A stretch of 64,000 bases of DNA. Origin: Azorinus chamasolen (taxonomy: Eukaryota; Mollusca; Bivalvia; Cardiida; Solecurtidae). Numbering within the stretch: position 1 is the first letter of the stretch; each line of letters opens with the position of its first letter. The notes under the pieces are model-generated. The model saw only the letters and a list, made by a program, of their open reading frames with translations. It was not told where the DNA came from and ran no database searches. This document shows positions 1 to 64,000 of the stretch, piece by piece. Position numbers and translations under genes: made by a program. The stretch is from NCBI GenBank assembly GCA_963576725.1, contig OY755237.1, positions 67,376,972 through 67,440,971 on the forward strand, given 5' to 3'.

Positions 1-75
1 AAAATAGACGGGGGGTACCAAATGTTAGTTTGGGTGAGTTAACTTTAAATAATGTGGGACTTACATGTATCTGTA

Positions 76-281
76 TTAACCCGTTCCCTCATAGATACAC
101 CTTTTACGTCTTGGCAAACAGAGTAGACCCAGATCAGACTACTCATGTAGGTGCCTTCTGATCAAGGTCTGTCCTGTTTGCGTATTATATAGGTCTAGTG
201 CAACAGATTCTGCCTGTGCTAAAATCTTATAGTATATATCATCATTAGTTCTGACATGAATATTGAAAGGTAATGGATTAA
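76..281 (-). mobile_element. TM2-type TTAA element, degraded
   Basis: TTAA ends (76-79 and 278-281) enclose reverse-orientation TM2 sequence with an HP hairpin at 114-181 (GCAAACAGAGTAGACCCAGA...CTGTTTGC). Confidence 0.6.
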
Positions 282-603
282 TAAACAATACATGATAAGT
301 TGAAAGGATGATAGTACTGTGAATGTGACAGTGTGCAAACCAAGGACTGAGTGAAAGCCAAACCTCTAAGTGCGAACTCACAATAAGTGCCTATAACTCA
401 CAATAACGTTTCCAAACCGTATTGATCTATAGACGAGGCCTACAACTCGACAGGTGGTCAGATGCAATTTGTTTGACTTTCAAGTCCAGGTTCGAAACAT
501 AAAAACAAGATGAAATCTTTAAAAAAAAGATATTTTTATGAAGGTTTGGACTGATCCCGTGGAATATGATCTGAGCCCCCCTTTAGTCCTTTGAATGCTG
601 AAT

Positions 604-1034
604 ACAGTTGAACCTGTATTAAGGAACCATCAAAATGAGGACTTACTATGTGAAGGTAGGTGGTTACTTAACCCATTACCTCATATGCTATTTTTAGACA
701 CAACCTTTTTCAATAAATCTACCGAAAAGGAGCATTAACAAGAGAAAAGGAAAAGTTTAGAAATTTTGTAGTTTGAAACCATTGTCATAATTAGAGCATT
801 TGCTCCTATAGGAGCAAATGCTCTCTTTATCACAATGGTTTCACAAAGTGACTTTTACAGAGTCGTCAAAAGTCGTCAATATGAGGGAATGGGTTGATTA
901 ATGCAGTTCAAATGTAATGCAGAAAGTTCCTATTAGAGTTCTCTGCATTACTTTTGCCCTGCATTAAGCAACCACTTGTTTTTAAGACTCCTATGTTCAA
1001 TAAATGAATGGATGCTTAGGACAGGTTCTACTAT
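604..1034. mobile_element. DM element interrupted by TM3
   Basis: The ends ACAGTTGAACCTGTATTAAG and GACAGGTTCTACTATA mark a Tc1/mariner-like DM element with a GCATTAAGC-type palindrome. Its palindrome is split at a TTAA by the TM3 at 668-901. Its flanks join cleanly as GGTTAC-TTAA-TGCAG when the insert is removed. Confidence 0.75.
668..901 (+). mobile_element. TM3 element with TTAA target duplication
   Basis: TTAA at 668-671 and 898-901 bracket an element starting CCCATTACCTCAT and ending near GAATGGGTTGA. The centre is the palindrome around GAGCATTTGCTCCTATAGGA (about 790-843). It sits inside a DM palindrome. Confidence 0.8.
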
Positions 1035-1057
1035 AGAGTCTATTCAGTAAGAAAAGC

Positions 1058-1182
1058 TTAACCCATTACCTCATATGCTATTTTTAGATCCAACCACTTT
1101 GAATAAATCTACCAAAAAGGAGCATTAACTAGAGAAAAGGAAAATTTTAGAATTTTGTAGTTTGAAACCATTATGATGAATG
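1058..1182 (+). mobile_element. TM3 left half, truncated
   Basis: TTAACCCATTACCTCATATG and the AAAGGAGCATTAACTAGAGA module are intact up to GAAACCATT, after which the palindrome is missing and the sequence jumps to ATGAATGGG. Confidence 0.65.
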
Positions 1183-1405
1183 GGTTCCTGGTGGATTTTG
1201 AATGACACATCGTGAAGACACTGATCAGAATACTACCCTAGGGGGTCCTCTGATCTGGTTCTACACTATTTGCAAATGCAAGTATACTTGTTTCTCATGT
1301 TCAAAGTGTTAACTGCAACGAAAAGGGTTTTTTATAGAAGAAGGGGCATTAGTTTAATACCTTCTAAGTCTTACGTCAGTCTAAGAAGGGTCATTATGTA
1401 ACAGA

Positions 1406-1650
1406 TTAAACCCTTTACCTGATAGAGACACATTTGCAAACAGAATAGACCAAGATCAGGCGGTTCCTATATGAGTCGTTTGACCAGGGTCTGCTCTGTC
1501 TTCTTATGGCATAATATAGGTCTAATTCTACTGTTTATTCTATAAGCAAATACTCCTTTGTTCAGTGACCATTATAAAAAAAAAAACCCAGTTACTAAAT
1601 ATTCATGATGCCACTGATTATTGCATAAACATGCATAAGATACAGGGTAA
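1406..1650 (-). mobile_element. TM2 element, degraded
   Basis: Reverse-orientation TM2 with TTAAACCCTTTACC at its left edge, an HP hairpin at 1434-1502 and the AATATTCATGATGCC module near its right end. Confidence 0.55.
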
Positions 1651-1734
1651 GCAAATCAACAATACAACATAGGAAGATACAAGTTTGAGATCCCCCTAAA
1701 ACCGCAGATTATGTCTCCTTTATACCCATTCAAA

Positions 1735-1960
1735 TACGGTTTTCATAATTTCACACCTCTCGCCATTTTCGCCATAATTTTTAAATGGCGCTTTGAGCCG
1801 GAAGTGGAGTGTTCGGATAACTTTTGCATTATTTGGCGATATTAAGAGACGAGCTGTCTGGCCAGGGTGTGGGAGTTTTAAGAATATAAATCTCTTCCTG
1901 TGTACATTGTGGCCGATTATGATATAAGATCATGGCGACCGAGAGATTTTGATGGGTCAA
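1735..1960 (+). promoter_or_regulatory. Promoter-like CpG patch with ETS and YY1-like motifs
   Basis: Unique sequence, richer in CpG than its surroundings, contains AAATGGCGC (1783-1791, YY1-like) and GCCGGAAGTG (1797-1806, a full ETS core-promoter motif), then an ATGGCGACC start-like site at 1932. That frame stops after six codons. It could be the 5' end of a gene whose exons lie elsewhere, or of a retrocopy. No downstream exon was found. Confidence 0.3.
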
Positions 1961-2210
1961 ATGTTACTTTATCTCACACTTTAAATACATATGGAATCTC
2001 CCAGTCATACAGCTTAAGACTCGCCCATGTTCAGTTCAGAGGTATTTTTGGAAAATAATAGTGGACTTCGTCAGCACATTAATTCTAACTGTTAGTACAA
2101 GAATTAATTGCATAATACGAATCGTAACTACCGATTTCATAATAATCTTCACTATTCAAGTCACACTTGACCCTTTTCAAGCTATCCGATATTTGAAAGT
2201 CATTTTAAAA

Positions 2211-2275
2211 CAATATGGATCCAAATGAGACACCGAGTAACTCGGCGTCTCATCAGGTTCCACACTGCTTGACAC
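2211..2275. repeat. HP hairpin, GCCGAG-type tip
   Basis: GGATCCAAATGAGACACCGA and CTCGGCGTCTCATCAGGTTC form imperfect inverted arms around GTAA. This is the second large tip variant of the HP superfamily. Confidence 0.7.
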
Positions 2276-2510
2276 TTGAACAATACGTTCTCAAAAGTTT
2301 TATCTGATCGGAAGTAGTCAAACTTGTCTCAGATCCAAATTTTAAGCAGATATGTTTTTTTCAGAGGTGTAAGCGTCCAAGGAATGTTGATTCATAAAAT
2401 TTTGCTGAAAACGTACATTTTCTCCATAATTATGATTTACAAAACCTACACACGTACTGTAAAACCCGTGTAGCCCAAACGTTAAATTTAGTATAAATAT
2501 CGGTCTTGGA

Positions 2511-2608
2511 GACAGGTGGCAGCTTAATGCAGGGTGTACGTCATGCAAACAGCTCCCATATGAGCTTTCTGCATGACGTTAACCCTGCATTAAGCAGCCA
2601 CCTGCCTA
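2511..2608. repeat. DM palindrome
   Basis: GACAGGTGGCAGCTTAATGC and GCATTAAGCAGCCACCTGCC are inverted arms with GCAAACAGCTCCCATATGAG at the tip. The flanking right end ATTCCGGTTTAGAGGGGTT is a decayed DM/EM terminus. Confidence 0.7.
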
Positions 2609-2988
2609 AAAGTATCTAAGTTCTTCTTTATTAGAATTCCGGTTTAGAGGGGTTTGCCGCACTAGGGGTTTGCCGCAAAACTAATGTCGGCTCAAATCCG
2701 GCCCTGGTGCAATTTTGAATACTGCTCATTCGACCAATTTCTCGAGAAGATATTGACCGAGTGCCATTCTGCTTGGATCTGGATGAGATCTGGATGAGAT
2801 CTGGATCCAAGCTGTTTTCAAATGCGAATCAATGGTTAATAATTTCTATTCTGTAGATCGTAAAGCAAAATTGACCTGACACCTGGTTATAGATGACAGG
2901 AACTAAGAGGTACGAAAGGTAATCTGATGAATTGAGATTCTATTGCAAACAAGGCCTTATCTTGCAATCCGCGACCTGACTCGCATTT

Positions 2989-3050
2989 GCAAACAGCTTG
3001 GATCCAGATGAGACACCGAGTAACTCAGCGACTCATCAAGATCCAACTTG
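2989..3050. repeat. HP hairpin, GCCGAG-type tip
   Basis: GCAAACAGCTTGGATCCAGA begins the left arm and the tip is CACCGAGTAACTCAGCG. The right arm carries the shifted ATCAAG in place of ATCTGG. Confidence 0.7.
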
Positions 3051-3319
3051 ATTGATTCCCGGTCAATGGTTTCTCAAAAGCCGGTAATCAAAATTGCACC
3101 AGATCCAAATTTGAGCAAACATTTTTTTTTTCACAGCAGGCTAAATGTTAAAAACAGTCCTTATTAAGCATACTCCGAATCTTTCAATATCAAATATCTG
3201 ACAAAGCAGGTCGAAATCTTAACCCTTAACGCCTCTGTGAAAGAAAAAAAAGCTCAAATTGATCTGATGCCATCCTTTTAAGCTGCTTCAGATTCATACA
3301 GAAACTATTGACTGAATAT

Positions 3320-3384
3320 CAAACAGTTTTGATCCAGATGAGACGCCGAGTTACTCGGCGTCTCATCTGGATCAAAGCTGTTTG
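3320..3384. repeat. HP hairpin, GCCGAG-type tip, near perfect
   Basis: CAAACAGTTTTGATCCAGAT and ATCTGGATCAAAGCTGTTTG are nearly perfect inverted arms, with the tip GACGCCGAGTTACTCGGCGTC. This is one of the few copies without the usual stem mismatch. Confidence 0.8.
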
Positions 3385-3770
3385 CAAATACGAGACAGAT
3401 CGCTGTTAGGGATATAATGATTAATATATGTCTGTTTCTATTGTATTCCTTTTATCTGTCCATTAGACTACATGTATTAATTTGTTTAAGAAACAAGGTG
3501 TATAGATTATTATGATTTTTATCACATCGTGTATTATTTCGTCAAATTTACTACAACCATGCATCTTTTAGCTATTTTGATCTTTTGATTATATATTTTT
3601 CTCTGAATAAGGAATCAAAATCGAACGGTCATCAACGTTATTCGAATCAATAAATCTAGATCAAAACTATTTAAAGATATTTATACTCTGTGTAAAAGTG
3701 TGTACATTACACAATAAGGGTTACTCTGACCTGAAAGATTAATCAACTGTTGTATAATATCTTTAATAAT

Positions 3771-3967
3771 ACAGTCGAACCTATCTTAAGCGGTCAGCAA
3801 AAAAGAGTTATAATTAAGGATCTGAAAGTCAGGTGGTAGCTTAATGCAGGTCAAAAGTAGTGCAGAAGGTCTGCATTACTTTTGCCTTGTATTAAGAAAC
3901 CACCTGCTGTTTAAGACTCCCATGCATGTTCAGTAAATGAATGACCGCTTAGGACAGGTGTTACTGT
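3771..3967. mobile_element. DM element, nearly complete
   Basis: Ends ACAGTCGAACCTATCTTAAG and GGACAGGTGTTACTGTA surround a shortened palindrome with arms GTGGTAGCTTAATGCAGG and CATTACTTTTGCC. The tip is reduced to GCAGAAGGTCTGC. Confidence 0.7.
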
Positions 3968-4056
3968 ATCTACATCACCCTTTAGTCTGAGTGTTAACCA
4001 GTCACCATTTTAACCCTTAATATGTCGGTAGGGGCGTAACCGCTTTTACAATCACC

Positions 4057-4113
4057 TTGGATCCAGATGAGACGTCGAGTAACTCGGTGTCTCATCTGGA
4101 TCCAAGCTGTTTG
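4057..4113. repeat. HP hairpin, GCCGAG-type tip
   Basis: TTGGATCCAGATGAGACGTC and its partner TCTCATCTGGATCCAAGCTG form the arms, with GAGTAACTC in the tip. Confidence 0.75.
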
Positions 4114-4462
4114 ACACTCGGTCTGTAGTTTCTCAAAACCTTAGAACGTAATTAAACTTAAAATGTAATTAAACTTAAACGTAATTAAAACTTGCTTTAT
4201 ATTGAACAGTGTTTGAGCAGACATTTGTGTCGTTCGGCAGACAATCGTTAAATGACATTATATCAAAATAGGCTTAAATATTAAGTAATTTCTATGGGGA
4301 TCCACAGTGTTGAATTTAATTTTCTTAAAATTTTGCTGACGACACAATTAAGAAACAACTTTTTTTCCGTCAGACGACAAACTTGGTCATATCATAGTCT
4401 ACAGTCAATACTAGAAAAACCCTCTTCCTGCAGTGACCACTAAATAAATAAGCATAGGTGTG

Positions 4463-4914
4463 GTTTAATACTTTATTTCAAGTATTCATACAAGAAATAA
4501 TAACATCATGAATATTAAATTAGATGAGTTTTATAATGCCAGGTGAAAACTATAGCCAAGGCAGGAACTGAAGATTCTGTTACAGTAAAACCTCTGGAAA
4601 CCGGAATGCTAGTAGAGAAGAATTTAGATACTTCTAGACAAGTGGCTGCTTAATGCAGGGCGAAAGTCATGCAGAAAGCTCCTAGAGGAGCTTTCTGCAT
4701 GACTTTCACCCTGCATTAAGCTGCCACATGTCTCCAAGACCGATATGTATACTAAATTTAACGTCCGGTATAGAGAGGTTTTACTATATATATTTATTAT
4801 TCCATAAGCAAATAGAGTAGCCTTGATCAGACATCTACTACATGAGCTGTCTCATCTCGGTCTACCCTGTTTGAAAAGGCGTTAAATGCGTATAGCATGG
4901 AGGAAAATGTTAAA
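4463..4914 (+). mobile_element. TM2 element interrupted by a DM element
   Basis: TM2 left module (AAGAAATAATAACATCATGA, then AACTGAAGATTCTG) continues after the insert with TTATTATTCCATAAGCAAAT and an HP hairpin at 4807-4876. The DM element at 4581-4788 split it. Confidence 0.7.
4581..4788. mobile_element. DM/EM-type palindromic element nested in TM2
   Basis: Ends TACAGTAAAACCTCTGGAAA and GAGAGGTTTTACTATA flank an almost perfect 100 bp palindrome (4636-4736; arms GTGGCTGCTTAATGCAGGGC, tip GAAAGCTCCTAGAGGAGCTT). It sits at a TA in TM2. Confidence 0.8.
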
Positions 4915-4926
4915 TTAAGTGGTGAC

Positions 4927-5409
4927 TTAACTCTTTACTCCATAAATACACTTTTCTACGCATTGCAAGCAGAGTAGACCCAGATCAGACGGTCCCTATT
5001 TGATCAGGGTCTGCTCTGTTTGCTTATAATGTAATATCTACAGTTTCTGCCATAGCAAACCGCCCTGTGCCCATACGCTATTAAAACAATTATCGTAATT
5101 AACCCTTCTCTTGCTGAATTGTAAAATACATTTCTCCTTCTTTACCCATGCCCTGTTCTATAATTATATATGTCTTCACTGTGTACAAGTATTTCGCTGT
5201 GCAATCACTGCTGTGAAGTGCACTGGTTGCACAATCAATCAATCAATCAACTGGTTGCAGACCCAGATGAGACAGCTCCTGCAGGAGCTGTCTCATCTGG
5301 GTCTTCACTATTTACAGGTAGGTATATTGACGTGAATAGCAAGCGAAGGGTTAATATTAATGACATCATTATTTATTTCATGAATAATATTCATGGTGTA
5401 AAGGATTAA
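4927..5409 (-). mobile_element. TM2 element containing a TM4 insertion
   Basis: TTAA 4927-4930 and 5406-5409 are the outer ends. The HP hairpin at 4964-5023 is asymmetric. Removing TM4 (5103-5350) restores CGTAA-TTAA-TATTAATGACATC, the usual TM2 sequence. Confidence 0.75.
5099..5354 (+). mobile_element. TM4 element with TTAA target duplication
   Basis: The sequence between TTAA 5099-5102 and 5351-5354 starts CCCTTCTCTTGCTGAATTG and ends AGCAAGCGAAGGG. It contains the perfect hairpin CAGACCCAGATGAGACAGCT/AGCTGTCTCATCTGGGTC (5258-5305) and an ATCA tetranucleotide run. A second copy is at 11203-11452. Confidence 0.8.
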
Positions 5410-5587
5410 TTCAGAAAGCTTCTATTGGCTAATGGACCACTTCGAATATGCAGCACTCAAAAGGCTAGTCCCGTCTGCAATGTGAACAATTGCTCTTTGA
5501 CAAAACTAAGCAGAATCCACGGTAAACAAATATAGTATTAACCCCAATAAACCATCCACTCTTAGTTACACGCCCCTTATTTCTGGT

Positions 5588-5593
5588 GTGTGT

Positions 5594-5624
<31 letters not shown>

Positions 5625-5632
5625 GGGGGGGG
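5588..5632. repeat. (GT)n-(G)n microsatellite
   Basis: A TG dinucleotide run passes directly into a homopolymer of more than 20 G. The length of the G run may be uncertain in assembly. Confidence 0.95.
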
Positions 5633-5707
5633 CTAACGTTCAACAGAACAACTAAAGCCCTATGTAATAATAACCAATAAATAAAGAACAATCGCCTTTC
5701 TCAAAAT

Positions 5708-5795
5708 ACAGATGGTAGCTTAATGCAGACTGAAAGCAATGCAGAACCCATAGGAGTTTTCTGCATTGCGTTCAGTCTACATTAAGCAACCATGC
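5708..5795. repeat. DM palindrome, diverged
   Basis: GATGGTAGCTTAATGCAGAC and GTCTACATTAAGCAACCATG form the arms, with AACCCATAGGAGTTT at the tip. Confidence 0.65.
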
Positions 5796-5974
5796 AAGAA
5801 GCTTCTTTTAGAAGTTTAACGCCCACTGGATCGTTTACTGGAGGCGATATGGTATGTCAACACATTTCCCGCAAATATTGAATTATTCAATAATAGAACA
5901 GGCATTTTGATCGAAACAGTAGCCTTTACAGTAAAGTCTCGTTAGAACGCTCAAGCATGTGTCATAATCAGTCT

Positions 5975-6205
5975 TTAACCCATTACCCCATGGGCTATAT
6001 TTAGACCCAACCTCTTTGAATAAATCTACCGAAAAGGAGCATTTACTAGAGAAAAGGAAAATTTTAGAATTTTGTAGCTTGAAACCATTGTGACAAATAG
6101 AGCATTTGCTCCTATAGGAGCAAATGCTCTATTTATCACAATGGTTTCATAAAGTGACTTTTACAGAGGCGTATAGAAAGGCGTATTTATGGAGGAAAGG
6201 GTTAA
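5975..6205 (+). mobile_element. TM3 element, complete
   Basis: TTAA at both ends, CCCATTACCCCATGGGC at the left and GGAGGAAAGGG at the right. The central palindrome AGAGCATTTGCTCCTATAGG and its complement is perfect through TTGTGA.AAAT. Confidence 0.85.
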
Positions 6206-6206
6206 C

Positions 6207-6304
6207 ACAGGTGGCAGTTTCATGACATCTGGAAATCGTGCAGAAAGCGCTTCCCCCAGAGGAGCTTTCTGCATGACATTGAAGCTGTTTTAAGCAGCAA
6301 ACAG
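6207..6304. repeat. DM palindrome, decayed
   Basis: ACAGGTGGCAGTTTCATGAC and GTTTTAAGCAGCAAACAG are diverged arms, with GCAGAAAGCGCTTCCC...GAGGAGCTTTCTGC at the tip. It abuts the right TTAA of the preceding TM3. Confidence 0.55.
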
Positions 6305-6817
6305 TCTAAAATATATCTATTCTTCTTTACAAAATGTTCGATTTAACGGGGTTGAATTGCATATGTATTATGCATGCTATGTCTGTTGTGTCTCGGGTGC
6401 TTTTGCATCAAGGCACCCATTTATGGGATGAACTGTTCAAACTTAATGACTCTATTGCGTGATAGTTTATTATTATGATTGGGTATGCACGCCACAGGAT
6501 TTTTTTGCATGTTTTGATTGCAGTAACTGTTGTATAAAAATGCAGACATGAAGATTCCTAACGGAACATCTGAGTATAATCTCAGTAAACAGTCAATGTT
6601 GAAATGCTCATATTTCTGTAAATAACGGTTCAACTGAAGTTTATCTCTAGAAATAGTCAAGGTCTTGTAAAGGTCCTCTAATTTGCACAGCGATCTTGAA
6701 GGTATAGACTTTGGGTACTACATCGGACGGCAAGTTCTTCTTAGAGTGCACATCAGGTGTTTTGAGATATTTAGCCCTTCCACAGAGATGCCTCGCTGAA
6801 GCCAAACACATAATTGA

Positions 6818-7064
6818 TTAATCTTTTACTTCATGAATAATCATGTAAGAAATAATGACGTCATGAATATTAGTTAGATCACTTTTTATAATAGCATACG
6901 ACATAATGGCTATGACAGAACTTGAAGACTTAGATCAACATGTATATAACATCGATAGCAAACAGAGCAGACCCTGATCAGACGGCTCCTACATGAGCCG
7001 TCTGATCTGGGTCTACTCTGTTTGCAAAGGCGTAGAAAAACGACTTTAATAAGAAAAGGGTTAA
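6818..7064 (+). mobile_element. TM2 element, complete
   Basis: TTAA 6818-6821 and 7061-7064 bracket the modules AAGAAATAATGACGTCATGA, ATGGCTATGACAGAA, an HP hairpin (6957-7026, tip GGCTCCTACATGAGCC) and AAAGGCGTAGAAAAACG. Confidence 0.8.
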
Positions 7065-7189
7065 CGTAAGAGTCTAACGTAATGCAGGACGTAGGTAATG
7101 CAAAAAGCTCCTTTCCCAACCTTCTTTACAACCCTAGTACCTAGTAGAGTTTTATTTTCATTGATATTTTAAAAAAAATTATCATTTAA

Positions 7190-7399
7190 TACAGCAAAAC
7201 CTCTCTATAACGGTCACTAAATTACACCAAGTATTTTGTGTTAAAGGTAGGTGGCTGCTTAAAGCAAGGTGAAAGTAAAACAGAACACTACCATAGGAGC
7301 GTTCTGTTTTACTTTCACATTGCTTCAAGCAGCCACCTGCCCTAAATACCAACTATAATTGACACAATTTAGTGGCCGTTATAGAGAGGTTTTATTGTA
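7190..7399. mobile_element. EM element, complete
   Basis: TACAGCAAAACCTCTCTATA and TATAGAGAGGTTTTATTGTA are the ends. Nearly the whole 210 bp is one inverted repeat, with arms through GTGGCTGCTTAAAGCAAGGT and the tip GAACACTACCATAGGAGCGTTC. Similar CAGTAAAACCTC termini are known from pogo/Tc1-mariner MITEs. Confidence 0.8.
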
Positions 7400-7448
7400 G
7401 TAGAAGCAATTTCATACGAAAGGTAAACGTTAACTGAATAGATTTATG

Positions 7449-7522
7449 AATGACAAACTGTGCAGACCCTGATCAGAGAACTCCTGTAGGGACCCTCTGA
7501 TCTGCGTTTTCACTGTTTGCAA
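7449..7522. repeat. HP hairpin, solo copy
   Basis: ACAAACTGTGCAGACCCTGA...CACTGTTTGCAAATG with the tip AGAACTCCTGTAGGGACCCTCT. There are no TM outer modules. Confidence 0.6.
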
Positions 7523-7914
7523 ATGTGACGTATCTTGGTTCTCACATTATTACGGTTCATGCACGTCTCTGAAGAACATAAAGGCTTCATAAAAACTATT
7601 CTTTGAGAATTACAGCAAACTACATTTTTTTGCGCTGAGCGCTGAGAGGTAATTAAAGGTTGATATTATTTTTCCAATCATGAACTTCATACCTGTAAGT
7701 TTTGGGTTTCAAAGTCAAGCTATGGAATTAAATGACCTCTGAAAGATCGAGGCATACCACGTAATCAACACGATACATTCTCTATCAGGTATATGACCTT
7801 TAGCACGCTTAGAATCTGTCATCTTAAATATAATTTTAAGAATCGTCTCATTTCGTTCATTGTTGTTTTTGTTTGCTGTTTGTTTTTCAGAACATAATTT
7901 GAATATCAATTAGT

Positions 7915-8168
7915 TTAACCTTTCCTTTTGGAATATTCATCTAAGAAATAATATGTGCATGAATATTATAATTCGGTGATTCTTTTTTATATACATGTAT
8001 ATAAAATCATCCTAACCAGGGATTTTTAACATAGCAGAATCAGATCAATATTTAACCATAAGCAAACAGATTAGACCCAAATCAGACGGCTCCTACAGGA
8101 GCCGTCTGATCTGGGTCTATTCTGTTTGCGAATGTGTGAGAAGGCGTATATATTAGGCAAATGGTTAT
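7915..8168 (+). mobile_element. TM2 element with perfect HP
   Basis: TTAACCTTTCC at the left and GAAGGCGTATATATTAGGC at the right. The HP hairpin (8062-8129) is a near-perfect 68 bp palindrome, with the tip GACGGCTCCTACAGGAGCCG. Confidence 0.75.
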
Positions 8169-8604
8169 ATCATAGTTTGACACCGTGCTACATAGGGTCT
8201 TGATGGATCAAAATCATTTGCAAAGGTGGTCGCGAACTAGCCCAAAAGCAATGCTTTAATATAATCTCATGACTTAATATTCAATAAGCGATCAATTTAA
8301 CAATTATCACCAGACCCTGTTTAATCAATCTTTTGCGGGCTACTGGAAAACGGATTACGTAGCTCGAATCCAGATGAGACGCCGTCTAACTCGACGTCAC
8401 ACCAGTACCAGAATTATCTGGCGTCTGGGTAGTTTTTGTGAAATTCAAATCGGAAGCAAAAGCTTACTTTAAAAAGTGATATCCAGGATATTTAATACCG
8501 ACTATAATGTATCGAGTGTGTTAAAGGGTATCCGTATATAATGTAGGTCAAGAATTTAAATTTGATTATAACAATTGTCTGGTAGCCTTATACCCTTTCA
8601 ATGG

Positions 8605-8735
8605 TGGACTCTGTCGTCTGCTTTCCACATTGTCAATCATTGTCGTCTGCTTTCCACATTGTCAGTCATTGTCGTCTGCTTTCCACATTGTCAATCATTG
8701 TCGTCTGCTTTCCACATTGTCAATCATTGTCGTCT
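8605..8735 (+). repeat. Tandem repeat, 28-29 bp unit, about 4.5 copies
   Basis: The unit GTCGTCTGCTTTCCACATTG plus TCAATCATT is repeated head to tail with almost no divergence. It creates an incidental open frame with a repetitive Cys/Ser-rich peptide that is not taken as a gene. Confidence 0.9.
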
Positions 8736-8973
8736 GGTTACATTTTGAGAACTAGAATTTCAGGAATTATAGTTCGATGTGTTCCTGTAGGTTTGGAGCC
8801 CGGGCAACAGTTTTTACACAGAGAATTTCAGAATGTGGCAAAAGTACAAACTAATTAGCTACAAGAAGGCTTTTGGCTTACAAAAAAGATGATCGACTGC
8901 ACCTACATGTACTTTAAAACCTGTCTACAGCAATCACCCAATTTTTTTTTTAATCTAATTGTAGATTTTAAGT

Positions 8974-9062
8974 TAGGTGGTAGCTTAATGCAGAGTGAAA
9001 GTTATGCAGAAAGCTCCCCGGGAGCTTTCTGCATTACTTTCACCCTGCATTAAGCAACCCTC
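8974..9062. repeat. DM palindrome, near perfect
   Basis: AGGTGGTAGCTTAATGCAGA and CCCTGCATTAAGCAACC form the arms, with the tip AAAGCTCCCCGGGAGCTTT. Confidence 0.75.
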
Positions 9063-9276
9063 TGATTTTATAACCCCTTTCATTCATTATACGGTTAGAG
9101 GTAGGTTCTACAGTATAGACTAGGACAGAGTGATGATGGGTGTCAAAATATGTAGACCCTGATCATACATTTATTGGTCTGATTCTACATTGTTTGCGAA
9201 ACTATTTGGTACCATTGTCCCATGCGAGTGACGTCAGATAGCTCTTCTAGCCCGCTTATACTCCCTCGGTCTGTAT

Positions 9277-9505
9277 TTAACCCTTTAGGTGCCAATTTTC
9301 TAATTGTCGTCTGCAATCCAAGTAAAATAAGGAAATGAGATAAATAAATGCAAATTTCAAAGGAATAAAGCACATATATAGAAATATTGATTGAGACAAA
9401 TAGTGTAGTCCCTGATCAGACGCCGCCTTTTCAAGGCGGCGTCTGATCTGGGACTGCACTATTTGTCGTGATGCATTTATGCGACTGCGGCGGTGAAAGG
9501 GTTAA
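9277..9505. mobile_element. TM5 element, complete
   Basis: TTAA 9277-9280 and 9502-9505, with CCCTTTAGGTGCCAATTTTC at the left and GACTGCGGCGGTGAAAGGG at the right. The HP hairpin (9394-9466) has the tip GCCGCCTTTTCAAGGCGGC. A second copy is at 14183-14448. Confidence 0.8.
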
Positions 9506-10330
9506 CCCTTTAGGTGATGGCCTATTGGTGGAAGAACTAATTACTATGAATATTAATAAGTTGATATTGTGTAATGGCATTTGAACACATGCATATCTGG
9601 CCTTGGTAGAAACTGAAGAATCAGTTCCATTAGCAAACAGAGCAGACCCTGATCAGACAGTTCAGACAGGATGTGGGTCTACTCTGTTTATGAATGCGTA
9701 AGTATGCAACTTGGTTAGAAGATGCGCATGAGTTGTTCTTGTGGTAAACCTTTGACGTCACTACCTTTGAAAGAAAACGCACAAGGATGCGACATTATGT
9801 TAAATCATGAACCGGCATTGAAAGTGATGATTTTCAAAATTACCAAAATATCAAAGGGGAAAAGGTCCAAAACAGGTGACAAATTTCTTTCCTTATACTA
9901 ACATAATACAACAGGAGGAAGGGACATAATGCCATAAGCTAATATTAAACGTGCATAAAATATAACCGGACATTGCTCTCTTGAGAAATTCCAATGCACA
10001 ATCCTTCATGGGATTAAAATAACAGCCTGATTTCACAGTAAACTTCCTAAAAGTCAGGGGTTGCTTTCAGATTTTTCATTCATGTGTCTAATTTTGCGCA
10101 ATATAAACACTAGCTGGATCAAGTAACCCTATCATACAGGATCTGAACTAAGACTTATTAGTTAAAACGTTTAATTATTATACTATTTTGTAGGTTCTAA
10201 TACAAGGATGTTTAGGGTGTGGTTAATTACTCTTTTGTTGCCTTGTATTGTAGTCTGCAAAATGTGCCGTCTGCTGCAATTCATTTGTTTCAGAGTTCTT
10301 CCTTTTTGTTTCTTAAAAAATATGCACAGC
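9506..10330. other. Non-coding mosaic stretch
   Basis: Holds a degraded TM2 with an asymmetric HP (9631-9692) and otherwise unique AT-rich DNA. No gene was recognised. Confidence 0.5.
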
Positions 10331-10331
10331 A

Positions 10332-10400
10332 TCAAACAGTATGGATCCTGTTGAGACACTGAGTTACTTGGCGTCTCATTTTGGATCGACACCGTTTGCA
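10332..10400. repeat. HP hairpin, GCCGAG-type tip, decayed
   Basis: CATCAAACAGTATGGATCC begins the left arm, GTTGAGACACTGAGTTACTT fills the tip and TCTCATTTTGGATCGACACC forms the right arm. Confidence 0.55.
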
Positions 10401-10468
10401 AAGTATTCTAGGTATAGTCTGTACTAGAACAAATCGAAGTGACCACTTAATGAATGAATATAAGTGTC

Positions 10469-10630
10469 TTAACCCTTCCCCTGTTCTATGCTTATTCCAA
10501 AGTTCAATAATCGCTGAATATTCATGGTCGATATAGTTATAATGAAATATGGAAGGCGGAACACTGTCTGACGAGGGTCCACTCTGTTTGCCAAAGCGAA
10601 GAAATGCGTATTTATGGAGTAAAGTGTTAA
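10469..10630 (+). mobile_element. Chimeric TM1(left)/TM2(right) element
   Basis: TTAA ends. The left half is TM1 (TATAATGAAATATGGAAGGC, GGAACACTG). The right half is TM2 (GCGAAGAAATGCGTATTTAT, GGAGTAAAGTG). The junction lies at the hairpin, of which only the right arm remains. Confidence 0.65.
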
Positions 10631-10675
10631 AAAACAGCCTGCAGAACAACTTATTCATCACAAAAAAATGTCGTC

Positions 10676-10917
10676 TAAACCCTTTCCCTCATACAAAACC
10701 TTTTCATGCATTTGCAAACAGAGAAGATACAGATCAGACGACTCCTATAGGATCCGTCTGATCTAGATCTGTTCTGTTTGCAAATGGAATTTGATAGACA
10801 TGTTTCATTAGGTTCTAAAATGGGAACAATGTTCCTCCTTCCATATTTCATTATAACTATTTTGTCCATGCACATTCAGTAGGTATTGAAATTTGGACTA
10901 AATATATAACAGGGCAA
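10676..10917 (-). mobile_element. TM1 element
   Basis: CCCTTTCCCTCATACAAAAC at the left, HP at 10714-10782 (tip GACTCCTATAGGATCCGTC), then TM1 modules TTTCATTATAACTATTTTGT and GTAGGTATTGAAATTTGGAC. Confidence 0.75.
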
Positions 10918-11202
10918 GACTTTAAGTAGAATTATTTCTATTTCATTACTTTTAAGAGACCTAATCAGACAGACAAACAGTTTGGCTTCTGATATGTCGC
11001 CGAGTTACAAGGTTACTGGATTCTGATATGTCGCCGAGTTACAACTGATTGCAAGTTTAATCATGGATCTGCCGACAGCAGTCTAAAGGTTAATTGGAAC
11101 GAAGGTTATGCAGAAAACACCCATAGGACCTTTCTGCGTCACATGATTGTAGTGTACTTTCGCTTTCAATTCAACAGCCAGCAGTTTTAACCCTTTGCCC
11201 TA

Positions 11203-11452
11203 TTAACCATTTTCTTGCTGAATTTTAAAATACATTTCTCCGTCTTTACCCATGCCCTGTTGTATAATCACATATATCTTCACTGTGTACAAGTATATCG
11301 CTGTGCAATCACTGCTGTGGAGTGCACTGGTTGCACAATCAACTTGTAAATTGTGCAGACCCTGATGAGTCAGCTCCTGTAGGATCTGTCTCATCTGGGT
11401 CTTCACTATTTACAGGTAGGTATATTGACGTGAATAGCAAGCGAAGAGTTAA
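11203..11452 (+). mobile_element. TM4 element, second copy
   Basis: TTAA at both ends. Nearly co-linear with 5099-5354, including CACTGCTGTGGAGTGCACTG and the hairpin at 11357-11405, which is imperfect here (GATGAGTCAGCTCCTGTAGG). Confidence 0.8.
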
Positions 11453-11550
11453 TATTTTTGTCAGAAAATAATGACTGCATGTATTTATTATCTGAATATG
11501 AATAATGGTGTATGAATGCAGGTTTTCTTGTTATAATAGAACCTGTAGAA

Positions 11551-12004
11551 TTAACTCTTACTCTCATATAACCGCTTTTTCACGCATCTACAAACATAGT
11601 AGATCCAGATCAGACGGATCCTATAGGAACCGCCTGATCAGGGCCTGTTTCGTTTGCTTTTTGATATGATATTGATCTGATTCTGTTTTTTGACAAAGTA
11701 AAACAAATCCCTTGAACAGTGTACAGTAAAACCTCTCTATAACGGACACTAAATTACATCAAATATTTTGTGTTAAAGGCAGGTGGCTGCTTAAAGCAAT
11801 GTGAAAGTAAAACAGAGCGCTCCTATGGGAGCGTTCTGTTTTACTTTAACATTGCTTTAAGCAGCCACTTGTCCTAAATACCAACTAATTAACACAATTG
11901 TGTGGCCGTTATAGAGAAGTTTTACTGTATATTATAAGATAAAGCTACTAAATGTTCATTTTGTCATCATTTCTTACATGAATATTCAACAGGAAAAGGG
12001 TTAA
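11551..12004 (-). mobile_element. TM2 element containing an EM element
   Basis: TTAA 11551-11554 and 12001-12004 are the outer ends, with HP at 11589-11659. EM (11724-11927) interrupts it at a TA. The TM2 AATATTCAAC..GGAAAAGGG end follows. Confidence 0.75.
11724..11927. mobile_element. EM element with TA target duplication
   Basis: CAGTAAAACCTCTCTATAAC and GTTATAGAGAAGTTTTACTG are the ends, and TA lies outside both (11722-11723 and 11928-11929). The arms are inverted over almost the whole length, with the tip GAGCGCTCCTATGGGAGCGT. Confidence 0.85.
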
Positions 12005-12009
12005 CACTA

Positions 12010-12210
12010 TAGTAGAGCGTGGCTTAAGCGGCCATTCATTTATTGAATTTAGGAGTCTTAAAAACAGGTTGTTGCAGTGTAAAAGTACTGCAGAAAGCTC
12101 CTATAGGAGCTTTCTGTATTACCTTTGGCCTGCATTAAGCTACCACCTGCCTTCCGGACCCATTATAAGACCTCCTTTTGATGACTGCTTAAGACAGGTT
12201 CCATATTACA
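12010..12210. mobile_element. DM element
   Basis: AGTAGAGCGTGGCTTAAGCG and GACTGCTTAAGACAGGTTCC are the ends. The inner palindrome (12063-12150) has the tip GAAAGCTCCTATAGGAGCTT. The left arm has lost GCTTAATGC. Confidence 0.7.
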
Positions 12211-12399
12211 TGTATTTCATATTGTGTCTGAAGTCTTTAGAAAAATTAGTTCACGTTGCGGACAGGGTGAAATTTGTAACAACACAACTATCGCTAAAGC
12301 AAATTAAAACATCAACAAATCAAACATTTTGTGAAGTTTCCATTTTAACTCGAGACAAAAGGTTCTTAATCTGAAAACAATTAAAGTTCGTGTTGGCAT

Positions 12400-12905
12400 T
12401 GTACTCTACGGCGGGAAATCGACACTCATCAAGTGGCAGATGCCCATAGTTAATGGATGCTGCGAGGGTCACGTGACGACAGATGCTTACCGCGGAACCG
12501 AGGTGTTCCGATTTTATTAGAAAAATGGTAAATTGACTCGAAAATCGATATCATAAAGTGCATAGCAATGGAATAATGCGACTTCATAATGAAAAATGAT
12601 CAATAGGACCCTGTATGGCTATGTACCCTGGAAATTACTTCACAGAAAAGAGAGGGAGCCCGGTGATAAAACTCACGACGACCTGAGACAATAGGGCGTT
12701 TTCAATAACTCCTTTTTTGGGACCACTGACGCGGGGTTTGTTGCTATCAGATTAATATCAGGAGCACGTGCGATTTTAGGAGAAAGCATTAGTGATAGGG
12801 ATGGTCTCGGAAATATGGCGATCTTATTGCGATGGGGTAAAAGTACCCGCGGGAAGAAACGGGTGGATTCTCCAGACCCGATAGTCTCTTAATTAGAGCG
12901 GCAAT
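12400..12905. other. Unique CpG-richer stretch without a coding region
   Basis: This roughly 500 bp block is visibly richer in G, C and CpG than its AT-rich, repeat-filled neighbours. It includes CACGTGAC, CCGCGG and CGCGGG words and an ATATGGCGATC. No open frame or repeat family explains it. It could be a promoter or first exon, or a fragment of an older element. Confidence 0.3.
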
Positions 12906-13002
12906 TCTTTGACGCCAACATTTTCTTTCAGTCTAAATCATCAAAGAGATCACAAGATAAATAATGATGTCAAGTCATGCATTTGTGCCATTGTCCGCCC
13001 GT

Positions 13003-13021
13003 AGCCCCCCCCCCCCCCCCC
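13003..13021. repeat. Poly(C) tract
   Basis: A run of about 15-16 C follows GTAGC. Length is prone to sequencing error. Confidence 0.9.
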
Positions 13022-13092
13022 AAACCTGTCACCATCTTGCCTCTTGAAACTGTGGTACCAGTGCAGACCTAAACAGCCAATTTGTCGGAGAT

Positions 13093-13265
13093 CAGGGTCC
13101 ATGCTTATAAAACTTTTAGTTGAGTCTGAGTACGTTCTCAAGCTTTTGATTGGTCAGATTTGAGCAAATCTGACCAATTAAAAGCTTGAGAACTCAAATA
13201 TGACCAATCAAAAGCTTGAGAACGAAACTCAGACTCAACTAAAAGCTTTATAAGCATGGACCCTG
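13093..13265. mobile_element. FM palindromic element
   Basis: CAGGGTCCATGCTTATAAAA and TTTATAAGCATGGACCCTG are the ends. The arms carry AGTTGAGTCTGAGTACGTTC and TCAAGCTTTTGATTGGTCAG and their complements. The right arm has one extra repeat of the GACCAATCAAAAGCTTGAGA unit. AT on both sides may be a 2 bp duplication. Confidence 0.8.
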
Positions 13266-13331
13266 ATCATGATCCGCTCTGTCACTTACCAGTATCAGTT
13301 GTATTAATCATTTGAATTACAAAACGAATGT

Positions 13332-13393
13332 GCAAACAGTTTGGATCCAGATGAGACGCCGAGTAACTCGGCGTCTCATCAGGGTCCAAACTA
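13332..13393. repeat. HP hairpin, GCCGAG-type tip
   Basis: GCAAACAGTTTGGATCCAGA on the left and ATCAGGGTCCAAACTAGTT on the right, with the perfect tip GACGCCGAGTAACTCGGCGTC. The stem carries the characteristic CCAGAT/ATCAGG mismatch. Confidence 0.85.
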
Positions 13394-13638
13394 GTTATTA
13401 CTGTAACTGTTTTTTGAAACAACGATGAAGAAAAATAAAAACATATGAAAATTGTAGCAGATGAAAAAATGCAGACGACAACATTTGGCAGCGAAAAAAT
13501 TAAATGCTAATGAGTCATATCCACCCTATTACATATTCAGCATAACTATGCAAACAGTGTAGATACTGGTCACATATAGTGTGTCGTACATACTGTTTTC
13601 TAACATCGGCCTAAAGCATGAACAGTTTCAGCGGTTCC

Positions 13639-13888
13639 TTAACCCTTTCCCTCATATAAACATGTTTTCACGCATTTGCAATCAGAGTAGACCCAGATCA
13701 GACGGCTCCTAGAGGAGCCGTCTGATCAGAGTCTACTCTGTTTGCTAATAGAATTTGATAGATCCGTTTCTCTACTTTCTAAAATGGCTTCAATATTCCA
13801 CCTACCATATTTCATTATATCTATGTTGTCCATGAATATTCAGTAGGTATTGAAATTTGGACTAAATATCGAACAGGGAAAGGGTTAA
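13639..13888 (-). mobile_element. TM1 element, complete
   Basis: TTAA 13639-13642 and 13885-13888. Modules are CCCTTTCCCTCATATAAACA, HP (13678-13746, tip GGCTCCTAGAGGAGCC), TTTCTACTTTCTAAAATGGC, TATTTCATTATATCTATG and GAATATTCAGTAGGTATTGA. Confidence 0.9.
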
Positions 13889-14182
13889 GAAAATTGGTAC
13901 ATGTATTAGCCCTTCACCCTAGCGTCTCTGCGGAGGAAAGGGTTGAGCTTTGCCTTTATCTTTATATTATGTTATGTTTAGTACAAGTCAACACAGCCTG
14001 GTTATAAATATTATTAATGTAAATACTTCATCACTTGTACCTCATATCACATATGTATAAATGTGATGAGTGTAATAATAGAATCTGAAAAAAAAATCTC
14101 ATTATTTATAAGAATACATTGTATATGAACACGTGATTTCTTGTCAATTACGGAAACTGTAGAAGATCTATAATTATACGTT

Positions 14183-14448
14183 TTAACTCTTTTGGCGCCA
14201 AATTTAAAAGCGTCGTCTAAGTTATATCTAATATGCAATAATAATTTCATATTAGATATAATTCTAAACTAAATAATAAAGGAATATTAGTAAAACATTT
14301 GTGTTTAAAAACCTGTATGCTTGAGCTAAAATAATACAGAAAACAGTGAAGTCCCAGGTCAGATGACGCCTTGAAAAGGCGGCATCTGACCTGGAACTGC
14401 ACTGTTTTCAATCGTGCCAACAGGCGACATTGGTGCCGAAAGAGTTAA
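14183..14448. mobile_element. TM5 element, second copy
   Basis: TTAACTCTTTTGGCGCC at the left and GGTGCCGAAAGAGTTAA at the right. The HP (14335-14412) has the tip GACGCCTTGAAAAGGCGGC and a perfect lower stem. Its right TTAA (14445-14448) is shared with the next TM3. Confidence 0.75.
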
Positions 14449-14673
14449 CTCATTCTCTCCTAGACTATTTTTAGAACCAACCTCTTTACATTAATCTACC
14501 GAAAAGGAGCATTAACTGTAGAAAAGGAGAATTTTAGAATTGTGCAGTTTTGAAGCCACTGTGATAAATAGAGCATTTGCTCCTATGGAGCAAATGCTCT
14601 ATTTATCACAATGGTTTCATAAAGTGACTTTTACAGAGGCGTAGAGAGGCGTTTGAATGGAGGAAATGTTTAA
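14445..14673 (+). mobile_element. TM3 element abutting TM5
   Basis: TTAACTCATTCTCTCCTAGA at the left and GGAGGAAATGTTTAA at the right. The central palindrome GAGCATTTGCTCCTATGGAG is perfect but for one deleted base. Confidence 0.8.
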
Positions 14674-14744
14674 TTCTGTTAACAAACAGGGCAGGTCTTA
14701 TAGAAGCCGTCTAATCTAGGTTTACTCTAGTTGAAAATGTTTCA

Positions 14745-15187
14745 AAAGGGTCAGCCATTTTCAAGATATAAACATCTTTGCACGCCTTTGCAAACAGAGT
14801 TGACCCAGACGGCTTTCTGTAGGAGCTGTCTGATCAGGGTCTACTCTGTTTGCTTATGAAACTATACCGGATCCAACCGATACCAAACATTCCTCTGTAA
14901 ATGCAGTAAAACCGCTCTATAACGGCCACAAAATTGTGTTAATTAGTTGGTATTTAGGCAGGTGGCTGCTTAAAGCAAGATGAAAGTAAAACAGAACGCT
15001 CCTATAGGATCGTTCTGTTTTACTTTCATCTTGCTTTAAGCAGCCACCTGCCTTTAACACAAACTATTTGATGTAATTAAGTGGCCGTTATAGAGAGGTT
15101 TTACTGTACGTCATTATAAAAAGGCAGGTAATAAATATTCATGATGCCATTAGTTTTTACATGAATATTAAACAGGGAAAGGGTTAA
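14745..15187 (-). mobile_element. TM2-type element containing an EM element
   Basis: HP at 14786-14852 and the TM2 right end AATATTAAACAGGGAAAGGG-TTAA (15184-15187) are separated by EM (14904-15106). Confidence 0.65.
14904..15106. mobile_element. EM element, complete
   Basis: CAGTAAAACCGCTCTATAAC and TTATAGAGAGGTTTTACTG ends. The arms are inverted over nearly the full length, with the tip GAACGCTCCTATAGGATCGT. TA follows the right end; the left flank is TG. Confidence 0.85.
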
Positions 15188-15444
15188 AGTAACCTACATG
15201 TATTGGACAATCATGATCCTATATTCATGAAATCTATATGTCACTGGCATTTTACCCTGTAAATGAATACATGTAGATAATCTGTATGAGCGGATTAAGC
15301 TAAATCTTAAAATGCAACATAATCTTATTATTTCATTAATGCTGTAATAAGCGGACTGATTAAGGTAAGTGAAAAACACGAGACTAGCACACCTAAAGTT
15401 TGACCTCAGTACAAGTGTTGGCGGCTAAGAGACAGACTTGTTCT

Positions 15445-15740
15445 TTAAACCTTCCCCTCATATAAACATCTTTTCATGCATTTGCAAACAGAGTAGACCC
15501 AGATCAGGCGGGTCCTGTAGGAGCTGGGTCTTTTCTGTTTGATTTTTTGCATGATATAAATCTGATACTACCTTTTTGTGATAAATAGAGCATTTGCTCC
15601 CATTAGAGCAAATGCTCTTTTTATCACAATGGTTTCAAACTACAGAATTCTGAAATTTTCCTTTTCTCTAGTTAATGCTCCTTTTCGGTAGATTTATTCA
15701 GAGGTTGTATCTAAAAATAGCCTATGAGGTAATGGGTTAA
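15445..15740 (-). mobile_element. Chimeric TM2(left)/TM3(right) element
   Basis: TTAA-type ends. The left part is TM1/TM2-like with an HP missing part of its right arm (15484-15541). The right part is TM3 from the start of its palindrome (GTGATAAATAGAGCATTTGC) to CCTATGAGGTAATGGG. Confidence 0.65.
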
Positions 15741-15858
15741 GTTCAGTAAAACAGCGATAATCCGAGGAGCGATTTACAATGTAGATTGTTATAATAACAC
15801 GCGGACACGGGGATTGTTGAACATGGCAAAAACTGTAGAATCATATATATTATATCAT

Positions 15859-15925
15859 AAGCAAACAGAGCAGACCCTGATCAGACGGCTCCTGACCTGG
15901 TTATACTCTGTTTTCAAAGGCGCAG
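15859..15925. repeat. HP hairpin with deleted right tip
   Basis: GCAAACAGAGCAGACCCTGA and TCAGACGGCTCCTG are followed directly by ACCTGGTTATACTCTGTTTT. The right half of the tip is missing. Confidence 0.6.
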
Positions 15926-15974
15926 AAAGGTTTAACAGAGCATTAAAAAAAAGATGTTCATTGGATACTAAAAT

Positions 15975-16060
15975 CACCGTTGCTCCACCAAACCCTATAT
16001 TGTGACCAGTCTCCGAGACGATTCTAAAGAATGGTCACAACATGCGTTTGGTCTTAAAAT
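15975..16060. repeat. Family-I palindrome
   Basis: CACCAAACCCTATATTGTGA and GGTCACAACATGCGTTTGGT are imperfect inverted arms around CTCCGAGACGATTCTAAAG. Related copies lie at 17565-17690 and 31245-31325. Confidence 0.6.
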
Positions 16061-16167
16061 GAAGGAGTGGTGCTAAAGTAATTTAAATTATTAAGCTTTA
16101 AAAAAAGGATTGATTGATTGATTGTTGGGTGGTCCGACACCGAAGTGTCTTTTTCGCATTTGCACAC

Positions 16168-16230
16168 AGTGTGGATCCAGATTAGACACCGAGTAACTTG
16201 CTGTCTCATCAGAATCCAAGCTGTTTGGAA
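16168..16230. repeat. HP hairpin, GCCGAG-type tip, decayed
   Basis: ACAGTGTGGATCCAGATTAG and CTCATCAGAATCCAAGCTGT are the arms. It lies directly beside the 39 bp array at 16258. Confidence 0.65.
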
Positions 16231-16257
16231 CTTGGTTAATAGTTGTTTTTTTCCAAA

Positions 16258-16606
16258 AGCTTGTGACATGACACACGTGGTCAATGGTTCTCCAGAGCTT
16301 GTTACATGACACACGTGGTCAATGGTTCTTCAAAAGCTTGTGACATGACACACTGGGTCAATGGTTCTTCAAAAGCTTGTTACATGACACACGTGGTCAA
16401 TGGTTCTTCAAAAGCTTGTGACATGACACACGTGGTCAATGGTTCTTCAAAAGCTTGTGACAGGACACACTAGGTCAATGTTTTCTCAATTTAAGCGTTT
16501 TGCAAGACGCACTTTGGTCAATGGTTTCTCAAAGGCCTATGCCATGACACACTTGGTCAATAATTCCTCAAACTTTTGTAACATGACACTAGTTTCTCAA
16601 AAGCTT
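16258..16606 (+). repeat. 39 bp tandem array, about 9 copies
   Basis: The unit GCTTGTGACATGACACACGT plus GGTCAATGGTTCTTCAAAA is repeated head to tail, best conserved in the first six copies and decaying to the right. Several units contain the E-box CACGTG. The unit resembles the usual flank of GCCGAG-type HP copies (GACAC..GGTCAATGGTTTCTC), so it probably amplified from that flank. Confidence 0.9.
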
Positions 16607-16777
16607 GATTAAATCAGACAGGAACAGACACAGCGAGGATGGGGTTAATGTTTGTTTCCGGTCTAAAGATGGATTTACCACGTTGCCGTCATTAGTGAAT
16701 TTACCACGTTGCATTTTACAAGCACGCGACACGCGGTTGTATCGAACTACCGCACTGCACGTGTTTGTGAAAGATTT

Positions 16778-16963
16778 TCCCTCATATTGACGCCTTTGTA
16801 AGTCACTTTTTGAAACCATTGTGGTAAAAAGAGCATGCTATATTTATCAAAATGGTTTCAAAGCTACACCATTCTAAAATGTTCTCTTTACTAGTAAATG
16901 CTTCTTTTCAGTAGATTTATTCAGCTATTGGGTCTAAAAATAGCCTATGAGGGAATGGGGTTG
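16778..16963 (-). mobile_element. TM3 element with collapsed palindrome
   Basis: Ends TTTCCCTCATATTGACGCC and GCCTATGAGGGAATGGGG. The palindrome is reduced to GAGCATGCTATATTTATC; the GCTCCTATAGGAGC tip is lost. Confidence 0.65.
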
Positions 16964-17152
16964 TCTCCTAATGACCTATCTCTACCTAATTTTCTTGACA
17001 CATTCCACAGAAACTGTCTGACCAAGATCTACTCTGTTTGCAAAGGTGTCTGTATGGGGTAGGTTAAATGAGATTTTCCTGAAAGCTCGGGAAACTACTG
17101 GTAGACTATACAGATATCACAATGATAGGCAGGAAAAGAACACAATACAATG

Positions 17153-17174
17153 TTTATTTTCATTTATCTTTATT
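17153..17174 (-). terminator. Paired minus-strand AATAAA signals
   Basis: Read on the minus strand, AATAAA occurs twice (17174-17169 and 17158-17153) after a long AT-rich stretch, and simpler mosaic DNA lies beyond. This is a candidate distal end for the cyclin D transcript, which would give a 3' UTR of about 6.7 kb, or for an unseen minus-strand gene. Confidence 0.25.
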
Positions 17175-17564
17175 GCTTTCAATAAGGCATGTTATGTTAG
17201 CCGACATGTCATCGTTGATTGACACCGATCAGCCAAATGACAATGTTTGGTGTTTGACCAACATCGATCAAAATTTTCATGCATAGTAATTCGGCGAGGA
17301 AAAAACGAAAATCTCGAAAAATTCACAATAAAACGTAAACAAGCTTGGACAATTCTTTCTTCCGCCCTACGTAGCAGAGAAACAAAATATTTTTGGGTCT
17401 GTAAAATAATACATAAGTTTACTTACAATGATCAACCGAACAACTGATTCTGTCTTATGAGGTCAGAGCTAGAAAAGCCAGGATATCAAACATTTTTTTT
17501 TCTGAATGTTTATAGTTTGACCCTGATGTGAGGCAAAGCAGGGCAATAGATAACGACTCATACC

Positions 17565-17690
17565 CAAATACTGAAATTGTCATTTTCCCACCAAACCCTA
17601 TTTTGTGACCACTCTTTAGAATCGTCTCAAAGAGACTATTCTAAATGTTGTCAAACATAGGGTTTAGTGAAGAAATAAAGGACGTATATT
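17565..17690. repeat. Family-I palindrome
   Basis: CACCAAACCCTATTTTGTGA and its complement (TTGTCAAACATAGGGTTTAG) surround a second inverted pair, TTTAGAATCGTCTC/GAGACTATTCTAAA. Confidence 0.65.
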
Positions 17691-17908
17691 CTTGTTTCAA
17701 TGTATGCATCTAATCTGGACCTCTGTGAAGCAAGGTCCTTTAAAGCCTCTTTTGACACTAGATGCGTGTGTGGAAAGAAAATAGAAGCTACAAACAATAT
17801 TAAAGTTAAGCATTTAAGTCAAAAGATTCTGGAATTATGACTTCCATACTATTCTGGGAGATTTCGGTGTGTAAAACTGTCAAAATCCTGACTAAAGATA
17901 CAAATCGT

Positions 17909-17957
17909 TGAGAGCCTGAGGGTGGCTATTTGTGAGAGCCTGAGGGTGGCTATTTGT
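17909..17957 (+). repeat. 24 bp tandem duplication
   Basis: GAGAGCCTGAGGGTGGCTAT plus TTGT occurs twice in a row, identically. Confidence 0.9.
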
Positions 17958-18734
17958 AAAAGGTAAACATCTTTCAAGACAGAAACAATTTTATTCGGTT
18001 GACCTTACAAAGGTCACTAATACACAGCCATCTCAATTATATATTATATCCTTTACAGCAGATTAAATAATGATTTCTCTCACACAGGGCCCCAAATAAG
18101 GCCCTCAATGTACTAAATCTATTTTAAGACAGACACTCCCTTTTCAGTTACCAGCCCCATATCTTGTTCACTCTTAAAATGGTACAGTTTTATCACATAA
18201 ATGAAAAGATAGGGTGCTGGATGTATCGTAACATCACTTCAACTTTACAAAAAAAAATCTTACAGGGTCATTCAACAGAAAGAAATGACTGAACGAAAAT
18301 CACAAAAAAGTATCATTCTTCAAAATATATCATTTTGGTAATGTATGCACGCTTGCCATAAATCAGTCAAGGCAAAGAAAAGCATAATTTAAAAGCATGT
18401 TTTCTAAATTTTCGTTTATTTCAGTCATTTCACACAACTAAGTACATTTATTCCTTATCATTTGTTTATCATCATTCACAAAAAAGCAAACCCATGTGTT
18501 CATCTTTCTCTCCTTTGCTTTACATATTTATATATTTGAAGGAAGTTCGAAACATTAAAAATCAGTAAAGTTTTATCACAGTTATAAAATACTTAACATA
18601 ATCTTCGTAATTGAAAGACTCCTTCCGAAAGTCAGTGATTTAAATTCCTGAATTTCGCGTTTGAAAAGTACCCATGCATGTAAAAAGTTCCCATGCCAAG
18701 GTAGCTTTTGTAGATAGGGTTGACATCTCAGTAC

Positions 18735-18971
18735 CTCAACACTTTACTCCATGAATATTCATATAAGAAATTACATAATGAATATTAATTAGCTTATTTT
18801 TTTTATAAAATTATATGAACACAGAAGTGTTTGGTCATCGCAGAAATTATAAAATCACATCTATATGATTCCGTAAGTGAATAGAGCAGACCCTGATTAG
18901 ACAGCTCCTATAGGAGCCATTTAATCTGTGTCTACTCTGTTTGCAAGGCATATCTATGAAGTAACGCGTTG
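18735..18971 (+). mobile_element. TM2 element
   Basis: CACTTTACTCCATGAATATT at the left, AAGAAATTACATAATGAATA, an HP hairpin at 18877-18945 (tip ACAGCTCCTATAGGAGCC) and CTATGAAGTAACGCGTTGA at the right. The ends have lost clean TTAA. Confidence 0.7.
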
Positions 18972-19637
18972 ATGTCTATTGCATTGATGCAGTCTATAAT
19001 GATACTATAAATAGCCCTCTCAACATCAACTAACTTCCATCCAAGTGCACATGTCCTCAAGTTTAGTATGTTATCTTGAGGATTCGAGACAATGGAAGTG
19101 TTTCGTTGCCCTATACATAAACTGTGCCTAGAAACTGAGCCTTCAAATATGTCTACTGCTTTATGTTTGCTTAATTCTAACCTTCATAATTATGGTGGAA
19201 AAAGTTATTATTTATCTTTCTTCTGAAAAAGGTGTCTACAGTTTCGGTCCTGACAAGAAGCCTTCTCGTTCAGCTTCTTATCTGTGTACCGAACTGTTGT
19301 ACTAATGTTATTTTTTCTTTATGGTCGACAGTAGTCTATTTCTTTTGAATCCGTTGAAATTATTTTGCAACCAGACTATATATGATAGTTACGAAACTGC
19401 AAAAGAAGTGAAAACATGTTTCTTCACTGAATTGCCTAACACTAAATACTGAAACTGCAATTTTCCTATGCCTTTCAACACCAATATTTAGCCTGAAATA
19501 CTACCCTACTTTCCTCTAGTATTCGGACAGACAACCTGGGCAACTGTGCAGACCATCAGCACACACGGCACCATTTGCTAAAACAGCAAAAAACTTGATA
19601 CTTCAAAAATTTAGTAATGACGAAGTGATGCCTTGTA

Positions 19638-19733
19638 GGCAGGTGGCTGCTTAATGCTGGGTGAAAATCATGCAGAAAGCTCCTAGGACCTTTCTGCATG
19701 ACTTTCATCCTGCATTAAGCTGCCACCTGTCTA
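19638..19733. repeat. DM palindrome
   Basis: GGCAGGTGGCTGCTTAATGC and GCATTAAGCTGCCACCTGTC are the arms, with the tip AAAGCTCCTAGGACCTTT. Confidence 0.75.
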
Positions 19734-19977
19734 AAAGGCCTATAATGATACTTGTTTTAGTGTTCGAATTTTGAGTTTTCAAAATTTACTCAAGCAGAGG
19801 GGAAGATTGGATGTCCAAATACTTGGGATGGTTTGGGTATTGGTAAAGCTTTGGGTTTATCTGTAAACTCCTCTGTTCGGATAAAATAGATTATTTGTAT
19901 TAGGAGAGTGAGGTTGTAAGGAAGGTTGTCTAATTGTACATACCCTAATTACCCTTTGTATTCTAACAGACTAACTT

Positions 19978-20048
19978 AGGTAAATAGTGCAGACCCAGAT
20001 CAAACCACCCCCGAAGGAGCCCTTTGATCAGGGTCTACACTATATGCT
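19978..20048. repeat. HP hairpin, solo copy
   Basis: GGTAAATAGTGCAGACCCAG and GATCAGGGTCTACACTATAT form the arms. The tip AAACCACCCCCGAAGGAGCCCTTT is decayed. Confidence 0.6.
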
Positions 20049-21655
20049 TCAATGCCAGTCTAATTTTGTTTGCCAAATTGACTTTATTCAGCTTTACAAA
20101 CTGATGGAGAATTGGGTGTCTGAATACTTGGGGATAACTACGGCAATGAGGTAGAAATTTGTTTGAAGGTCTTTGAAGAAGGCACACATCCCATGGCGAG
20201 TCTATCAATATTCGAAAGAAAACAACAGGATTCCATCTAGCAGAGGTAGCCGAATTACCAAGGATACATAAAAATAAATACTAATTATTCTATAAATAGT
20301 AACCATGTGACAGTTTGGGGTTATAAATAGGCCTTACTATTTATAGATATCACATGATGTGTCAACATACCCACTGAATGGCACAGATTTCCCTGTAGCT
20401 ATGGTAACAGAACAGTATGTTTTGTTGTTTCAATAACCACAATGTCGCTAACATCAAACACTAAAAAGTCAACACTTCTTGACTTTTCAAAAAAATGCAA
20501 ATTGATTCCCAATACATTTGATGAGATTTACATAAATAGTAAATGATTGAACACAGTCTCTTTTATCTATGCGAGGCCAGAGCACACCAAATTTTGGTTT
20601 TTGTTTCCAAACATCTAACTCTCCCAATTCGTTGGCAAAAACTAAAATCTACCCAATACCTTTTATTTCTGTGAAATCACAGAAACAAGTCTGTATCATT
20701 TGCATTTTCACAAATGTGTGTGTAAATTCAAACACAGCAAACCTTTCAAACCAAATTTGGTTGCCCTTGGCCCAAGTTCCTTCTGATTCAATAAACAACA
20801 TTTGCAAATAAATCACTTGATACATGATTAGTAAATAAAAAAGTTTCTTTCAAAATTTTTGAAAATCGACATTACCATGATAACATTGATCGCTGAAACC
20901 GTACAAATCACCTGGGATGCAAATGTCGTTTATCAATGTCCAAGGAACCAAAATGTTTGGTTGGCTTGGCCTTCCCATGATTTTGCTTATAAATAAATAA
21001 TAAATATTATTTTGTGACCTATACCCATCACAAAACGAGAACAAACCGTAAACGAAGAAAAACGTTTCGTTGGTATAATAGAAATGTGACATACAGGCGT
21101 GTGATGCAATGTCTGTACATAGCACTATGCTCGATTTTTTTGTCAACATGAAAATATGAAAAATGACTCTACTCTAAAACACGTGATCTATGCGCATAAT
21201 GAACAGCAACATGAACATAGAACAGAATAAACGAACAAATAAAAATATAATCAGAGCCGCAGTACCAACATACGAAACCCTGTCTTGTTGGTACTCATTA
21301 GAAATGTGTCATGGCGGCAAGTCTTATGAGTACCAACAAGACAAAGTTTGGTAGAGAAATATAGAAAACATTTTATCTAATATTTTCTAAATACTTATTC
21401 ATTTCTTATCAACAGCTCTGTTAAATGTGGATTGAAACATTTCTCAATGACAATGAAAAGTTGGATGATAATGACAATGAGAACGTAGATGGATGAACGA
21501 GAGAATTATGGGATACTTACAATGAATAAAAGAAAAAAATATCACATTTTAAGAGGATAATGTACACAGTAAAAAAACTAAAGCTGTCACTAAAAGAATC
21601 AGAATAGTTGGTCTAAACGATCAGTGGTAGTGGAATCTTGTACTTCAGAGTCAAG

Positions 21656-21727
21656 CCTTTGCAAACAGAGTAGACCTAGATCAGATAGCTCCTGTAGGAG
21701 CTGCCCGATAAGGGTCTGCTGTTTGCT
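21656..21727. repeat. HP hairpin
   Basis: TTTGCAAACAGAGTAGACCT on the left and AAGGGTCTGCTGTTTGC on the right, with the tip TAGCTCCTGTAGGAGCTG. Confidence 0.7.
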
Positions 21728-21769
21728 TATGAAATAATCTATGTAGATCTGATTCTACAAAAACATCAG

Positions 21770-22155
21770 AACATTAATGCAAAACAAAAGTAACGTAGAA
21801 AACTCTTATAGGAGCCTTCTGCATGATTTTCGTTCTTCATTAACCCTTTCCCTCATATAAACGTGTTTTCACGCATTTGCAAACAGAGTAGACCCAGATC
21901 AGACGGCTCCTAGAGGAGCCGTCTGATCAGGGTCTACTCTGTTTGCTAATAGAATTTGAAAGATTTGTGTCTTTACTTTCTAAAATGCCTACAATGCTCC
22001 ACCTTCAATATTTCTCTCTAACTATTTTGGCCATGAATATTCAGTAGGTATTGAAATCTGGGCTAAATTTAGAACGGGGAAAGGGTTAAGGAACCACAAG
22101 CACCATAGACTCCCATTTTAATTCCCAAGTGACTGCTCTATGAGGTTCTACTGTG
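21770..22155. mobile_element. DM element interrupted by TM1
   Basis: DM sequence (GAACATTAATGCAAAACAAA, CTTATAGGAGCCTTCTGC) is cut at its TTAA and resumes after TM1 as TTAAGGAACCACAAGCACC, ending GAGGTTCTACTGTG. Confidence 0.65.
21840..22088 (-). mobile_element. TM1 element nested in DM, TTAA duplication
   Basis: TTAA 21840-21843 and 22085-22088. Very similar to 13639-13888 and 43831-44080. The HP at 21878-21946 has the tip GGCTCCTAGAGGAGCC. Confidence 0.85.
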
Positions 22156-22755
22156 TGTATATATATGACCCAAGTACATGACTTGCCAAGTGAAGATGAG
22201 CTTGGCCAGATGGGACGAGAATTCTTCAGTACAAAGTTATCTCTCGTCATATCACTCATACCAACATTAAAACATTATCATTCTGTCATTTTTTCGTTTA
22301 AAAAACAATGACACAATTCCTTTTTTTTATCTAATTCAATACTGTATACCAGTATAAAACTATCAGTTTGATAACTTCTTGTGTTTTTTTTTTGTAAATT
22401 TCACCTTTTGAATTTTTTAAGTTTTCTTCGGTAATGAAATTTTCAAATTATTCCATATATACAAAATACTTGTAAGTCTGCCAGTCCTTTCCCAGTGCAA
22501 CATGCAATTAGAAAAAAAAAATATAAAAAAAAAGAAAAAAAGAGAGATTCTGTTATTATGTGGTTATTAGTACTGATCAGATCTCTGAAATATTAAAACC
22601 AACTGATACAGTTGTGATTTGTACGAGTTGACAGATAGTATTGGAAAATATCCATGGTCAAGTCTTTTCTAGAGATTCAGTATAAAACAGAAAATGTGTC
22701 AAGAAAGTTAATAAAAATGGTTGAAATAGATGAAAATGTTTGAACAATTTGTAAC

Positions 22756-22968
22756 CAATTACCTGATGAATATTCATGTAAGAAATAATAACACTATTTC
22801 TATAAAGGCGCATGAACATACTGTATTTGCCCATGGCATAAACTGTTGAAACAGATCTATATAATTCCAAAAGCAAACAAAGCAGACCCTGATCAGTCAG
22901 CTGCTATAGGAGCCATCAGATCTGGGTCTACTCTGTTTGCAAGTGCATCACTATCAGGTAAAAGGTTA
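22756..22968 (+). mobile_element. TM2 element
   Basis: TTACCTGATGAATATTCATG, AAGAAATAATAACACTATTT, an HP hairpin at 22872-22941 (tip CAGCTGCTATAGGAGCC) and AGGTAAAAGGTTA at the right. Confidence 0.65.
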
Positions 22969-23100
22969 CAACTTTTTTACGAAAAATAACAATAACAATT
23001 GATAATTCTACTATGCTACTTCCTGATGTGAGTTTTGCTAGTAAAAGTGAAAATGATTGGTCCCTTTGTCTCCCTCAACCTGCTAAGCATGATACTACTT

Positions 23101-23168
23101 GCTGAGAGCCCAGGATCCAGGTCAGATGCCAAGTTATTCGACATCTGATCGGGATCCCAACCAGCAGT
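23101..23168. repeat. HP hairpin, diverged tip
   Basis: GATCCAGGTCAGATGCCAAG and ATTCGACATCTGATCGGGAT are the arms and upper stem, with TT at the tip centre. Confidence 0.6.
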
Positions 23169-23234
23169 ATGTGAAGAGTGGATTGGATGACGTTGAAAAT
23201 GAGACACACAAATGTTTGAGCGCAGGATATGGGT

Positions 23235-23470
23235 AAGCCCATTTACTCTATAAATATACCTTTTTAACACTATTGCAAACAGAGTAGACCCAGATCAGAG
23301 GGCTCTTGTAAGAGCCCTCTGATCAGGGTCTCCTCTTTTTGCTTATGAATTTAGTTTCTGCCATGGCAAAAAATCTAGTGTTAACATGCCATTTTTAAAA
23401 ATTCATCTAATTAATATTCATGATTTTTTTTAAAAAAATTTACGTGAATATTCATAGAGTAAAGGGTTAA
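23235..23470 (-). mobile_element. TM2 element downstream of cyclin D
   Basis: Reverse TM2: CCCATTTACTCTATAAATAT, HP at 23275-23342 (tip GGGCTCTTGTAAGAGCCC), TTTCTGCCATGGCAAAA, and CATAGAGTAAAGGG-TTAA at 23467-23470. Confidence 0.75.
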
Positions 23471-23855
23471 CTACCAGATGCTTTGAGCTATAGTATTGGT
23501 CCAATGATGTAAATATTTATTATGAGGAATGAACTGGCAGTATTGTTTTTCAATATTTAGCCAAGAATTTGGCTAAACATTAAATTTATACAAAAAAGGC
23601 ACATTTTCTACTTCAGCTAGAGACTTAATCTACGAAGCTGCGTTTGGAAGTTTCGATGCTCGGCAGTATTCTTCATGTAAAACAATATTTTACCATGATT
23701 TTCAGTGAAGTACAAAAATATAAACGCTGTATATGTACCATCTTAATATCGCCATCTAAGTTTTATAAATGCAACTATGTAACAAAACAGATTTTGTAAA
23801 ATATAACTTTCACTAAACTTTGTTTCACTTCTTTTTAATAAGTTTTTTTTAAAGT

Positions 23856-23861
23856 TTTATT
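23856..23861 (-). terminator. Candidate proximal poly(A) signal of cyclin D
   Basis: AATAAA on the minus strand lies about 35 nt after the cyclin D stop and is followed by T-rich DNA. It would give a very short 3' UTR, so a distal site (see 17153-17174) may be used instead or as well. Confidence 0.3.
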
Positions 23862-23894
23862 TGTTTTTGAAGTTTTTTCGTTGTATTTTGTTCA

Positions 23895-24077
23895 CTAGAA
23901 GTGGATATCTTGCACATCTGTTGGTGTTGTTGGCTGTTCTTTTAAATGTTCATGTTGCACGTGCGAGTGGTGCGAGGCGTGATCAACTTTCGCGGTTGGT
24001 TCTATTGGTTGAGCCACATTGGTCAGGTTAACAGCCAGAGTCTGCTCAATCTGTTCTTGACATGCTCGCAGACAATC
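23895..24077 (-). CDS. CCND: Cyclin D coding exon 5 (terminal)
   Basis: The acceptor TTTGTTTCAG precedes GATTGTCTGCGAGC. It encodes [14 protein letters not shown], a His/Gln-rich spacer, and the degron [10 protein letters not shown], then TAG at 23897-23895. The exon is 60 residues. [11 protein letters not shown] is nearly identical to vertebrate cyclin D1. Confidence 0.95.
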   Translation of the reverse strand, partial: DCLRACQEQIEQTLAVNLTNVAQPIEPTAKVDHASHHSHVQHEHLKEQPTTPTDVQDIHF

Positions 24078-27000
24078 CTGAAACAAAACAAGTTTTTTTA
24101 TTATATATGCACTATGAATTTTATGCACATTAACCCTTTCCTCCATAAATACGCCTTTCTACGCCTCTGTAAAAGTCACTTCTTAAAACCATTGTGATAA
24201 ATAGAGCATTTGCTCCTATAGGAGCAAATGCTCTATTTATCACAATGGTTTCAGACTACCAAATTTTAAAATTTTCCTTTTCTCTAGTTAATGCTCCTTT
24301 TCGGTAGATTAATTCAAAGAGGTGGGGTCTAAAAATAGCCTATGGAGGAAAGGATTAAGATCGGGAAAGGAAACCATGAAAATGATGAGTCCACGCCATA
24401 GTACCAAACAGGGAGAGATTGGCCAGGTGCTGTTACATGTTTATATCCGGACAGGTTTATGATCCCTTATCCCTTTACAACACCCAGAAATTAGGGCCCC
24501 ACATTGTAACAACTTTTGCAAACAGTATGGATCCAGATCAAATATTTTTATTAATGGAGTATAGCAGTTCTATTTGAAGAAAAAAAAAAGAAAAGCAAAT
24601 AAAAATTTAAGTTTATATGCAGCTTAAAGGTCTTTTGATAGGCATGATCTTTCACAGGTCCCAGACTGGACAGGGTCTGTTAACAGATTTTTCATGGTCC
24701 CTCATGTTTCTAGCCAGATATTTCAACTACCAGCCACAAGTGCCAATCTTTATTATGGTCAATTTATGTCGGTTAATTAGGGATAATTGCGTTTTCATTA
24801 AATGACACACATGTTGGTCAGGCTATGTTTCGATCAGCACATGCCCAAGTCTGTGCTGTATATCTTTTCCAAGAGTCTGATAAATCCAGTAGATTGTCAC
24901 TATGTGATAGGATAATGTTGAGGAATTGATAACCCATGTAAATATTAAATTTCTTTATTTTTCCATCAAACCCCATTTTGAGACCAGAAGAAAAAACAAC
25001 AAACAAACTTACCATATCAATGCCTGTGATTTGATGTAATTTCTGTAACAGTTTTAAGTGGAAGTACGGACAAGCGTTGTTAAGACCATTGGTTGCAGCA
25101 CCCACACTTCCTGCAGCTATCATAGAGGGTGGGTACATCATGAACTTGCAATCTGAAAAACATAATCAGAATCAAACCATTAAAACTTTGCTGTCAGAAA
25201 AAAAACTACATTTCAATTTAATTCAGTAGTTGTCTGATTTGGGTCTACTCTGTTTGCTACTAGGCATCAAAAGACTTCACTATCACAGAAAGGAAGTTGT
25301 ATAATATCCTGGGCACATATGGCACCAATAAAATAATCCCCATAGTGTACAGCCTGAGCCAGTGGGAGATTTGTTCCATAATACCCAAGCCCCTACTGAC
25401 CTCTTATCAGTCCATATGACACTAGGGGTTGTGGAAATAATACTGGTGTCAGATCTGGCTTGGATTAAGTCTTTGCACTAAACACTGTCTTTGTGATAAC
25501 CTATGATCCTATGCCAATAGTTTTGATCCAGATCATGTCAAACAATGGAGCCTCAACAGCACGACACTGTTTAACGCTCCAATTGTAGTCTTGAAAATAA
25601 AATTAAATGGTGAAAAATGAAGCAGACCATCATATTTTGCAGATTTCTTTTCTCTAGCCTGCTAAAGGTAAATCAAAACTTGGTAGATAGTACAAATACA
25701 GTGAGTGGATGAATACAAGTGTCAGAGGGACCTCTATTGACCAATCCAGACTTTGTGTAACAGAGATAAAAGGAAGAAAAAACTTAATCCTAAATCCTTA
25801 CGCAACTGTCTAAAAATGTCTGCTTAACTTAGACTTCTTCTGATATTGATAAAGATTTTGAGAAACTATTGATCAAACGTCAAACAGCTTTATCCTGATG
25901 AGACGCTGAGTTACTTGGCGTCTCATCTGGATCCAAACTGTTGCACATGCGAGTTTGGTCACAATAGCAGGATAAGTGGGTAACAAATTGTTTATCTCCG
26001 CCTACACTATCTACTTATCATATGTATGAGTAAGAATGTCTATCTGTTCCATAGGCCCACAAAGTTGTCAGTCATAAATGAAAAAGATTAAACATGACAC
26101 CCACATATCAATGATGAACCCTTTCAATATTCCTTACTTTTCTAAGCCTGAAATCATAACCCTTTAAACTCAAATCTCTTTAATTTCTTTCCAAAAACTG
26201 ACACGAGTGTCAAACAGACTGGATCCTGATGAGACATCAAATTAGTCACCCTCTGTGATATATACCAATGAGATTTATGAGGTCAAAGGTAAATGATTGC
26301 TCTCTTTTGATATTCAGACTTAAATGTCTTGAGACTATAATCTTGTGGATTAAACTTAAATATCTTGAACTGCACAGTTGAAGTGACCATGAACGAATAC
26401 TTTTAAACCTGGGACATATCATGAAAACTTATTTCAAGTCACATTTCACATAAAAAATGTTTTTTAAGATGAATCGCTTGCGTCATAAGTGGCTATAAAA
26501 ACTGTTATCTGCTTAATAATTTGTAACATATTTTGTACTACATTTTTCAAAAACATGTACATCAATTTGAAAATCATAGTTTAGATACCATAGAAGCTTT
26601 CTGCATAACTTTCATCCTGCATTAACCCATTCCCTCATATTGACGACTTTTGACGACTCTGTAAAAGTCACTTTGTGAAACCATTGTGATTAATAGAGCA
26701 TTTGCTCCTATAGGAGCAAATGCTCTATTTATCACAATGGTTTCAAACTACAAAATTCTAAAATTGTCCTTTTCTCTAGTTAATGCTCCTTTTCGGTAGA
26801 TTTATTCAAAGAGGTAGTATCTAAAAATAGTCTATGAGGTAATGGGTTAAGCAGTCACCTGCCAAAAAATACCTAAATTGTTCTTTAATTAAAATTCCTG
26901 TTTAGAAGTTTTACTGTATTCAAGTATCTGAATACAGCATAAATTTTCTTTCTTTAATTTTACATTTATCAACCCTCCCCATTAATGTCACCAGGTCACC

Positions 27001-30000
27001 CTGTTTATCAGCTGTAGATTTAAATAATTTCACCCATAACCTAAAAGGAATGTCCGCTAAAAAAGTTTCCCCGATTTTTTAAATCTCTTTAAAGCTTATA
27101 TAAAACACATTTTGAAAAGCAAAATGTTTGTATTATGATCAAATACTTTCAAGACAATGCCCCAAGGGCTAGATCAAACCTATTTTCTGTACATGTTTGA
27201 TTAGAATGGACTGACTAAAGGTACAGTTTTGGTAAATGTAAGTAAAAATGATAGGTATTTCTGGCTCAGCGTTTTTTGGGAGGCGACAAACCACCTGTTT
27301 GCAAATGAATCTAGAATATTTATTGTTAAACTTCAGTTGCAAACCAATATAGGATTCAAACTAAATTATTTCGGCACGTGGCCAACTGTGCTTAAAAAAT
27401 AGAACTCTGTCAAAAGCAAAAAATAGGGAACAAAAACAGCCCCATGCCCTTAAACCTTTTTTCATTCTTACAGGCCAGTCCCATGTCCCTTCTATTGTGG
27501 TTACTTCATAATTATCGTCATGCGACCCCAAATTGCCGAAAAAATCAAAATAAACCATTATTCATTTGAGGTGACAACCTAAACTCCAAAACCACAGGTT
27601 TGTTTTCAAAAAGGACTCAACATGTAAAGAAACATCCCCTATCCCCACTGAATTATTAGGCAGGTGTGAAACCAAACCCTTTTCAATGCTGAATTTTAAG
27701 AGTGGAATAGCCCATCAGTATTTAACAATAGAGTCCACTCAGTCACTCACTATGGAAGGCTTAAACATGTTAGCGGGTTTGAATGTCAAACAGTGCAGAC
27801 CCTGATCAGATGGTTATTCTAGGAGCCCTCTGATTTGGGTCTATAATGTTTGCAAATGTATGACAGTGTATGGGTCTGGGCCTAGGGTTTGCAAAAGCAA
27901 TATAAGGCATATCTATGGAGCAAAAGGTTATGGATACATGGTGTTAAGTTTAAAAAGTTCAGCCCACAAAACATCCCTCTTATAGTGTAGTTCTAGGGTA
28001 ACAATTGAAGAATTTCGATGAACCACCTGTTTGAATCGAATTTCAATCAATGAGTTGTTTGGAGGACAGTGGATGGTAGCTCTCTAATAAAAGATTAACT
28101 TGCTCTTTGTCTGCTCATGGTGATTTTTTGTTTTTAATATCCATGCAAACAATTTAGATCCTGATGATATATGCTATCAGAAACTTTGCCTCTCAACAGG
28201 ATCTACACTGCCTGACACTCTGATATTGTGTTAGATAATTATTTCATTTGAACATTTGCTTTGAGAATTGAAGCAAACAACATTTTTTAACATGTTTACA
28301 GTTAATGGGGAGAGTTTTGTTCCTGAACTCATTAAACCTGTAACTTATAAATATTTAATTCTGAAAAAACATTTTATTTTCAATTTTCAATGTATCAGGA
28401 TGAAAAAAAAAGACTGCTCCTTCGAGTAAAACTGCAATTTTAAAGAAAGAAAAAAAGCACTTTATGTTGCTTTTTAGAAAGAGATCCAACAAATTAATCA
28501 GACATTGCTGACAGGCAGATAAGCCTTGTTAGTGTACAAACCAATGTGAACTTCACCGCTATACGGAGCGCCTATAGCAATTATTTTATATGTATCAATA
28601 ATGTATACCAATGTGCACTCCGTCATTGGTAATTTTCGTGACCGGGCAAATTCCAAACATTCTTGTTGTGTCTCTGTATAGACAAATGCATACAAGGCCT
28701 GTGTTTTGCTAAAAATGTAAATAAACTTAAGGAGAAATCCCCAGCACAACCCTATTAAATTGGGAACAAGTAGATAAAAACGGACATATTCCCCAATCCA
28801 ATTCCATTCACAAAATAGCATTGCAACAGAGATGAGATGGCTCCTGATCTGGGTCTACTCTGTATGGTGATAATTCCTAGGTTCTTTCCCGTGTTTTTAA
28901 CTGTTTATAAATATCAATTTTTTACCATAAATATAAATGTCACTGAATTAATAATCATGATGTCATTATTTCTTACATGAATATTCATGAGATACAGGGT
29001 CCAATCTTTGATAATTACGCAAGTCTGAGCTTTTTTAATATGAAACATACAGATTGTTATTCAAGGAATGTGTGTCTGAACAAGTTAATATTTAATCAAA
29101 TTATTGCTATGAACCAAAGGACCATGTAAATAAATTATTCCACTACATTTAGTGCAGGTATTACCGTATTAAACACGGGTACACTACATAAGCTAGCTAA
29201 CTGGCTTGACAATGGTTCAAATGCCATGTACTTGTTGTCTGCTAAAACAGCCTGTGATGAAACAGTTTTGATTCTAATTCCTGATGATCCTGTATTGAAA
29301 TGGTAACATTTCCTTTGCTATAGATAAACTTAACTTGTCTTCTTGTGTTTAATAGTATTCATGCTTTTAATGAGGGAAAACGAGCATGACACTTGCAAGC
29401 AGTGTAGACCCAGATAAGGGTCTGCATTGCTTGTCATTCAAAATCCTAGCAAATCTAAACCATTTATGCTGAAGCCTGATGGGCCATTCCACAATCAAAG
29501 GGGTAAAAATCGATGCAGTTTACGGAGATCTCCATAAAGCTCTTGAAAACCGCAACTGAGCCAACTTGTGAATGAAAACTAGGATAGTATTTCACGTACG
29601 CCCTTTAGATAAATCAAAACGAAACTCGTTTGGCATTTTGCAGTTTGGATCCAGATTAGAGGTGGATTTTTAGACTTTTTTATCAGATTCCAAACTCACT
29701 CATACCTGAATAGCAGGATACAAGCAATTTTGTCATAAGCGATGACAAATTATTGAAAGATAGAGCAATGTTTCAGCAAGTAACAGTTTCGGAGGGGTAA
29801 AGGACAAACCACGTTTCATTCAAAAGGATCTAGCCCCTATTGAACTTGTGGCTGGGTGGTACTAACTAGTGGGTTGTATTTAAATTCAATGCTACCCTAA
29901 ATAACCCTAAGTATATGGACAAACTTAGGCAAGTAGTGCAGATCCAGATCAATATGCTCCTTCAGGATCAGTTTGATCAGGATCTTCACTATTTGCTACT

Positions 30001-33000
30001 ATGTCAGTCTAATTTAAAGTTATCAAAATGGTGAAAAATCAACTTATCCAGCTTTACAAACAGATGGAGTGGAAAGATTGGGTGTTTGAATACTTGTTGC
30101 ACTTATGGTACATCTATCAGTACTATCACTAAATCTTTTATTAAAAAAAAACCGATCGCTTAATTCCGAAAAAGCCACAAACTACAGAAACTTCCTTTTG
30201 TATTTTCTGTTGATTTCATACAGGTCAGTTAACCCCTCAACTGAGAAAGCTTGCTGTTAACTTCTTTTTTAAAACAGAAGATAAATATATTCAATTTCGT
30301 TATCAAAATGACACAAGTGTCAAACTGTTTGGATCTTGATGAGATGTCGAGTTGTTTAGCATTTGATCTAGATCCGAACATTTTCCTGTAGTTATCATGG
30401 ACATAATCGACTGTGGCTTGACTAAAGGTGGAGCTAGCAGCCCACCACACAGGTGTTTCTCGGTGCAAAGCAATTTGGGGTTAAAAGTTGGGGATTGAGG
30501 TAGGGTTACAGGGCCCTAAACTGTATCTGTTTTATAGATGACTAGGGATATCCAACTTTTATCTTCTGATTTGTTTTCACATGCCAAATACAAATGGCTG
30601 GATGATTTTGGACATCACTTGAAATCCCCCTAAACTGATAATGGGCTTTACTTTTGCAGTCAGTACAACCAGTTCAATATACAGTTTAGGCAATTAACCT
30701 TTTGCATGTGGGGAAACAAATAAAGTTGCATTTACAAAGAGTATAGACCCAGATCAGAGGGATACCAGAGGATCCGACAGGGGCCATCTGATCAAGGTCT
30801 ATTCTATTTGCCAAAGCATGAAAAAGTGTTTGCATGAAAGAAGGGGTTCAATGATGAATGGATGGCAGATACAATTTTCTATGCAAAATGGAATTTCAAA
30901 TATTACACTTTTCATGAATATGAAATAAAATACTATTGTAAAAAGATACATATGTGAAAACTCTTGTGTTTTACCTGTGGCACACAATGCGACGAATGTC
31001 TGTGCATGTTTCTTTATGACTGTAGTTTGTTCTCTATCTATACACGATAATCTACTCAAAACTTGTTCTAAAAAGTCATGGGGAGTCACTGCAGATAAAT
31101 CCCATTTCAATTTGCTTAACACCAAAGATTCCATGTCCTGCAAAAGAGAAAAAGGAAATTGTTAACATCATGATTTAGTATGCTATGCTTGAAATAGTAC
31201 AAAAATGTTACCAGAGCAACAGATAGGTGCATACCCATATACTAAAATTGTCATTTCTTCACCAAACCCTATGCTGTGACCACTCTTTAGAATGGTCACA
31301 ACATTGGGTTTGTTGGAGAAATAAAGGAGTTATTGATCTGCGTCTGCTCTGTTTGGAAAGGCATTGAAAAGTGCATTAATGGAGAAAAGGGTTAAATTCA
31401 CTAGATCTACAGATTAGACTACAGTAGAAAAGTATACATGTATGTATTTGTAAATGCATATTCCCTAAAATGAGTCGATGCAAATTGATCATATTGTAGT
31501 ATTGGCATACCAGACTTTAGTATTTCACAGTTACAAGCCATTACTTGTAGGTGTATGTTGTAAAAGAAGACAAACAGGGCCCAACCACTAGCCAATAAAT
31601 TCTTTTCACCTACTTATAGTGCAAATATTGACTCTTCAATAGGGTAAGACCAAATACCACACTGAATTATCTAATAAACCATACCTATGTAGGTAAAGTT
31701 TTAGAGCACTGGCTTTTTTTTGCCATTGACTCGAATACCCGTATCAAATACTAGTAGACCCTGAAGTAACTGTACTATTAAAATACCCGGCTTTTCAGAC
31801 CGTGTGAAATGGTTATGCCATCTAAGTTAAGTTAAATTATATAGGTCTAAAACGATTTTGGGACTGTAGAACTTTCATTTAATGTTTCAGCTTTACTTAA
31901 GCTTTAGTGATGGAACAAACTAGTAGTATAGTTTACGTCCTGACCATGATTGGTCTTCTTGATGGGAGAAAAGTTTAACCAAAGTTACTGATAAAGTGTT
32001 AGTAAATACTTAAAAAGTCTCAACTCAGCTGAAACTTAGCTTAAGGCAAATTATTCACTTTATTATCCTGACCTTTCCATTCTCCCACATTAACTGTTCA
32101 AAATCATTTTGCATTTAGCATATACACACCGTCCAATCGATTATGGTTACCCCATCCATAAAACTCTGGTTACCTCGGGCAGCGAGAGTCGATTAAAACG
32201 GTGAGTTTGTATTTTGCACCGACAGACTCCTATTTTCAGAAGATCGACACTTCTTTTTATGCAGCCGTAAAAAGCAGTGTTTGCCGAACATGTTGGTGTA
32301 ATATTTTCCCAATAGCATGTAGAATGGTGTATTAAATCAGTGAATCAATGTGGATCAATATGCCAAAACACCATTTTCCTTTCTTTGGGACTGAATATCT
32401 CCGATATATTACAAACTCACGTTAATCCAACGATGTCGAAGGTAAATCAAAGTACTTTTCTGTCCATCCTATGTATATCATAATGCTTTGTTCAAAATCA
32501 AGGTAGTTACAGGTGTTTTCGTGTACTGAGTTGATGATCGAATGGCTAAGGTTACCCAATTTTGAAAAAATTGATGGTTAAGGTTCACCCTAAATCTGGG
32601 CGCATTTAGGCTAAGGTTTACCCGACAACTAACATATGCAATATTACAGCATCTAAAGACACACACACGTCGTAGTTTTTCCCTTGAACTTGAAACATAA
32701 GACCCACAACTGTCATGTATATTCTGTTACTTGTGTTTAGCCAGTTATGTTCACTACAATTATTATTTCTAACGTGTAAATCGGGTTTGTACAAAGACGT
32801 ACAACCTGATCGATTTCTCACAGTAATTATTCCCTTGTTTATTGTTTAAAAAACAATTCTTTGTATTGAAGCACAAAACATGTAAACACAGGTCGGATGC
32901 TATATTTATCATGTGACACTTGGTTTGTGTCGGTACTGCATATCTTTATTATATCTATTTTTCCTTTTGTATAAAAATATCTTCATTGCTCATAGCATTT

Positions 33001-36000
33001 CAAGCAGTCAGGAGACTTTTAACCTGGGTCTACACGCAAAACTACGCTAACCCATTATACTGTTTTTATACTGTAATGAGTTTGTCTAGTGTTGAATAGA
33101 TCCATCATTCCCGTGCTAATAGTTTTCAAAATGAAAGTTATTCAGCAAAAACAACACCACCAAAATCTATTGAGCATTTACTGAATTCCATTTGCTTTCA
33201 CAGGTTAACAACCATAACCATGGAGCGCTGCATGTACCAATGTTATTACTGCTATATGAAACACAATGCATTACCCGATAACATCGATCATCTAGTTGAA
33301 GCACACGATTCTGTATGTTTAAAGTATAGAGAACTAGAACTGGGCGAATCATCTGGTGCTTTGGGGTATAGGACCAAAACATACGAACACATTATACCTA
33401 CATGTATTGATGGTGATGTGTTTGTGTCGTCCGATAACCGTGTTGGTATTTTCAAGGACAGTGACGGCAGAAAAAGAGGCATAGCCAAATCAATTTCATA
33501 ATGTAGATATAACACCTTGTCTTCGAAGAAACAAACCAATGCGTCAAGTATTAGATCTAGCTCGATTTAAACTGTCTGAATAACAAAAATACTTGGAAAA
33601 GTGTAACGATGAAGATGTTTGCGAGGACGAATCGAGTGTTTATTAATGATTTCACATAGGAGATTTGCAAAACATTCTTCAATATGTGCATTTTCTAGTA
33701 ACGGAAAGGACCCTTTTCTAGAAAAAGCAATTCCGTTTGCATAAACGGGTCGATTATTTGGGCTTTAAAAGTAATTCACCCATACATACTCAAAATGAGT
33801 CGTGTATATATACAAATCTGATACCGTGTTTGCATTGAGAATAGTTTAAGTAAATCAATAACCGTCCTTACAATAGAGTTAAATACATTTATACATGTTG
33901 ATAGCTCACCTAATTGTAAAATCATATAGGTGAACTTACGTTGTTGAATGTTGTCTTTGTACAAACTCGATTCACACGTTAGAAATAATAATTGTTGTGA
34001 ACATAATTGGCTAAATACAATTTACAGAATATACATGATAATTGTGGGTCTTATGTTTCAAGTTCAAGGGAAAACATACGACGTGTGTGTGTCTTCAGGT
34101 GCTGCAACACTGCATTTGTTAGTTGTCGGGTAACCTTAGCCTAAATGATCCCAGATTTAGGGTGAACCTTAACCACCAAATTTTCAAATTTGGGTAACCT
34201 TAGCCATTCGAGCATCAACTCAGTACACGAAAACACGTGTAACTACCTGAATTTTGAACGAAGCAAGATGATAGTCAAAGAAAAGACAGAAAAATACTTC
34301 GATTTACCTTCGACATCGTTGGATTAACGTGAGTTTGTCATATATCGGAGATATTCAGTCCCAAAAAAGGAAAATGGTGTTTTGGCATATTGATACACGT
34401 TGATTCACTGATTTAATACACCATTCTGCATGCTATTGGGAAAATATTACACCAACATGTTCGGCAAACACTGCTTTTTACGGCTGCATACAAAGAAGTG
34501 TCGATCTTCTGAAAATAGGAGTCTTTAGGAGCAAAATACAAACTCGCCGTTTTAATCGACTCTCGCTGCCCGAGGTAACCACAGCTTTATCGTTGGGGTA
34601 ACCATAATCGATTGGACGGTGTGATATATAACTCTACTTTTTTCTGATAAAACAATTAGCCCACAGCAAGACTGTTAGTGGGATTCCTAAATTCATAACA
34701 TTTTTGGAAAATTAGTCAATTTGACCAATATTTCAGGCTTAAATCTCAATTTTCCACGCAGTCCTCACTCCTTAGACTAGTACATTGCATTCTCCTAATT
34801 GCGCAATCTGAATCCGCCGGATGTGTGTATCAGCTGTTTAACTGTGGTTTGCAGTCAAGTACAGCCACTATTTGAGCGGAGATAAAACCTAGCAATCTAC
34901 TTAAATCACTAATCAGTTTAGAGCTGATTTCAGAGGCAATGGCGGACCTCTTGGATAACGAGATTTAGCCCTCCTGAATTTCCTTGCAAAAATCGGCAAA
35001 ACTAGGTGATTTAGTGCAGAACATATGACACGTTTGACGTCACTTAATGTGTTAACGTCACAATTCTACACTCATCAACCTTTGTCAGCTGAAAATCAGC
35101 TGGGACAAACTACATGTATACTCAACGTCAAAAAATAAGAGTAACAGAAATTTACCATCAGCATTGATAACGTTATTGAGTGGTCTGTATATATCACTAA
35201 TTTCTCCGCCGATATCGGATTTGTCTCTTTTAACTTTGATGCGATGAACATACACGCTGCTCCTAATAACTGAAGTCGAGTCCGAGGAATATCACAAACT
35301 GATAGAAATCTATCCAAATAGTTCATTGCCAAAGGAAAAACCTCCTCTTCACACCTCTGTTCATCACAGACCTGAAAATGAAAGCAAGCAATAAGTAAAA
35401 AAAAAATCCAGTATCGATTTTTATTTCAATCAAATTAATCATAAAACGCTTGTTGAAATCTACTTTCGTATTTGAAATAAATACGAGTATACAAAGAAAA
35501 TTAAACGCAATTAGTTAAGACGCTTTGTGTCATGCTTTGTAATTAATAAATTTTGCTGAATAAGTCACTTTCATCACGCGGTTGATATAAAGTTATTTTA
35601 TTGGTTGATTTATCATTGCCGGAGCTAATATACACAAGATTCGCTCCACGGCGTAATATCAGCCACCGTATGCAACTATGAAACTTTACAATTGATTCGC
35701 ACATACATATGTGGAATATTCATTAAAATTCACATTTTCACCAAAATCACTAAAAAAGCCGATTTTGATCTGCAAAAATGTCTTTTCTAATTATCCTACA
35801 AAAAGATAATCATTTGCATCTGCTGTTTTCTCAGAAAGTTTGTTTAATCGTGAAATTTCACCATATTTCCATCAATTTCATACAGTAAAAGGCCGCCTAT
35901 GAAAATTTAAGAAAATAATCAATTTTCATTTGTCAACCATAATATTTATACTATTTAGAAATTTAAAGTCTTGACTCGCTGATGAATACTTCAATTTATA

Positions 36001-36517
36001 TCTATCGCCACTAGTAATCATGTAATATCATTTCATATTACACTATGTCAGTCCTAATGCTCATCGCTCTCTCCCGCCATCTTGATTTTCAACGTTTTTG
36101 CCTCAGACACGACACAAAGAAACACTAATAAAAATAAATGCTAAAAAATCCATTTTAAGTCCGATTTCTTTTCAAATTACATTATTTGGAAGATAAAGCA
36201 TTTCTTTTCCTTATGAAACAACTGTCATATGAAAAAAATGAAGATTTCATCGAAAAATTTGTAACATTCCAATGCATATGTCAGAGATATATCCAAGTCA
36301 GTGAATGAGCGTAACTTTTTACCTCAAGCATCCATTGCGCTACCATCCTTCGCATGTAACGTTTAATGTCCGTTTGAACACATTTGAAATATGCAGGATT
36401 TGGCTGATATCTGTCTTCAAGTGCCAGTAAATTTTGCAACACTCTATTGTCATGTATTAATACAGGATCCTCATAAGCCCTACGTGGGGCGTCCGCCTCA
36501 ACGCACATTAAATCCAT
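23895..36517 (-). CDS. CCND: Cyclin D (G1/S-specific D-type cyclin), five coding exons
   Basis: Spliced CDS = 36517-36323, 35371-35156, 31137-30975, 25152-25013, 24077-23895: 897 nt, 298 aa plus TAG, close to vertebrate cyclin D1 (295 aa). D-type cyclins activate CDK4/6, which phosphorylate Rb in the nucleus to allow S-phase entry. Visible hallmarks are an LxCxE Rb-binding motif (LMCVE, residues 3-7), the cyclin-box run [11 protein letters not shown] (55-65), [10 protein letters not shown] (80-89), the CDK-contact region SKLKET (110-115), KLKW/TPHDF in exon 3, [20 protein letters not shown] in exon 4, and a C-terminal [10 protein letters not shown] degron whose first Thr (289) matches the GSK3-type Thr286 site of cyclin D1. 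All introns are GT-AG and every junction keeps frame. The start is the first ATG after an in-frame stop at 36590-36592. There is a His-rich linker before the degron. No other coding gene in the window is comparably certain. Confidence 0.96.
24130..24358 (-). mobile_element. TM3 element in cyclin D intron 4
   Basis: TTAA 24130-24133 and 24355-24358 bracket a full TM3. Its palindrome (about 24187-24253) is perfect: AAACCATTGTGATAAATAGA, GCATTTGCTCCTATAGGAGC. Its near end is only about 53 bp upstream of the exon 5 boundary. Confidence 0.9.
25013..25152 (-). CDS. CCND: Cyclin D coding exon 4
   Basis: This exon is 140 nt. It begins AT TGC AAG after the acceptor TTTTTCAG and ends GATATG before the donor GTAAGT (25012). 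It encodes [20 protein letters not shown] and on to HQITGIDM, matching the C-terminal cyclin fold of D-type cyclins. It returns the frame to phase 0. Confidence 0.94.
25881..25942. repeat. HP hairpin, GCCGAG-type tip, in intron 3
   Basis: CAAACAGCTTTATCCTGATG and CATCTGGATCCAAACTGTTG are the arms, with the tip GACGCTGAGTTACTTGGCGTC. Confidence 0.75.
26586..26925. mobile_element. DM element (left-truncated) interrupted by TM3
   Basis: GAAGCTTTCTGCATAACTTT and CATCCTGCA stop at TTAA and resume after TM3 as GCAGTCACCTGCC, continuing to GTTTAGAAGTTTTACTGTA. The left palindrome arm is missing. Confidence 0.75.
26622..26850 (-). mobile_element. TM3 element with TTAA target duplication, in intron 3
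   Basis: TTAA 26622-26625 and 26847-26850. Removing 26626-26850 rebuilds CCTGCA-TTAA-GCAG, the normal DM arm. The palindrome around GCATTTGCTCCTATAGGAGC is intact. Confidence 0.9.
27788..27858. repeat. HP hairpin, solo copy, intron 3
   Basis: AAACAGTGCAGACCCTGATC and GATTTGGGTCTATAATGTTT are the arms. The tip ATGGTTATTCTAGGAGCCCT is decayed. Confidence 0.6.
29932..29998. repeat. HP hairpin, solo copy, intron 3
   Basis: GCAAGTAGTGCAGATCCAGA and TGATCAGGATCTTCACTATT are the arms, with the tip CTCCTTCAGGATCAG. Confidence 0.6.
30975..31137 (-). CDS. CCND: Cyclin D coding exon 3
   Basis: This exon is 163 nt and ends in phase 1. The acceptor is TTTTGCAG (CAG 31140-31138) and the donor is GTAAAAC starting at 30974. 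It encodes [20 protein letters not shown] onward to [11 protein letters not shown], spanning the end of the first and start of the second cyclin fold. The split codon is completed by exon 4 to give Asp192. Confidence 0.95.
31245..31325. repeat. Family-I palindrome in intron 2
   Basis: CACCAAACCCTATGCTGTGA and GGTCACAACATTGGGTTTGT are the arms, with the tip ACTCTTTAGAAT. A TM2 right end (GCGTCTGCTCTGTTTGG... AAAAGGG-TTAA) follows to 31394. Confidence 0.6.
32125..34623 (+). mobile_element. DNA transposon with about 680 bp terminal inverted repeats
   Basis: Left arm 32125-~32800 and right arm ~33945-34623 are inverted copies with small indels and substitutions. Both start CACACCGTCCAATCGATT at the outer edge. 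A candidate 5 bp target duplication, ATATA, flanks the element (32120-32124 and 34624-34628), though it is low-complexity. The 1.1 kb interior carries one short C2H2-type ORF and no recognisable transposase, so the copy is probably non-autonomous. Long TIRs recall Mutator-like or other long-TIR families, but the superfamily is not assignable here. It sits in cyclin D intron 2, on the strand opposite to the gene. Confidence 0.85.
33220..33501 (+). CDS. Small C2H2-type protein or transposon ORF fragment, 93 aa
   Basis: The ATG is in a good context (ACCATGG) and the ORF ends TAA. Residues 8-29 read C-x2-C-x12-H-x4-H (C8, C11, H24, H29), a single C2H2-like zinc finger, followed by a conserved-looking LKYRELEL...LGYRTKTY stretch. 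It lies in the interior of the long-TIR transposon, and a 3'-splice-site-like tract ending TTTCACAG lies just upstream (~33203), so it may be the second exon of a longer transposon protein. No catalytic motif is seen. A DNA-binding N-terminus of a lost transposase is possible. The function is unknown. Confidence 0.5.
   Translation: MERCMYQCYYCYMKHNALPDNIDHLVEAHDSVCLKYRELELGESSGALGYRTKTYEHIIPTCIDGDVFVSSDNRVGIFKDSDGRKRGIAKSIS
35156..35371 (-). CDS. CCND: Cyclin D coding exon 2
   Basis: This exon is 216 nt (72 codons), which as far as I recall equals vertebrate CCND1 exon 2. The acceptor CAG is at 35374-35372 and the donor GTAAAT starts at 35155. It begins [20 protein letters not shown] and ends ITLSMLM, aligning without gaps to the human exon 2/3 boundary. 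It carries the cyclin-box core and the CDK-contact lysines. Confidence 0.95.
36323..36517 (-). CDS. CCND: Cyclin D coding exon 1
   Basis: This exon encodes 65 residues, with ATG at 36517-36515 and phase 0 at the donor (GTAAAA, GT at 36322-36321). It carries the Rb-binding LMCVE motif and the start of the cyclin box, ending MLE. The frame is open further upstream to 36590 but has no ATG there, only a TTG at 36562. Confidence 0.95.
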
Positions 36518-36559
36518 ACTGCAGAGAGCTCGAACTGTCCTGTAATTTTCACGTTTGTC

Positions 36560-36860
36560 CAAATAAATAAATCCAGGACAAAATCGTGATCAGGTTTTTC
36601 TTGAGTAAATCGCACTGAGGTAGATCGTTTGGTCGGTTAGACAAACGGGTGAATTGTGTCGATTTAGCTGTTCACCATACGTCTGACCTTTCCGACGTTC
36701 ACCGACCAACAAATTTTACTTTGCAAAGTTCTATTGAAGTAGTTATATAGACCCAGTTAAACCGCACAACTGCGCATGCGCCAACGCCTCGGAGCTATGA
36801 CAGTTAGGGAGAATTAACAACGGCCAGCAGCACGAAATAACGGATTTTAGTGTGGAAACA
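36560..36860 (-). promoter_or_regulatory. Cyclin D upstream region
   Basis: This is unique, non-repetitive sequence directly 5' of the cyclin D start and is the likely 5' UTR and promoter. It contains a palindromic NRF-1-type site at 36771-36782 in a short CpG-richer patch. No TATA box is evident close to the site. The transcription start cannot be fixed from sequence alone. Confidence 0.45.
36771..36782. promoter_or_regulatory. NRF-1-like palindromic site
   Basis: TGCGCATGCGCC matches the NRF-1 consensus (YGCGCAYGCGCR). It lies about 255 bp upstream of the cyclin D ATG, in a usual position for a CpG promoter element. Binding is inferred, not shown. Confidence 0.5.
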
Positions 36861-38217
36861 GTGTTTATCAATAATTTTATACTTACCCGAGTTTATAAAA
36901 TGCATTTTAAATGTATAACACATATTTTGGTCGAGAGAAACTGACAATGCAACAAGAAATTCAACTTCCTTTAGTTTTTAGGACCGCCCACCTTATGAAT
37001 ATATTCATGATTAGTTAGTAAAACACCTTGCAAGGAGTTTGCAAGAGATTGGGGTAGGGAAAACATTAAAATGCTAAATGAATTCGAGACCAGCACTTGC
37101 CATAAAATATTATTCACGTTTTAAAATAATTTTGCAATGGTGCATATAGGATTTTACTGTTGCAATTTTATTATTAAATAATGTATTACTTTGCAACATA
37201 ATTGGAGGGAAAAGTCAGCTTACATGTATAGATCATTGAAAGAAAAAAATAAACATAAATAATCAAGGCTGTATGAAAAATGCTGCTGAAGCATATACGA
37301 TCTAGAAAATTTTCTTGATGCTTTTTCTTTCATTACTCGTAATATTTTGTGATGTTTTTGGCATTTATAAGCTTTCAATAAGCGCCCTGGTTTTGCTCTT
37401 ATTTATAGTTTTCGATGAAAAGTAGGTCAAAATTGGCTTCGACCAATCAGACTGCCGTATCTCTGTGGCCTAGTCAGCGATAAAGTATGAATGAAAAGAG
37501 AGTTTGCATTTACTATAAATGCGTGCGGTCGCCGCCGTTTCAACATGGGACCCCTGCGGTAGGCCCACCCCTAAATTTTGTCTGACAGGGAGCGCGCAGG
37601 CCCCGATAGGTTCGGATAGGCCAGTGTCTGCGCACTATTTGAAGGCGTGGCTTGATCCCCTGATCGAGGTTAGCTACTCTCTTGTCCCAGTTTTCCTTTA
37701 ACCCATGACATGCAGAGTAAATGAAACTGGCTCTTCCTTTTCTTAATATTAATTTAAAGAAATATTGTATCAAACTTTTCACTGCAGAAAATTCTTTTTT
37801 ATGATCAACAGTTTAGATCCTCATCAAGGGACTCGCTCAGTGACCCTTTGATCTGGGTCTACACTTATTGTAAATACCTTTATAGACTCGGTTTCCGCAC
37901 TTTAAGGGTTAAAATCCCTTTGTAAGAACCTTAGAGGAAAACTAGTGTACTTTCTCAATCTGCAAATAGTCTACACCTTAATCAGAGAACTTATACAATA
38001 TATTTCTGATAGGTGTCTACACTGTTTTTCATGCGATACCTTCTCGCAAATAACACCCTTTTATACTACATGGACTTCGTTAGATGAACAATGATGGACT
38101 ATTCCATTTGAATAAATCAGCGTTTAAAGGGTTATTGAGCTGTACGGAGATACCCCCAAATAAATATTATAGGACATCCAAGCACACAAAAGAGACAATC
38201 GAGTTACCTTATTCGTG
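36861..38217. other. Mostly unique sequence upstream of cyclin D
   Basis: AT-rich unique DNA with a small CpG-richer island at 37520-37690 and two weak HP-like remnants (37795-37870 and 37965-38030). No gene was recognised. The short open frame across the island has no recognisable domain. Confidence 0.4.
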
Positions 38218-38454
38218 TTAACCCTTTCCCTGTTCTATGTTTGTTCAAAATTTCATTACCTGCTGAATATTCATGATCAAAATAGGTATAATGAAATATG
38301 GAACGTGGGGCATTAATTGTAGCCATTTTAGAAAGTAAAGAAACAGATCTATTGAATTCCATTAGCAAACAGAGCAGACCCTGAGCATAGGAGCCGTCTG
38401 ATCTGGGTCTACTCTGTTTGCAGGTGTGTGAAAAGGTGTTTATATAAGGGTTAA
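38218..38454 (+). mobile_element. TM1 element
   Basis: TTAACCCTTTCCCTGTTCTA, TATAATGAAATATGGAACGT, then HP (38364-38423) missing part of its left tip, and AAAAGGTGTTTATATAAGGG-TTAA. The right TTAA is shared with the next TM2. Confidence 0.8.
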
Positions 38455-38690
38455 CCCTTTCCTTGTTGAATATTCATGTAAGAAATAATTACACAGTGAC
38501 TAGTTTTTAGCTAAGTTTTTATAATGATAATTTTTTTTATGTTCACATGCTTTTTTTACAGTGCTAGAAACTGTAGAATCAGATCTAGTATAATTTCATA
38601 AAGAAACTTGTCAGACCCTGCTTAGACAGCTCCTACAGAGGCTGTCTGAGCTGGGTCTAAACTGTAAAGTTGTATGAGGGAAAGTTGTAA
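38451..38690 (+). mobile_element. TM2 element abutting TM1
   Basis: TTAACCCTTTCCTTGTTGAA, ATTCATGTAAGAAATAATTA, a decayed HP (38603-38668, tip AGCTCCTACAGAGGCT) and GAGGGAAAGTTGTAA. Confidence 0.7.
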
Positions 38691-38727
38691 ATAGAAAATA
38701 TACAATATTTTCTCTCTTAGCAGTCTG

Positions 38728-38730
<3 letters not shown>

Positions 38731-38802
<72 letters not shown>
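38731..38802. repeat. (TA)n microsatellite
   Basis: About 35 uninterrupted TA units. Confidence 0.97.
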
Positions 38803-38806
<4 letters not shown>

Positions 38807-39490
38807 CGCTAAATCTTATTTACATTGTCTTACAGTACTCATTTGAATCTTATATCCGAGATGATTCTTATAAGTATTAAACAATGCACGGTTTTGTTGA
38901 GAAATAACAACTTTTGACATCTTCATACTCCTTCTTTGTCGTAAGGTAATGATGCAAGGGAGGCAACTCAAGAATGCGTTTTTCATCACTTTTAGAATGG
39001 AAAAATATAATGGAGAAACCGAAATTTACACGACTTTTCCGTAAAATTATGTCCAAAAACTCAAGCCAAGGTCTATATATAAACGCACCTAAGTCTGATA
39101 CCAAATGTAAATACCAAAAAGAATTTCAATGACTGCAATAAACATACCTGTATACGTGTTGGTATAGATATTGCAAGGGGTGTATACAGCCGTTATTTGT
39201 TCGTCAGTTTACGATAACATTGTTTGCTGAACTCAGAAGAATGTATCCAAATACCCAGTGAAATAAGGCTAGGCAAAAAGCACACGTAGTTCTTACCGGG
39301 ACAAGTAACCATAATATAGACAATTATAGTGTTACGGGTTAGACATATGTGTCATCATACATGCAGTCTGTACAGGGTCCCAAACTCGTCCTCTTTACTT
39401 CCCGCTGTCAACGAGATTCCATACCACGCAATTCCTCACTTATTGCATTCCTTATGCACGCATCTAAACCTTTTGCTCCATGCATACGCA
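38803..39490. other. Unique non-coding stretch
   Basis: AT-rich unique sequence with no recognisable gene or repeat family; only short open frames. Confidence 0.4.
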
Positions 39491-39491
39491 T

Positions 39492-39707
39492 TTTGTCCCT
39501 TTCCTCCATAAATACGTCTCTATATAATTCACCTGTTGAAACCATTGTGATAAATAGAGCATTTGCTCCTATAGGAGCAAATGCTCTATTTATCACAATG
39601 GTTTCAAATTACAAAATTCTAAACTTTTCCTTTTCTCTAGTTAATGCTCCATTTTGGTAGATGCATCCAAAGAGGATATAAAAATAGCCTATGGAGGAAT
39701 GGGTTAA
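39492..39707 (-). mobile_element. TM3 element
   Basis: TTTGTCCCTTTCCTCCATAA at a decayed left end, a perfect palindrome (39535-39605, GCATTTGCTCCTATAGGAGC) and GGAGGAATGGG-TTAA at the right. Confidence 0.8.
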
Positions 39708-39711
39708 CTCA

Positions 39712-40055
39712 TTCGCAAATAGATTAGGCTAGACCCAAATCAGACTGCTCCTGTATGAGCAATCTGATTAGGGTCTGCTGTTTGATTATTATTTCAGAAG
39801 TCAATCTCTACCGCTTAATGCGGCATAACTTTACTTATTTTATATTTTCACTATAATAAATCAACTATTAATACATTATAGATGGAGTCTCATATCAATA
39901 ATATTCCTGGAATAAAGAAGTTATTTATCTATCACCTGAAAGAGGCGTTTTCAATTACATTTACAAACAGAGAGCATCCATATCAGACGACTCCTGTAGG
40001 TAAAAGAAGTCGTATGATCAGGTTCTTCTCTGTTCGCAGAGGCGTGGAAAAACGC
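39712..40055. repeat. Two HP hairpins in degraded TM2 sequence
   Basis: 39712-39785 (tip CTGCTCCTGTATGAGCAATC) and 39962-40040 (GACGACTCCTGTAGG, with an inserted AAAAGAAG) are imperfect HP copies. Confidence 0.5.
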
Positions 40056-40370
40056 ATGTAACCCTTTCCCTGTTCTGTATTTAGGTCAAATTTCAATACC
40101 TACTGAATATTCATTAACACAATAGGTATAAAGAAATATGGAAGGTGGAACATTATAGCCATTTTAAAAAGTAAAGAAACATATCTATCAAATTTTATTA
40201 ATAGGAATAGTAATAGGAAAACGACAGGTTTTACGTGTTTAACCCTTTAACTGATGAATATTCATAAACGAAATAATTATTGTAAGGTGTTAATGAGCTG
40301 GATTTTTATAATGCCATTAGGATCGTGTTTCGTTATCAAACAAATCAGGCACTGGCCTGGATTTATTCTA

Positions 40371-40573
40371 CAGTAAAACTTCGATTATCCGAACACTAAA
40401 ATACGTATTATTATCGATCTTTAAGACAGGTGGCAGCTTAATGCATGGTGAAAGTCATGCAGAAAGCTCCTCTAGGAGCTTTCTGCATGACTTTCACCAT
40501 GCATTAAGCAGCCACCTGCCTAAAAGGGTCTAAATTCTTCTATACCGAAAATTCGAATAATCGAGGTTTTACT
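40371..40573. mobile_element. DM/EM-type palindromic element
   Basis: CAGTAAAACTTCGATTATCC and AATAATCGAGGTTTTACT are the ends, with TA at the left. The inner palindrome 40428-40522 is essentially perfect (GACAGGTGGCAGCTTAATGC, tip AAAGCTCCTCTAGGAGCTTT). Confidence 0.85.
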
Positions 40574-41006
40574 CTATATTCAGTTTTGTCTCTATCATGT
40601 CAAGAGTTAACACTATGTACTCAGCATTATAAATAATAACAATTCATTAAAGATCTGATAATAGTCTCATTTCAGACCGACATAGATTCAATTTACATGT
40701 TTACCCCCAAGAAAGTAGCCTCAATGGACTCACTCGAGCGAGTTCAGCGCATGCTTTTGTTTTCACGTTGCCTAATCACCCGTGGCGGTATTTGTCATAT
40801 AGATAATAATTTGATATAACTATATTCGGCTAGAAATATCGAACACAAACAAAAGTAATTAGCCGTCTAACAATCAAGCCAGACAATCAGGACAAATCCA
40901 CGCCATAGACAGGTATACGTGGTTACTCATATAGAACCCAGGACGAATACGTGAGAACCACTAGTTGGCACCATACAATGTTGTGAAACATAAAACTATT
41001 TTGTCT

Positions 41007-41252
41007 TTAACCCTTTCCCTGTTCTATGTTTATTTCAAATTTCAATACCTATTGAATAATCATGGTGAAAATAGTTACAATGAAATATGGAAGGTGGAAC
41101 ATTGTAGTCATTTTAGAAACTAATGAAACAGAACTTCCATATTACATAAGCAAACAGAGTAGACACTGATCAGACGGCTCCTATAGGAGCTGTCTGATCT
41201 GAGTCTTCTCTGTTTGCAAATGCGTGAAAACACGTTAGCGTTAAAAACTTAA
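41007..41252 (+). mobile_element. TM1 element
   Basis: TTAACCCTTTCCCTGTTCTA, GAAATATGGAAGGTGGAACA, HP at 41151-41218 (tip GGCTCCTATAGGAGCT) and GCGTGAAAACACGTTAGCG. The right end is slightly decayed. Confidence 0.8.
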
Positions 41253-41353
41253 TCCATTTGAAAACTAATTACCTTTGGTCTACTGAAACGTTGTCTACTT
41301 TAGTTGTTTCAAAAACAATGTTTACCCATTCGTTACCAATGAGTATCAGAGTA

Positions 41354-41419
41354 TCAAACAGCATGGATCCTAACGAGACGCCGAGTGACTCGGCATATCA
41401 TCTGGATCCAAACTGTTTG
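41354..41419. repeat. HP hairpin, GCCGAG-type tip
   Basis: CAAACAGCATGGATCCTAAC and CATCTGGATCCAAACTGTTT are the arms, with the tip GACGCCGAGTGACTCGGC. Confidence 0.8.
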
Positions 41420-42018
41420 CAAAGGTAATCGCCGACTCAGCATTAGTAGCGAAGGAGATGAAGAAGCGAGAAATTAAGAAACTGCCAGCACGTTTTTTTT
41501 TCTGCTCAATAATTGATGTCAGACCTAAAATGATTAAAACAGTATATATAACTTGACAAAATCTATCGCCTGCGACAATCAAACGTTTTACATTTTGTAG
41601 ACACCATGTTGTCTGAAAAAAATGTGCCTTCCTTCTCAACGGAAAGGATTTGGGCTTTTTATGGTCAATAAAGTTTGATGTAGACCTATCAGGAGAGGTC
41701 TTTGACCAATGATTAAGTCCAATCATTTAAGATTCGAACCATGATTGGAAAGTTAACGAGGCCTACAAACTGTTAAGTTTCCGCAGACAGGAAACAATCT
41801 CACTCATTTCCATACGCTCTGTGACGTTTTGTTAGACCTTTCAACACTAAGTACCTATCGTCTGTTAAAAATATCGTCTGTTCTTATTTCAAAGTCGACA
41901 TTTATTCTAATTATATTTATTTTTGTTTCCGAAAACACAATCGGAATGTCAAACAGTGTACATGTACAGGCTGATTTGACACACTGTTCTGTTCTGTTCG
42001 GGATCTACAATAATTGTT

Positions 42019-42248
42019 TTAACCCTTTCCTCCATAAATACGCATTTCTACGCCTCTGTAAAAGTCACCTGTTGAAACCATTGTGATAATAGAGCATTTG
42101 CTCCTATAGGAGCAAGTGCTCTATTTATTACAATGGTTTCAAGCTACAAAATTCTAAAATATGATCCTTTTCACTAGTAAATGCTCCTTTTTGGTAGATT
42201 TATTCAAAGAGGTTGGATCTAAAAATAGCCTATGAGGGAATGGGTTAA
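42019..42248 (-). mobile_element. TM3 element, complete
   Basis: TTAA 42019-42022 and 42245-42248. CCCTTTCCTCCATAAATACG at the left, GCCTATGAGGGAATGGG at the right, and the palindrome GCATTTGCTCCTATAGGAGC in the centre. Confidence 0.85.
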
Positions 42249-42841
42249 GTAATAATCCAAAGGTCATCGGTAGAAGATTCGTGTAGAAACAACCTTTAAA
42301 AGAAAATTAGATTTGGTCAAAATACATATTTGGACAGATCTCTCAAATGTTTTGATTGTTAGGTTATTTTTAGTCACTAAGTGCAAATTTCAGGAGCATT
42401 GAAAGCAGATTCCTTGACAAGGTCGTATTGGTTATCTCCCTTGAACTTACTGTCATGGTAACGAAATCGACAGTGTGTAAACATTGTCCGTTTTAGCATT
42501 TAGTTTTTCAATTTTTATCAATATTTCAGAGCAAAAAGACGGGGAAAATGAAGAATGAGTGTTTTATAATGTTAGACATTATTTTTGATTAGATTATCAG
42601 CACATTTAACCCTTAATCTGCTGTAAAAATGACGTCGGCTTATAATCCTATGTGTTGCAATTTCAGATTACTTCCGATAGGTTCAAACTTTTGAGAAACT
42701 ATCGGTAGAGTAACAACTAGTTTGGATTATGACCAGGAGCTGAATCAGAGTCTTAATCTTTAACTTCATAAAGAGGCGTTTTGCAAACAGAGTTTACCCT
42801 GATCAAAAGACTCAAGTGGAGCCGTCTGATCAGGGTGTGCT

Positions 42842-43023
42842 CTGGGTCCATGATTATAAAGCTTTTAGTTGAGTCTGAGTTCGTTCTCAAGCTTTTGATT
42901 GGTCAGATTTGAGCCTTTGGCTCAAATCTGACCAATCAAAAGCTTGAGAACTCAGATCTGACTAATCAAATGCTTGAGAACAAACTCAGACTCAACTAAA
43001 AAGCTTTATAAGCATGGATTCTG
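42842..43023. mobile_element. FM element inserted in a TM2 hairpin
   Basis: CTGGGTCCATGATTATAAAG and CTTTATAAGCATGGATTCTG are the ends, with the tip GATTTGAGCCTTTGGCTCAA. TM2 sequence ...GATCAGGGTGTGCT on the left and GTTGCTAATGG on the right shows it landed in an HP right arm. Confidence 0.8.
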
Positions 43024-43150
43024 GTTGCTAATGGAATATCTTATACCTAATTCTATACTAGTTTTCATAGCATGCATAACAATACAAGAAAATAAGTTAA
43101 TCAATATTCATAATGGATGGGTCTACCATCAATATTCACCAGTAAAAGGG

Positions 43151-43350
43151 TTAACCCTTTCCTCCATGAATATTCATGTAAGAAATAATAACACCATGAA
43201 TAAGATTAATGGTTATAATAGCATGTGGACACAGAAACGTTTGGTTATTGCAGATTCATAGCTATGTTACATCATAAGCAAACGGAGCAGACCCTGGTCA
43301 GACGGCTTTGCAAAAGCGTAGAGATGCGTATTTATGGAGTAAAATAGTTA
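43151..43350 (+). mobile_element. TM2 element with half-deleted hairpin
   Basis: TTAACCCTTTCCTCCATGAA, ATTCATGTAAGAAATAATAA and the HP left arm GCAAACGGAGCAGACCCTGG run directly into TTTGCAAAAGCGTAGAGATG, so tip and right arm are gone. Confidence 0.75.
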
Positions 43351-43830
43351 TTCAAGTCTCTGATTTTGAAGAATGTGCAATATGAATTCCTTTGATTTTC
43401 CCAAATCTACACGTGTGATTTGAACTTCCAAACGATCATTTCTATAAGACCAATCATGAGTAAGTAATCTGAGATACTTGGTCAGCTGTAGACCTAGGTA
43501 ATATTATCGATGACCCGGGGTCAAGCCAGTCTTTAATCTTTTGACTTTTGGCACAATATGTTGATTTTACCTACCCATGTCAACATATGCGACGATAGGC
43601 ATTCAGACCTTGTTTTAGACTATACCAAAATGACCGATCATTGATATGGTAGTCGATATCGAACAGACATATGTGAAAGTCGTCTGGTGCTTGATTTGCC
43701 GTCTGCTTTTGTAACTGTCGTCTATTAAACACTTGAAAATAATATGATAGTTGATACCAAACAAGCATTTGTCGTCTGTTTCGTCAGTAACCTCTATTAT
43801 AACAGAGCGGGCTCTTATCAAACGTCTCAT
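43351..43830. other. Unique non-coding stretch
   Basis: No gene, and no repeat family recognised beyond several CGTCTG-type words. Short open frames only. Confidence 0.4.
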
Positions 43831-44080
43831 TTAACCCTTCCCCTCATATAAACGCGTTTTCACGCATTTGCAAACAGAGTAGACCCAGATCAGACGGCTC
43901 CTAGAGGAGCCGTCTGATCAGGGTCTACTCTGTTTGCTAATGGAATTTGATAGATGTGTTTCTTTAGTTTCTAAAATGGCTACAATGTTCTATCTTACAT
44001 ATTTCATTATAACTATTTTGTCCATGAATATTCTGTAGGTATTGAAATTTGGACTAAATATAGAACAGGGAAAGGGTTAA
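43831..44080 (-). mobile_element. TM1 element, complete
   Basis: TTAA 43831-43834 and 44077-44080. The HP (43869-43936) has arms broken only by the standard mismatch, with the tip GGCTCCTAGAGGAGCC. A TM2 right end (to TTAA 44147-44150) follows directly. Confidence 0.9.
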
Positions 44081-44146
44081 GAGGGTTTGATCTGGGTCTA
44101 CTCTTTTTTGAAAAGGCGTAGAAAGGCGTATTTATGGAGTAAAGGG

Positions 44147-44330
44147 TTAAGACAGGTGGCAGTTTAATGTGGGATAAAGGTCACTAGAAACCTCTTTAAT
44201 ATATGATGAAAATCATTCAGACATCTCCATGCAGGGGAGCTTTCTACATGACTTTCACCCTGCATTAAGCAGCCACCTGATTTAAATTCTTCTCAACTAG
44301 AATTCCGGTTTTAGAGAAGTTTTACTGTAA
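44147..44330. mobile_element. DM element, left-truncated, with disrupted palindrome
   Basis: GACAGGTGGCAGTTTAATGT and CCTGCATTAAGCAGCCACCT are the arms, but about 45 bp of unrelated sequence sits in the left arm. Right end GAGAAGTTTTACTGTA. Confidence 0.6.
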
Positions 44331-44331
44331 A

Positions 44332-45404
44332 TATACAGTAAATACAAGTAAATATATTGAGGAGTGTTTGCATAAGACTTCCCGGGATACTCTTGCTGCT
44401 TTGTAATTCATGTATTATATTTTAATTTTTAATTAGGTTTATAGGCCTATTTGCCATATTGCGCATGCATTAAATTGTATATTGTCAAAGGCAAAATGTA
44501 TTGCTGATATACCAATAAAACGGAAAGTGATATTCGAGACAGGCTGGCAGTGCCCTTTTTGGCAGACGACAATTATGCACTTATCGTGCTTATGTTGAAT
44601 ATGACAGACGACAATATTTCCTGTGTGCGATAAAGGTAACTTCAATGGAGATATCTCTTCGGCTTCTAATCTCTTACGCAATATTGCGCAACATGTCGCT
44701 GGGATTGAGGACTTGTAGATCCTCTAGCGATAGTGTCAGCAGTTCGAAACTAAGGTGACGAATCTCTGAGCAAATGGCAGCACAGGTGAAATAACGCACA
44801 GTTGTATTTATCACGGCGTGTTATTTTCACACTGATTGATGCATAGGTAACATACTGTTACTCAAAAGCTAGGCGCTTAGAAAGTTGCCCTTTACAGCTT
44901 GGGGTAAAATCTTACATGACAGCCAATACAGTCGGTGGAGACATCTGTTATTTCAACAATTAGAGAAACGTATGCATTGTTGGACGAAAATCCGTCGCAG
45001 ACGTCAGGTGGCCAATAAATAATTGTCTCGACGACGTGTTAATTGTTAAATACCTATCACATTTGTCTGAGTAACGCGTTTTAAGAGTTGTAAAATTCAG
45101 CGAGTATTTTTTGTTTGTCATATGATGTTGCCGTCTCTCACTATAAAACTGGGCAAGACATGCACTTATAATATAACGTGTCTAGGTCTGTGATTATATA
45201 GAAGATAGATAAGTTTTTAGAGATACATGTATGTATTTAGATACAATTATTTCACCGAAAGCGGAGATAATAAAGCATGGTTCACAAACACAATTTAAAG
45301 TACATATAATTATTAAATGTATATAAATAATTGCTACATAAAAGTCCCGACATGCCCCCATGCCAATGTTAACACAATAAAGAATCAACTCTCAATTCCA
45401 TTGG
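44332..45404. other. Unique non-coding stretch
   Basis: AT-rich unique DNA. A perfect-looking ATTGCGCATGCATTAAATTG word and several CpG words occur, but no exon or repeat is supportable. Confidence 0.4.
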
Positions 45405-45407
45405 TAC

Positions 45408-45509
45408 AGTAAAACCTCTCTATAACGACCACTAAATTACATCAAGTATTTTGTGTTAAAGGCAGGTGGATGCTTAAAGCAAGGTGAAAGTAAAACAGAA
45501 CGCTCCTAT
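45408..45509. mobile_element. EM element, left half only
   Basis: CAGTAAAACCTCTCTATAAC through GTAAAACAGAACGCTCCTAT matches complete EM copies and then stops exactly at the palindrome centre. An HP-type sequence follows (45523-45603). Confidence 0.8.
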
Positions 45510-45522
45510 TATCCTATGTATA

Positions 45523-45603
45523 AGCAATCAAAGCAGGCCCTGGTCAGACGGCCCTTATAGGATCAGGTCTAAACCTTCTGATCAGGGTTTGCTCTGTTTG
45601 CTT
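45523..45603. repeat. HP hairpin
   Basis: AGCAATCAAAGCAGGCCCTG on the left and ATCAGGGTTTGCTCTGTTTG on the right. The tip CGGCCCTTATAGGATCAGGT is decayed. Confidence 0.55.
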
Positions 45604-46007
45604 ATGGAATAATATAGCTCTGATTATACAGTTTCTGTCTTGGCAAAAATGTTCTGTGTTCATATGCCGTCATAAAAAATAATCTAATTAATAGTCATTA
45701 TGTCATTATTATGAAAGGCTTAGATATCCAAGATGGGTATGTATGATAAACGGAGCTGAGGAACAGTGCATTGATTTGCATAAAGCTAATACATGTATAC
45801 CAAGAATTATATGTAGTAAACCTGTCCACATTAACAATCAAACTGAGTCAAATTCTGGTAGTTTAAGACAGATGGTAGCTTAATACATGTGGGACGGGCG
45901 TTATGCAGAAAGCTCCTACTGTATTTAGTTCTGCATTAAGCAATATATTTTATTAACCCCTCGTGTTTACTGTATTCAGATTGTAGTTGTTATAACAGGT
46001 AATACTA

Positions 46008-46233
46008 CAGTAGAACCTGTCTTAAGCGGCCATCAAAAAGAGGTCTAATTATGGATCTGTAAGTAGGTGGTAGTTTAATACAAACCAAAAGTAATACAGA
46101 AAGCTCCTACGGGAGCTTTCTGAATTACTTTTGCCCTGCATTAAGCAACTAGATCTGATTACCACTAGATCTACATGCTTTTAAGATTCCTATGTTAATC
46201 TAATGATTGGCCGCTTAATGCAGATTCTACTGC
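46008..46233. mobile_element. DM element
   Basis: CAGTAGAACCTGTCTTAAGC and GCCGCTTAATGCAGATTCTA are the ends, with the tip AAAGCTCCTACGGGAGCTTT. A small duplication (CTAGATCT) lies in the right arm. Confidence 0.7.
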
Positions 46234-46792
46234 ATACGTCGTTATAGTGGTCGTTTAAGTCAGTGTTTACTGCACATCTCGCTTGAGCGGTCGGTTTACA
46301 GGATTTTAGTGTGTACACACGTACTTTTAATTTAGTCAAGAACTAGAGCAAGTGTATCAAGACTATCGTTTCATCAGAATCTAAATTATGTAACAGAAAT
46401 CTACGTGTTATCTATGACAGGTCTAAGTGAAAAAGGAGCATTGAAGGTTAAGTCACCTGATTCAATGAAAAAGATACGTTAATATCTAAAATGCTTCGGG
46501 CGCGTTTCTGAGGATACTTTCATACAGTTTGGATTCAAATGAGACACACGGAACTGTTGCATCTTATTAATATGCAGGATGTTTAACATTTCGAATTTAT
46601 GTTTATATAGAAATATGAACATGTTTATTTTCATTTTTAAAACAAGGCAGGTGAAAATTTGAGGTGAGCACAGTTGGGAATACGTGTTAAAGGGGTTTAA
46701 TTACTGTAATTCTTATCGCACGGGATCTAATAGGTCCGATGGTGTAAAATGTCAAAGGAACACAAACAATGAAGGCGAAGAAAAGAGTGTCT

Positions 46793-46992
46793 TTAACCCT
46801 TTCCCTGTTCCATGTTTATTCAAAATTTCAATATCTACTTAATATTCATGGTCAAAATAGTTATATGACAGGTGGAAAATTTGGCCATTTAGTAAAGAAA
46901 CAGAACTATCTCACTCCTATAGGAGCCTTCTGATCTGGGTCTACTCTGTTTGCAAATGTGCGAAAAGACGTTTATATGAAGGCAATGTAAAA
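46793..46992 (+). mobile_element. TM1 element with partial hairpin
   Basis: TTAACCCTTTCCCTGTTCCA and the modules up to AGTAAAGAAACAG are present. The HP left arm is lost (ATCTCACTCCTATAGGAGCC), while the right arm and GCGAAAAGACGTTTATATGA remain. Confidence 0.65.
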
Positions 46993-47018
46993 CAGTAAAT
47001 GTTAGGTTCTATTCTTTA

Positions 47019-47248
47019 TTAACCCATTACCTCATAGGCTATTTTTAGATGCAACTTCTTTGAATAGATCTATCAAAAAAGGAGCATTAACTAGAGAAAA
47101 GGACAATTTCAGAATTTTGTAGTTTGAAACCATTGTAATAAATAGAGCATTTGCTCCTATAGGAGCAAATGCTCTATTTATCACAATGGTTTCACAAAGT
47201 GACTTTAACAAAGTCGTCAAAAGTCGTCTATATCAGGGAATGGGTTAA
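47019..47248 (+). mobile_element. TM3 element, complete
   Basis: TTAA 47019-47022 and 47245-47248, CCCATTACCTCATAGGC at the left, TATCAGGGAATGGG at the right and the intact palindrome GCATTTGCTCCTATAGGAGC. Confidence 0.88.
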
Positions 47249-47380
47249 TATTAAAGTCTCGCCATGGTTATACAATACACATTATACATATTTACACACA
47301 ATATACAAAACCATGCCATTCTATGTTTGTCAGTAGAAAATATCGCCTAATATTCAGCTTTCGAAGCATATTTTCTTCCA

Positions 47381-47580
47381 CAGTAGAACGTGTCCTAAAG
47401 GGCCACTCATTAATTGAACATAGGGGTCTTAAAAGCAGGTAGTTGGTTTAATTCAGGGCAAAAGTAATACAGAAAGCTCCTACAGGAACTTAATGCATTA
47501 CTTTTGACCTGCATTAATCTACCACCTGCATTACAGAATGATAATAAGACCTTTTTTTGACGACCGCTGAAAACAGTACA
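47381..47580. mobile_element. DM element
   Basis: ACAGTAGAACGTGTCCTAAA and GACGACCGCTGAAAACAGTA are the ends, with an imperfect palindrome whose tip is AAAGCTCCTACAGGAACTT. Confidence 0.6.
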
Positions 47581-47614
47581 TGTACTTCCTTTCATAAACA
47601 CGTTCAGGATGTGG

Positions 47615-47675
47615 AACAGTGTGGCTCCAGATGGAACACCGAGTCACTCGGCGTCTCTCGGATCGAAACGTTTTG
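47615..47675. repeat. HP hairpin, GCCGAG-type tip
   Basis: ACAGTGTGGCTCCAGATGGA on the left, the tip ACACCGAGTCACTCGGCGTC and CTCGGATCGAAACGTTTTGC on the right. Confidence 0.6.
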
Positions 47676-47704
47676 CGTAGGTAATCATCAATTCGCCTAT
47701 ACGC

Positions 47705-47932
47705 TTAACCCTTTCCCGGTTATGTTCTACGTTTATTCCAAATTTCAACACCTACTGAATATTCATGGACAAAATAGTTATACATGTAATGAAATATGGA
47801 AGTTGGAACTTTGTAGCCATTAAAGAAATCAAAGAAACAGATCTTTCAAATCCCATTAGCAAACATGGGTCTACTCTGTTTGCAAATGCCAGAAAACACG
47901 TTTATATGAAGGGAAGTGTTAAATGCATGTTT
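47705..47932 (+). mobile_element. TM1 element with hairpin tip deleted
   Basis: TTAA ends. GCAAACA is followed immediately by TGGGTCTACTCTGTTTGC, so about 45 bp of hairpin has been removed while both outer modules are intact. Confidence 0.75.
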
Positions 47933-48354
47933 TACAAATGTCCTTACATGTATAAATATACTGTGTGAACAATTTGATGCAGATTTCCCGGAACAGTTCA
48001 TCTCGTAATTAGAAATATCGGTTTACACCGCCACTTGTAATGTCTTGTTCTAGAACAAAATAAGATTGCAATATCGCGAAAACATACGAAATCAACCGAA
48101 ACACATCGGGGAACCAATTGGAACATAGCCGAGTATTTACGATTGATACGGAACTATAACGCACACGATTTTGTCTGAAAATCGGCGAGGTAAAAGGTTA
48201 AGAGATACTAATAGGTTTCAGGACAGCCATCAATAATGGTGACTTTTTCAAAAAAATAAATTATCAAAGGAATTTTCAAAGAATATAGGCAGGAGAATAT
48301 GCTTGTTTGCAATATCTGTTTGCAAAGGCAAACACATGATGTGATGACAAAAAT

Positions 48355-48590
48355 ACCCCTTTTTACTCCTTTGCAAAAATAGTAGACCTAGACCAGACAG
48401 CTCCTATATATACGGGCCGTCTGATGAGGGTCTGTTATGTCTCCTTATTATACAGTTTATCATAGATCTGATTCTACAGTTTCTGCCATGGCCAACTCAT
48501 TCTGTAGCCATGTGTTATTATAGCAAATAATCTAATTAATATTCATGATGTCATTATTTCTTGCATGGATATTCATAGAATAAAGGGTTA
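48355..48590 (-). mobile_element. TM2 element
   Basis: Reverse TM2 with an HP at 48370-48442 (tip CAGCTCCTATATATACGGGC), TTTCTGCCATGGCC, AATCTAATTAATATTCATGA and CATAGAATAAAGGGTTA. Confidence 0.65.
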
Positions 48591-48667
48591 TGCAATCATC
48601 TGATTTCCAAAACACAGATTTTTATTGGGATCTACTGTATGTATTTTCTAATTCTGTAAACTACGTT

Positions 48668-48849
48668 CTGGGTCCATGCTTATAAAGCTTTTTAGTTGAG
48701 TCTGAGTTCGTTCTCAAGCTTTTGATTGGTCAGATTTGAGTTCTCAAGCTTTTGATTGGTCAGATTTGAGCCAAAGGCTCAAATCTGACCAATCAAAAAC
48801 TTGAGAACGAACTCAGACTCAACTACAAGTTTTATAAGCATGGACCCAG
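48668..48849. mobile_element. FM palindromic element
   Basis: CTGGGTCCATGCTTATAAAG and TTTTATAAGCATGGACCCAG are the ends. The left arm has two tandem copies of TTCTCAAGCTTTTGATTGGT and the right arm one, with the tip GAGCCAAAGGCTC. Confidence 0.85.
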
Positions 48850-48909
48850 TTTTACATTTCGTGTACAAATCACGACGATAGTTTGGGTTCTGATTAGTTA
48901 CTCGGTGTT

Positions 48910-49160
48910 TTACTCCTTTTCGCCATAGATATTCATGTAAGAAATAATGACGTCATGAATATCAATTAGATTAATTTCTTTAATAGCACACGGGCACGGG
49001 ATGTTTTCTCCATGGCAGAAACAGTAGAACCATATCTATTTTATATCATAAAAGAACGGAGCAGACCCTGATCAGACGGCTCCTATAGGAACCGTCTGAT
49101 CTGGGTCTTCTCTGTTTGCAAATGCGTATAGAAAGGCGTATTTATGGAGTAAAGGCTTAC
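48910..49160 (+). mobile_element. TM2 element
   Basis: TTTTACTCCTTTTCGCCATA, AAGAAATAATGACGTCATGA, HP 49053-49120 (tip GGCTCCTATAGGAACC) and GAAAGGCGTATTTATGGAGT. Confidence 0.75.
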
Positions 49161-49209
49161 AATTTGTTAGACTGTGAAGTGTATATATATGACAGTGTCC
49201 CAGAGTTTA

Positions 49210-49360
49210 GGGTTAACTGATAACATCATGAATATTAATTAATTTTATTATAAAGGCATATAAAAGGGGGACTTTTTGGCTATGACAGAAACTGTAGAAT
49301 CAGTCCTATATCACGTCAAAAGCAAACTCAACAGACCCCGCAGGAGCCGCATTGTCTTGA
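49210..49360 (+). mobile_element. TM2 fragment
   Basis: GGGTTAACTGATAACATCAT, GACAGAAACTGTAGAATCAG, then a broken HP (AGCAAACTCAACAGACCCCG, CAGGAGCCGC). Confidence 0.55.
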
Positions 49361-49392
49361 ACTACATGTACTTTGTTTCCACAACGAGAAAA

Positions 49393-49630
49393 GTTCACCC
49401 TTTCCTCCATGATTATTCATGTAAGAACTAATGACGTCACGAATACAGTTTAGATTAGTTTGTTATAATAGCACATCTTTGGCCAGCGGAGAAATTGTAG
49501 AATCATATCTATTTTATAACATAAGCTGACAGAGTAGACCCTGATCAGACGGCTCCTACAGGAGCCGTCTGATCTGGGTCTACTCTGTTTGCAAATGCGT
49601 GAACACATGTTTATATGAAGGAAGAGTTAA
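49393..49630 (+). mobile_element. Chimeric TM2(left)/TM1(right) element
   Basis: The left half is TM2 (CCTTTCCTCCATGATTATTC, GACGTCACGAATACAG). The HP (49526-49593) has the tip GGCTCCTACAGGAGCC and the standard mismatch. The right half is TM1 (GCGTGAACACATGTTTATAT, GAAGGAAGAG-TTAA). It is reciprocal to 10469-10630. Confidence 0.7.
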
Positions 49631-49925
49631 GAGGGAAGAGCTTAACCCACCTGTTTTCATATCTGCACAAGTAAGAGATAGGCAAACAAGGGCTCGTCAT
49701 TAGAACGATTGACTTCCGGCGTGAGGGCTGACGGGTTCTTCAAGAATCTTGATAATACATGCAGATTTAAATACACTTTAATATTACTATAATCACCATT
49801 CACATCCTGTGAAATATATGTAACAAAGAATGAAACTCTTCCTCATGCATAGAAATTTGAAAGCAGCTTTTTGCAAAACGTTTTGTATTAGCGATTAAGC
49901 TCACAAGAACGCATTTTGATGCCGT

Positions 49926-50085
49926 TGCAAACAGAGTAGACCCAGATCAGACGGCTCCTATAGGAGCCATCTGATCAGGATTTGCGAATTTTCCCATGTT
50001 CGTATGCCACAATAAAATTTCAGCTAATTAATGTTCATGACGTCATTCTGTCTTATAAATATTAATGAGGCAAAGGGTTCAGACC
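49926..50085 (-). mobile_element. TM2 fragment with HP
   Basis: GCAAACAGAGTAGACCCAGA, the tip GGCTCCTATAGGAGCC and ATCTGATCAGGATTTGCG, then ATTTCAGCTAATTAATGTTC. The lower right arm is truncated. Confidence 0.6.
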
Positions 50086-50472
50086 CCTGCATTCCTCTAA
50101 GTTTATTTACTAGACGTTCGCTTTGAAGATTTTTTTTACTGTATAAGTAATGCAACTCATTTCGTGAAAAAGCACAAATTTAGTCTAAAGATTCCGTTAT
50201 ATCATGCTTTAACAAGAGACGAATGACAAAGGCAATCTATTAGCAACCCGATGCGTCCCACGTGTCATGCAGCCCATGCTTACAAAGAGCCTATTGCAAC
50301 AAGAAAAGGTGTAAATTAGTTTTAAGAAAATTAATATTCGTTGTCATGCGAACGACAAAGAATGGCGAAAAATTAGCAATACCGATATTACTTATTCATA
50401 AGTTTTTATATGCAATGTGATCTCAGGATGAAACGTGGTAAATCATTTCAGTGCGGGAAACGAGTCACTTAT

Positions 50473-50548
50473 GTCATTTGCAAACAGTGCAGATCCAGAT
50501 GAGAGGGCTTCTAGAGGAGCCCTCTCATCAGGGTCTTCACTAGTTGTC
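50473..50548. repeat. HP hairpin, solo copy
   Basis: TTTGCAAACAGTGCAGATCC on the left and ATCAGGGTCTTCACTAGTTG on the right, with the perfect tip GAGGGCTTCTAGAGGAGCCC (one G/T pair). Confidence 0.75.
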
Positions 50549-50785
50549 ATGTGACACTTTTTTAAAGAATAAACCCCCGAAAATTCACGGAAAGCTGGAC
50601 CTATTAGAATTTTGGAACAGTAAATTTGAAAATTTAGCGTTGAATGTGCTAAATGATGATCATGTTTACATCAATTAATTCTTCTTTGATATTGTATTAC
50701 ATCACACTATTTCAAGTAGGGCATGCGTTAGACACGCGCCCTATGAAACGGTAACCGAAACACGACCCTTCCATATTAATAGATA

Positions 50786-51225
50786 TTAACCGCTTACTCA
50801 ATAAATAATTAAATATTCACGAAGGAAATGATGACATCATGAATATTGATTAGATTGATTTTTAAAATGGCATATTAACATGAATTCTATGCCAAAACAG
50901 AATCTGGAGAATCAGGGTCTATGCTTATTAAGCTTTTAAGTTGAGTCTGAGTTCGTTCTCAAGCTTTTGATTGGTTAGATTTGAGTTCTCAAGCTTTTGA
51001 TTGGTCAGATTTGAGCCAAAGGCTCAAATCTGACCAATCAAAAACTTGAGAATGAACTCAGACTCAACTAACAGTTTTATAAGCATGGACCCAGATCTAC
51101 ATGCATATTATTTCATAAGCAAACAAAGCGGACCCTGATCAGATGGCTCTTATAGGAACCGCCTGAACAGGGTCTACACTGTTTGCAAATGCGCAGAAAG
51201 TCGTATTTACGGAGTAAACAGTTAA
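50786..51225 (+). mobile_element. TM2 element containing an FM element
   Basis: TTAA 50786-50789 and 51222-51225. TM2 modules GATGACATCATGAATATTGA and HP (51118-51187) are separated by FM 50913-51094. Confidence 0.75.
50913..51094. mobile_element. FM element nested in TM2
   Basis: CAGGGTCTATGCTTATTAAG and TTTTATAAGCATGGACCCAG are the ends. The left arm has the two tandem TTCTCAAGCTTTTGATTGGT units also seen at 48668. Flanking AT on both sides. Confidence 0.85.
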
Positions 51226-51321
51226 CCCACTGTAAGCTCAATTTTCTCCGGTGATATCGTCCAAACATGTAACCCAGTGTCTCATCTGGATCCAAACTGT
51301 TTGACACACGGTCACTGGTTT

Positions 51322-51777
51322 TAACCCTTTCCCTATTGAATATTCATGTAATAAATAATGGCATCATGAATATTTTTTAGTTGAAGTTTTCTAATGACAT
51401 ATGTACACACTATTTATTGGTGTTGGTAGACACTGTAGAGTCAGAGCAACAGTAAAACCTCCGCTAATGCGACCACCTAAAAGAGGAATAATTCTGGGTG
51501 CTAGATGCAGGTGGTAGCTTAATGCAGGACAAAAGTAATGCAGAAAGCTCCCAGAGGAGCTTTCTGCATTACTTTTGTCCCGCATTAAGCAACCACCTTT
51601 TTATAAAGACACCCATGTTTATTCATTGAGTGGTCGCATTAGAGGGGTTCTACTGTATTATATTTTTATAACCAGACAGAACAAACCCTTATTAGACGGC
51701 TCCTATAGGAGTGTCTGAACTGGGTCTATACTATTTACAAACACATGAAAAGGCTCTTATGCGAGGGAAAGGGTTAA
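51322..51777 (+). mobile_element. TM2 element containing a DM element
   Basis: TTAA 51322-51325 and 51774-51777. The left module ATTCATGTAATAAATAATGG and the right HP part (GACGGCTCCTATAGGAGTGT) are split by DM 51450-51655. Confidence 0.7.
51450..51655. mobile_element. DM element nested in TM2
   Basis: CAGTAAAACCTCCGCTAATG and GCATTAGAGGGGTTCTACTG are the ends. The palindrome GGTGGTAGCTTAATGCAGGA, with the tip AAAGCTCCCAGAGGAGCTTT, is almost perfect. TA follows the right end. Confidence 0.8.
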
Positions 51778-51994
51778 AACCCACTTTCTCCACTCATTCC
51801 ATACAAATACATGTACGCATCTAAACGCGGTGCCTCATCTGGGTCCAAACTGTTTGATACACAGACTCTAGTTTTCTGAATACGTGTACATGTAACATGA
51901 ACAAATCGAAAGGGAGTAAACATAACGACAGATCAGCGCTTGAGCAGGACACAACAATTAGTTAATCATCTTCGTTGAAAGACGCTCGTATGTC

Positions 51995-52230
51995 CGCTTA
52001 AATGCTTTACCACCTAGACGCATTTGCAAACAGGGTAGACCCACATAAGATGGATACTGCAGAAGCCGTCTAATCAGGGTATATTCTATTTACTTATCGA
52101 TTACTAGAACTGATAATACAGCTTCTGTCATGACAAAAAATACTGTGTTCATATGCCCTAATAAAACAAATGTAATTAATATTCATGATGTCATAATTTC
52201 TTACATGAATATTTATTAGGTAAATGAGAA
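51995..52230 (-). mobile_element. TM2 element
   Basis: Reverse TM2: GCATTTGCAAACAGGGTAGA, a decayed HP, AATACTGTGTTCATATGCCC, TAATTAATATTCATGATGTC, ending ATTTATTAGGTAAATGAG. Its right side abuts the TM2 fragment that received the mariner-type element. Confidence 0.6.
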
Positions 52231-52443
52231 TGGCATGACAGAAGCTGTATAATTACAGGGTGTTTCATAATATCTGTTACCATTACAAACTAATATGAAC
52301 ATTACACAGAACACACAACACTGTCATGTTATATGTCATTTAAAAGGAAACATTTCAAAGTTTTGAGTATTGCAAAAAGTTTGGGAGAACGTTGACGTCA
52401 TGACGTCATTTATGACGTCATCAAAATAAGTTGTATTTTCAAG

Positions 52444-53110
52444 ATGACGCTGCCCATAGAAAAGTGCGCTGAAATAGTTAAGCTGTATTATGAGACTTAT
52501 TCGCAGATCACAGTTATCAGATCAATGCAAATGCGATGCCCTGAAGATGATAATTGAATAAATTGCATGTATAAAGAATTGTGAAACGATTTGAACAATC
52601 AGGATTGGTGAAAGACAGAAGACATGATAATGCCGGCAGACAGAGAGCAGTCAGATCATCGGAGTGATTGGAGCAGGTGGAATCCGTAATTTCAGAAACA
52701 CTACAAAAGTCTGTATGCAAAGTCGTGGGTGATATAACTAAAACAATTAGTGTTTCCAGTGTATCCAGGATGCTCCGGATTGACTTGAAATTGACGCTAT
52801 ACACTATTTCAATCAAGCAACATTTGAAAGATTTTGACATTAGCAGTCGACTTGCTTTCGTGACCTGGATGAAAGACCGGTCCGAAATAGCAGACAATAC
52901 CTGGTTTTCTTAAGAAGCTCACTTCTATCTAAATGTTCAAGTGAGTGTGCAGTCCTTCGCCATCGTCCCCAGAAGAGTTGAAGCTATCAACCAGACGTGA
53001 ACTTAGAAATAGTTCACCAGACATGTGCAGATCCGTAATAAACAACTCCAAGAAACGTTTAGACGTCGTTTTGCTACGATGAGGACGTCATCTTGAGCAT
53101 GTAATGTAAA
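52444..53110 (+). pseudogene. Dead Tc1/mariner-like transposase
   Basis: From ATG at 52444 the frame reads MTLPIEKCAEIVKLYYETYS, typical of the N-terminal helix-turn-helix of a Tc1/mariner-like family, and stops near 52556. After a frame change, 52668-52913 encodes a paired-type linker ending TWFS. The next codon is TAA where the family has the first catalytic Asp (SDEAHF becomes S-stop-EAHF). Further stops and a frameshift follow, and the C-terminal GGHLEHV-like signature is recognisable near 53085-53108. The whole is shorter than the usual ~340 codons, so there is internal deletion as well. It cannot make active transposase. Confidence 0.7.
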
Positions 53111-53224
53111 CTCGCATATTTTTATGAAGGGACAATAAGTTTAGCATTTCACGAAAACATGTACATTATTTTGATCTAAAAATAACTTAATTATCTGGCC
53201 TGAACGAACTATGGTGTATCCCTC

Positions 53225-53345
53225 ATTCTAATTGGTTCAAGCTAGTTGTTAGGTTACGAAATGTACACATGTTGTGTCATTGGTTGTTATTTTGCTGCCT
53301 TAATATCATTGGTCGTTGATATTTCGGCGCTAAAATTAATATTCA
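53225..53345 (+). promoter_or_regulatory. Retroelement 5' promoter-like region with three CCAAT boxes
   Basis: Inverted CCAAT boxes (ATTGG) occur at 53231-53235, 53279-53283 and 53308-53312, followed by TTTCGGCGCTAAAA at 53323-53336, which resembles an E2F site. This lies about 310-430 bp before the gag-like ATG. The arrangement resembles NF-Y-driven cell-cycle promoters. Function is inferred. Confidence 0.35.
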
Positions 53346-53656
53346 TGACTTGATTTCTTCTTCTCATCATTCTGTATTTGTTTGACGACGAAGTTACATG
53401 TTGATTTTTGGTTTTGATTATCTTCATACAGATATCTATTCGACTTTGGTTGAATTTATTTTATGGATTAGGTTGTGAACTTTAGAAACGTTTTCATAGA
53501 AGCTGTTTAGGAGGCTGGAAGGGGTGCCGTTTCGTCGGAAACGAGTTTCTCGTTTAAACTCTTTTACTGACGTTTCATGATTATTTTGTGGTGAACTGTT
53601 TTATTTTATTTCTCCTTGACTGTATTATTTTGTGAATCAACTTTTAATTGTGCCTA

Positions 53657-55003
53657 ATGTCGGATAATGGGCAAGGGCAGGAGAATAAGAGGAAGTTGCC
53701 AGCAAGGAGTGGTAAGAAAGACTATAAGGCAATGCATGAGGGTGCAGTAGGTTTTGATAACCCTTTCGGAGCCACTGCGGCAGGAGAAGACAACTCTAAG
53801 AAGTTGGAGGGAACTTCCGGTAGTTCGGATGATGAAGGCTTGCGGAGGATGCGAGAGGAATTTGAGGCATTGGAGCAGGAGGAGGCGTTGTTGATGCAGC
53901 AAAGGTCAGAGGCAGACGAGCTGAGGCGGAAGATTTGTGAGAAGAAAGAGGTGGTGTCTCGGCTACGAGGTGAGACTAGTTTATTTCTTCAGGAGTGTGG
54001 AATAGACTCCAAAGGTAGCAAAGGAGCGAAGGCGTCAAAAGTGAGCGGGGATAAGTTGACTCTGGAAGATTTAAGAAAGGACTTTAAGTTAAGGAAGGAA
54101 GTTAAAGCAAAAATTTGTAAAATGGGGTTGAATTTATTGGATTCAGACAGTTCAGATGATGATTCTGATTCCAGTTCAGTTGCATCATTTAAGTCTAGAC
54201 GGTTGAAGAAGAAAGTTTCTTCAACTGATTGTAGTTCAGATAGGGGTCGGTTTGTCAGGTCTGGTGGTCGTAAAAAGAAATCTAAATCTAAGTACAGGAT
54301 ACTGTCAAGTACATCTTCCAGTTCTGTGTCTGATTCTGATTCGGACAATGAATCTGATTCGGATGCGAAAAGGAAGAAGAAAAAGTCAAAATCAAAAAAG
54401 AGCAAAAGAAAATCAGGTATTTTGTCTAAAGCCAGTGATCGGGTTAGGAATCGACAGAGTTATCCTCAGTCACATCTTCGGTTTGAATTTGTAAATGAGT
54501 CTGTTTCTTTTGATAAATTAGATATAAATTTATTTGTGGCTGGAGAACTTGAGATTATTTCTTCATCTTCTATCAAAAGCTCTGAAAAAAAGGCTAGGAT
54601 CCAGTTGTTGAAGAGGATTATGTATTTAAATTCCTCTTATAATTTTACTGTTATGAAGGCTTTGTATGCAGCGGTATTAAGGGAAATAGAGTTAGGTTTA
54701 TTGAAATGGGGGGACTCTTTTGGCTATGTTGAGACAGCTGTTCTTTCTGGGCATAGAGCTGAAAAAGTGTCTTTGTCAAAAAGTAAAGGTGTGAAAGTTA
54801 AACCTGAAAAGTTTGAGTCTGATAAAATTTGGTTTTGCAGTCAGTTCCAAAGGAACAAATGTTTCAATAAATCTCCTCACACAATGGTTGTCAAAGGAGT
54901 AATGAGATTGGCTCATCACATATGTGCTTCTTGTTGGATGAAAGATAGATTGAAGCTTGATCATCCAGAATGTTCAAGTTCTTGTCCTCATGCTAAGGAT
55001 TGA
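53657..55003 (+). CDS. Gag-like protein of the YR retroelement, 448 aa
   Basis: Start chosen at the first ATG (53657); the frame is open to a TTG at 53648 but has no earlier ATG. The protein is highly charged. It has an early acidic/coiled-coil segment rich in E, Q and R (about residues 55-110), then Ser/Asp-rich and Lys-rich runs (about 165-255) that look like nuclear-localisation material. A C-terminal Cys/His cluster (C.....C....H............HH.C..C.......H..C...C.H) suggests zinc-binding nucleic-acid recognition. It is presumed to package element RNA. It ends with a single TGA followed by C, after which the same frame continues into the reverse transcriptase. Confidence 0.75.
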   Translation: MSDNGQGQENKRKLPARSGKKDYKAMHEGAVGFDNPFGATAAGEDNSKKLEGTSGSSDDEGLRRMREEFEALEQEEALLMQQRSEADELRRKICEKKEVVSRLRGETSLFLQECGIDSKGSKGAKASKVSGDKLTLEDLRKDFKLRKEVKAKICKMGLNLLDSDSSDDDSDSSSVASFKSRRLKKKVSSTDCSSDRGRFVRSGGRKKKSKSKYRILSSTSSSSVSDSDSDNESDSDAKRKKKKSKSKKSKRKSGILSKASDRVRNRQSYPQSHLRFEFVNESVSFDKLDINLFVAGELEIISSSSIKSSEKKARIQLLKRIMYLNSSYNFTVMKALYAAVLREIELGLLKWGDSFGYVETAVLSGHRAEKVSLSKSKGVKVKPEKFESDKIWFCSQFQRNKCFNKSPHTMVVKGVMRLAHHICASCWMKDRLKLDHPECSSSCPHAKD

Positions 55004-56890
55004 CTCATTGATCGATTCTGTAATTTGCAAGCGCAAATTAGTCTACAAGAGCCTGTAGTTAATTCTTTTTATCCTCAATTCCTTGATAAAGTTGGTTTGA
55101 ATAAGGATGATCATTCATTTATTGACAGATGTATTTGTAAGCATTCCTTTAAGTGTAAAATTTGCTCAGTTACAAAGTGTAAAAATAACGGTGATATTAT
55201 TGATAAAGTTTTGATTCACCAAAAAGTGTGTCAGTCAGGTTGTTATAATTTTGAAGGTTGTAGAATACCAGTTAATGATTTTATAAATGTGGATTTTATG
55301 AAAAGAATGTTAGGTTCAGATTACAGGGATTTATTAGTGTGTGATCTTTTGAAATTTGGTTTTCCTATTGGTTATTCTGGGAAAGATGATCAATTTCAAG
55401 AAATAGAGACATGGAAATATAGGAATCATAAGGGAGCAGAAGAGTTTGTGGAAGAAATAAATATATATTTAGGGAAGGAGGCTTCTAGATCTTGTATTTT
55501 AGGTCCTTTTAAGAAGAATCCTTTTCATTCTCAGTTGAAAGTTTCTCCTTTGAATTCAGTGCCGAAGAAAGATACTACTGAGCGTAGAGTTATTTTAGAT
55601 TTGAGTATGCCTAAGGGTTCTGCCGTTAATGATTTTGTTGACAAAGATGTTTATTTAGGTGAGGATGTAAATTTAGTTTTTCCAAAGATTGATGATTTTA
55701 TACAATTGATAAAATCGAAGGGTAAGGGTTGTCTTTTGTTTAAAAAAGATCTTAGGAAAGCTTATAGACAGATTAGTATTTGCCCTGGTGATTATAATTT
55801 AGTTGCATTTTGTTGGAAGAAGCACATTTTTTGTGATACAGTTTTGAGTATGGGTTTACGGTCAGCAGCGGCTATTTGTCAAAGGGTTACTAATGCCATT
55901 GCTTATATTATGTTCAGAATTGGTGTTTTTATTCTGAATTATTTAGATGATTTAGCTGGAGCTGAAAGAAGGGAGTTGGCTGAATTTTCTTATAATTGTT
56001 TGGGAATAGTTTTGAAGAAATGTGGACTCAAAGAATCTGTAGATAAGGCATCTCCACCTTCTGAGATTATGACTTTTTTGGGTGTGTTGTTTAATACAAT
56101 TACAATGACTATGGAGGTTGTTCCAGAACGTTTGGAAGAGATAAAAACTTTAGTTCAGCTCTGGCTTTCCAAGACTGAGGCCACTTTAAAGGAGGTTCAA
56201 TCTCTTATAGGCAAATTAAATTTTGTGGCTGCCTGTGTCAGATCAGGGCGAGTTTTTATAAGTAGATTGTTCAACTGGTTGAAAGAATTGTATACTTATG
56301 CTTCTCATGTGTATATTGATATTCCAATGGAGGTCAAAAAAGACATTGAGTGGTGGAACAGATTTTTGTTTCTGTATAATGGAGTTTCTATTATGTGGTA
56401 TGATGATTGGTCATCCCCTGATGCAATTTTTTCTACAGATGCTTGTTTGACAGGATGTGGTGGTTTCTTTCAGGGCAGGTTTTTTCATGTACAGTTTCCT
56501 GATTTTGTTATTCAGAGACGTTTCTCTATTGCTATTCTTGAATTGTTGAGTATCACAATAGCTTTGAAGTTATGGTCTTCTGAGTTTACAGGTAAGAGAA
56601 TTAAGTTGTTTTGTGATAATCAGGCTGTGTGTCAGGTTTTAAATTCGGGTAGATCAAGATGTCTTTTTCTTCAGGAAGGTTTGAGGGAAGTTTGTTATTT
56701 AACTAGTCTTAATCAGTGTGAGATTAAGGCTGTGCATTTGACTAGTGCTGAGAATCGTATTTCAGATTGTTTGTCTAGGTGGTATTCAGATATTGAATGT
56801 AGGTCAGAGTTTTTTAATTTGACTGCTGATTGGGAGTTGTTTGAAGATGTAGTCAGAGATAGTGATTTTATTTTTGTAAATAATTGGTGA
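55004..56890 (+). CDS. Reverse transcriptase / RNase H of the YR retroelement
   Basis: The frame is continuous with the gag-like ORF, separated only by TGA at 55001-55003. There is no ATG before about residue 92 (counted from TTG 55025), so expression as a readthrough or spliced product is likely. Numbering from 55025: a Cys/His-rich N-terminus (36-79), RT motifs RRVILDLS (187-194) and FKKDLRKAYRQ (239-249, catalytic D242), and YLDD (306-309). RNase H follows with FSTDACLTGCGG (D472), E506, CDNQ (D531) and D581. All catalytic residues expected by eye are present. It ends TGA at 56890. The domain order matches DIRS/Ngaro polymerases. Confidence 0.88.
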   Translation, partial: LIDRFCNLQAQISLQEPVVNSFYPQFLDKVGLNKDDHSFIDRCICKHSFKCKICSVTKCKNNGDIIDKVLIHQKVCQSGCYNFEGCRIPVNDFINVDFMKRMLGSDYRDLLVCDLLKFGFPIGYSGKDDQFQEIETWKYRNHKGAEEFVEEINIYLGKEASRSCILGPFKKNPFHSQLKVSPLNSVPKKDTTERRVILDLSMPKGSAVNDFVDKDVYLGEDVNLVFPKIDDFIQLIKSKGKGCLLFKKDLRKAYRQISICPGDYNLVAFCWKKHIFCDTVLSMGLRSAAAICQRVTNAIAYIMFRIGVFILNYLDDLAGAERRELAEFSYNCLGIVLKKCGLKESVDKASPPSEIMTFLGVLFNTITMTMEVVPERLEEIKTLVQLWLSKTEATLKEVQSLIGKLNFVAACVRSGRVFISRLFNWLKELYTYASHVYIDIPMEVKKDIEWWNRFLFLYNGVSIMWYDDWSSPDAIFSTDACLTGCGGFFQGRFFHVQFPDFVIQRRFSIAILELLSITIALKLWSSEFTGKRIKLFCDNQAVCQVLNSGRSRCLFLQEGLREVCYLTSLNQCEIKAVHLTSAENRISDCLSRWYSDIECRSEFFNLTADWELFEDVVRDSDFIFVNNW

Positions 56891-57875
56891 TTCCCATTCT
56901 CTTTCAGATGAACAGTTGAGGTCCATTAAGTCTGAATTGAGGTCTTCGCATTTGTTAGCTTTAGCTGAAGGTTCTCGAAAAAATTTGAAGATTCAATGGG
57001 AATCTTTTCTATTATTTTGTGTGTACTTTGATTTTTGTTTTTTGCCTTGTTCTACCAAGACTTTGCAATTGTATGCTCAGTTTTTAAGTAGATCTTTTAA
57101 ATCTGTTTCTAGTATTCGTAATTATTTGAGTGGAATCCGTACGATACATAAGTTATTAGGATATTCTTTGGATGATATTAATCAATATCTCATTAATTTT
57201 TCTTTAAGAGGGATTACTAGAATTAAGGGGCACATGGTTAAGCAGGCAGAGCCAGTCACTCCCTTTTTATTATCTAAAATTTATGAAATTATGGATTGGC
57301 AGAATACTGAGAATTATGTGTATTGGTGTTTATTTTTGTTTGCCTTTTTCTTGCTTGCTCGTAAATCTAATTTAGTTCCTACTACTGTTAAGGATATAGA
57401 TAAACATAGATGTTTGTTCAGATCGGATGTTTCTGATTTTGATGAAAATTTAGTGGTGACTTTAAATTGGACCAAAACATTGCAGTTTGGCGAGCGGGTG
57501 TTACAAACACCGCTTTTGCATTTGCAGGGTTCTAAGTTATGTCCTGTTAAAGCGTATTTTAATATGATTAAAATGGTTAAGGTTAAGGCAGATGGTCCTT
57601 TGTTTTTATTGCCTAATGGTAGACCTGTTACATATTATCTTTTTCAAAAAAAGTTCAGAGAATTATTAGATATTCTTGGTTTAGATTCTTCATTATATTC
57701 TTCGCATTCGTTTCGAAGAGGATTTGCAACTCTTGCTTTCAGAAGTAATATTTCTGCTGATGAGATTCAGTTACTTGGAGATTGGCATTCTGATGCTTAT
57801 AAGAGATATATTTCCTTAGATTTATCTAATAAGTTGCAAATTGTCAGAAACATGTCGAGAAATTTTTATTTTTGA
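56881..57875 (+). CDS. Tyrosine recombinase of the YR retroelement, about 319+ aa
   Basis: A phage-integrase-type tyrosine recombinase inserts the circular cDNA of this element class. Numbering from TTG 56916, the catalytic set is R149 (LLARKSN), K187 (WTKT), H264-x-x-R267 (HSFR), W290/H291 (GDWH) and Y298 (YKRY). The N-terminal SAM-like core-binding part is residues 1-105. No in-frame ATG exists near the start: the ATG at 56908 is out of frame. A strong 3' splice-site-like tract, TTCCCATTCTCTTTCAG, ends at 56907 and would give an in-frame product. A +1 shift from the RT frame in 56880-56890 is an alternative. It ends TGA. Confidence 0.87.
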
Positions 57876-57912
57876 ATAGTTTTTAGATAGTTGTATTTTT
57901 GTATTGTTTCAG

Positions 57913-58013
57913 AGCAAGTCAAGAATGCTCCTCTGCGTAAGTGTACGATTGTGTCAGATTCGATGGCAAAGCATATTACTGGCATTTGGGATACCAAAGT
58001 TTTAGGTTTCTGA
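57913..58013 (+). pseudogene. SGNH-hydrolase-like N-terminal fragment
   Basis: The run translates to EQVKNAPLRKCTIVSDSMAK and continues HITGIWDTKVLGF before TGA. VSDSMAKHI resembles block I of SGNH/GDSL hydrolases (GDS serine motif with S for G). A pyrimidine tract ending TTGTTTCAG (57903-57912) immediately precedes it, mirroring the recombinase ORF. Only block I is present, and mariner-derived sequence resumes soon after, so the ORF is a truncated remnant. With so few residues the assignment is tentative. Confidence 0.4.
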
Positions 58014-58188
58014 TGTTAGGTATCAAAGGAAACTTTGTTTTGTCTCCTATCACTGAGTGACTTTCATTTTTACATACATTCAAAATGTTGAAAAATATAA
58101 GACTGTAAAATGGTAACAGATATTATGAAACACCCTGTAGATCTATAGTATTAGTTAAGAAAACAGAACAGACCCTTATCAGGCAGCT

Positions 58189-58642
58189 TTAACCCATTCC
58201 CTCATATTGACGCCTTTTGAAACCATTGTGATAAATAGCACATTTGCTCCTTAGGTGATAAAATAGCGCATTTGCTCCGTATGAGCAAATGCTCTATTAA
58301 AGGCATTTCGAAAGGAATGTTGACCCGTTAACCCCATGCTGTGTATTTTGGGACCCGACTGTCAGGTATCTGATACACAAATTGATAAGGCAGGCTACCA
58401 TCACAGAGGATCAATGTATAATTGCATAACTTTATCTCTTATGGCTATGGACCCTGACTGGACACTGCGGGAGCCCAGCTGGATACTGTGTATATAGGGG
58501 GGGTCACTTATATAAGGAGCTTTGAAATGCCTTTAATCACAATGGTTTCAAAACTACACAAATCTGACATTTTCTTTTCTCTTGCAAATGCTCCTTTTCG
58601 GTAGCTTCATATAAAGAGGATTGGTCTAGATGTAGCCTACAC
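58189..58642 (-). mobile_element. TM3 element containing a second TTAA element
   Basis: TTAACCCATTCCCTCATATT at the left, the palindrome (TTTGCTCCGTATGAGCAAAT) and, after the insert, AATCACAATGGTTTC...GCTCCTTTTCGGTAG. The right end is decayed. It is itself inserted at the tip of a TM2 hairpin (GACCCTTATCAGGCAGC-TTAA). Confidence 0.7.
58297..58536. mobile_element. TTAA element with AGGCATTTCGAAAGG ends
   Basis: TTAA 58297-58300 and 58533-58536 bracket 232 bp with inverted ends AGGCATTTCGAAAG and CTTTGAAATGCCT. The interior is unlike TM1-TM5 and has GGACCCGACTGTCAGG and GGACCCTGACTGGACACTG. Removing it gives CTCTA-TTAA-TCACAATGG, one base from the TM3 consensus. Confidence 0.75.
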
Positions 58643-58650
58643 TGTAAATG

Positions 58651-58910
58651 CGGGTGTTTTGAATCCAAACACTTCTGAAAACACATAGCTGTAACAGTTT
58701 GAAAACACGTGTTACGTGTTTTCAGCAAAAACACGTAAATAACAAAACACTAGTGTTTCGGGGGAAAACACGTTACAGTGTTTTGTTTGAAAACGGGTTA
58801 CACGTGTTTTGGCCCTGTAACACTTTGAAAACACAAATACGCGTTTTAAGTAATCATAGTGTTTTATTTCAAAACAGTACAGTTTTATTTTAAAACACAT
58901 TATCCGTGAC
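58651..58910. repeat. AAAACAC/GTGTTTT repeat cluster
   Basis: About a dozen AAAACAC or GTGTTTT words in both orientations, forming local palindromes such as GAAAACACGTGTTACGTGTT and AAAACACTAGTGTTTC. The spacing is irregular. Confidence 0.7.
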
Positions 58911-59394
58911 AGTTTGGAAGATCTGCATTAATAATGACCTTACTGCACTGCAAAAAGTGTAGACCTAGACTAATCGTCCAATCTCAAGATATGGAATCTC
59001 AGCAGGTTTGAGATGTTAGCAGTTATACAAAGCACAAACTAGTGTTGAATAGACTAAACGCAAAAATAGGAATGATATGGATCCACACTTTTGCAAAGCA
59101 TGAAGATAACGTTTCAGAGAATTACATCAAGTTTTATTCAGAAACTAGAAGGTCTTAGACCCATGTGGCAAAACATGTACAATATATATATGGCAGACAG
59201 TATAATTGAACAAATCAAACTCATACGTAATAATTGATAGTGGTAGCATAAAGGATGTGGCAAAATCCATTTACCCAACCAGAAGACTATATATATCGCG
59301 CTCAGCCTCAAATGCTTGCATTCATAATATTTGCATTCACATTTTAGACATTTTTTCATTTGATGTCTCATTTTGATAACTCACAGTTCTCCCA

Positions 59395-59720
59395 AATTTG
59401 GTCAACATTTGTTTCGAAACGAAACTAGAACTGTCACTGAAGGTGATGATACCCTAACTGAGGACTAAAGTCCAATCAGGAGCAGTAACTCTAAATTCTT
59501 TGGAGGATTTGCTAGAAAATTATGTCATTCACACATACACTTCATTACAAATGCAGTGAAATGCATATCTTAAATTTCATATAAATCCAAGAAGAATTTA
59601 AGAGGTAGTTTGCGTCATGTGTGCAATATTTTGTCCAAGGACGAACAGACCGACAGACAAACCAACAGATTGACTCCTATATACCCCCTCTCAAACTTTG
59701 TTTGCGGGGGTATGATTACA
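59395..59720. repeat. Probable dispersed repeat fragment
   Basis: The segment ends in GACGAACAGACCGACAGACA and CTCAAACTTTGTTTGCGGGG. Such GACAGACCGAC-rich tails resemble common dispersed repeats in molluscs, but only one copy is visible here, so this is inference. Confidence 0.35.
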
Positions 59721-59789
59721 AGAGTGACAATTGGATGAATGTAGATATTCTAAAATAGAATACAACTATATTTATCTATCAACGGACCA

Positions 59790-59990
59790 TTAATCCATTA
59801 CCTCATAGGCTATTTTTAGATACAACCTCTTTGAATAAATCTACCGAAAAGGAGCATTAACTCGAGAAAAGGAAAAAATTAGAATTTTGTAGTTTGAAAC
59901 CATTGTGATAAATATCTATTTATCACAATGGTTTCACAAAGTGACTTCTACAGAGTCGCCAAAAGTCGTCAATATGAGGGAATGGGTTAA
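59790..59990 (+). mobile_element. TM3 element with hairpin tip deleted
   Basis: TTAA 59790-59793 and 59987-59990. ACCATTGTGATAAATAT joins CTATTTATCACAATGG directly; the 30 bp GAGCATTTGC...GCAAATGCTC tip is missing, though the lower stem pairs perfectly. Confidence 0.85.
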
Positions 59991-60084
59991 CAGAAAGTTA
60001 AATACTGCCAAGTGCCAATATTAGCAGTAATATGGTATACACGTGACATCCGGCTAGACATATTAAATCATCACATGATCACTT

Positions 60085-60570
60085 ATAACTTACTACAGAA
60101 AACCCCATTAGGAGCTTTTTGCATTGCCTCCATTATTCCTGGCCAGAAACCAATCATTTGGAGTCTTATCTGGATCCAAATTGTATGAAGTATATCCAAT
60201 ATTTCAAAGATAATTAACTGTTCTCCCACATTAGTCAACCTTGTTTCGAAACGAAAATACAAGAGTGACAAGTAGTTGAATGCAGTTATTCAATTTACAT
60301 GTACTATTAATTTCATCTACACATCATCAAGACCATGAGAAAGTTAAACAGACTGCAAACAGTTGCAGTGATACTTTGTCTTATATACATTATACTCAAA
60401 TCCGGTTAGGCATTTTAAGATTCACCATTTCACCTAAATTACATTCAAGTTAACATATGTCGTGATCTTACATCATTAAACAGATCAATTTATTATTGGA
60501 TGAAAGCAAGACAGAAAGCTCTTTAAGGAGCTTTCCACATTGCTTCCATTCTGCAGTAAGCTACAAATTG
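60085..60570. other. Decayed DM remnants and unique DNA
   Basis: Two old DM palindrome remnants (60098-60130, CAGAAAACCCCATTAGGAGC; 60495-60560, GACAGAAAGCTCTTTAAGGA) lie in unique AT-rich sequence with no gene. Confidence 0.4.
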
Positions 60571-61096
60571 CTTTTGACTACATGTACTCATCCAAATTAA
60601 TACACTTAACAATACTTTCCAATTTCAAAACCTACCGAATATTCATGCAGAAAATTATTTCATTTTAACATGGAAGATGGAATATTTATGCAAACAATTA
60701 ACTATTAACTATTCTCAGTTGCAACATAAATTGTGTTCTTTTTAATTTAGAATACTTTACTATTAAGTGTTTAGAAGACGTATCGTACCCTCTCCTTTCT
60801 CACTTAAAACCATCCAATTAGACTGATCGTAACTCAAAATGTGATGTGTGCACGCTTTATTTTGCAACTGAGTATATTTGCTCAGCTATATCTATTTGAT
60901 TTTAACCATTCAAATACCAAGTAAATCTTGCAGGCTTATAGGTAATATGGAGGTAATTTCATTTCATCATCACTTGCTCAGATTCCAGAGCTTCTCTACT
61001 TTGTTCATGAACTGAACAAATGAGGCTGTCTTCTGGCACTGACACGGGTGTTTGATGATAGTTTGCTGGTAAAATCCAAGGAGCTGAGAGTATCAT
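60571..61096. other. Unique non-coding stretch
   Basis: AT-rich, with a TM1-like module near 60620-60680 (ACCTACCGAATATTCATGCA, AACATGGAAGATGGAA). It would be 3' of the tentative exon at 61097. Confidence 0.4.
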
Positions 61097-61304
61097 CTAG
61101 GATAATTCAAATCTATAATGCAATACCATCAAATCAGAAGAAAGAGCCCCTCCATGACTGATTTTGTGTCCGCCGGTATCATTGTTTTCACCTATTAGGT
61201 ATATGCTGTCAATCTCGTTTTCCTCAGTTAGTATGACAACTAGACTTGGTTGATCTAATGGCCTGGATGTCAATAATCCCTGACAAATGCGACTCCTGAA
61301 CCAC
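61097..61304 (-). CDS. Possible terminal exon of an unidentified gene
   Basis: On the minus strand an acceptor-like TTTCAG (CAG 61307-61305) opens into a 69-codon frame ending TAG at 61097, with no ATG of its own needed. The peptide includes PSLVVILTEENEIDSIYLIG and no domain I recognise. It lies downstream of another exon-like stretch at 62529-62754 in the same orientation. This may be a gene or a decayed gene fragment. Confidence 0.25.
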
Positions 61305-62528
61305 CTGAAACAAAAACTTAACCATTTATTTTGTTTCAATAGACACAAATGCCAAACTATATCAATAAAAATATAAATCTAAGCATTAACCAATTTTAGA
61401 TGAATGTAGAACCCAATATCCATCTGCATGAGTATTATAATTTGCTAGTTTTCAACTACACAGTGGATCAAAAGAAAATACTTTATTTTATAGAGTGAAA
61501 AGCAAAGGAAACTAGAATTTGTTTTAAAAAAAACAATGTAAGTCTCCCCAAATCCCCACCATCTTCACTTCAAGGCTCTTCACTTGTGAATTTGGGAAAT
61601 AATTCCTCAACATAGAATATAAGAAGTTAGACACATAAGAATTTCACTATGTCTTATACACTACATGGTTACCACAAACCTGAGAAACAAATTCCCTGAC
61701 ATTTCTCAGACAATTTCAAATTTCCTGACACATTACATTGAAACATTTGGTTTTTCTCTCATAATTTATTTAACATTTTAGGAAGTCTAAAATATATTGT
61801 CTTAAACTATTATGTTTTCAAAATTCCCTGACATTTGCCTATATTTTCAAATTTTCCTGACAGTTCTCGAAATTCCCTGACTGTAGACAAGTCCATGACC
61901 TTAAAAATCAATTTCTCTGACATGTGGCAACCATGTAATATATAATGAAGAAAATTTAGTTCCTAATTAAGGTAATAATGGCTGATATTGTATTCATACA
62001 TTCATGGGATGTACATATGGATGGACAGACACGAGCATGATTATATGCCTCTTGCCTTGCTGCCAAGTTGCTGGGGGCAAATGTACTATTTGTTTATTGG
62101 TGTTTAACATGACTTTTCAATGTTATGACAATGTTTTGTTAATTTCAAGTCAAGGTCTAGATAGATTTCTCTCATGCCCCTAATGGGACATTAACTAATA
62201 CACAGCAAAGAGAGGCCTTGCTAATGTTCATGTATTTTGATGGCACCTTTTAAACCCTCTTTGTAATGGAGGTCCCTTCCCCTAAAGTGTTTTTCAAGTT
62301 TCAAGTTTGTCTTGAAATATATAATATTATATCAGTAAAATTATGAAGTGTTTGACTGTTTGTTGCATACATACTGTGATCAGGTATTATAGAGCTTAAC
62401 CATATTAAATGCTATGTACAGTAAATAAATACAGGAGCCATCATACCCGTGTCTACTTTGTAAGCAAACGTATATCTACAGACTTTAGGGATAAAGAATG
62501 ACTCATGTATGATAATGAATATTCTCAC
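61305..62528. other. Non-coding stretch, possible intron
   Basis: Between the two tentative exons. It contains a local degenerate repetition of AATTCCCTGACA/TTTCCTGACA words (61690-61930) and otherwise unique AT-rich DNA. Confidence 0.35.
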
Positions 62529-62754
62529 CTCCACAGTAGACAGCTTAGTGTTCTTCAAGGGTTTCCATTGCTTCTAGGTTCAAACCTGTCAGACAGTTGT
62601 TCCCCTTGACAAATGACCCAAGCAAGACTGCACTTGAAGACAGTTGACGCCATAGCGTAATGTGTATGGTGGCACCATCTTGCGAAATGGTCATTGTTCT
62701 GATGTCTGCAGGTGCAGAAACTGCACCAATAATCACCATGTGTTTTGCCTCCAT
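62529..62754 (-). CDS. Possible exon or gene fragment, OB-fold-like peptide
   Basis: An acceptor-like CATTTTCAG (CAG 62757-62755) directly precedes ATG at 62754, and a GTGAGA donor follows 62529. The ATG frame encodes 69 residues, including MVIIGAVSAPADIRTMTISQ and ATIHITLWRQL, with a beta-strand pattern reminiscent of OB-fold single-strand DNA-binding proteins of the RPA type. A TAA at 62547-62545 precedes the donor, so either the donor is not used or this is the last exon or a pseudogene. The assignment is weak. Confidence 0.25.
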
Positions 62755-62819
62755 CTGAAAATGTATGAACAGGACAACTAAAGATACAGATTGCTACCAT
62801 ACTACAGATAGTTAATTGA

Positions 62820-62974
62820 AGAAAACCCTAAAGTTACATGATGAATATTCAATGAAAAATAATCAAATCATGATTATTTATTAGTTGATTTTTTTTTCAC
62901 TAGGGGCAGAAACTACAATCGTGTCTGGATAATTCCTTTGGCAAACTGAGCAAACCCTGATCAGATGGCATCAT
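62820..62974 (+). mobile_element. TM2 fragment truncated by the 162 bp array
   Basis: TGATGAATATTCAATGAAAA, GGGGCAGAAACTACAATC and the HP left arm GGCAAACTGAGCAAACCCTG, ATCAGATGGC stop where the tandem array begins. Confidence 0.6.
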
Positions 62975-63950
62975 CAAAGTACAAGATTTTGTCTGCCAAT
63001 TTCAAGACCAATTTCAAGGCCAAACGTCAAGGTCAAGGTCACAGAGACCTGAAATTTGTGTCTTACACATCTACTACTCCTGAGTAACATTTATGCCAAG
63101 TATCAAGTGAATCAGGTTGAAAGTGAAGGAGGAGTTCAAAGTACAAGATTTTGCCTGCCAATTTCAAGACCAATTTCAAGGCCAAACGTCAAGGTCAAGA
63201 TCACAGAGACCTGAAATTTGTGTCTTACACATCTACTACTCCTGAGTAACATTTATGCCAAGTATCAAGTGAATCAGGTTGAAATTGAAGGAGGAGTTCA
63301 AAGTACAAGATTTTGCCTGCCAATTTCAAGACCAAAGGTCAAGGTCAAGGTCACAGAGACCTGAATTTTGTATCTTGCACATCTACTACTCATGAGTAAC
63401 ATTTATGCCAAGTATCAAGTGAATCAGGTTGAAATTGAAGGAGGAGTTCAAAGTACAAGATTTTGTCTGCCAATTTCAAGACCAATTTCAAGGTCAAAGG
63501 TCAAGGTCAAGGTCACAGAGACCTGAAATTTGTGTCTTGCACATCTACTACTCCTGAGTAACATTTATACCAAGTATCAAGTGAATCAGGTTGAAAGTGA
63601 AGGAGGAGTTCAAAGTACAAGATTTTGCCTGCCAATTTCAAGACCAATTTCAAGGCCAAAGGTCAAGGTCAAGGTCACAGAGACCTGAAATTTGTGTCTT
63701 ACACATCTACTACTCCTGAGTAACATTTATGCCAAGTATCAAGTGAATCAGGTTGAATGTGAAGGAGGAGTTCAAAGTACAAGCTTTTGCCAGCCAATTT
63801 CAAGACCAATTTCAAGGCCAAAGGTCAAGGTCAATGTCACAGAGACCTGAAATTTGTGTCTTACAAATCTACTACTCCTGATTAACAATTATGCCAAGTG
63901 TCAAGTGAATCGGGTTGAAACTGAAGGAGGAGTTCGCCGTACAAGATTTT
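62975..63950 (+). repeat. 162 bp tandem array, about 6 copies
   Basis: Unit starts (CAAAGTACAAGATTTTG) are at 62975, 63137, 63299, 63449, 63611, 63773 and 63935, so the period is 162 bp with one 150 bp unit lacking a 12 bp segment. Each unit has direct AGGTCA half-sites (CAAAGGTCAAGGTCAAGGTCA in the longest). Units are over 90% alike by eye. The array may run on in an older form. Confidence 0.95.
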
Positions 63951-64000
63951 GCAGACAGACCGACCGCCCGACCGACCGACCGACTGACCGACCGACAGGC
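63951..64000. repeat. (CCGA)n-type simple repeat at window edge
   Basis: CAGACAGACCGACCG followed by GACC/GACT units continuing to the last bases. Confidence 0.9.

Follow-up and report, generated by a model that had tools for sequence, protein, structure and literature searches.

Several described systems share features with the elements analysed here. The piggyBac and piggyBat transposons target TTAA; their ends are asymmetric, with a 35-bp minimal left end and with subterminal palindromes placed at set distances from the tip (PMC7351741, PMC11707139). The minimal left end of piggyBac, LE35, includes a palindrome at bp 17-33 that is bound by the cysteine-rich domains of its transposase (PMC7351741). 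The CMITEs of Acropora corals comprise several families with TTAA duplications, mostly CCCTTT ends and a piggyBac-like link, and their internal region is conserved across families better than the ends; a terminal CC[C/T]T motif serves as the criterion for piggyBac-type MITEs (PMC2872659). TTAA duplications are also reported for Kolobok and for KolobokP, which is rich in bivalves. The termini of Kolobok are 5'-RR..YY-3' (PMC9587614), whereas the Azorinus elements start with 5'-CC, and membership of Kolobok was rejected on this ground.

In the window, a 64,000-nucleotide stretch of Azorinus chamasolen DNA, an nhmmer search with a profile built from sequence alone (E up to 0.05) gave 86 matches to the A family of hairpins, 58 of them near full length. 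The preliminary description had proposed a hairpin superfamily with common lower arms and variable, paired tips; it is real and larger than was stated there. All five tips that it quoted were present, at or adjoining the places named for them. The tip at 23275 (GGGCTCTTGTAAGAGCCC), which had been counted as a separate class, appears to be a GGCTCC-class variant and not a founder of its own. The same tip resembles a histone-type 3' stem-loop; this identity was rejected, as the bulk tip is unlike it and no Rfam family reached the gathering score in the window. The A-family elements and hairpins are as follows.

13639..13888, + strand: complete TTAA1 mini-element; hairpin 13678-13745; ends TTAACCCTTTCC..GGGAAAGGGTTAA
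21840..22089, + strand: complete TTAA1 mini-element; hairpin 21879-21946
43831..44080, + strand: complete TTAA1 mini-element
38218..38454, - strand: TTAA1 mini-element with an 11-base deletion in the hairpin
6818..7064, - strand: TTAA2 mini-element; hairpin 6958-7025
9277..9505, - strand: TTAA element with CGCC-type tip (first reported at 9394)
14183..14448, - strand: TTAA element with CGCC-type tip; far end GGCGCC, hairpin end GGCACC
5099..5354, - strand: TTAA element with AGCTCC tip (first reported at 5258)
11187..11452, - strand: second copy of the AGCTCC-tip TTAA element; far end approximate
37698..37912, - strand: TTAA6 element; decayed hairpin 37807-37875
13329..13395, + strand: T2 hairpin with CGAG tip (first reported at 13332)
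2201, 2984, 3320, 4045, 10333, 16157, 25881, 30321, 41355: other T2 hairpin copies
23273..23342, + strand: A hairpin with the GGGCTCTTGTAAGAGCCC tip; folded as DNA
49925..49990, + strand: A hairpin with tip GGCTCCTATAGGAGCC (first reported at 49929); folded as DNA
50475..50546, + strand: A hairpin with arm GATGAGAG and tip GGGCTTC; no TTAA seen in 60 bp upstream

The 32-bp core of the hairpin module has 191,543 near-copies in the genome, and genome-wide extrapolation for the module gives more than 1 million. A 200-kb genome sample, taken at regular places and not at random, held 209 A matches, and the pair tests were restricted to near-full copies (58/86 in the window and 151/209 in the sample). 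Eight copies (six A, one B and one C) folded as DNA with z values of -4.5 to -17 relative to shuffles, and the hairpin of the TTAA1 copy at 21840..22089 reached -38.1 kcal/mol. The arms of A1, T2, T3 and T4 were similar beyond chance (p 0.0005-0.0135; 2,000 shuffles). Pattern scans for outside relatives gave no match in genome contigs or viral contigs; two loci from a looser scan of the viral contigs were dropped because their 31-base match lacks long arms. Word searches of the literature did not find the hairpin named in titles and abstract openings, and the papers matching arm 14-mers and short sequence words were, by title and abstract opening, not on transposons.

The A hairpins lay behind at least five types of TTAA end in the window, more than the three different TTAA elements counted at first. 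The complete copies listed here for TTAA1, TTAA2, the CGCC-tip, AGCTCC-tip and TTAA6 elements and C had TTAA on either side, and many other copies lacked one recognisable TTAA end. The CC[C/T]T motif was found, as TTAACCCT, in copies of TTAA1, TTAA2, the CGCC-tip, AGCTCC-tip and TTAA6 elements, some copies being mutated; the termini of C elements were CCCT or CCCA. The A hairpins sit in several kinds of piggyBac-type TTAA element. In 54 of 103 candidate ends the hairpin began 39 bp from the leading T of TTAA, a point 35 bp into the element, and in 68 the distance was 38-40 bp. Among clusters of terminal sequences with exact TTAACCC, the modal spacing was 38-40 in 8/13, versus 1/4 in the 3'-side control; copies too near a stretch end were excluded from the spacing and cluster counts. 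The spacing held even behind terminal sequences with little in common beyond TTAACCC. Moreover, TTAACCC-like DNA lay 5' of 72 of the 143 copies of the GCTCC class and 3' of 9 (random, 7.6%), and for CGAG-tip copies the values were 5/26 and 2/26, with 206/209 sample copies used for these end-side counts. Between TTAA1 and TTAA2, the hairpin was the best conserved part (66/68 identical), compared with 32/39 for the ends and 99/136 for the interior.

The tip GCTCCnnnnGGAGC (GCTCC-nnnn-GGAGC) of A also caps families B and C.

26622..26850, + strand: C element with TTAA ends, different arms and the shared tip GCTCCTATAGGAGC
24130..24358, + strand: C element; hairpin-side end matches the TTAA2 end at 35/36
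5975..6205, - strand: C element
47019..47248, - strand: C element
42019..42248, + strand: C element
59790..59990, - strand: C element; a central deletion removed the hairpin tip, and the arms are still paired
14904..15106, strand unassigned: B element, a palindromic mini-element of pogo-like type; tip of the same kind
51450..51655, strand unassigned: B element

The pairing of tips with arms varied in both senses: similar arms carried different tips, and one tip stood on A, B and C arms. The GCTCCnnnnGGAGC motifs were all at A, B or C hairpins, both in the window (23/23, from a list read by eye) and in the 200-kb sample (58/58). The arms of B and C had no clear similarity to A1 (A1-B1 p 0.44, A1-B2 p 0.71, A1-C p 0.10; shuffle test), and homology of the A and B arms, suggested by an alignment made by eye, was dropped for want of support in this test. 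C-T3 (p 0.008) and C-B2 (p 0.0055), two of the 28 arm comparisons, gave weakly low values; these arms were treated as unrelated, with the p values as a caveat. The C hairpins had another spacing from TTAA (54). The B element shares the tip, yet it is not a TTAA element; it may be a pogo/Tigger-like MITE. TA preceded the end in 6 of 10 exact matches of the CAGTARAACC-type ends, two of which (22153 and 49022) are probably not B.

The covariation anticipated in the preliminary description was recovered: for 57 distinct A rows the value was 0.233, versus 0.123 for shuffled and 0.044-0.060 for slid partners. This covariation is strong but mostly ancestral. Common states were paired in 22/34 cases in A and 20/22 in B, whereas rare states were paired in 4/134 and 6/185, respectively. 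Relative to A1, the group consensuses of the lower arm had compensated pairs in 5/5 (T2, ten copies), 3/3 (T3) and 3/4 (T4; two copies each for T3 and T4), and outside the loop pair all differences between T2 and A1 were compensated (9/9). In seven single copies, only 8 of 35 changed pairs of the lower arm were compensated. Selection on the folded form, one of the two causes first offered, is supported at the level of source elements by the compensated consensuses, the changes of single copies and the rare changes being mostly unpaired. For 11/15 TTAA2 copies, private changes were about as frequent in the hairpin as in the interior (0.072 vs 0.080, p 0.55), and shared variants were rarer in the hairpin (0.069 vs 0.124, p 7e-5). 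The seven TTAA1 copies had fewer private changes in the hairpin (0.034 vs 0.069, p 0.009), which speaks against neutrality after insertion.

The other cause first offered, the rewriting of one arm from the other by template switching or quasipalindrome correction in replication, would give paired changes in one step with no selection. The process is documented (PMC8794818), the A tips changed as blocks with a new length (A1 vs T2 vs T3), and among rare A changes (those in 1-9 of 209 copies) 43/403 cells were paired, versus 12.8 in shuffles, an excess that we provisionally read as small subfamilies. As a general cause it is not supported by the C family, in which 0/95 changed bases were paired in 44 copies (B or C matches scoring better as the other family being left out), nor by an A·A mismatch that survived in 12/12 groups compared, four pairs from a strongly covarying pair. 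Among the 56 window copies that have letters on either side, 42 carry the mismatch. T2 still has it, although five of its lower-arm pairs were re-paired and its tip was exchanged. In 264 kb it was kept in 33/40 exact copies and paired in 7/40, while site 27/52, four pairs away, was paired in 38/39 with full flanks and in 52/61 with one flanking base free. Lower-arm changes were, furthermore, scattered pairs. Arm copying is an unlikely general cause, though copying limited to the tip may have occurred. Plain inheritance, by which related elements carried an ancestral palindrome along and passed it between them, without selection and from founders palindromic by accident, is improbable to a similar degree. 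Ends, arms and tips do assort like modules, since three different end clusters are followed by CGAG tips and a C copy has the TTAA2 end in common but not the TTAA2 arms. Against it stand the contrast between the fully compensated T2-A1 differences and the decaying single copies, and the spacing kept despite turnover of the terminal sequences. The mostly paired common variants, the mostly unpaired rare ones and the kept mismatch are better explained by selection of paired arms in the source elements than by routine arm copying.

Selection on an RNA hairpin, as a small-RNA precursor or a transcript structure, is the least probable of these alternatives. Stems of 30 bp and more could be Dicer substrates, and the T·G at 16/63, the commonest A1 state there, would be a wobble on one strand. 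One-sided G·T changes were, however, in no clear excess over A·C (71 vs 63 in A1, 19 vs 14 in T2), with no strand bias, so that the strand-specific G·U tolerance of a structured RNA was not seen; in addition, the module has a preferred spacing to the end of a DNA transposon, and the window lacks an Rfam match.

We consider it probable (about 0.6) that the A hairpins act in cis as a module of non-autonomous mini-transposons of piggyBac type, that paired source elements were amplified and that the shape of the module is read. The module would lie directly behind a family-specific 35-bp terminal unit, the size of the piggyBac minimal left end, at one end of the element. Elements that kept their arms paired would have been amplified, so that successive source elements came to differ by compensated replacement of base pairs and of entire tips, and after insertion most copies would decay under little visible constraint. 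Since the letters vary while pairing, position and orientation stay, the shape is most likely what is read. It may be a hairpin or cruciform of DNA, with a GC-rich clamp and an AT-rich loop, or else a symmetric bent site, and may contribute to building the transposition complex or to making it asymmetric. The TTAA ends, the preferred spacing, the covariation, the mostly unpaired late changes and the transposase genes of this genome are observed; a gain in transposition through the module, its action as DNA and the identity of the factor binding it are points that we infer.

The genome had 110 PF13843 matches, which are pieces and hence represent fewer elements. The autonomous element L033 encodes 623 aa (PF13843, E 9.8e-92), and its left end matched the non-hairpin end of 9277-9505 at 23/25; this match to an autonomous DDE_Tnp_1_7 element was established for the 9277-9505 family only. 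L033 was the only clean autonomous piggyBac partner found, and no hairpin scoring >=9 lay within 300 bp of either end, which suggests that its own transposase does not need the hairpin. Besides this absence, the points that weigh against the cis-acting module are the low number of private changes in the TTAA1 hairpins, the excess of paired cells among rare A changes, the small share of CGAG-tip copies with a TTAACCC-like 5' end, the other spacing of C, and the B element, in which the tip occurs outside a TTAA element. L031 and L032 had transposase domains, and no clean pair of ends could be set for them. The letters differ between families while complementarity of the arms is retained, an indication that a folded form of the DNA aided the spread of the elements. 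A bolder and rather doubtful extension is that the hairpin works as a portable module for amplification that depends on no single transposase, acquired at a fixed place by mini-elements of several piggyBac families and, through the tip, even by a pogo-like family, with the folded DNA read by a common, probably host, factor. Such a module would act in cis as a structural signal and would be under strong compensatory selection as DNA, like RNA helices but in transposition.

If the cis-acting module is right, it offers a covarying DNA helix that lies at a defined distance from the end of a transposon and has 10^5 to 10^6 natural copies. The use of folded DNA by eukaryotic mini-transposons to move would become directly testable, as would the reason why some of them reach very high numbers without the sequence of an autonomous parent, and the shares of selection and template switching in palindrome evolution. 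It would also warn that compensatory change does not prove RNA.

The opening claim that no described family is built this way was too strong, as the coral CMITEs (PMC2872659) and mitochondrial hairpin elements (PMC2800124) are partly alike. The repetitive hairpin-forming elements of sponge mitochondria are dispersed, with two types differing by a few complementary substitutions; they differ in lying in organelle DNA and in having conserved stems and variable loops, and transposon ends are not mentioned in the description available (PMC2800124). The CMITEs are about 100 bp long, their printed 60-bp core has by eye only a short inverted repeat, and the main text mentions no hairpin, stem-loop, palindrome, loop or compensatory change (PMC2872659), whereas what is conserved in the Azorinus elements is a hairpin of 68 bp that shows covariation and has a preferred spacing. 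The palindromes described for piggyBac and piggyBat are 14-19 bp long and are bound as duplex by the cysteine-rich domains of their own transposase (PMC7351741, PMC11707139); in the Azorinus elements, by contrast, a long hairpin begins after bp 35 and is common to families with different ends.

The hairpins of the window were grouped by arm sequence, and the four main families are listed below. The window (G000:C3:67376972-67440971) belongs to an assembly of 1.72 Gb in 137 contigs.

Main hairpin families, grouped by arm sequence
A, TTTGCAAACAGAGTAGACCCAGATCAGAC-tip hairpin
B, GGTGGCTGCTTAATGCAGGGTGAAAGTCATGCAGAA-tip hairpin
C, TGAAACCATTGTGATAAATAGAGCATTT-tip hairpin
D, GTTCTCAAGCTTTTGATTGGTCAGATTTGAGCC hairpin; long palindromes with TCCATGCTTATAAAGC-like flanks at 13134, 42883, 48740 and 50986, and in L013, L016, L024 and L029 outside the window

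A simple scan returned 58 non-overlapping hairpins in the window, an AT repeat and unrelated ones included. The superfamily of the preliminary description, with constant arms and variable but still paired tips, was family A, for which a sequence-only profile gave 86 matches in the window (58 near full length). A 200-kb sample, drawn from regularly spaced positions along the five largest contigs, contained 209 A matches (151 near full length), 69 of B and 36 of C, which extrapolates to about 1.8 million A matches in the genome, 1.3 million of them near full length. Genome-wide, the 32-bp A core had 191,543 matches when 3 mismatches or fewer were allowed (control, 0); for the GATGAGAC..GTCTCATC form the count was 86,458 (control, 16). 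One D palindrome sits near 51119 within an element of TTAA2, which, like TTAA1, is a TTAA mini-element family with an A hairpin near one end. More palindrome families occurred in the genome sample, with arms CACCAAACCCTATGTTGTGACC.. and TTGGTGCAAAACTATTG.. (L011:7399, L015:3197, L025:3985, L027:5420 and others); the CACCAAACCCTATGTTGTGACC-arm family again had constant arms and at least two paired tips.

Many A hairpins, and the C hairpins, lay in TTAA elements of about 215-270 bp starting with CCCTT or CCCAT, and the hairpin was close to just one of the two ends. For the GCTCC class, TTAACCC-like DNA lay within 65 bp at the 5' side in 72/143 copies and at the 3' side in 9/143, against a background of 7.6% of random 65-mers. 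The corresponding values were 6/7 and 1/7 for the CGCC class, and 5/26 and 2/26 for the CGAG class, most copies of which had no nearby TTAA end. Among 103 candidate ends, the hairpin started 39 bp from the first T of TTAA in 54 and 38-40 bp from it in 68. The terminal sequences themselves differed, the exact TTAACCC ends falling into 13 clusters at 55% identity; the modal spacing was 38-40 in eight of these (three single-copy) and 41, 44, 73, 91 and 97 in the other five, and in the 3'-side control it was 38-40 in one of four. C hairpins had a spacing of their own, 54 (15/27). One C copy shared 35/36 terminal bases and the tip with a TTAA2 copy, the arms being unlike. The B elements, tentatively classed as pogo-like, had CAGTARAACC ends, preceded by TA in 6/10 exact matches.

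The window and the genome contain the following further features.

Other features in the window
24821-36589, cyclin D-like gene (D type by eye), exons on the minus strand
36284-36589 and 35099-35425, minus strand, exons of this gene with PF00134 domain matches
24821-25165, minus strand, exon of this gene with a PF02984 domain match
53648-57875, retroelement of DIRS type, whose open frames encode a reverse transcriptase and a protein resembling tyrosine recombinases
62974-63952, tandem repeat with about six copies of a 162-bp unit

Some hairpin elements lie between the exons of the cyclin D-like gene. The tyrosine recombinase-like protein matched PF00589 just below the cut-off. Among the 120 relatives listed for the reverse transcriptase, the named animal ones came from Mercenaria and Mytilus, and proteins from Thiodiazotropha and Sedimenticola MAGs were also included; these relatives point to a bivalve as the probable source of the DNA. 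Outside the window, L023 (G000:C4:5000000-5009999) holds a cluster of long reading frames with a virus-like look.

Arms and tips formed a two-way mosaic. The earlier proposal that similar arms carry distinct tips was borne out: the arms of groups A1, T2, T3 and T4 of family A were related (p = 0.0005-0.0135), and their tips were GGCTCC, GCCGAG, GCCGCC and AGCTCC, respectively. GCCGCA tips were present at other places in the genome. Conversely, one tip, GCTCCnnnnGGAGC, was common to A, C and the pogo-like B, and the arm comparison found no clear similarity of B and C arms to A1 arms. All occurrences of this tip (23 in the window, 58 in the 200-kb sample) were at A, B or C hairpins. The chance of two independent palindromes agreeing on five half-site bases is about 1 in 1,000, which makes accidental sharing unlikely, although the agreement was noticed post hoc. 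A GC-rich clamp (4-6 of 6) and a short, mostly AT-rich loop were found in the seven window types compared (A1, T2, T3, T4, B1, C and D), the window having 36% GC; a CTTCAC-clamp family in the sample had a clamp GC of 3/6.

The paired changes of the two strands also held up as covariation: 57 distinct rows gave a score of 0.233, whereas shuffles scored 0.123 and slid partners 0.044-0.060. Relative to A1, lower-arm changes were compensated in the group consensuses of T2 (5/5), T3 (3/3) and T4 (3/4) and in 3/5 cases in the copy pair 19980 and 29929, whereas in seven single copies only 8/35 were; outside the loop pair, all nine changes of the T2 stem were compensated. At site 27/52, exact counts in 264 kb with C or G on each side were C:G 25, G:C 13 and mixed 1 and 0; with any letter and one flanking base free, 52/61 were paired, the remainder being mostly T:G (5). 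Pairing depended on how common a change was. In the window, one-copy bases were paired in 3/38 cells versus 212/427 for bases in at least five copies (p = 2e-7, the cells not being independent), or 3/38 versus 23/49 by state (p = 1e-4). When window and sample were pooled, states of A (209 near-full copies) were paired in 4/134 cases when present in at most 19 copies and in 22/34 when in at least 20; for B (71 copies), the values were 6/185 for at most 12 copies and 20/22 for at least 13. In C (44 copies), 0/95 changed bases were paired.

If one arm were rewritten whole from the other, paired differences would arise at once. Rare cells of A were indeed paired above shuffles (43/403 versus 12.8), which may reflect small subfamilies or some copying. 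However, whole-arm copying is expected to erase the A·A mismatch at model site 23/56, and this mismatch was kept. Of the 56 window copies in which both positions are occupied, 42 have it, and every one of 12 groups has it in one copy or more; it was also present in 160/209 rows of window and sample and in 33/40 exact copies in 264 kb (either strand counted). Site 27/52, which covaries, is four pairs away. Hence, the paired differences probably accumulated one pair at a time, or in patches that stopped short of 23/56, and their carriers were then amplified. Central deletions shortened the tip and left the arms paired, as at 59895. In C, the TATA loop was short of one base in ten of the 44 copies, by tip string, and the whole tip was missing in four; palindrome loops seem to be deletion hot spots.

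The hairpin was also compared with the rest of the element. Between the TTAA1 and TTAA2 consensuses, identity was 66/68 in the hairpin, 32/39 in the terminal part and 99/136 in the interior. For TTAA2 (11 of 15 copies used), private changes were alike in hairpin and interior (0.072 and 0.080), and shared variants were rarer in the hairpin (0.069 versus 0.124, p = 7e-5). For TTAA1 (seven copies), shared changes did not differ between hairpin and interior (p = 0.33), and private changes were rarer in the hairpin (0.034 versus 0.069, p = 0.009), which counts against strict neutrality after insertion. Among one-sided changes on the modelled strand, G·T was about as frequent as A·C (71 versus 63; 19 versus 14), and no Rfam family matched the window at gathering score. 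Together with the nearby DNA transposon end, these results favour a role as DNA rather than RNA.

A possible autonomous partner was sought through the piggyBac transposase domain PF13843, which had 110 genome matches, counted by piece, several of them in intact frames of 500-695 aa. Of three loci retrieved, one, L033, showed a clean element (1019-4116), which carries TTAACCCTTTCGGCGCCA at each end and encodes a transposase of 623 aa (E 9.8e-92). Its left end agreed at 23/25 bases with the non-hairpin end of the window element 9277-9505. Element 14183-14448 has GGCGCC also in its far end, and its L033 alignments scored lower (14-17.5). No hairpin scoring at least 9 was found within 300 bp of either L033 end. 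By eye, GCGCCA occurs twice near each end (1019-1080, 4041-4116), and at the right end only the two repeats are followed by a CGAG..CTCG palindrome.

The best supported reading is that the hairpin serves piggyBac-type mini-transposons as a structural cis-module, and that selection among source elements has preserved its pairing. The asymmetry of the L033 ends is reminiscent of piggyBac and piggyBat. In piggyBac, the cysteine-rich domains are described as binding a palindromic repeat that spans bp 17-33 within the 35-bp left end (PMC7351741), and piggyBat activity is described as restrained by subterminal DNA (PMC11707139). By comparison with these ends, and judging from one autonomous copy, the mini-elements look like a 35-bp end unit, putatively bound by transposase, with the hairpin behind it in the place where the parent has its next subterminal repeat. 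The hairpin might substitute for the parent's subterminal site, lift a restraint or bind a host factor. The nearest precedent found was the coral CMITEs, in which the internal region, whose role the authors left open in the passages dealing with it, is better conserved than the ends (PMC2872659).
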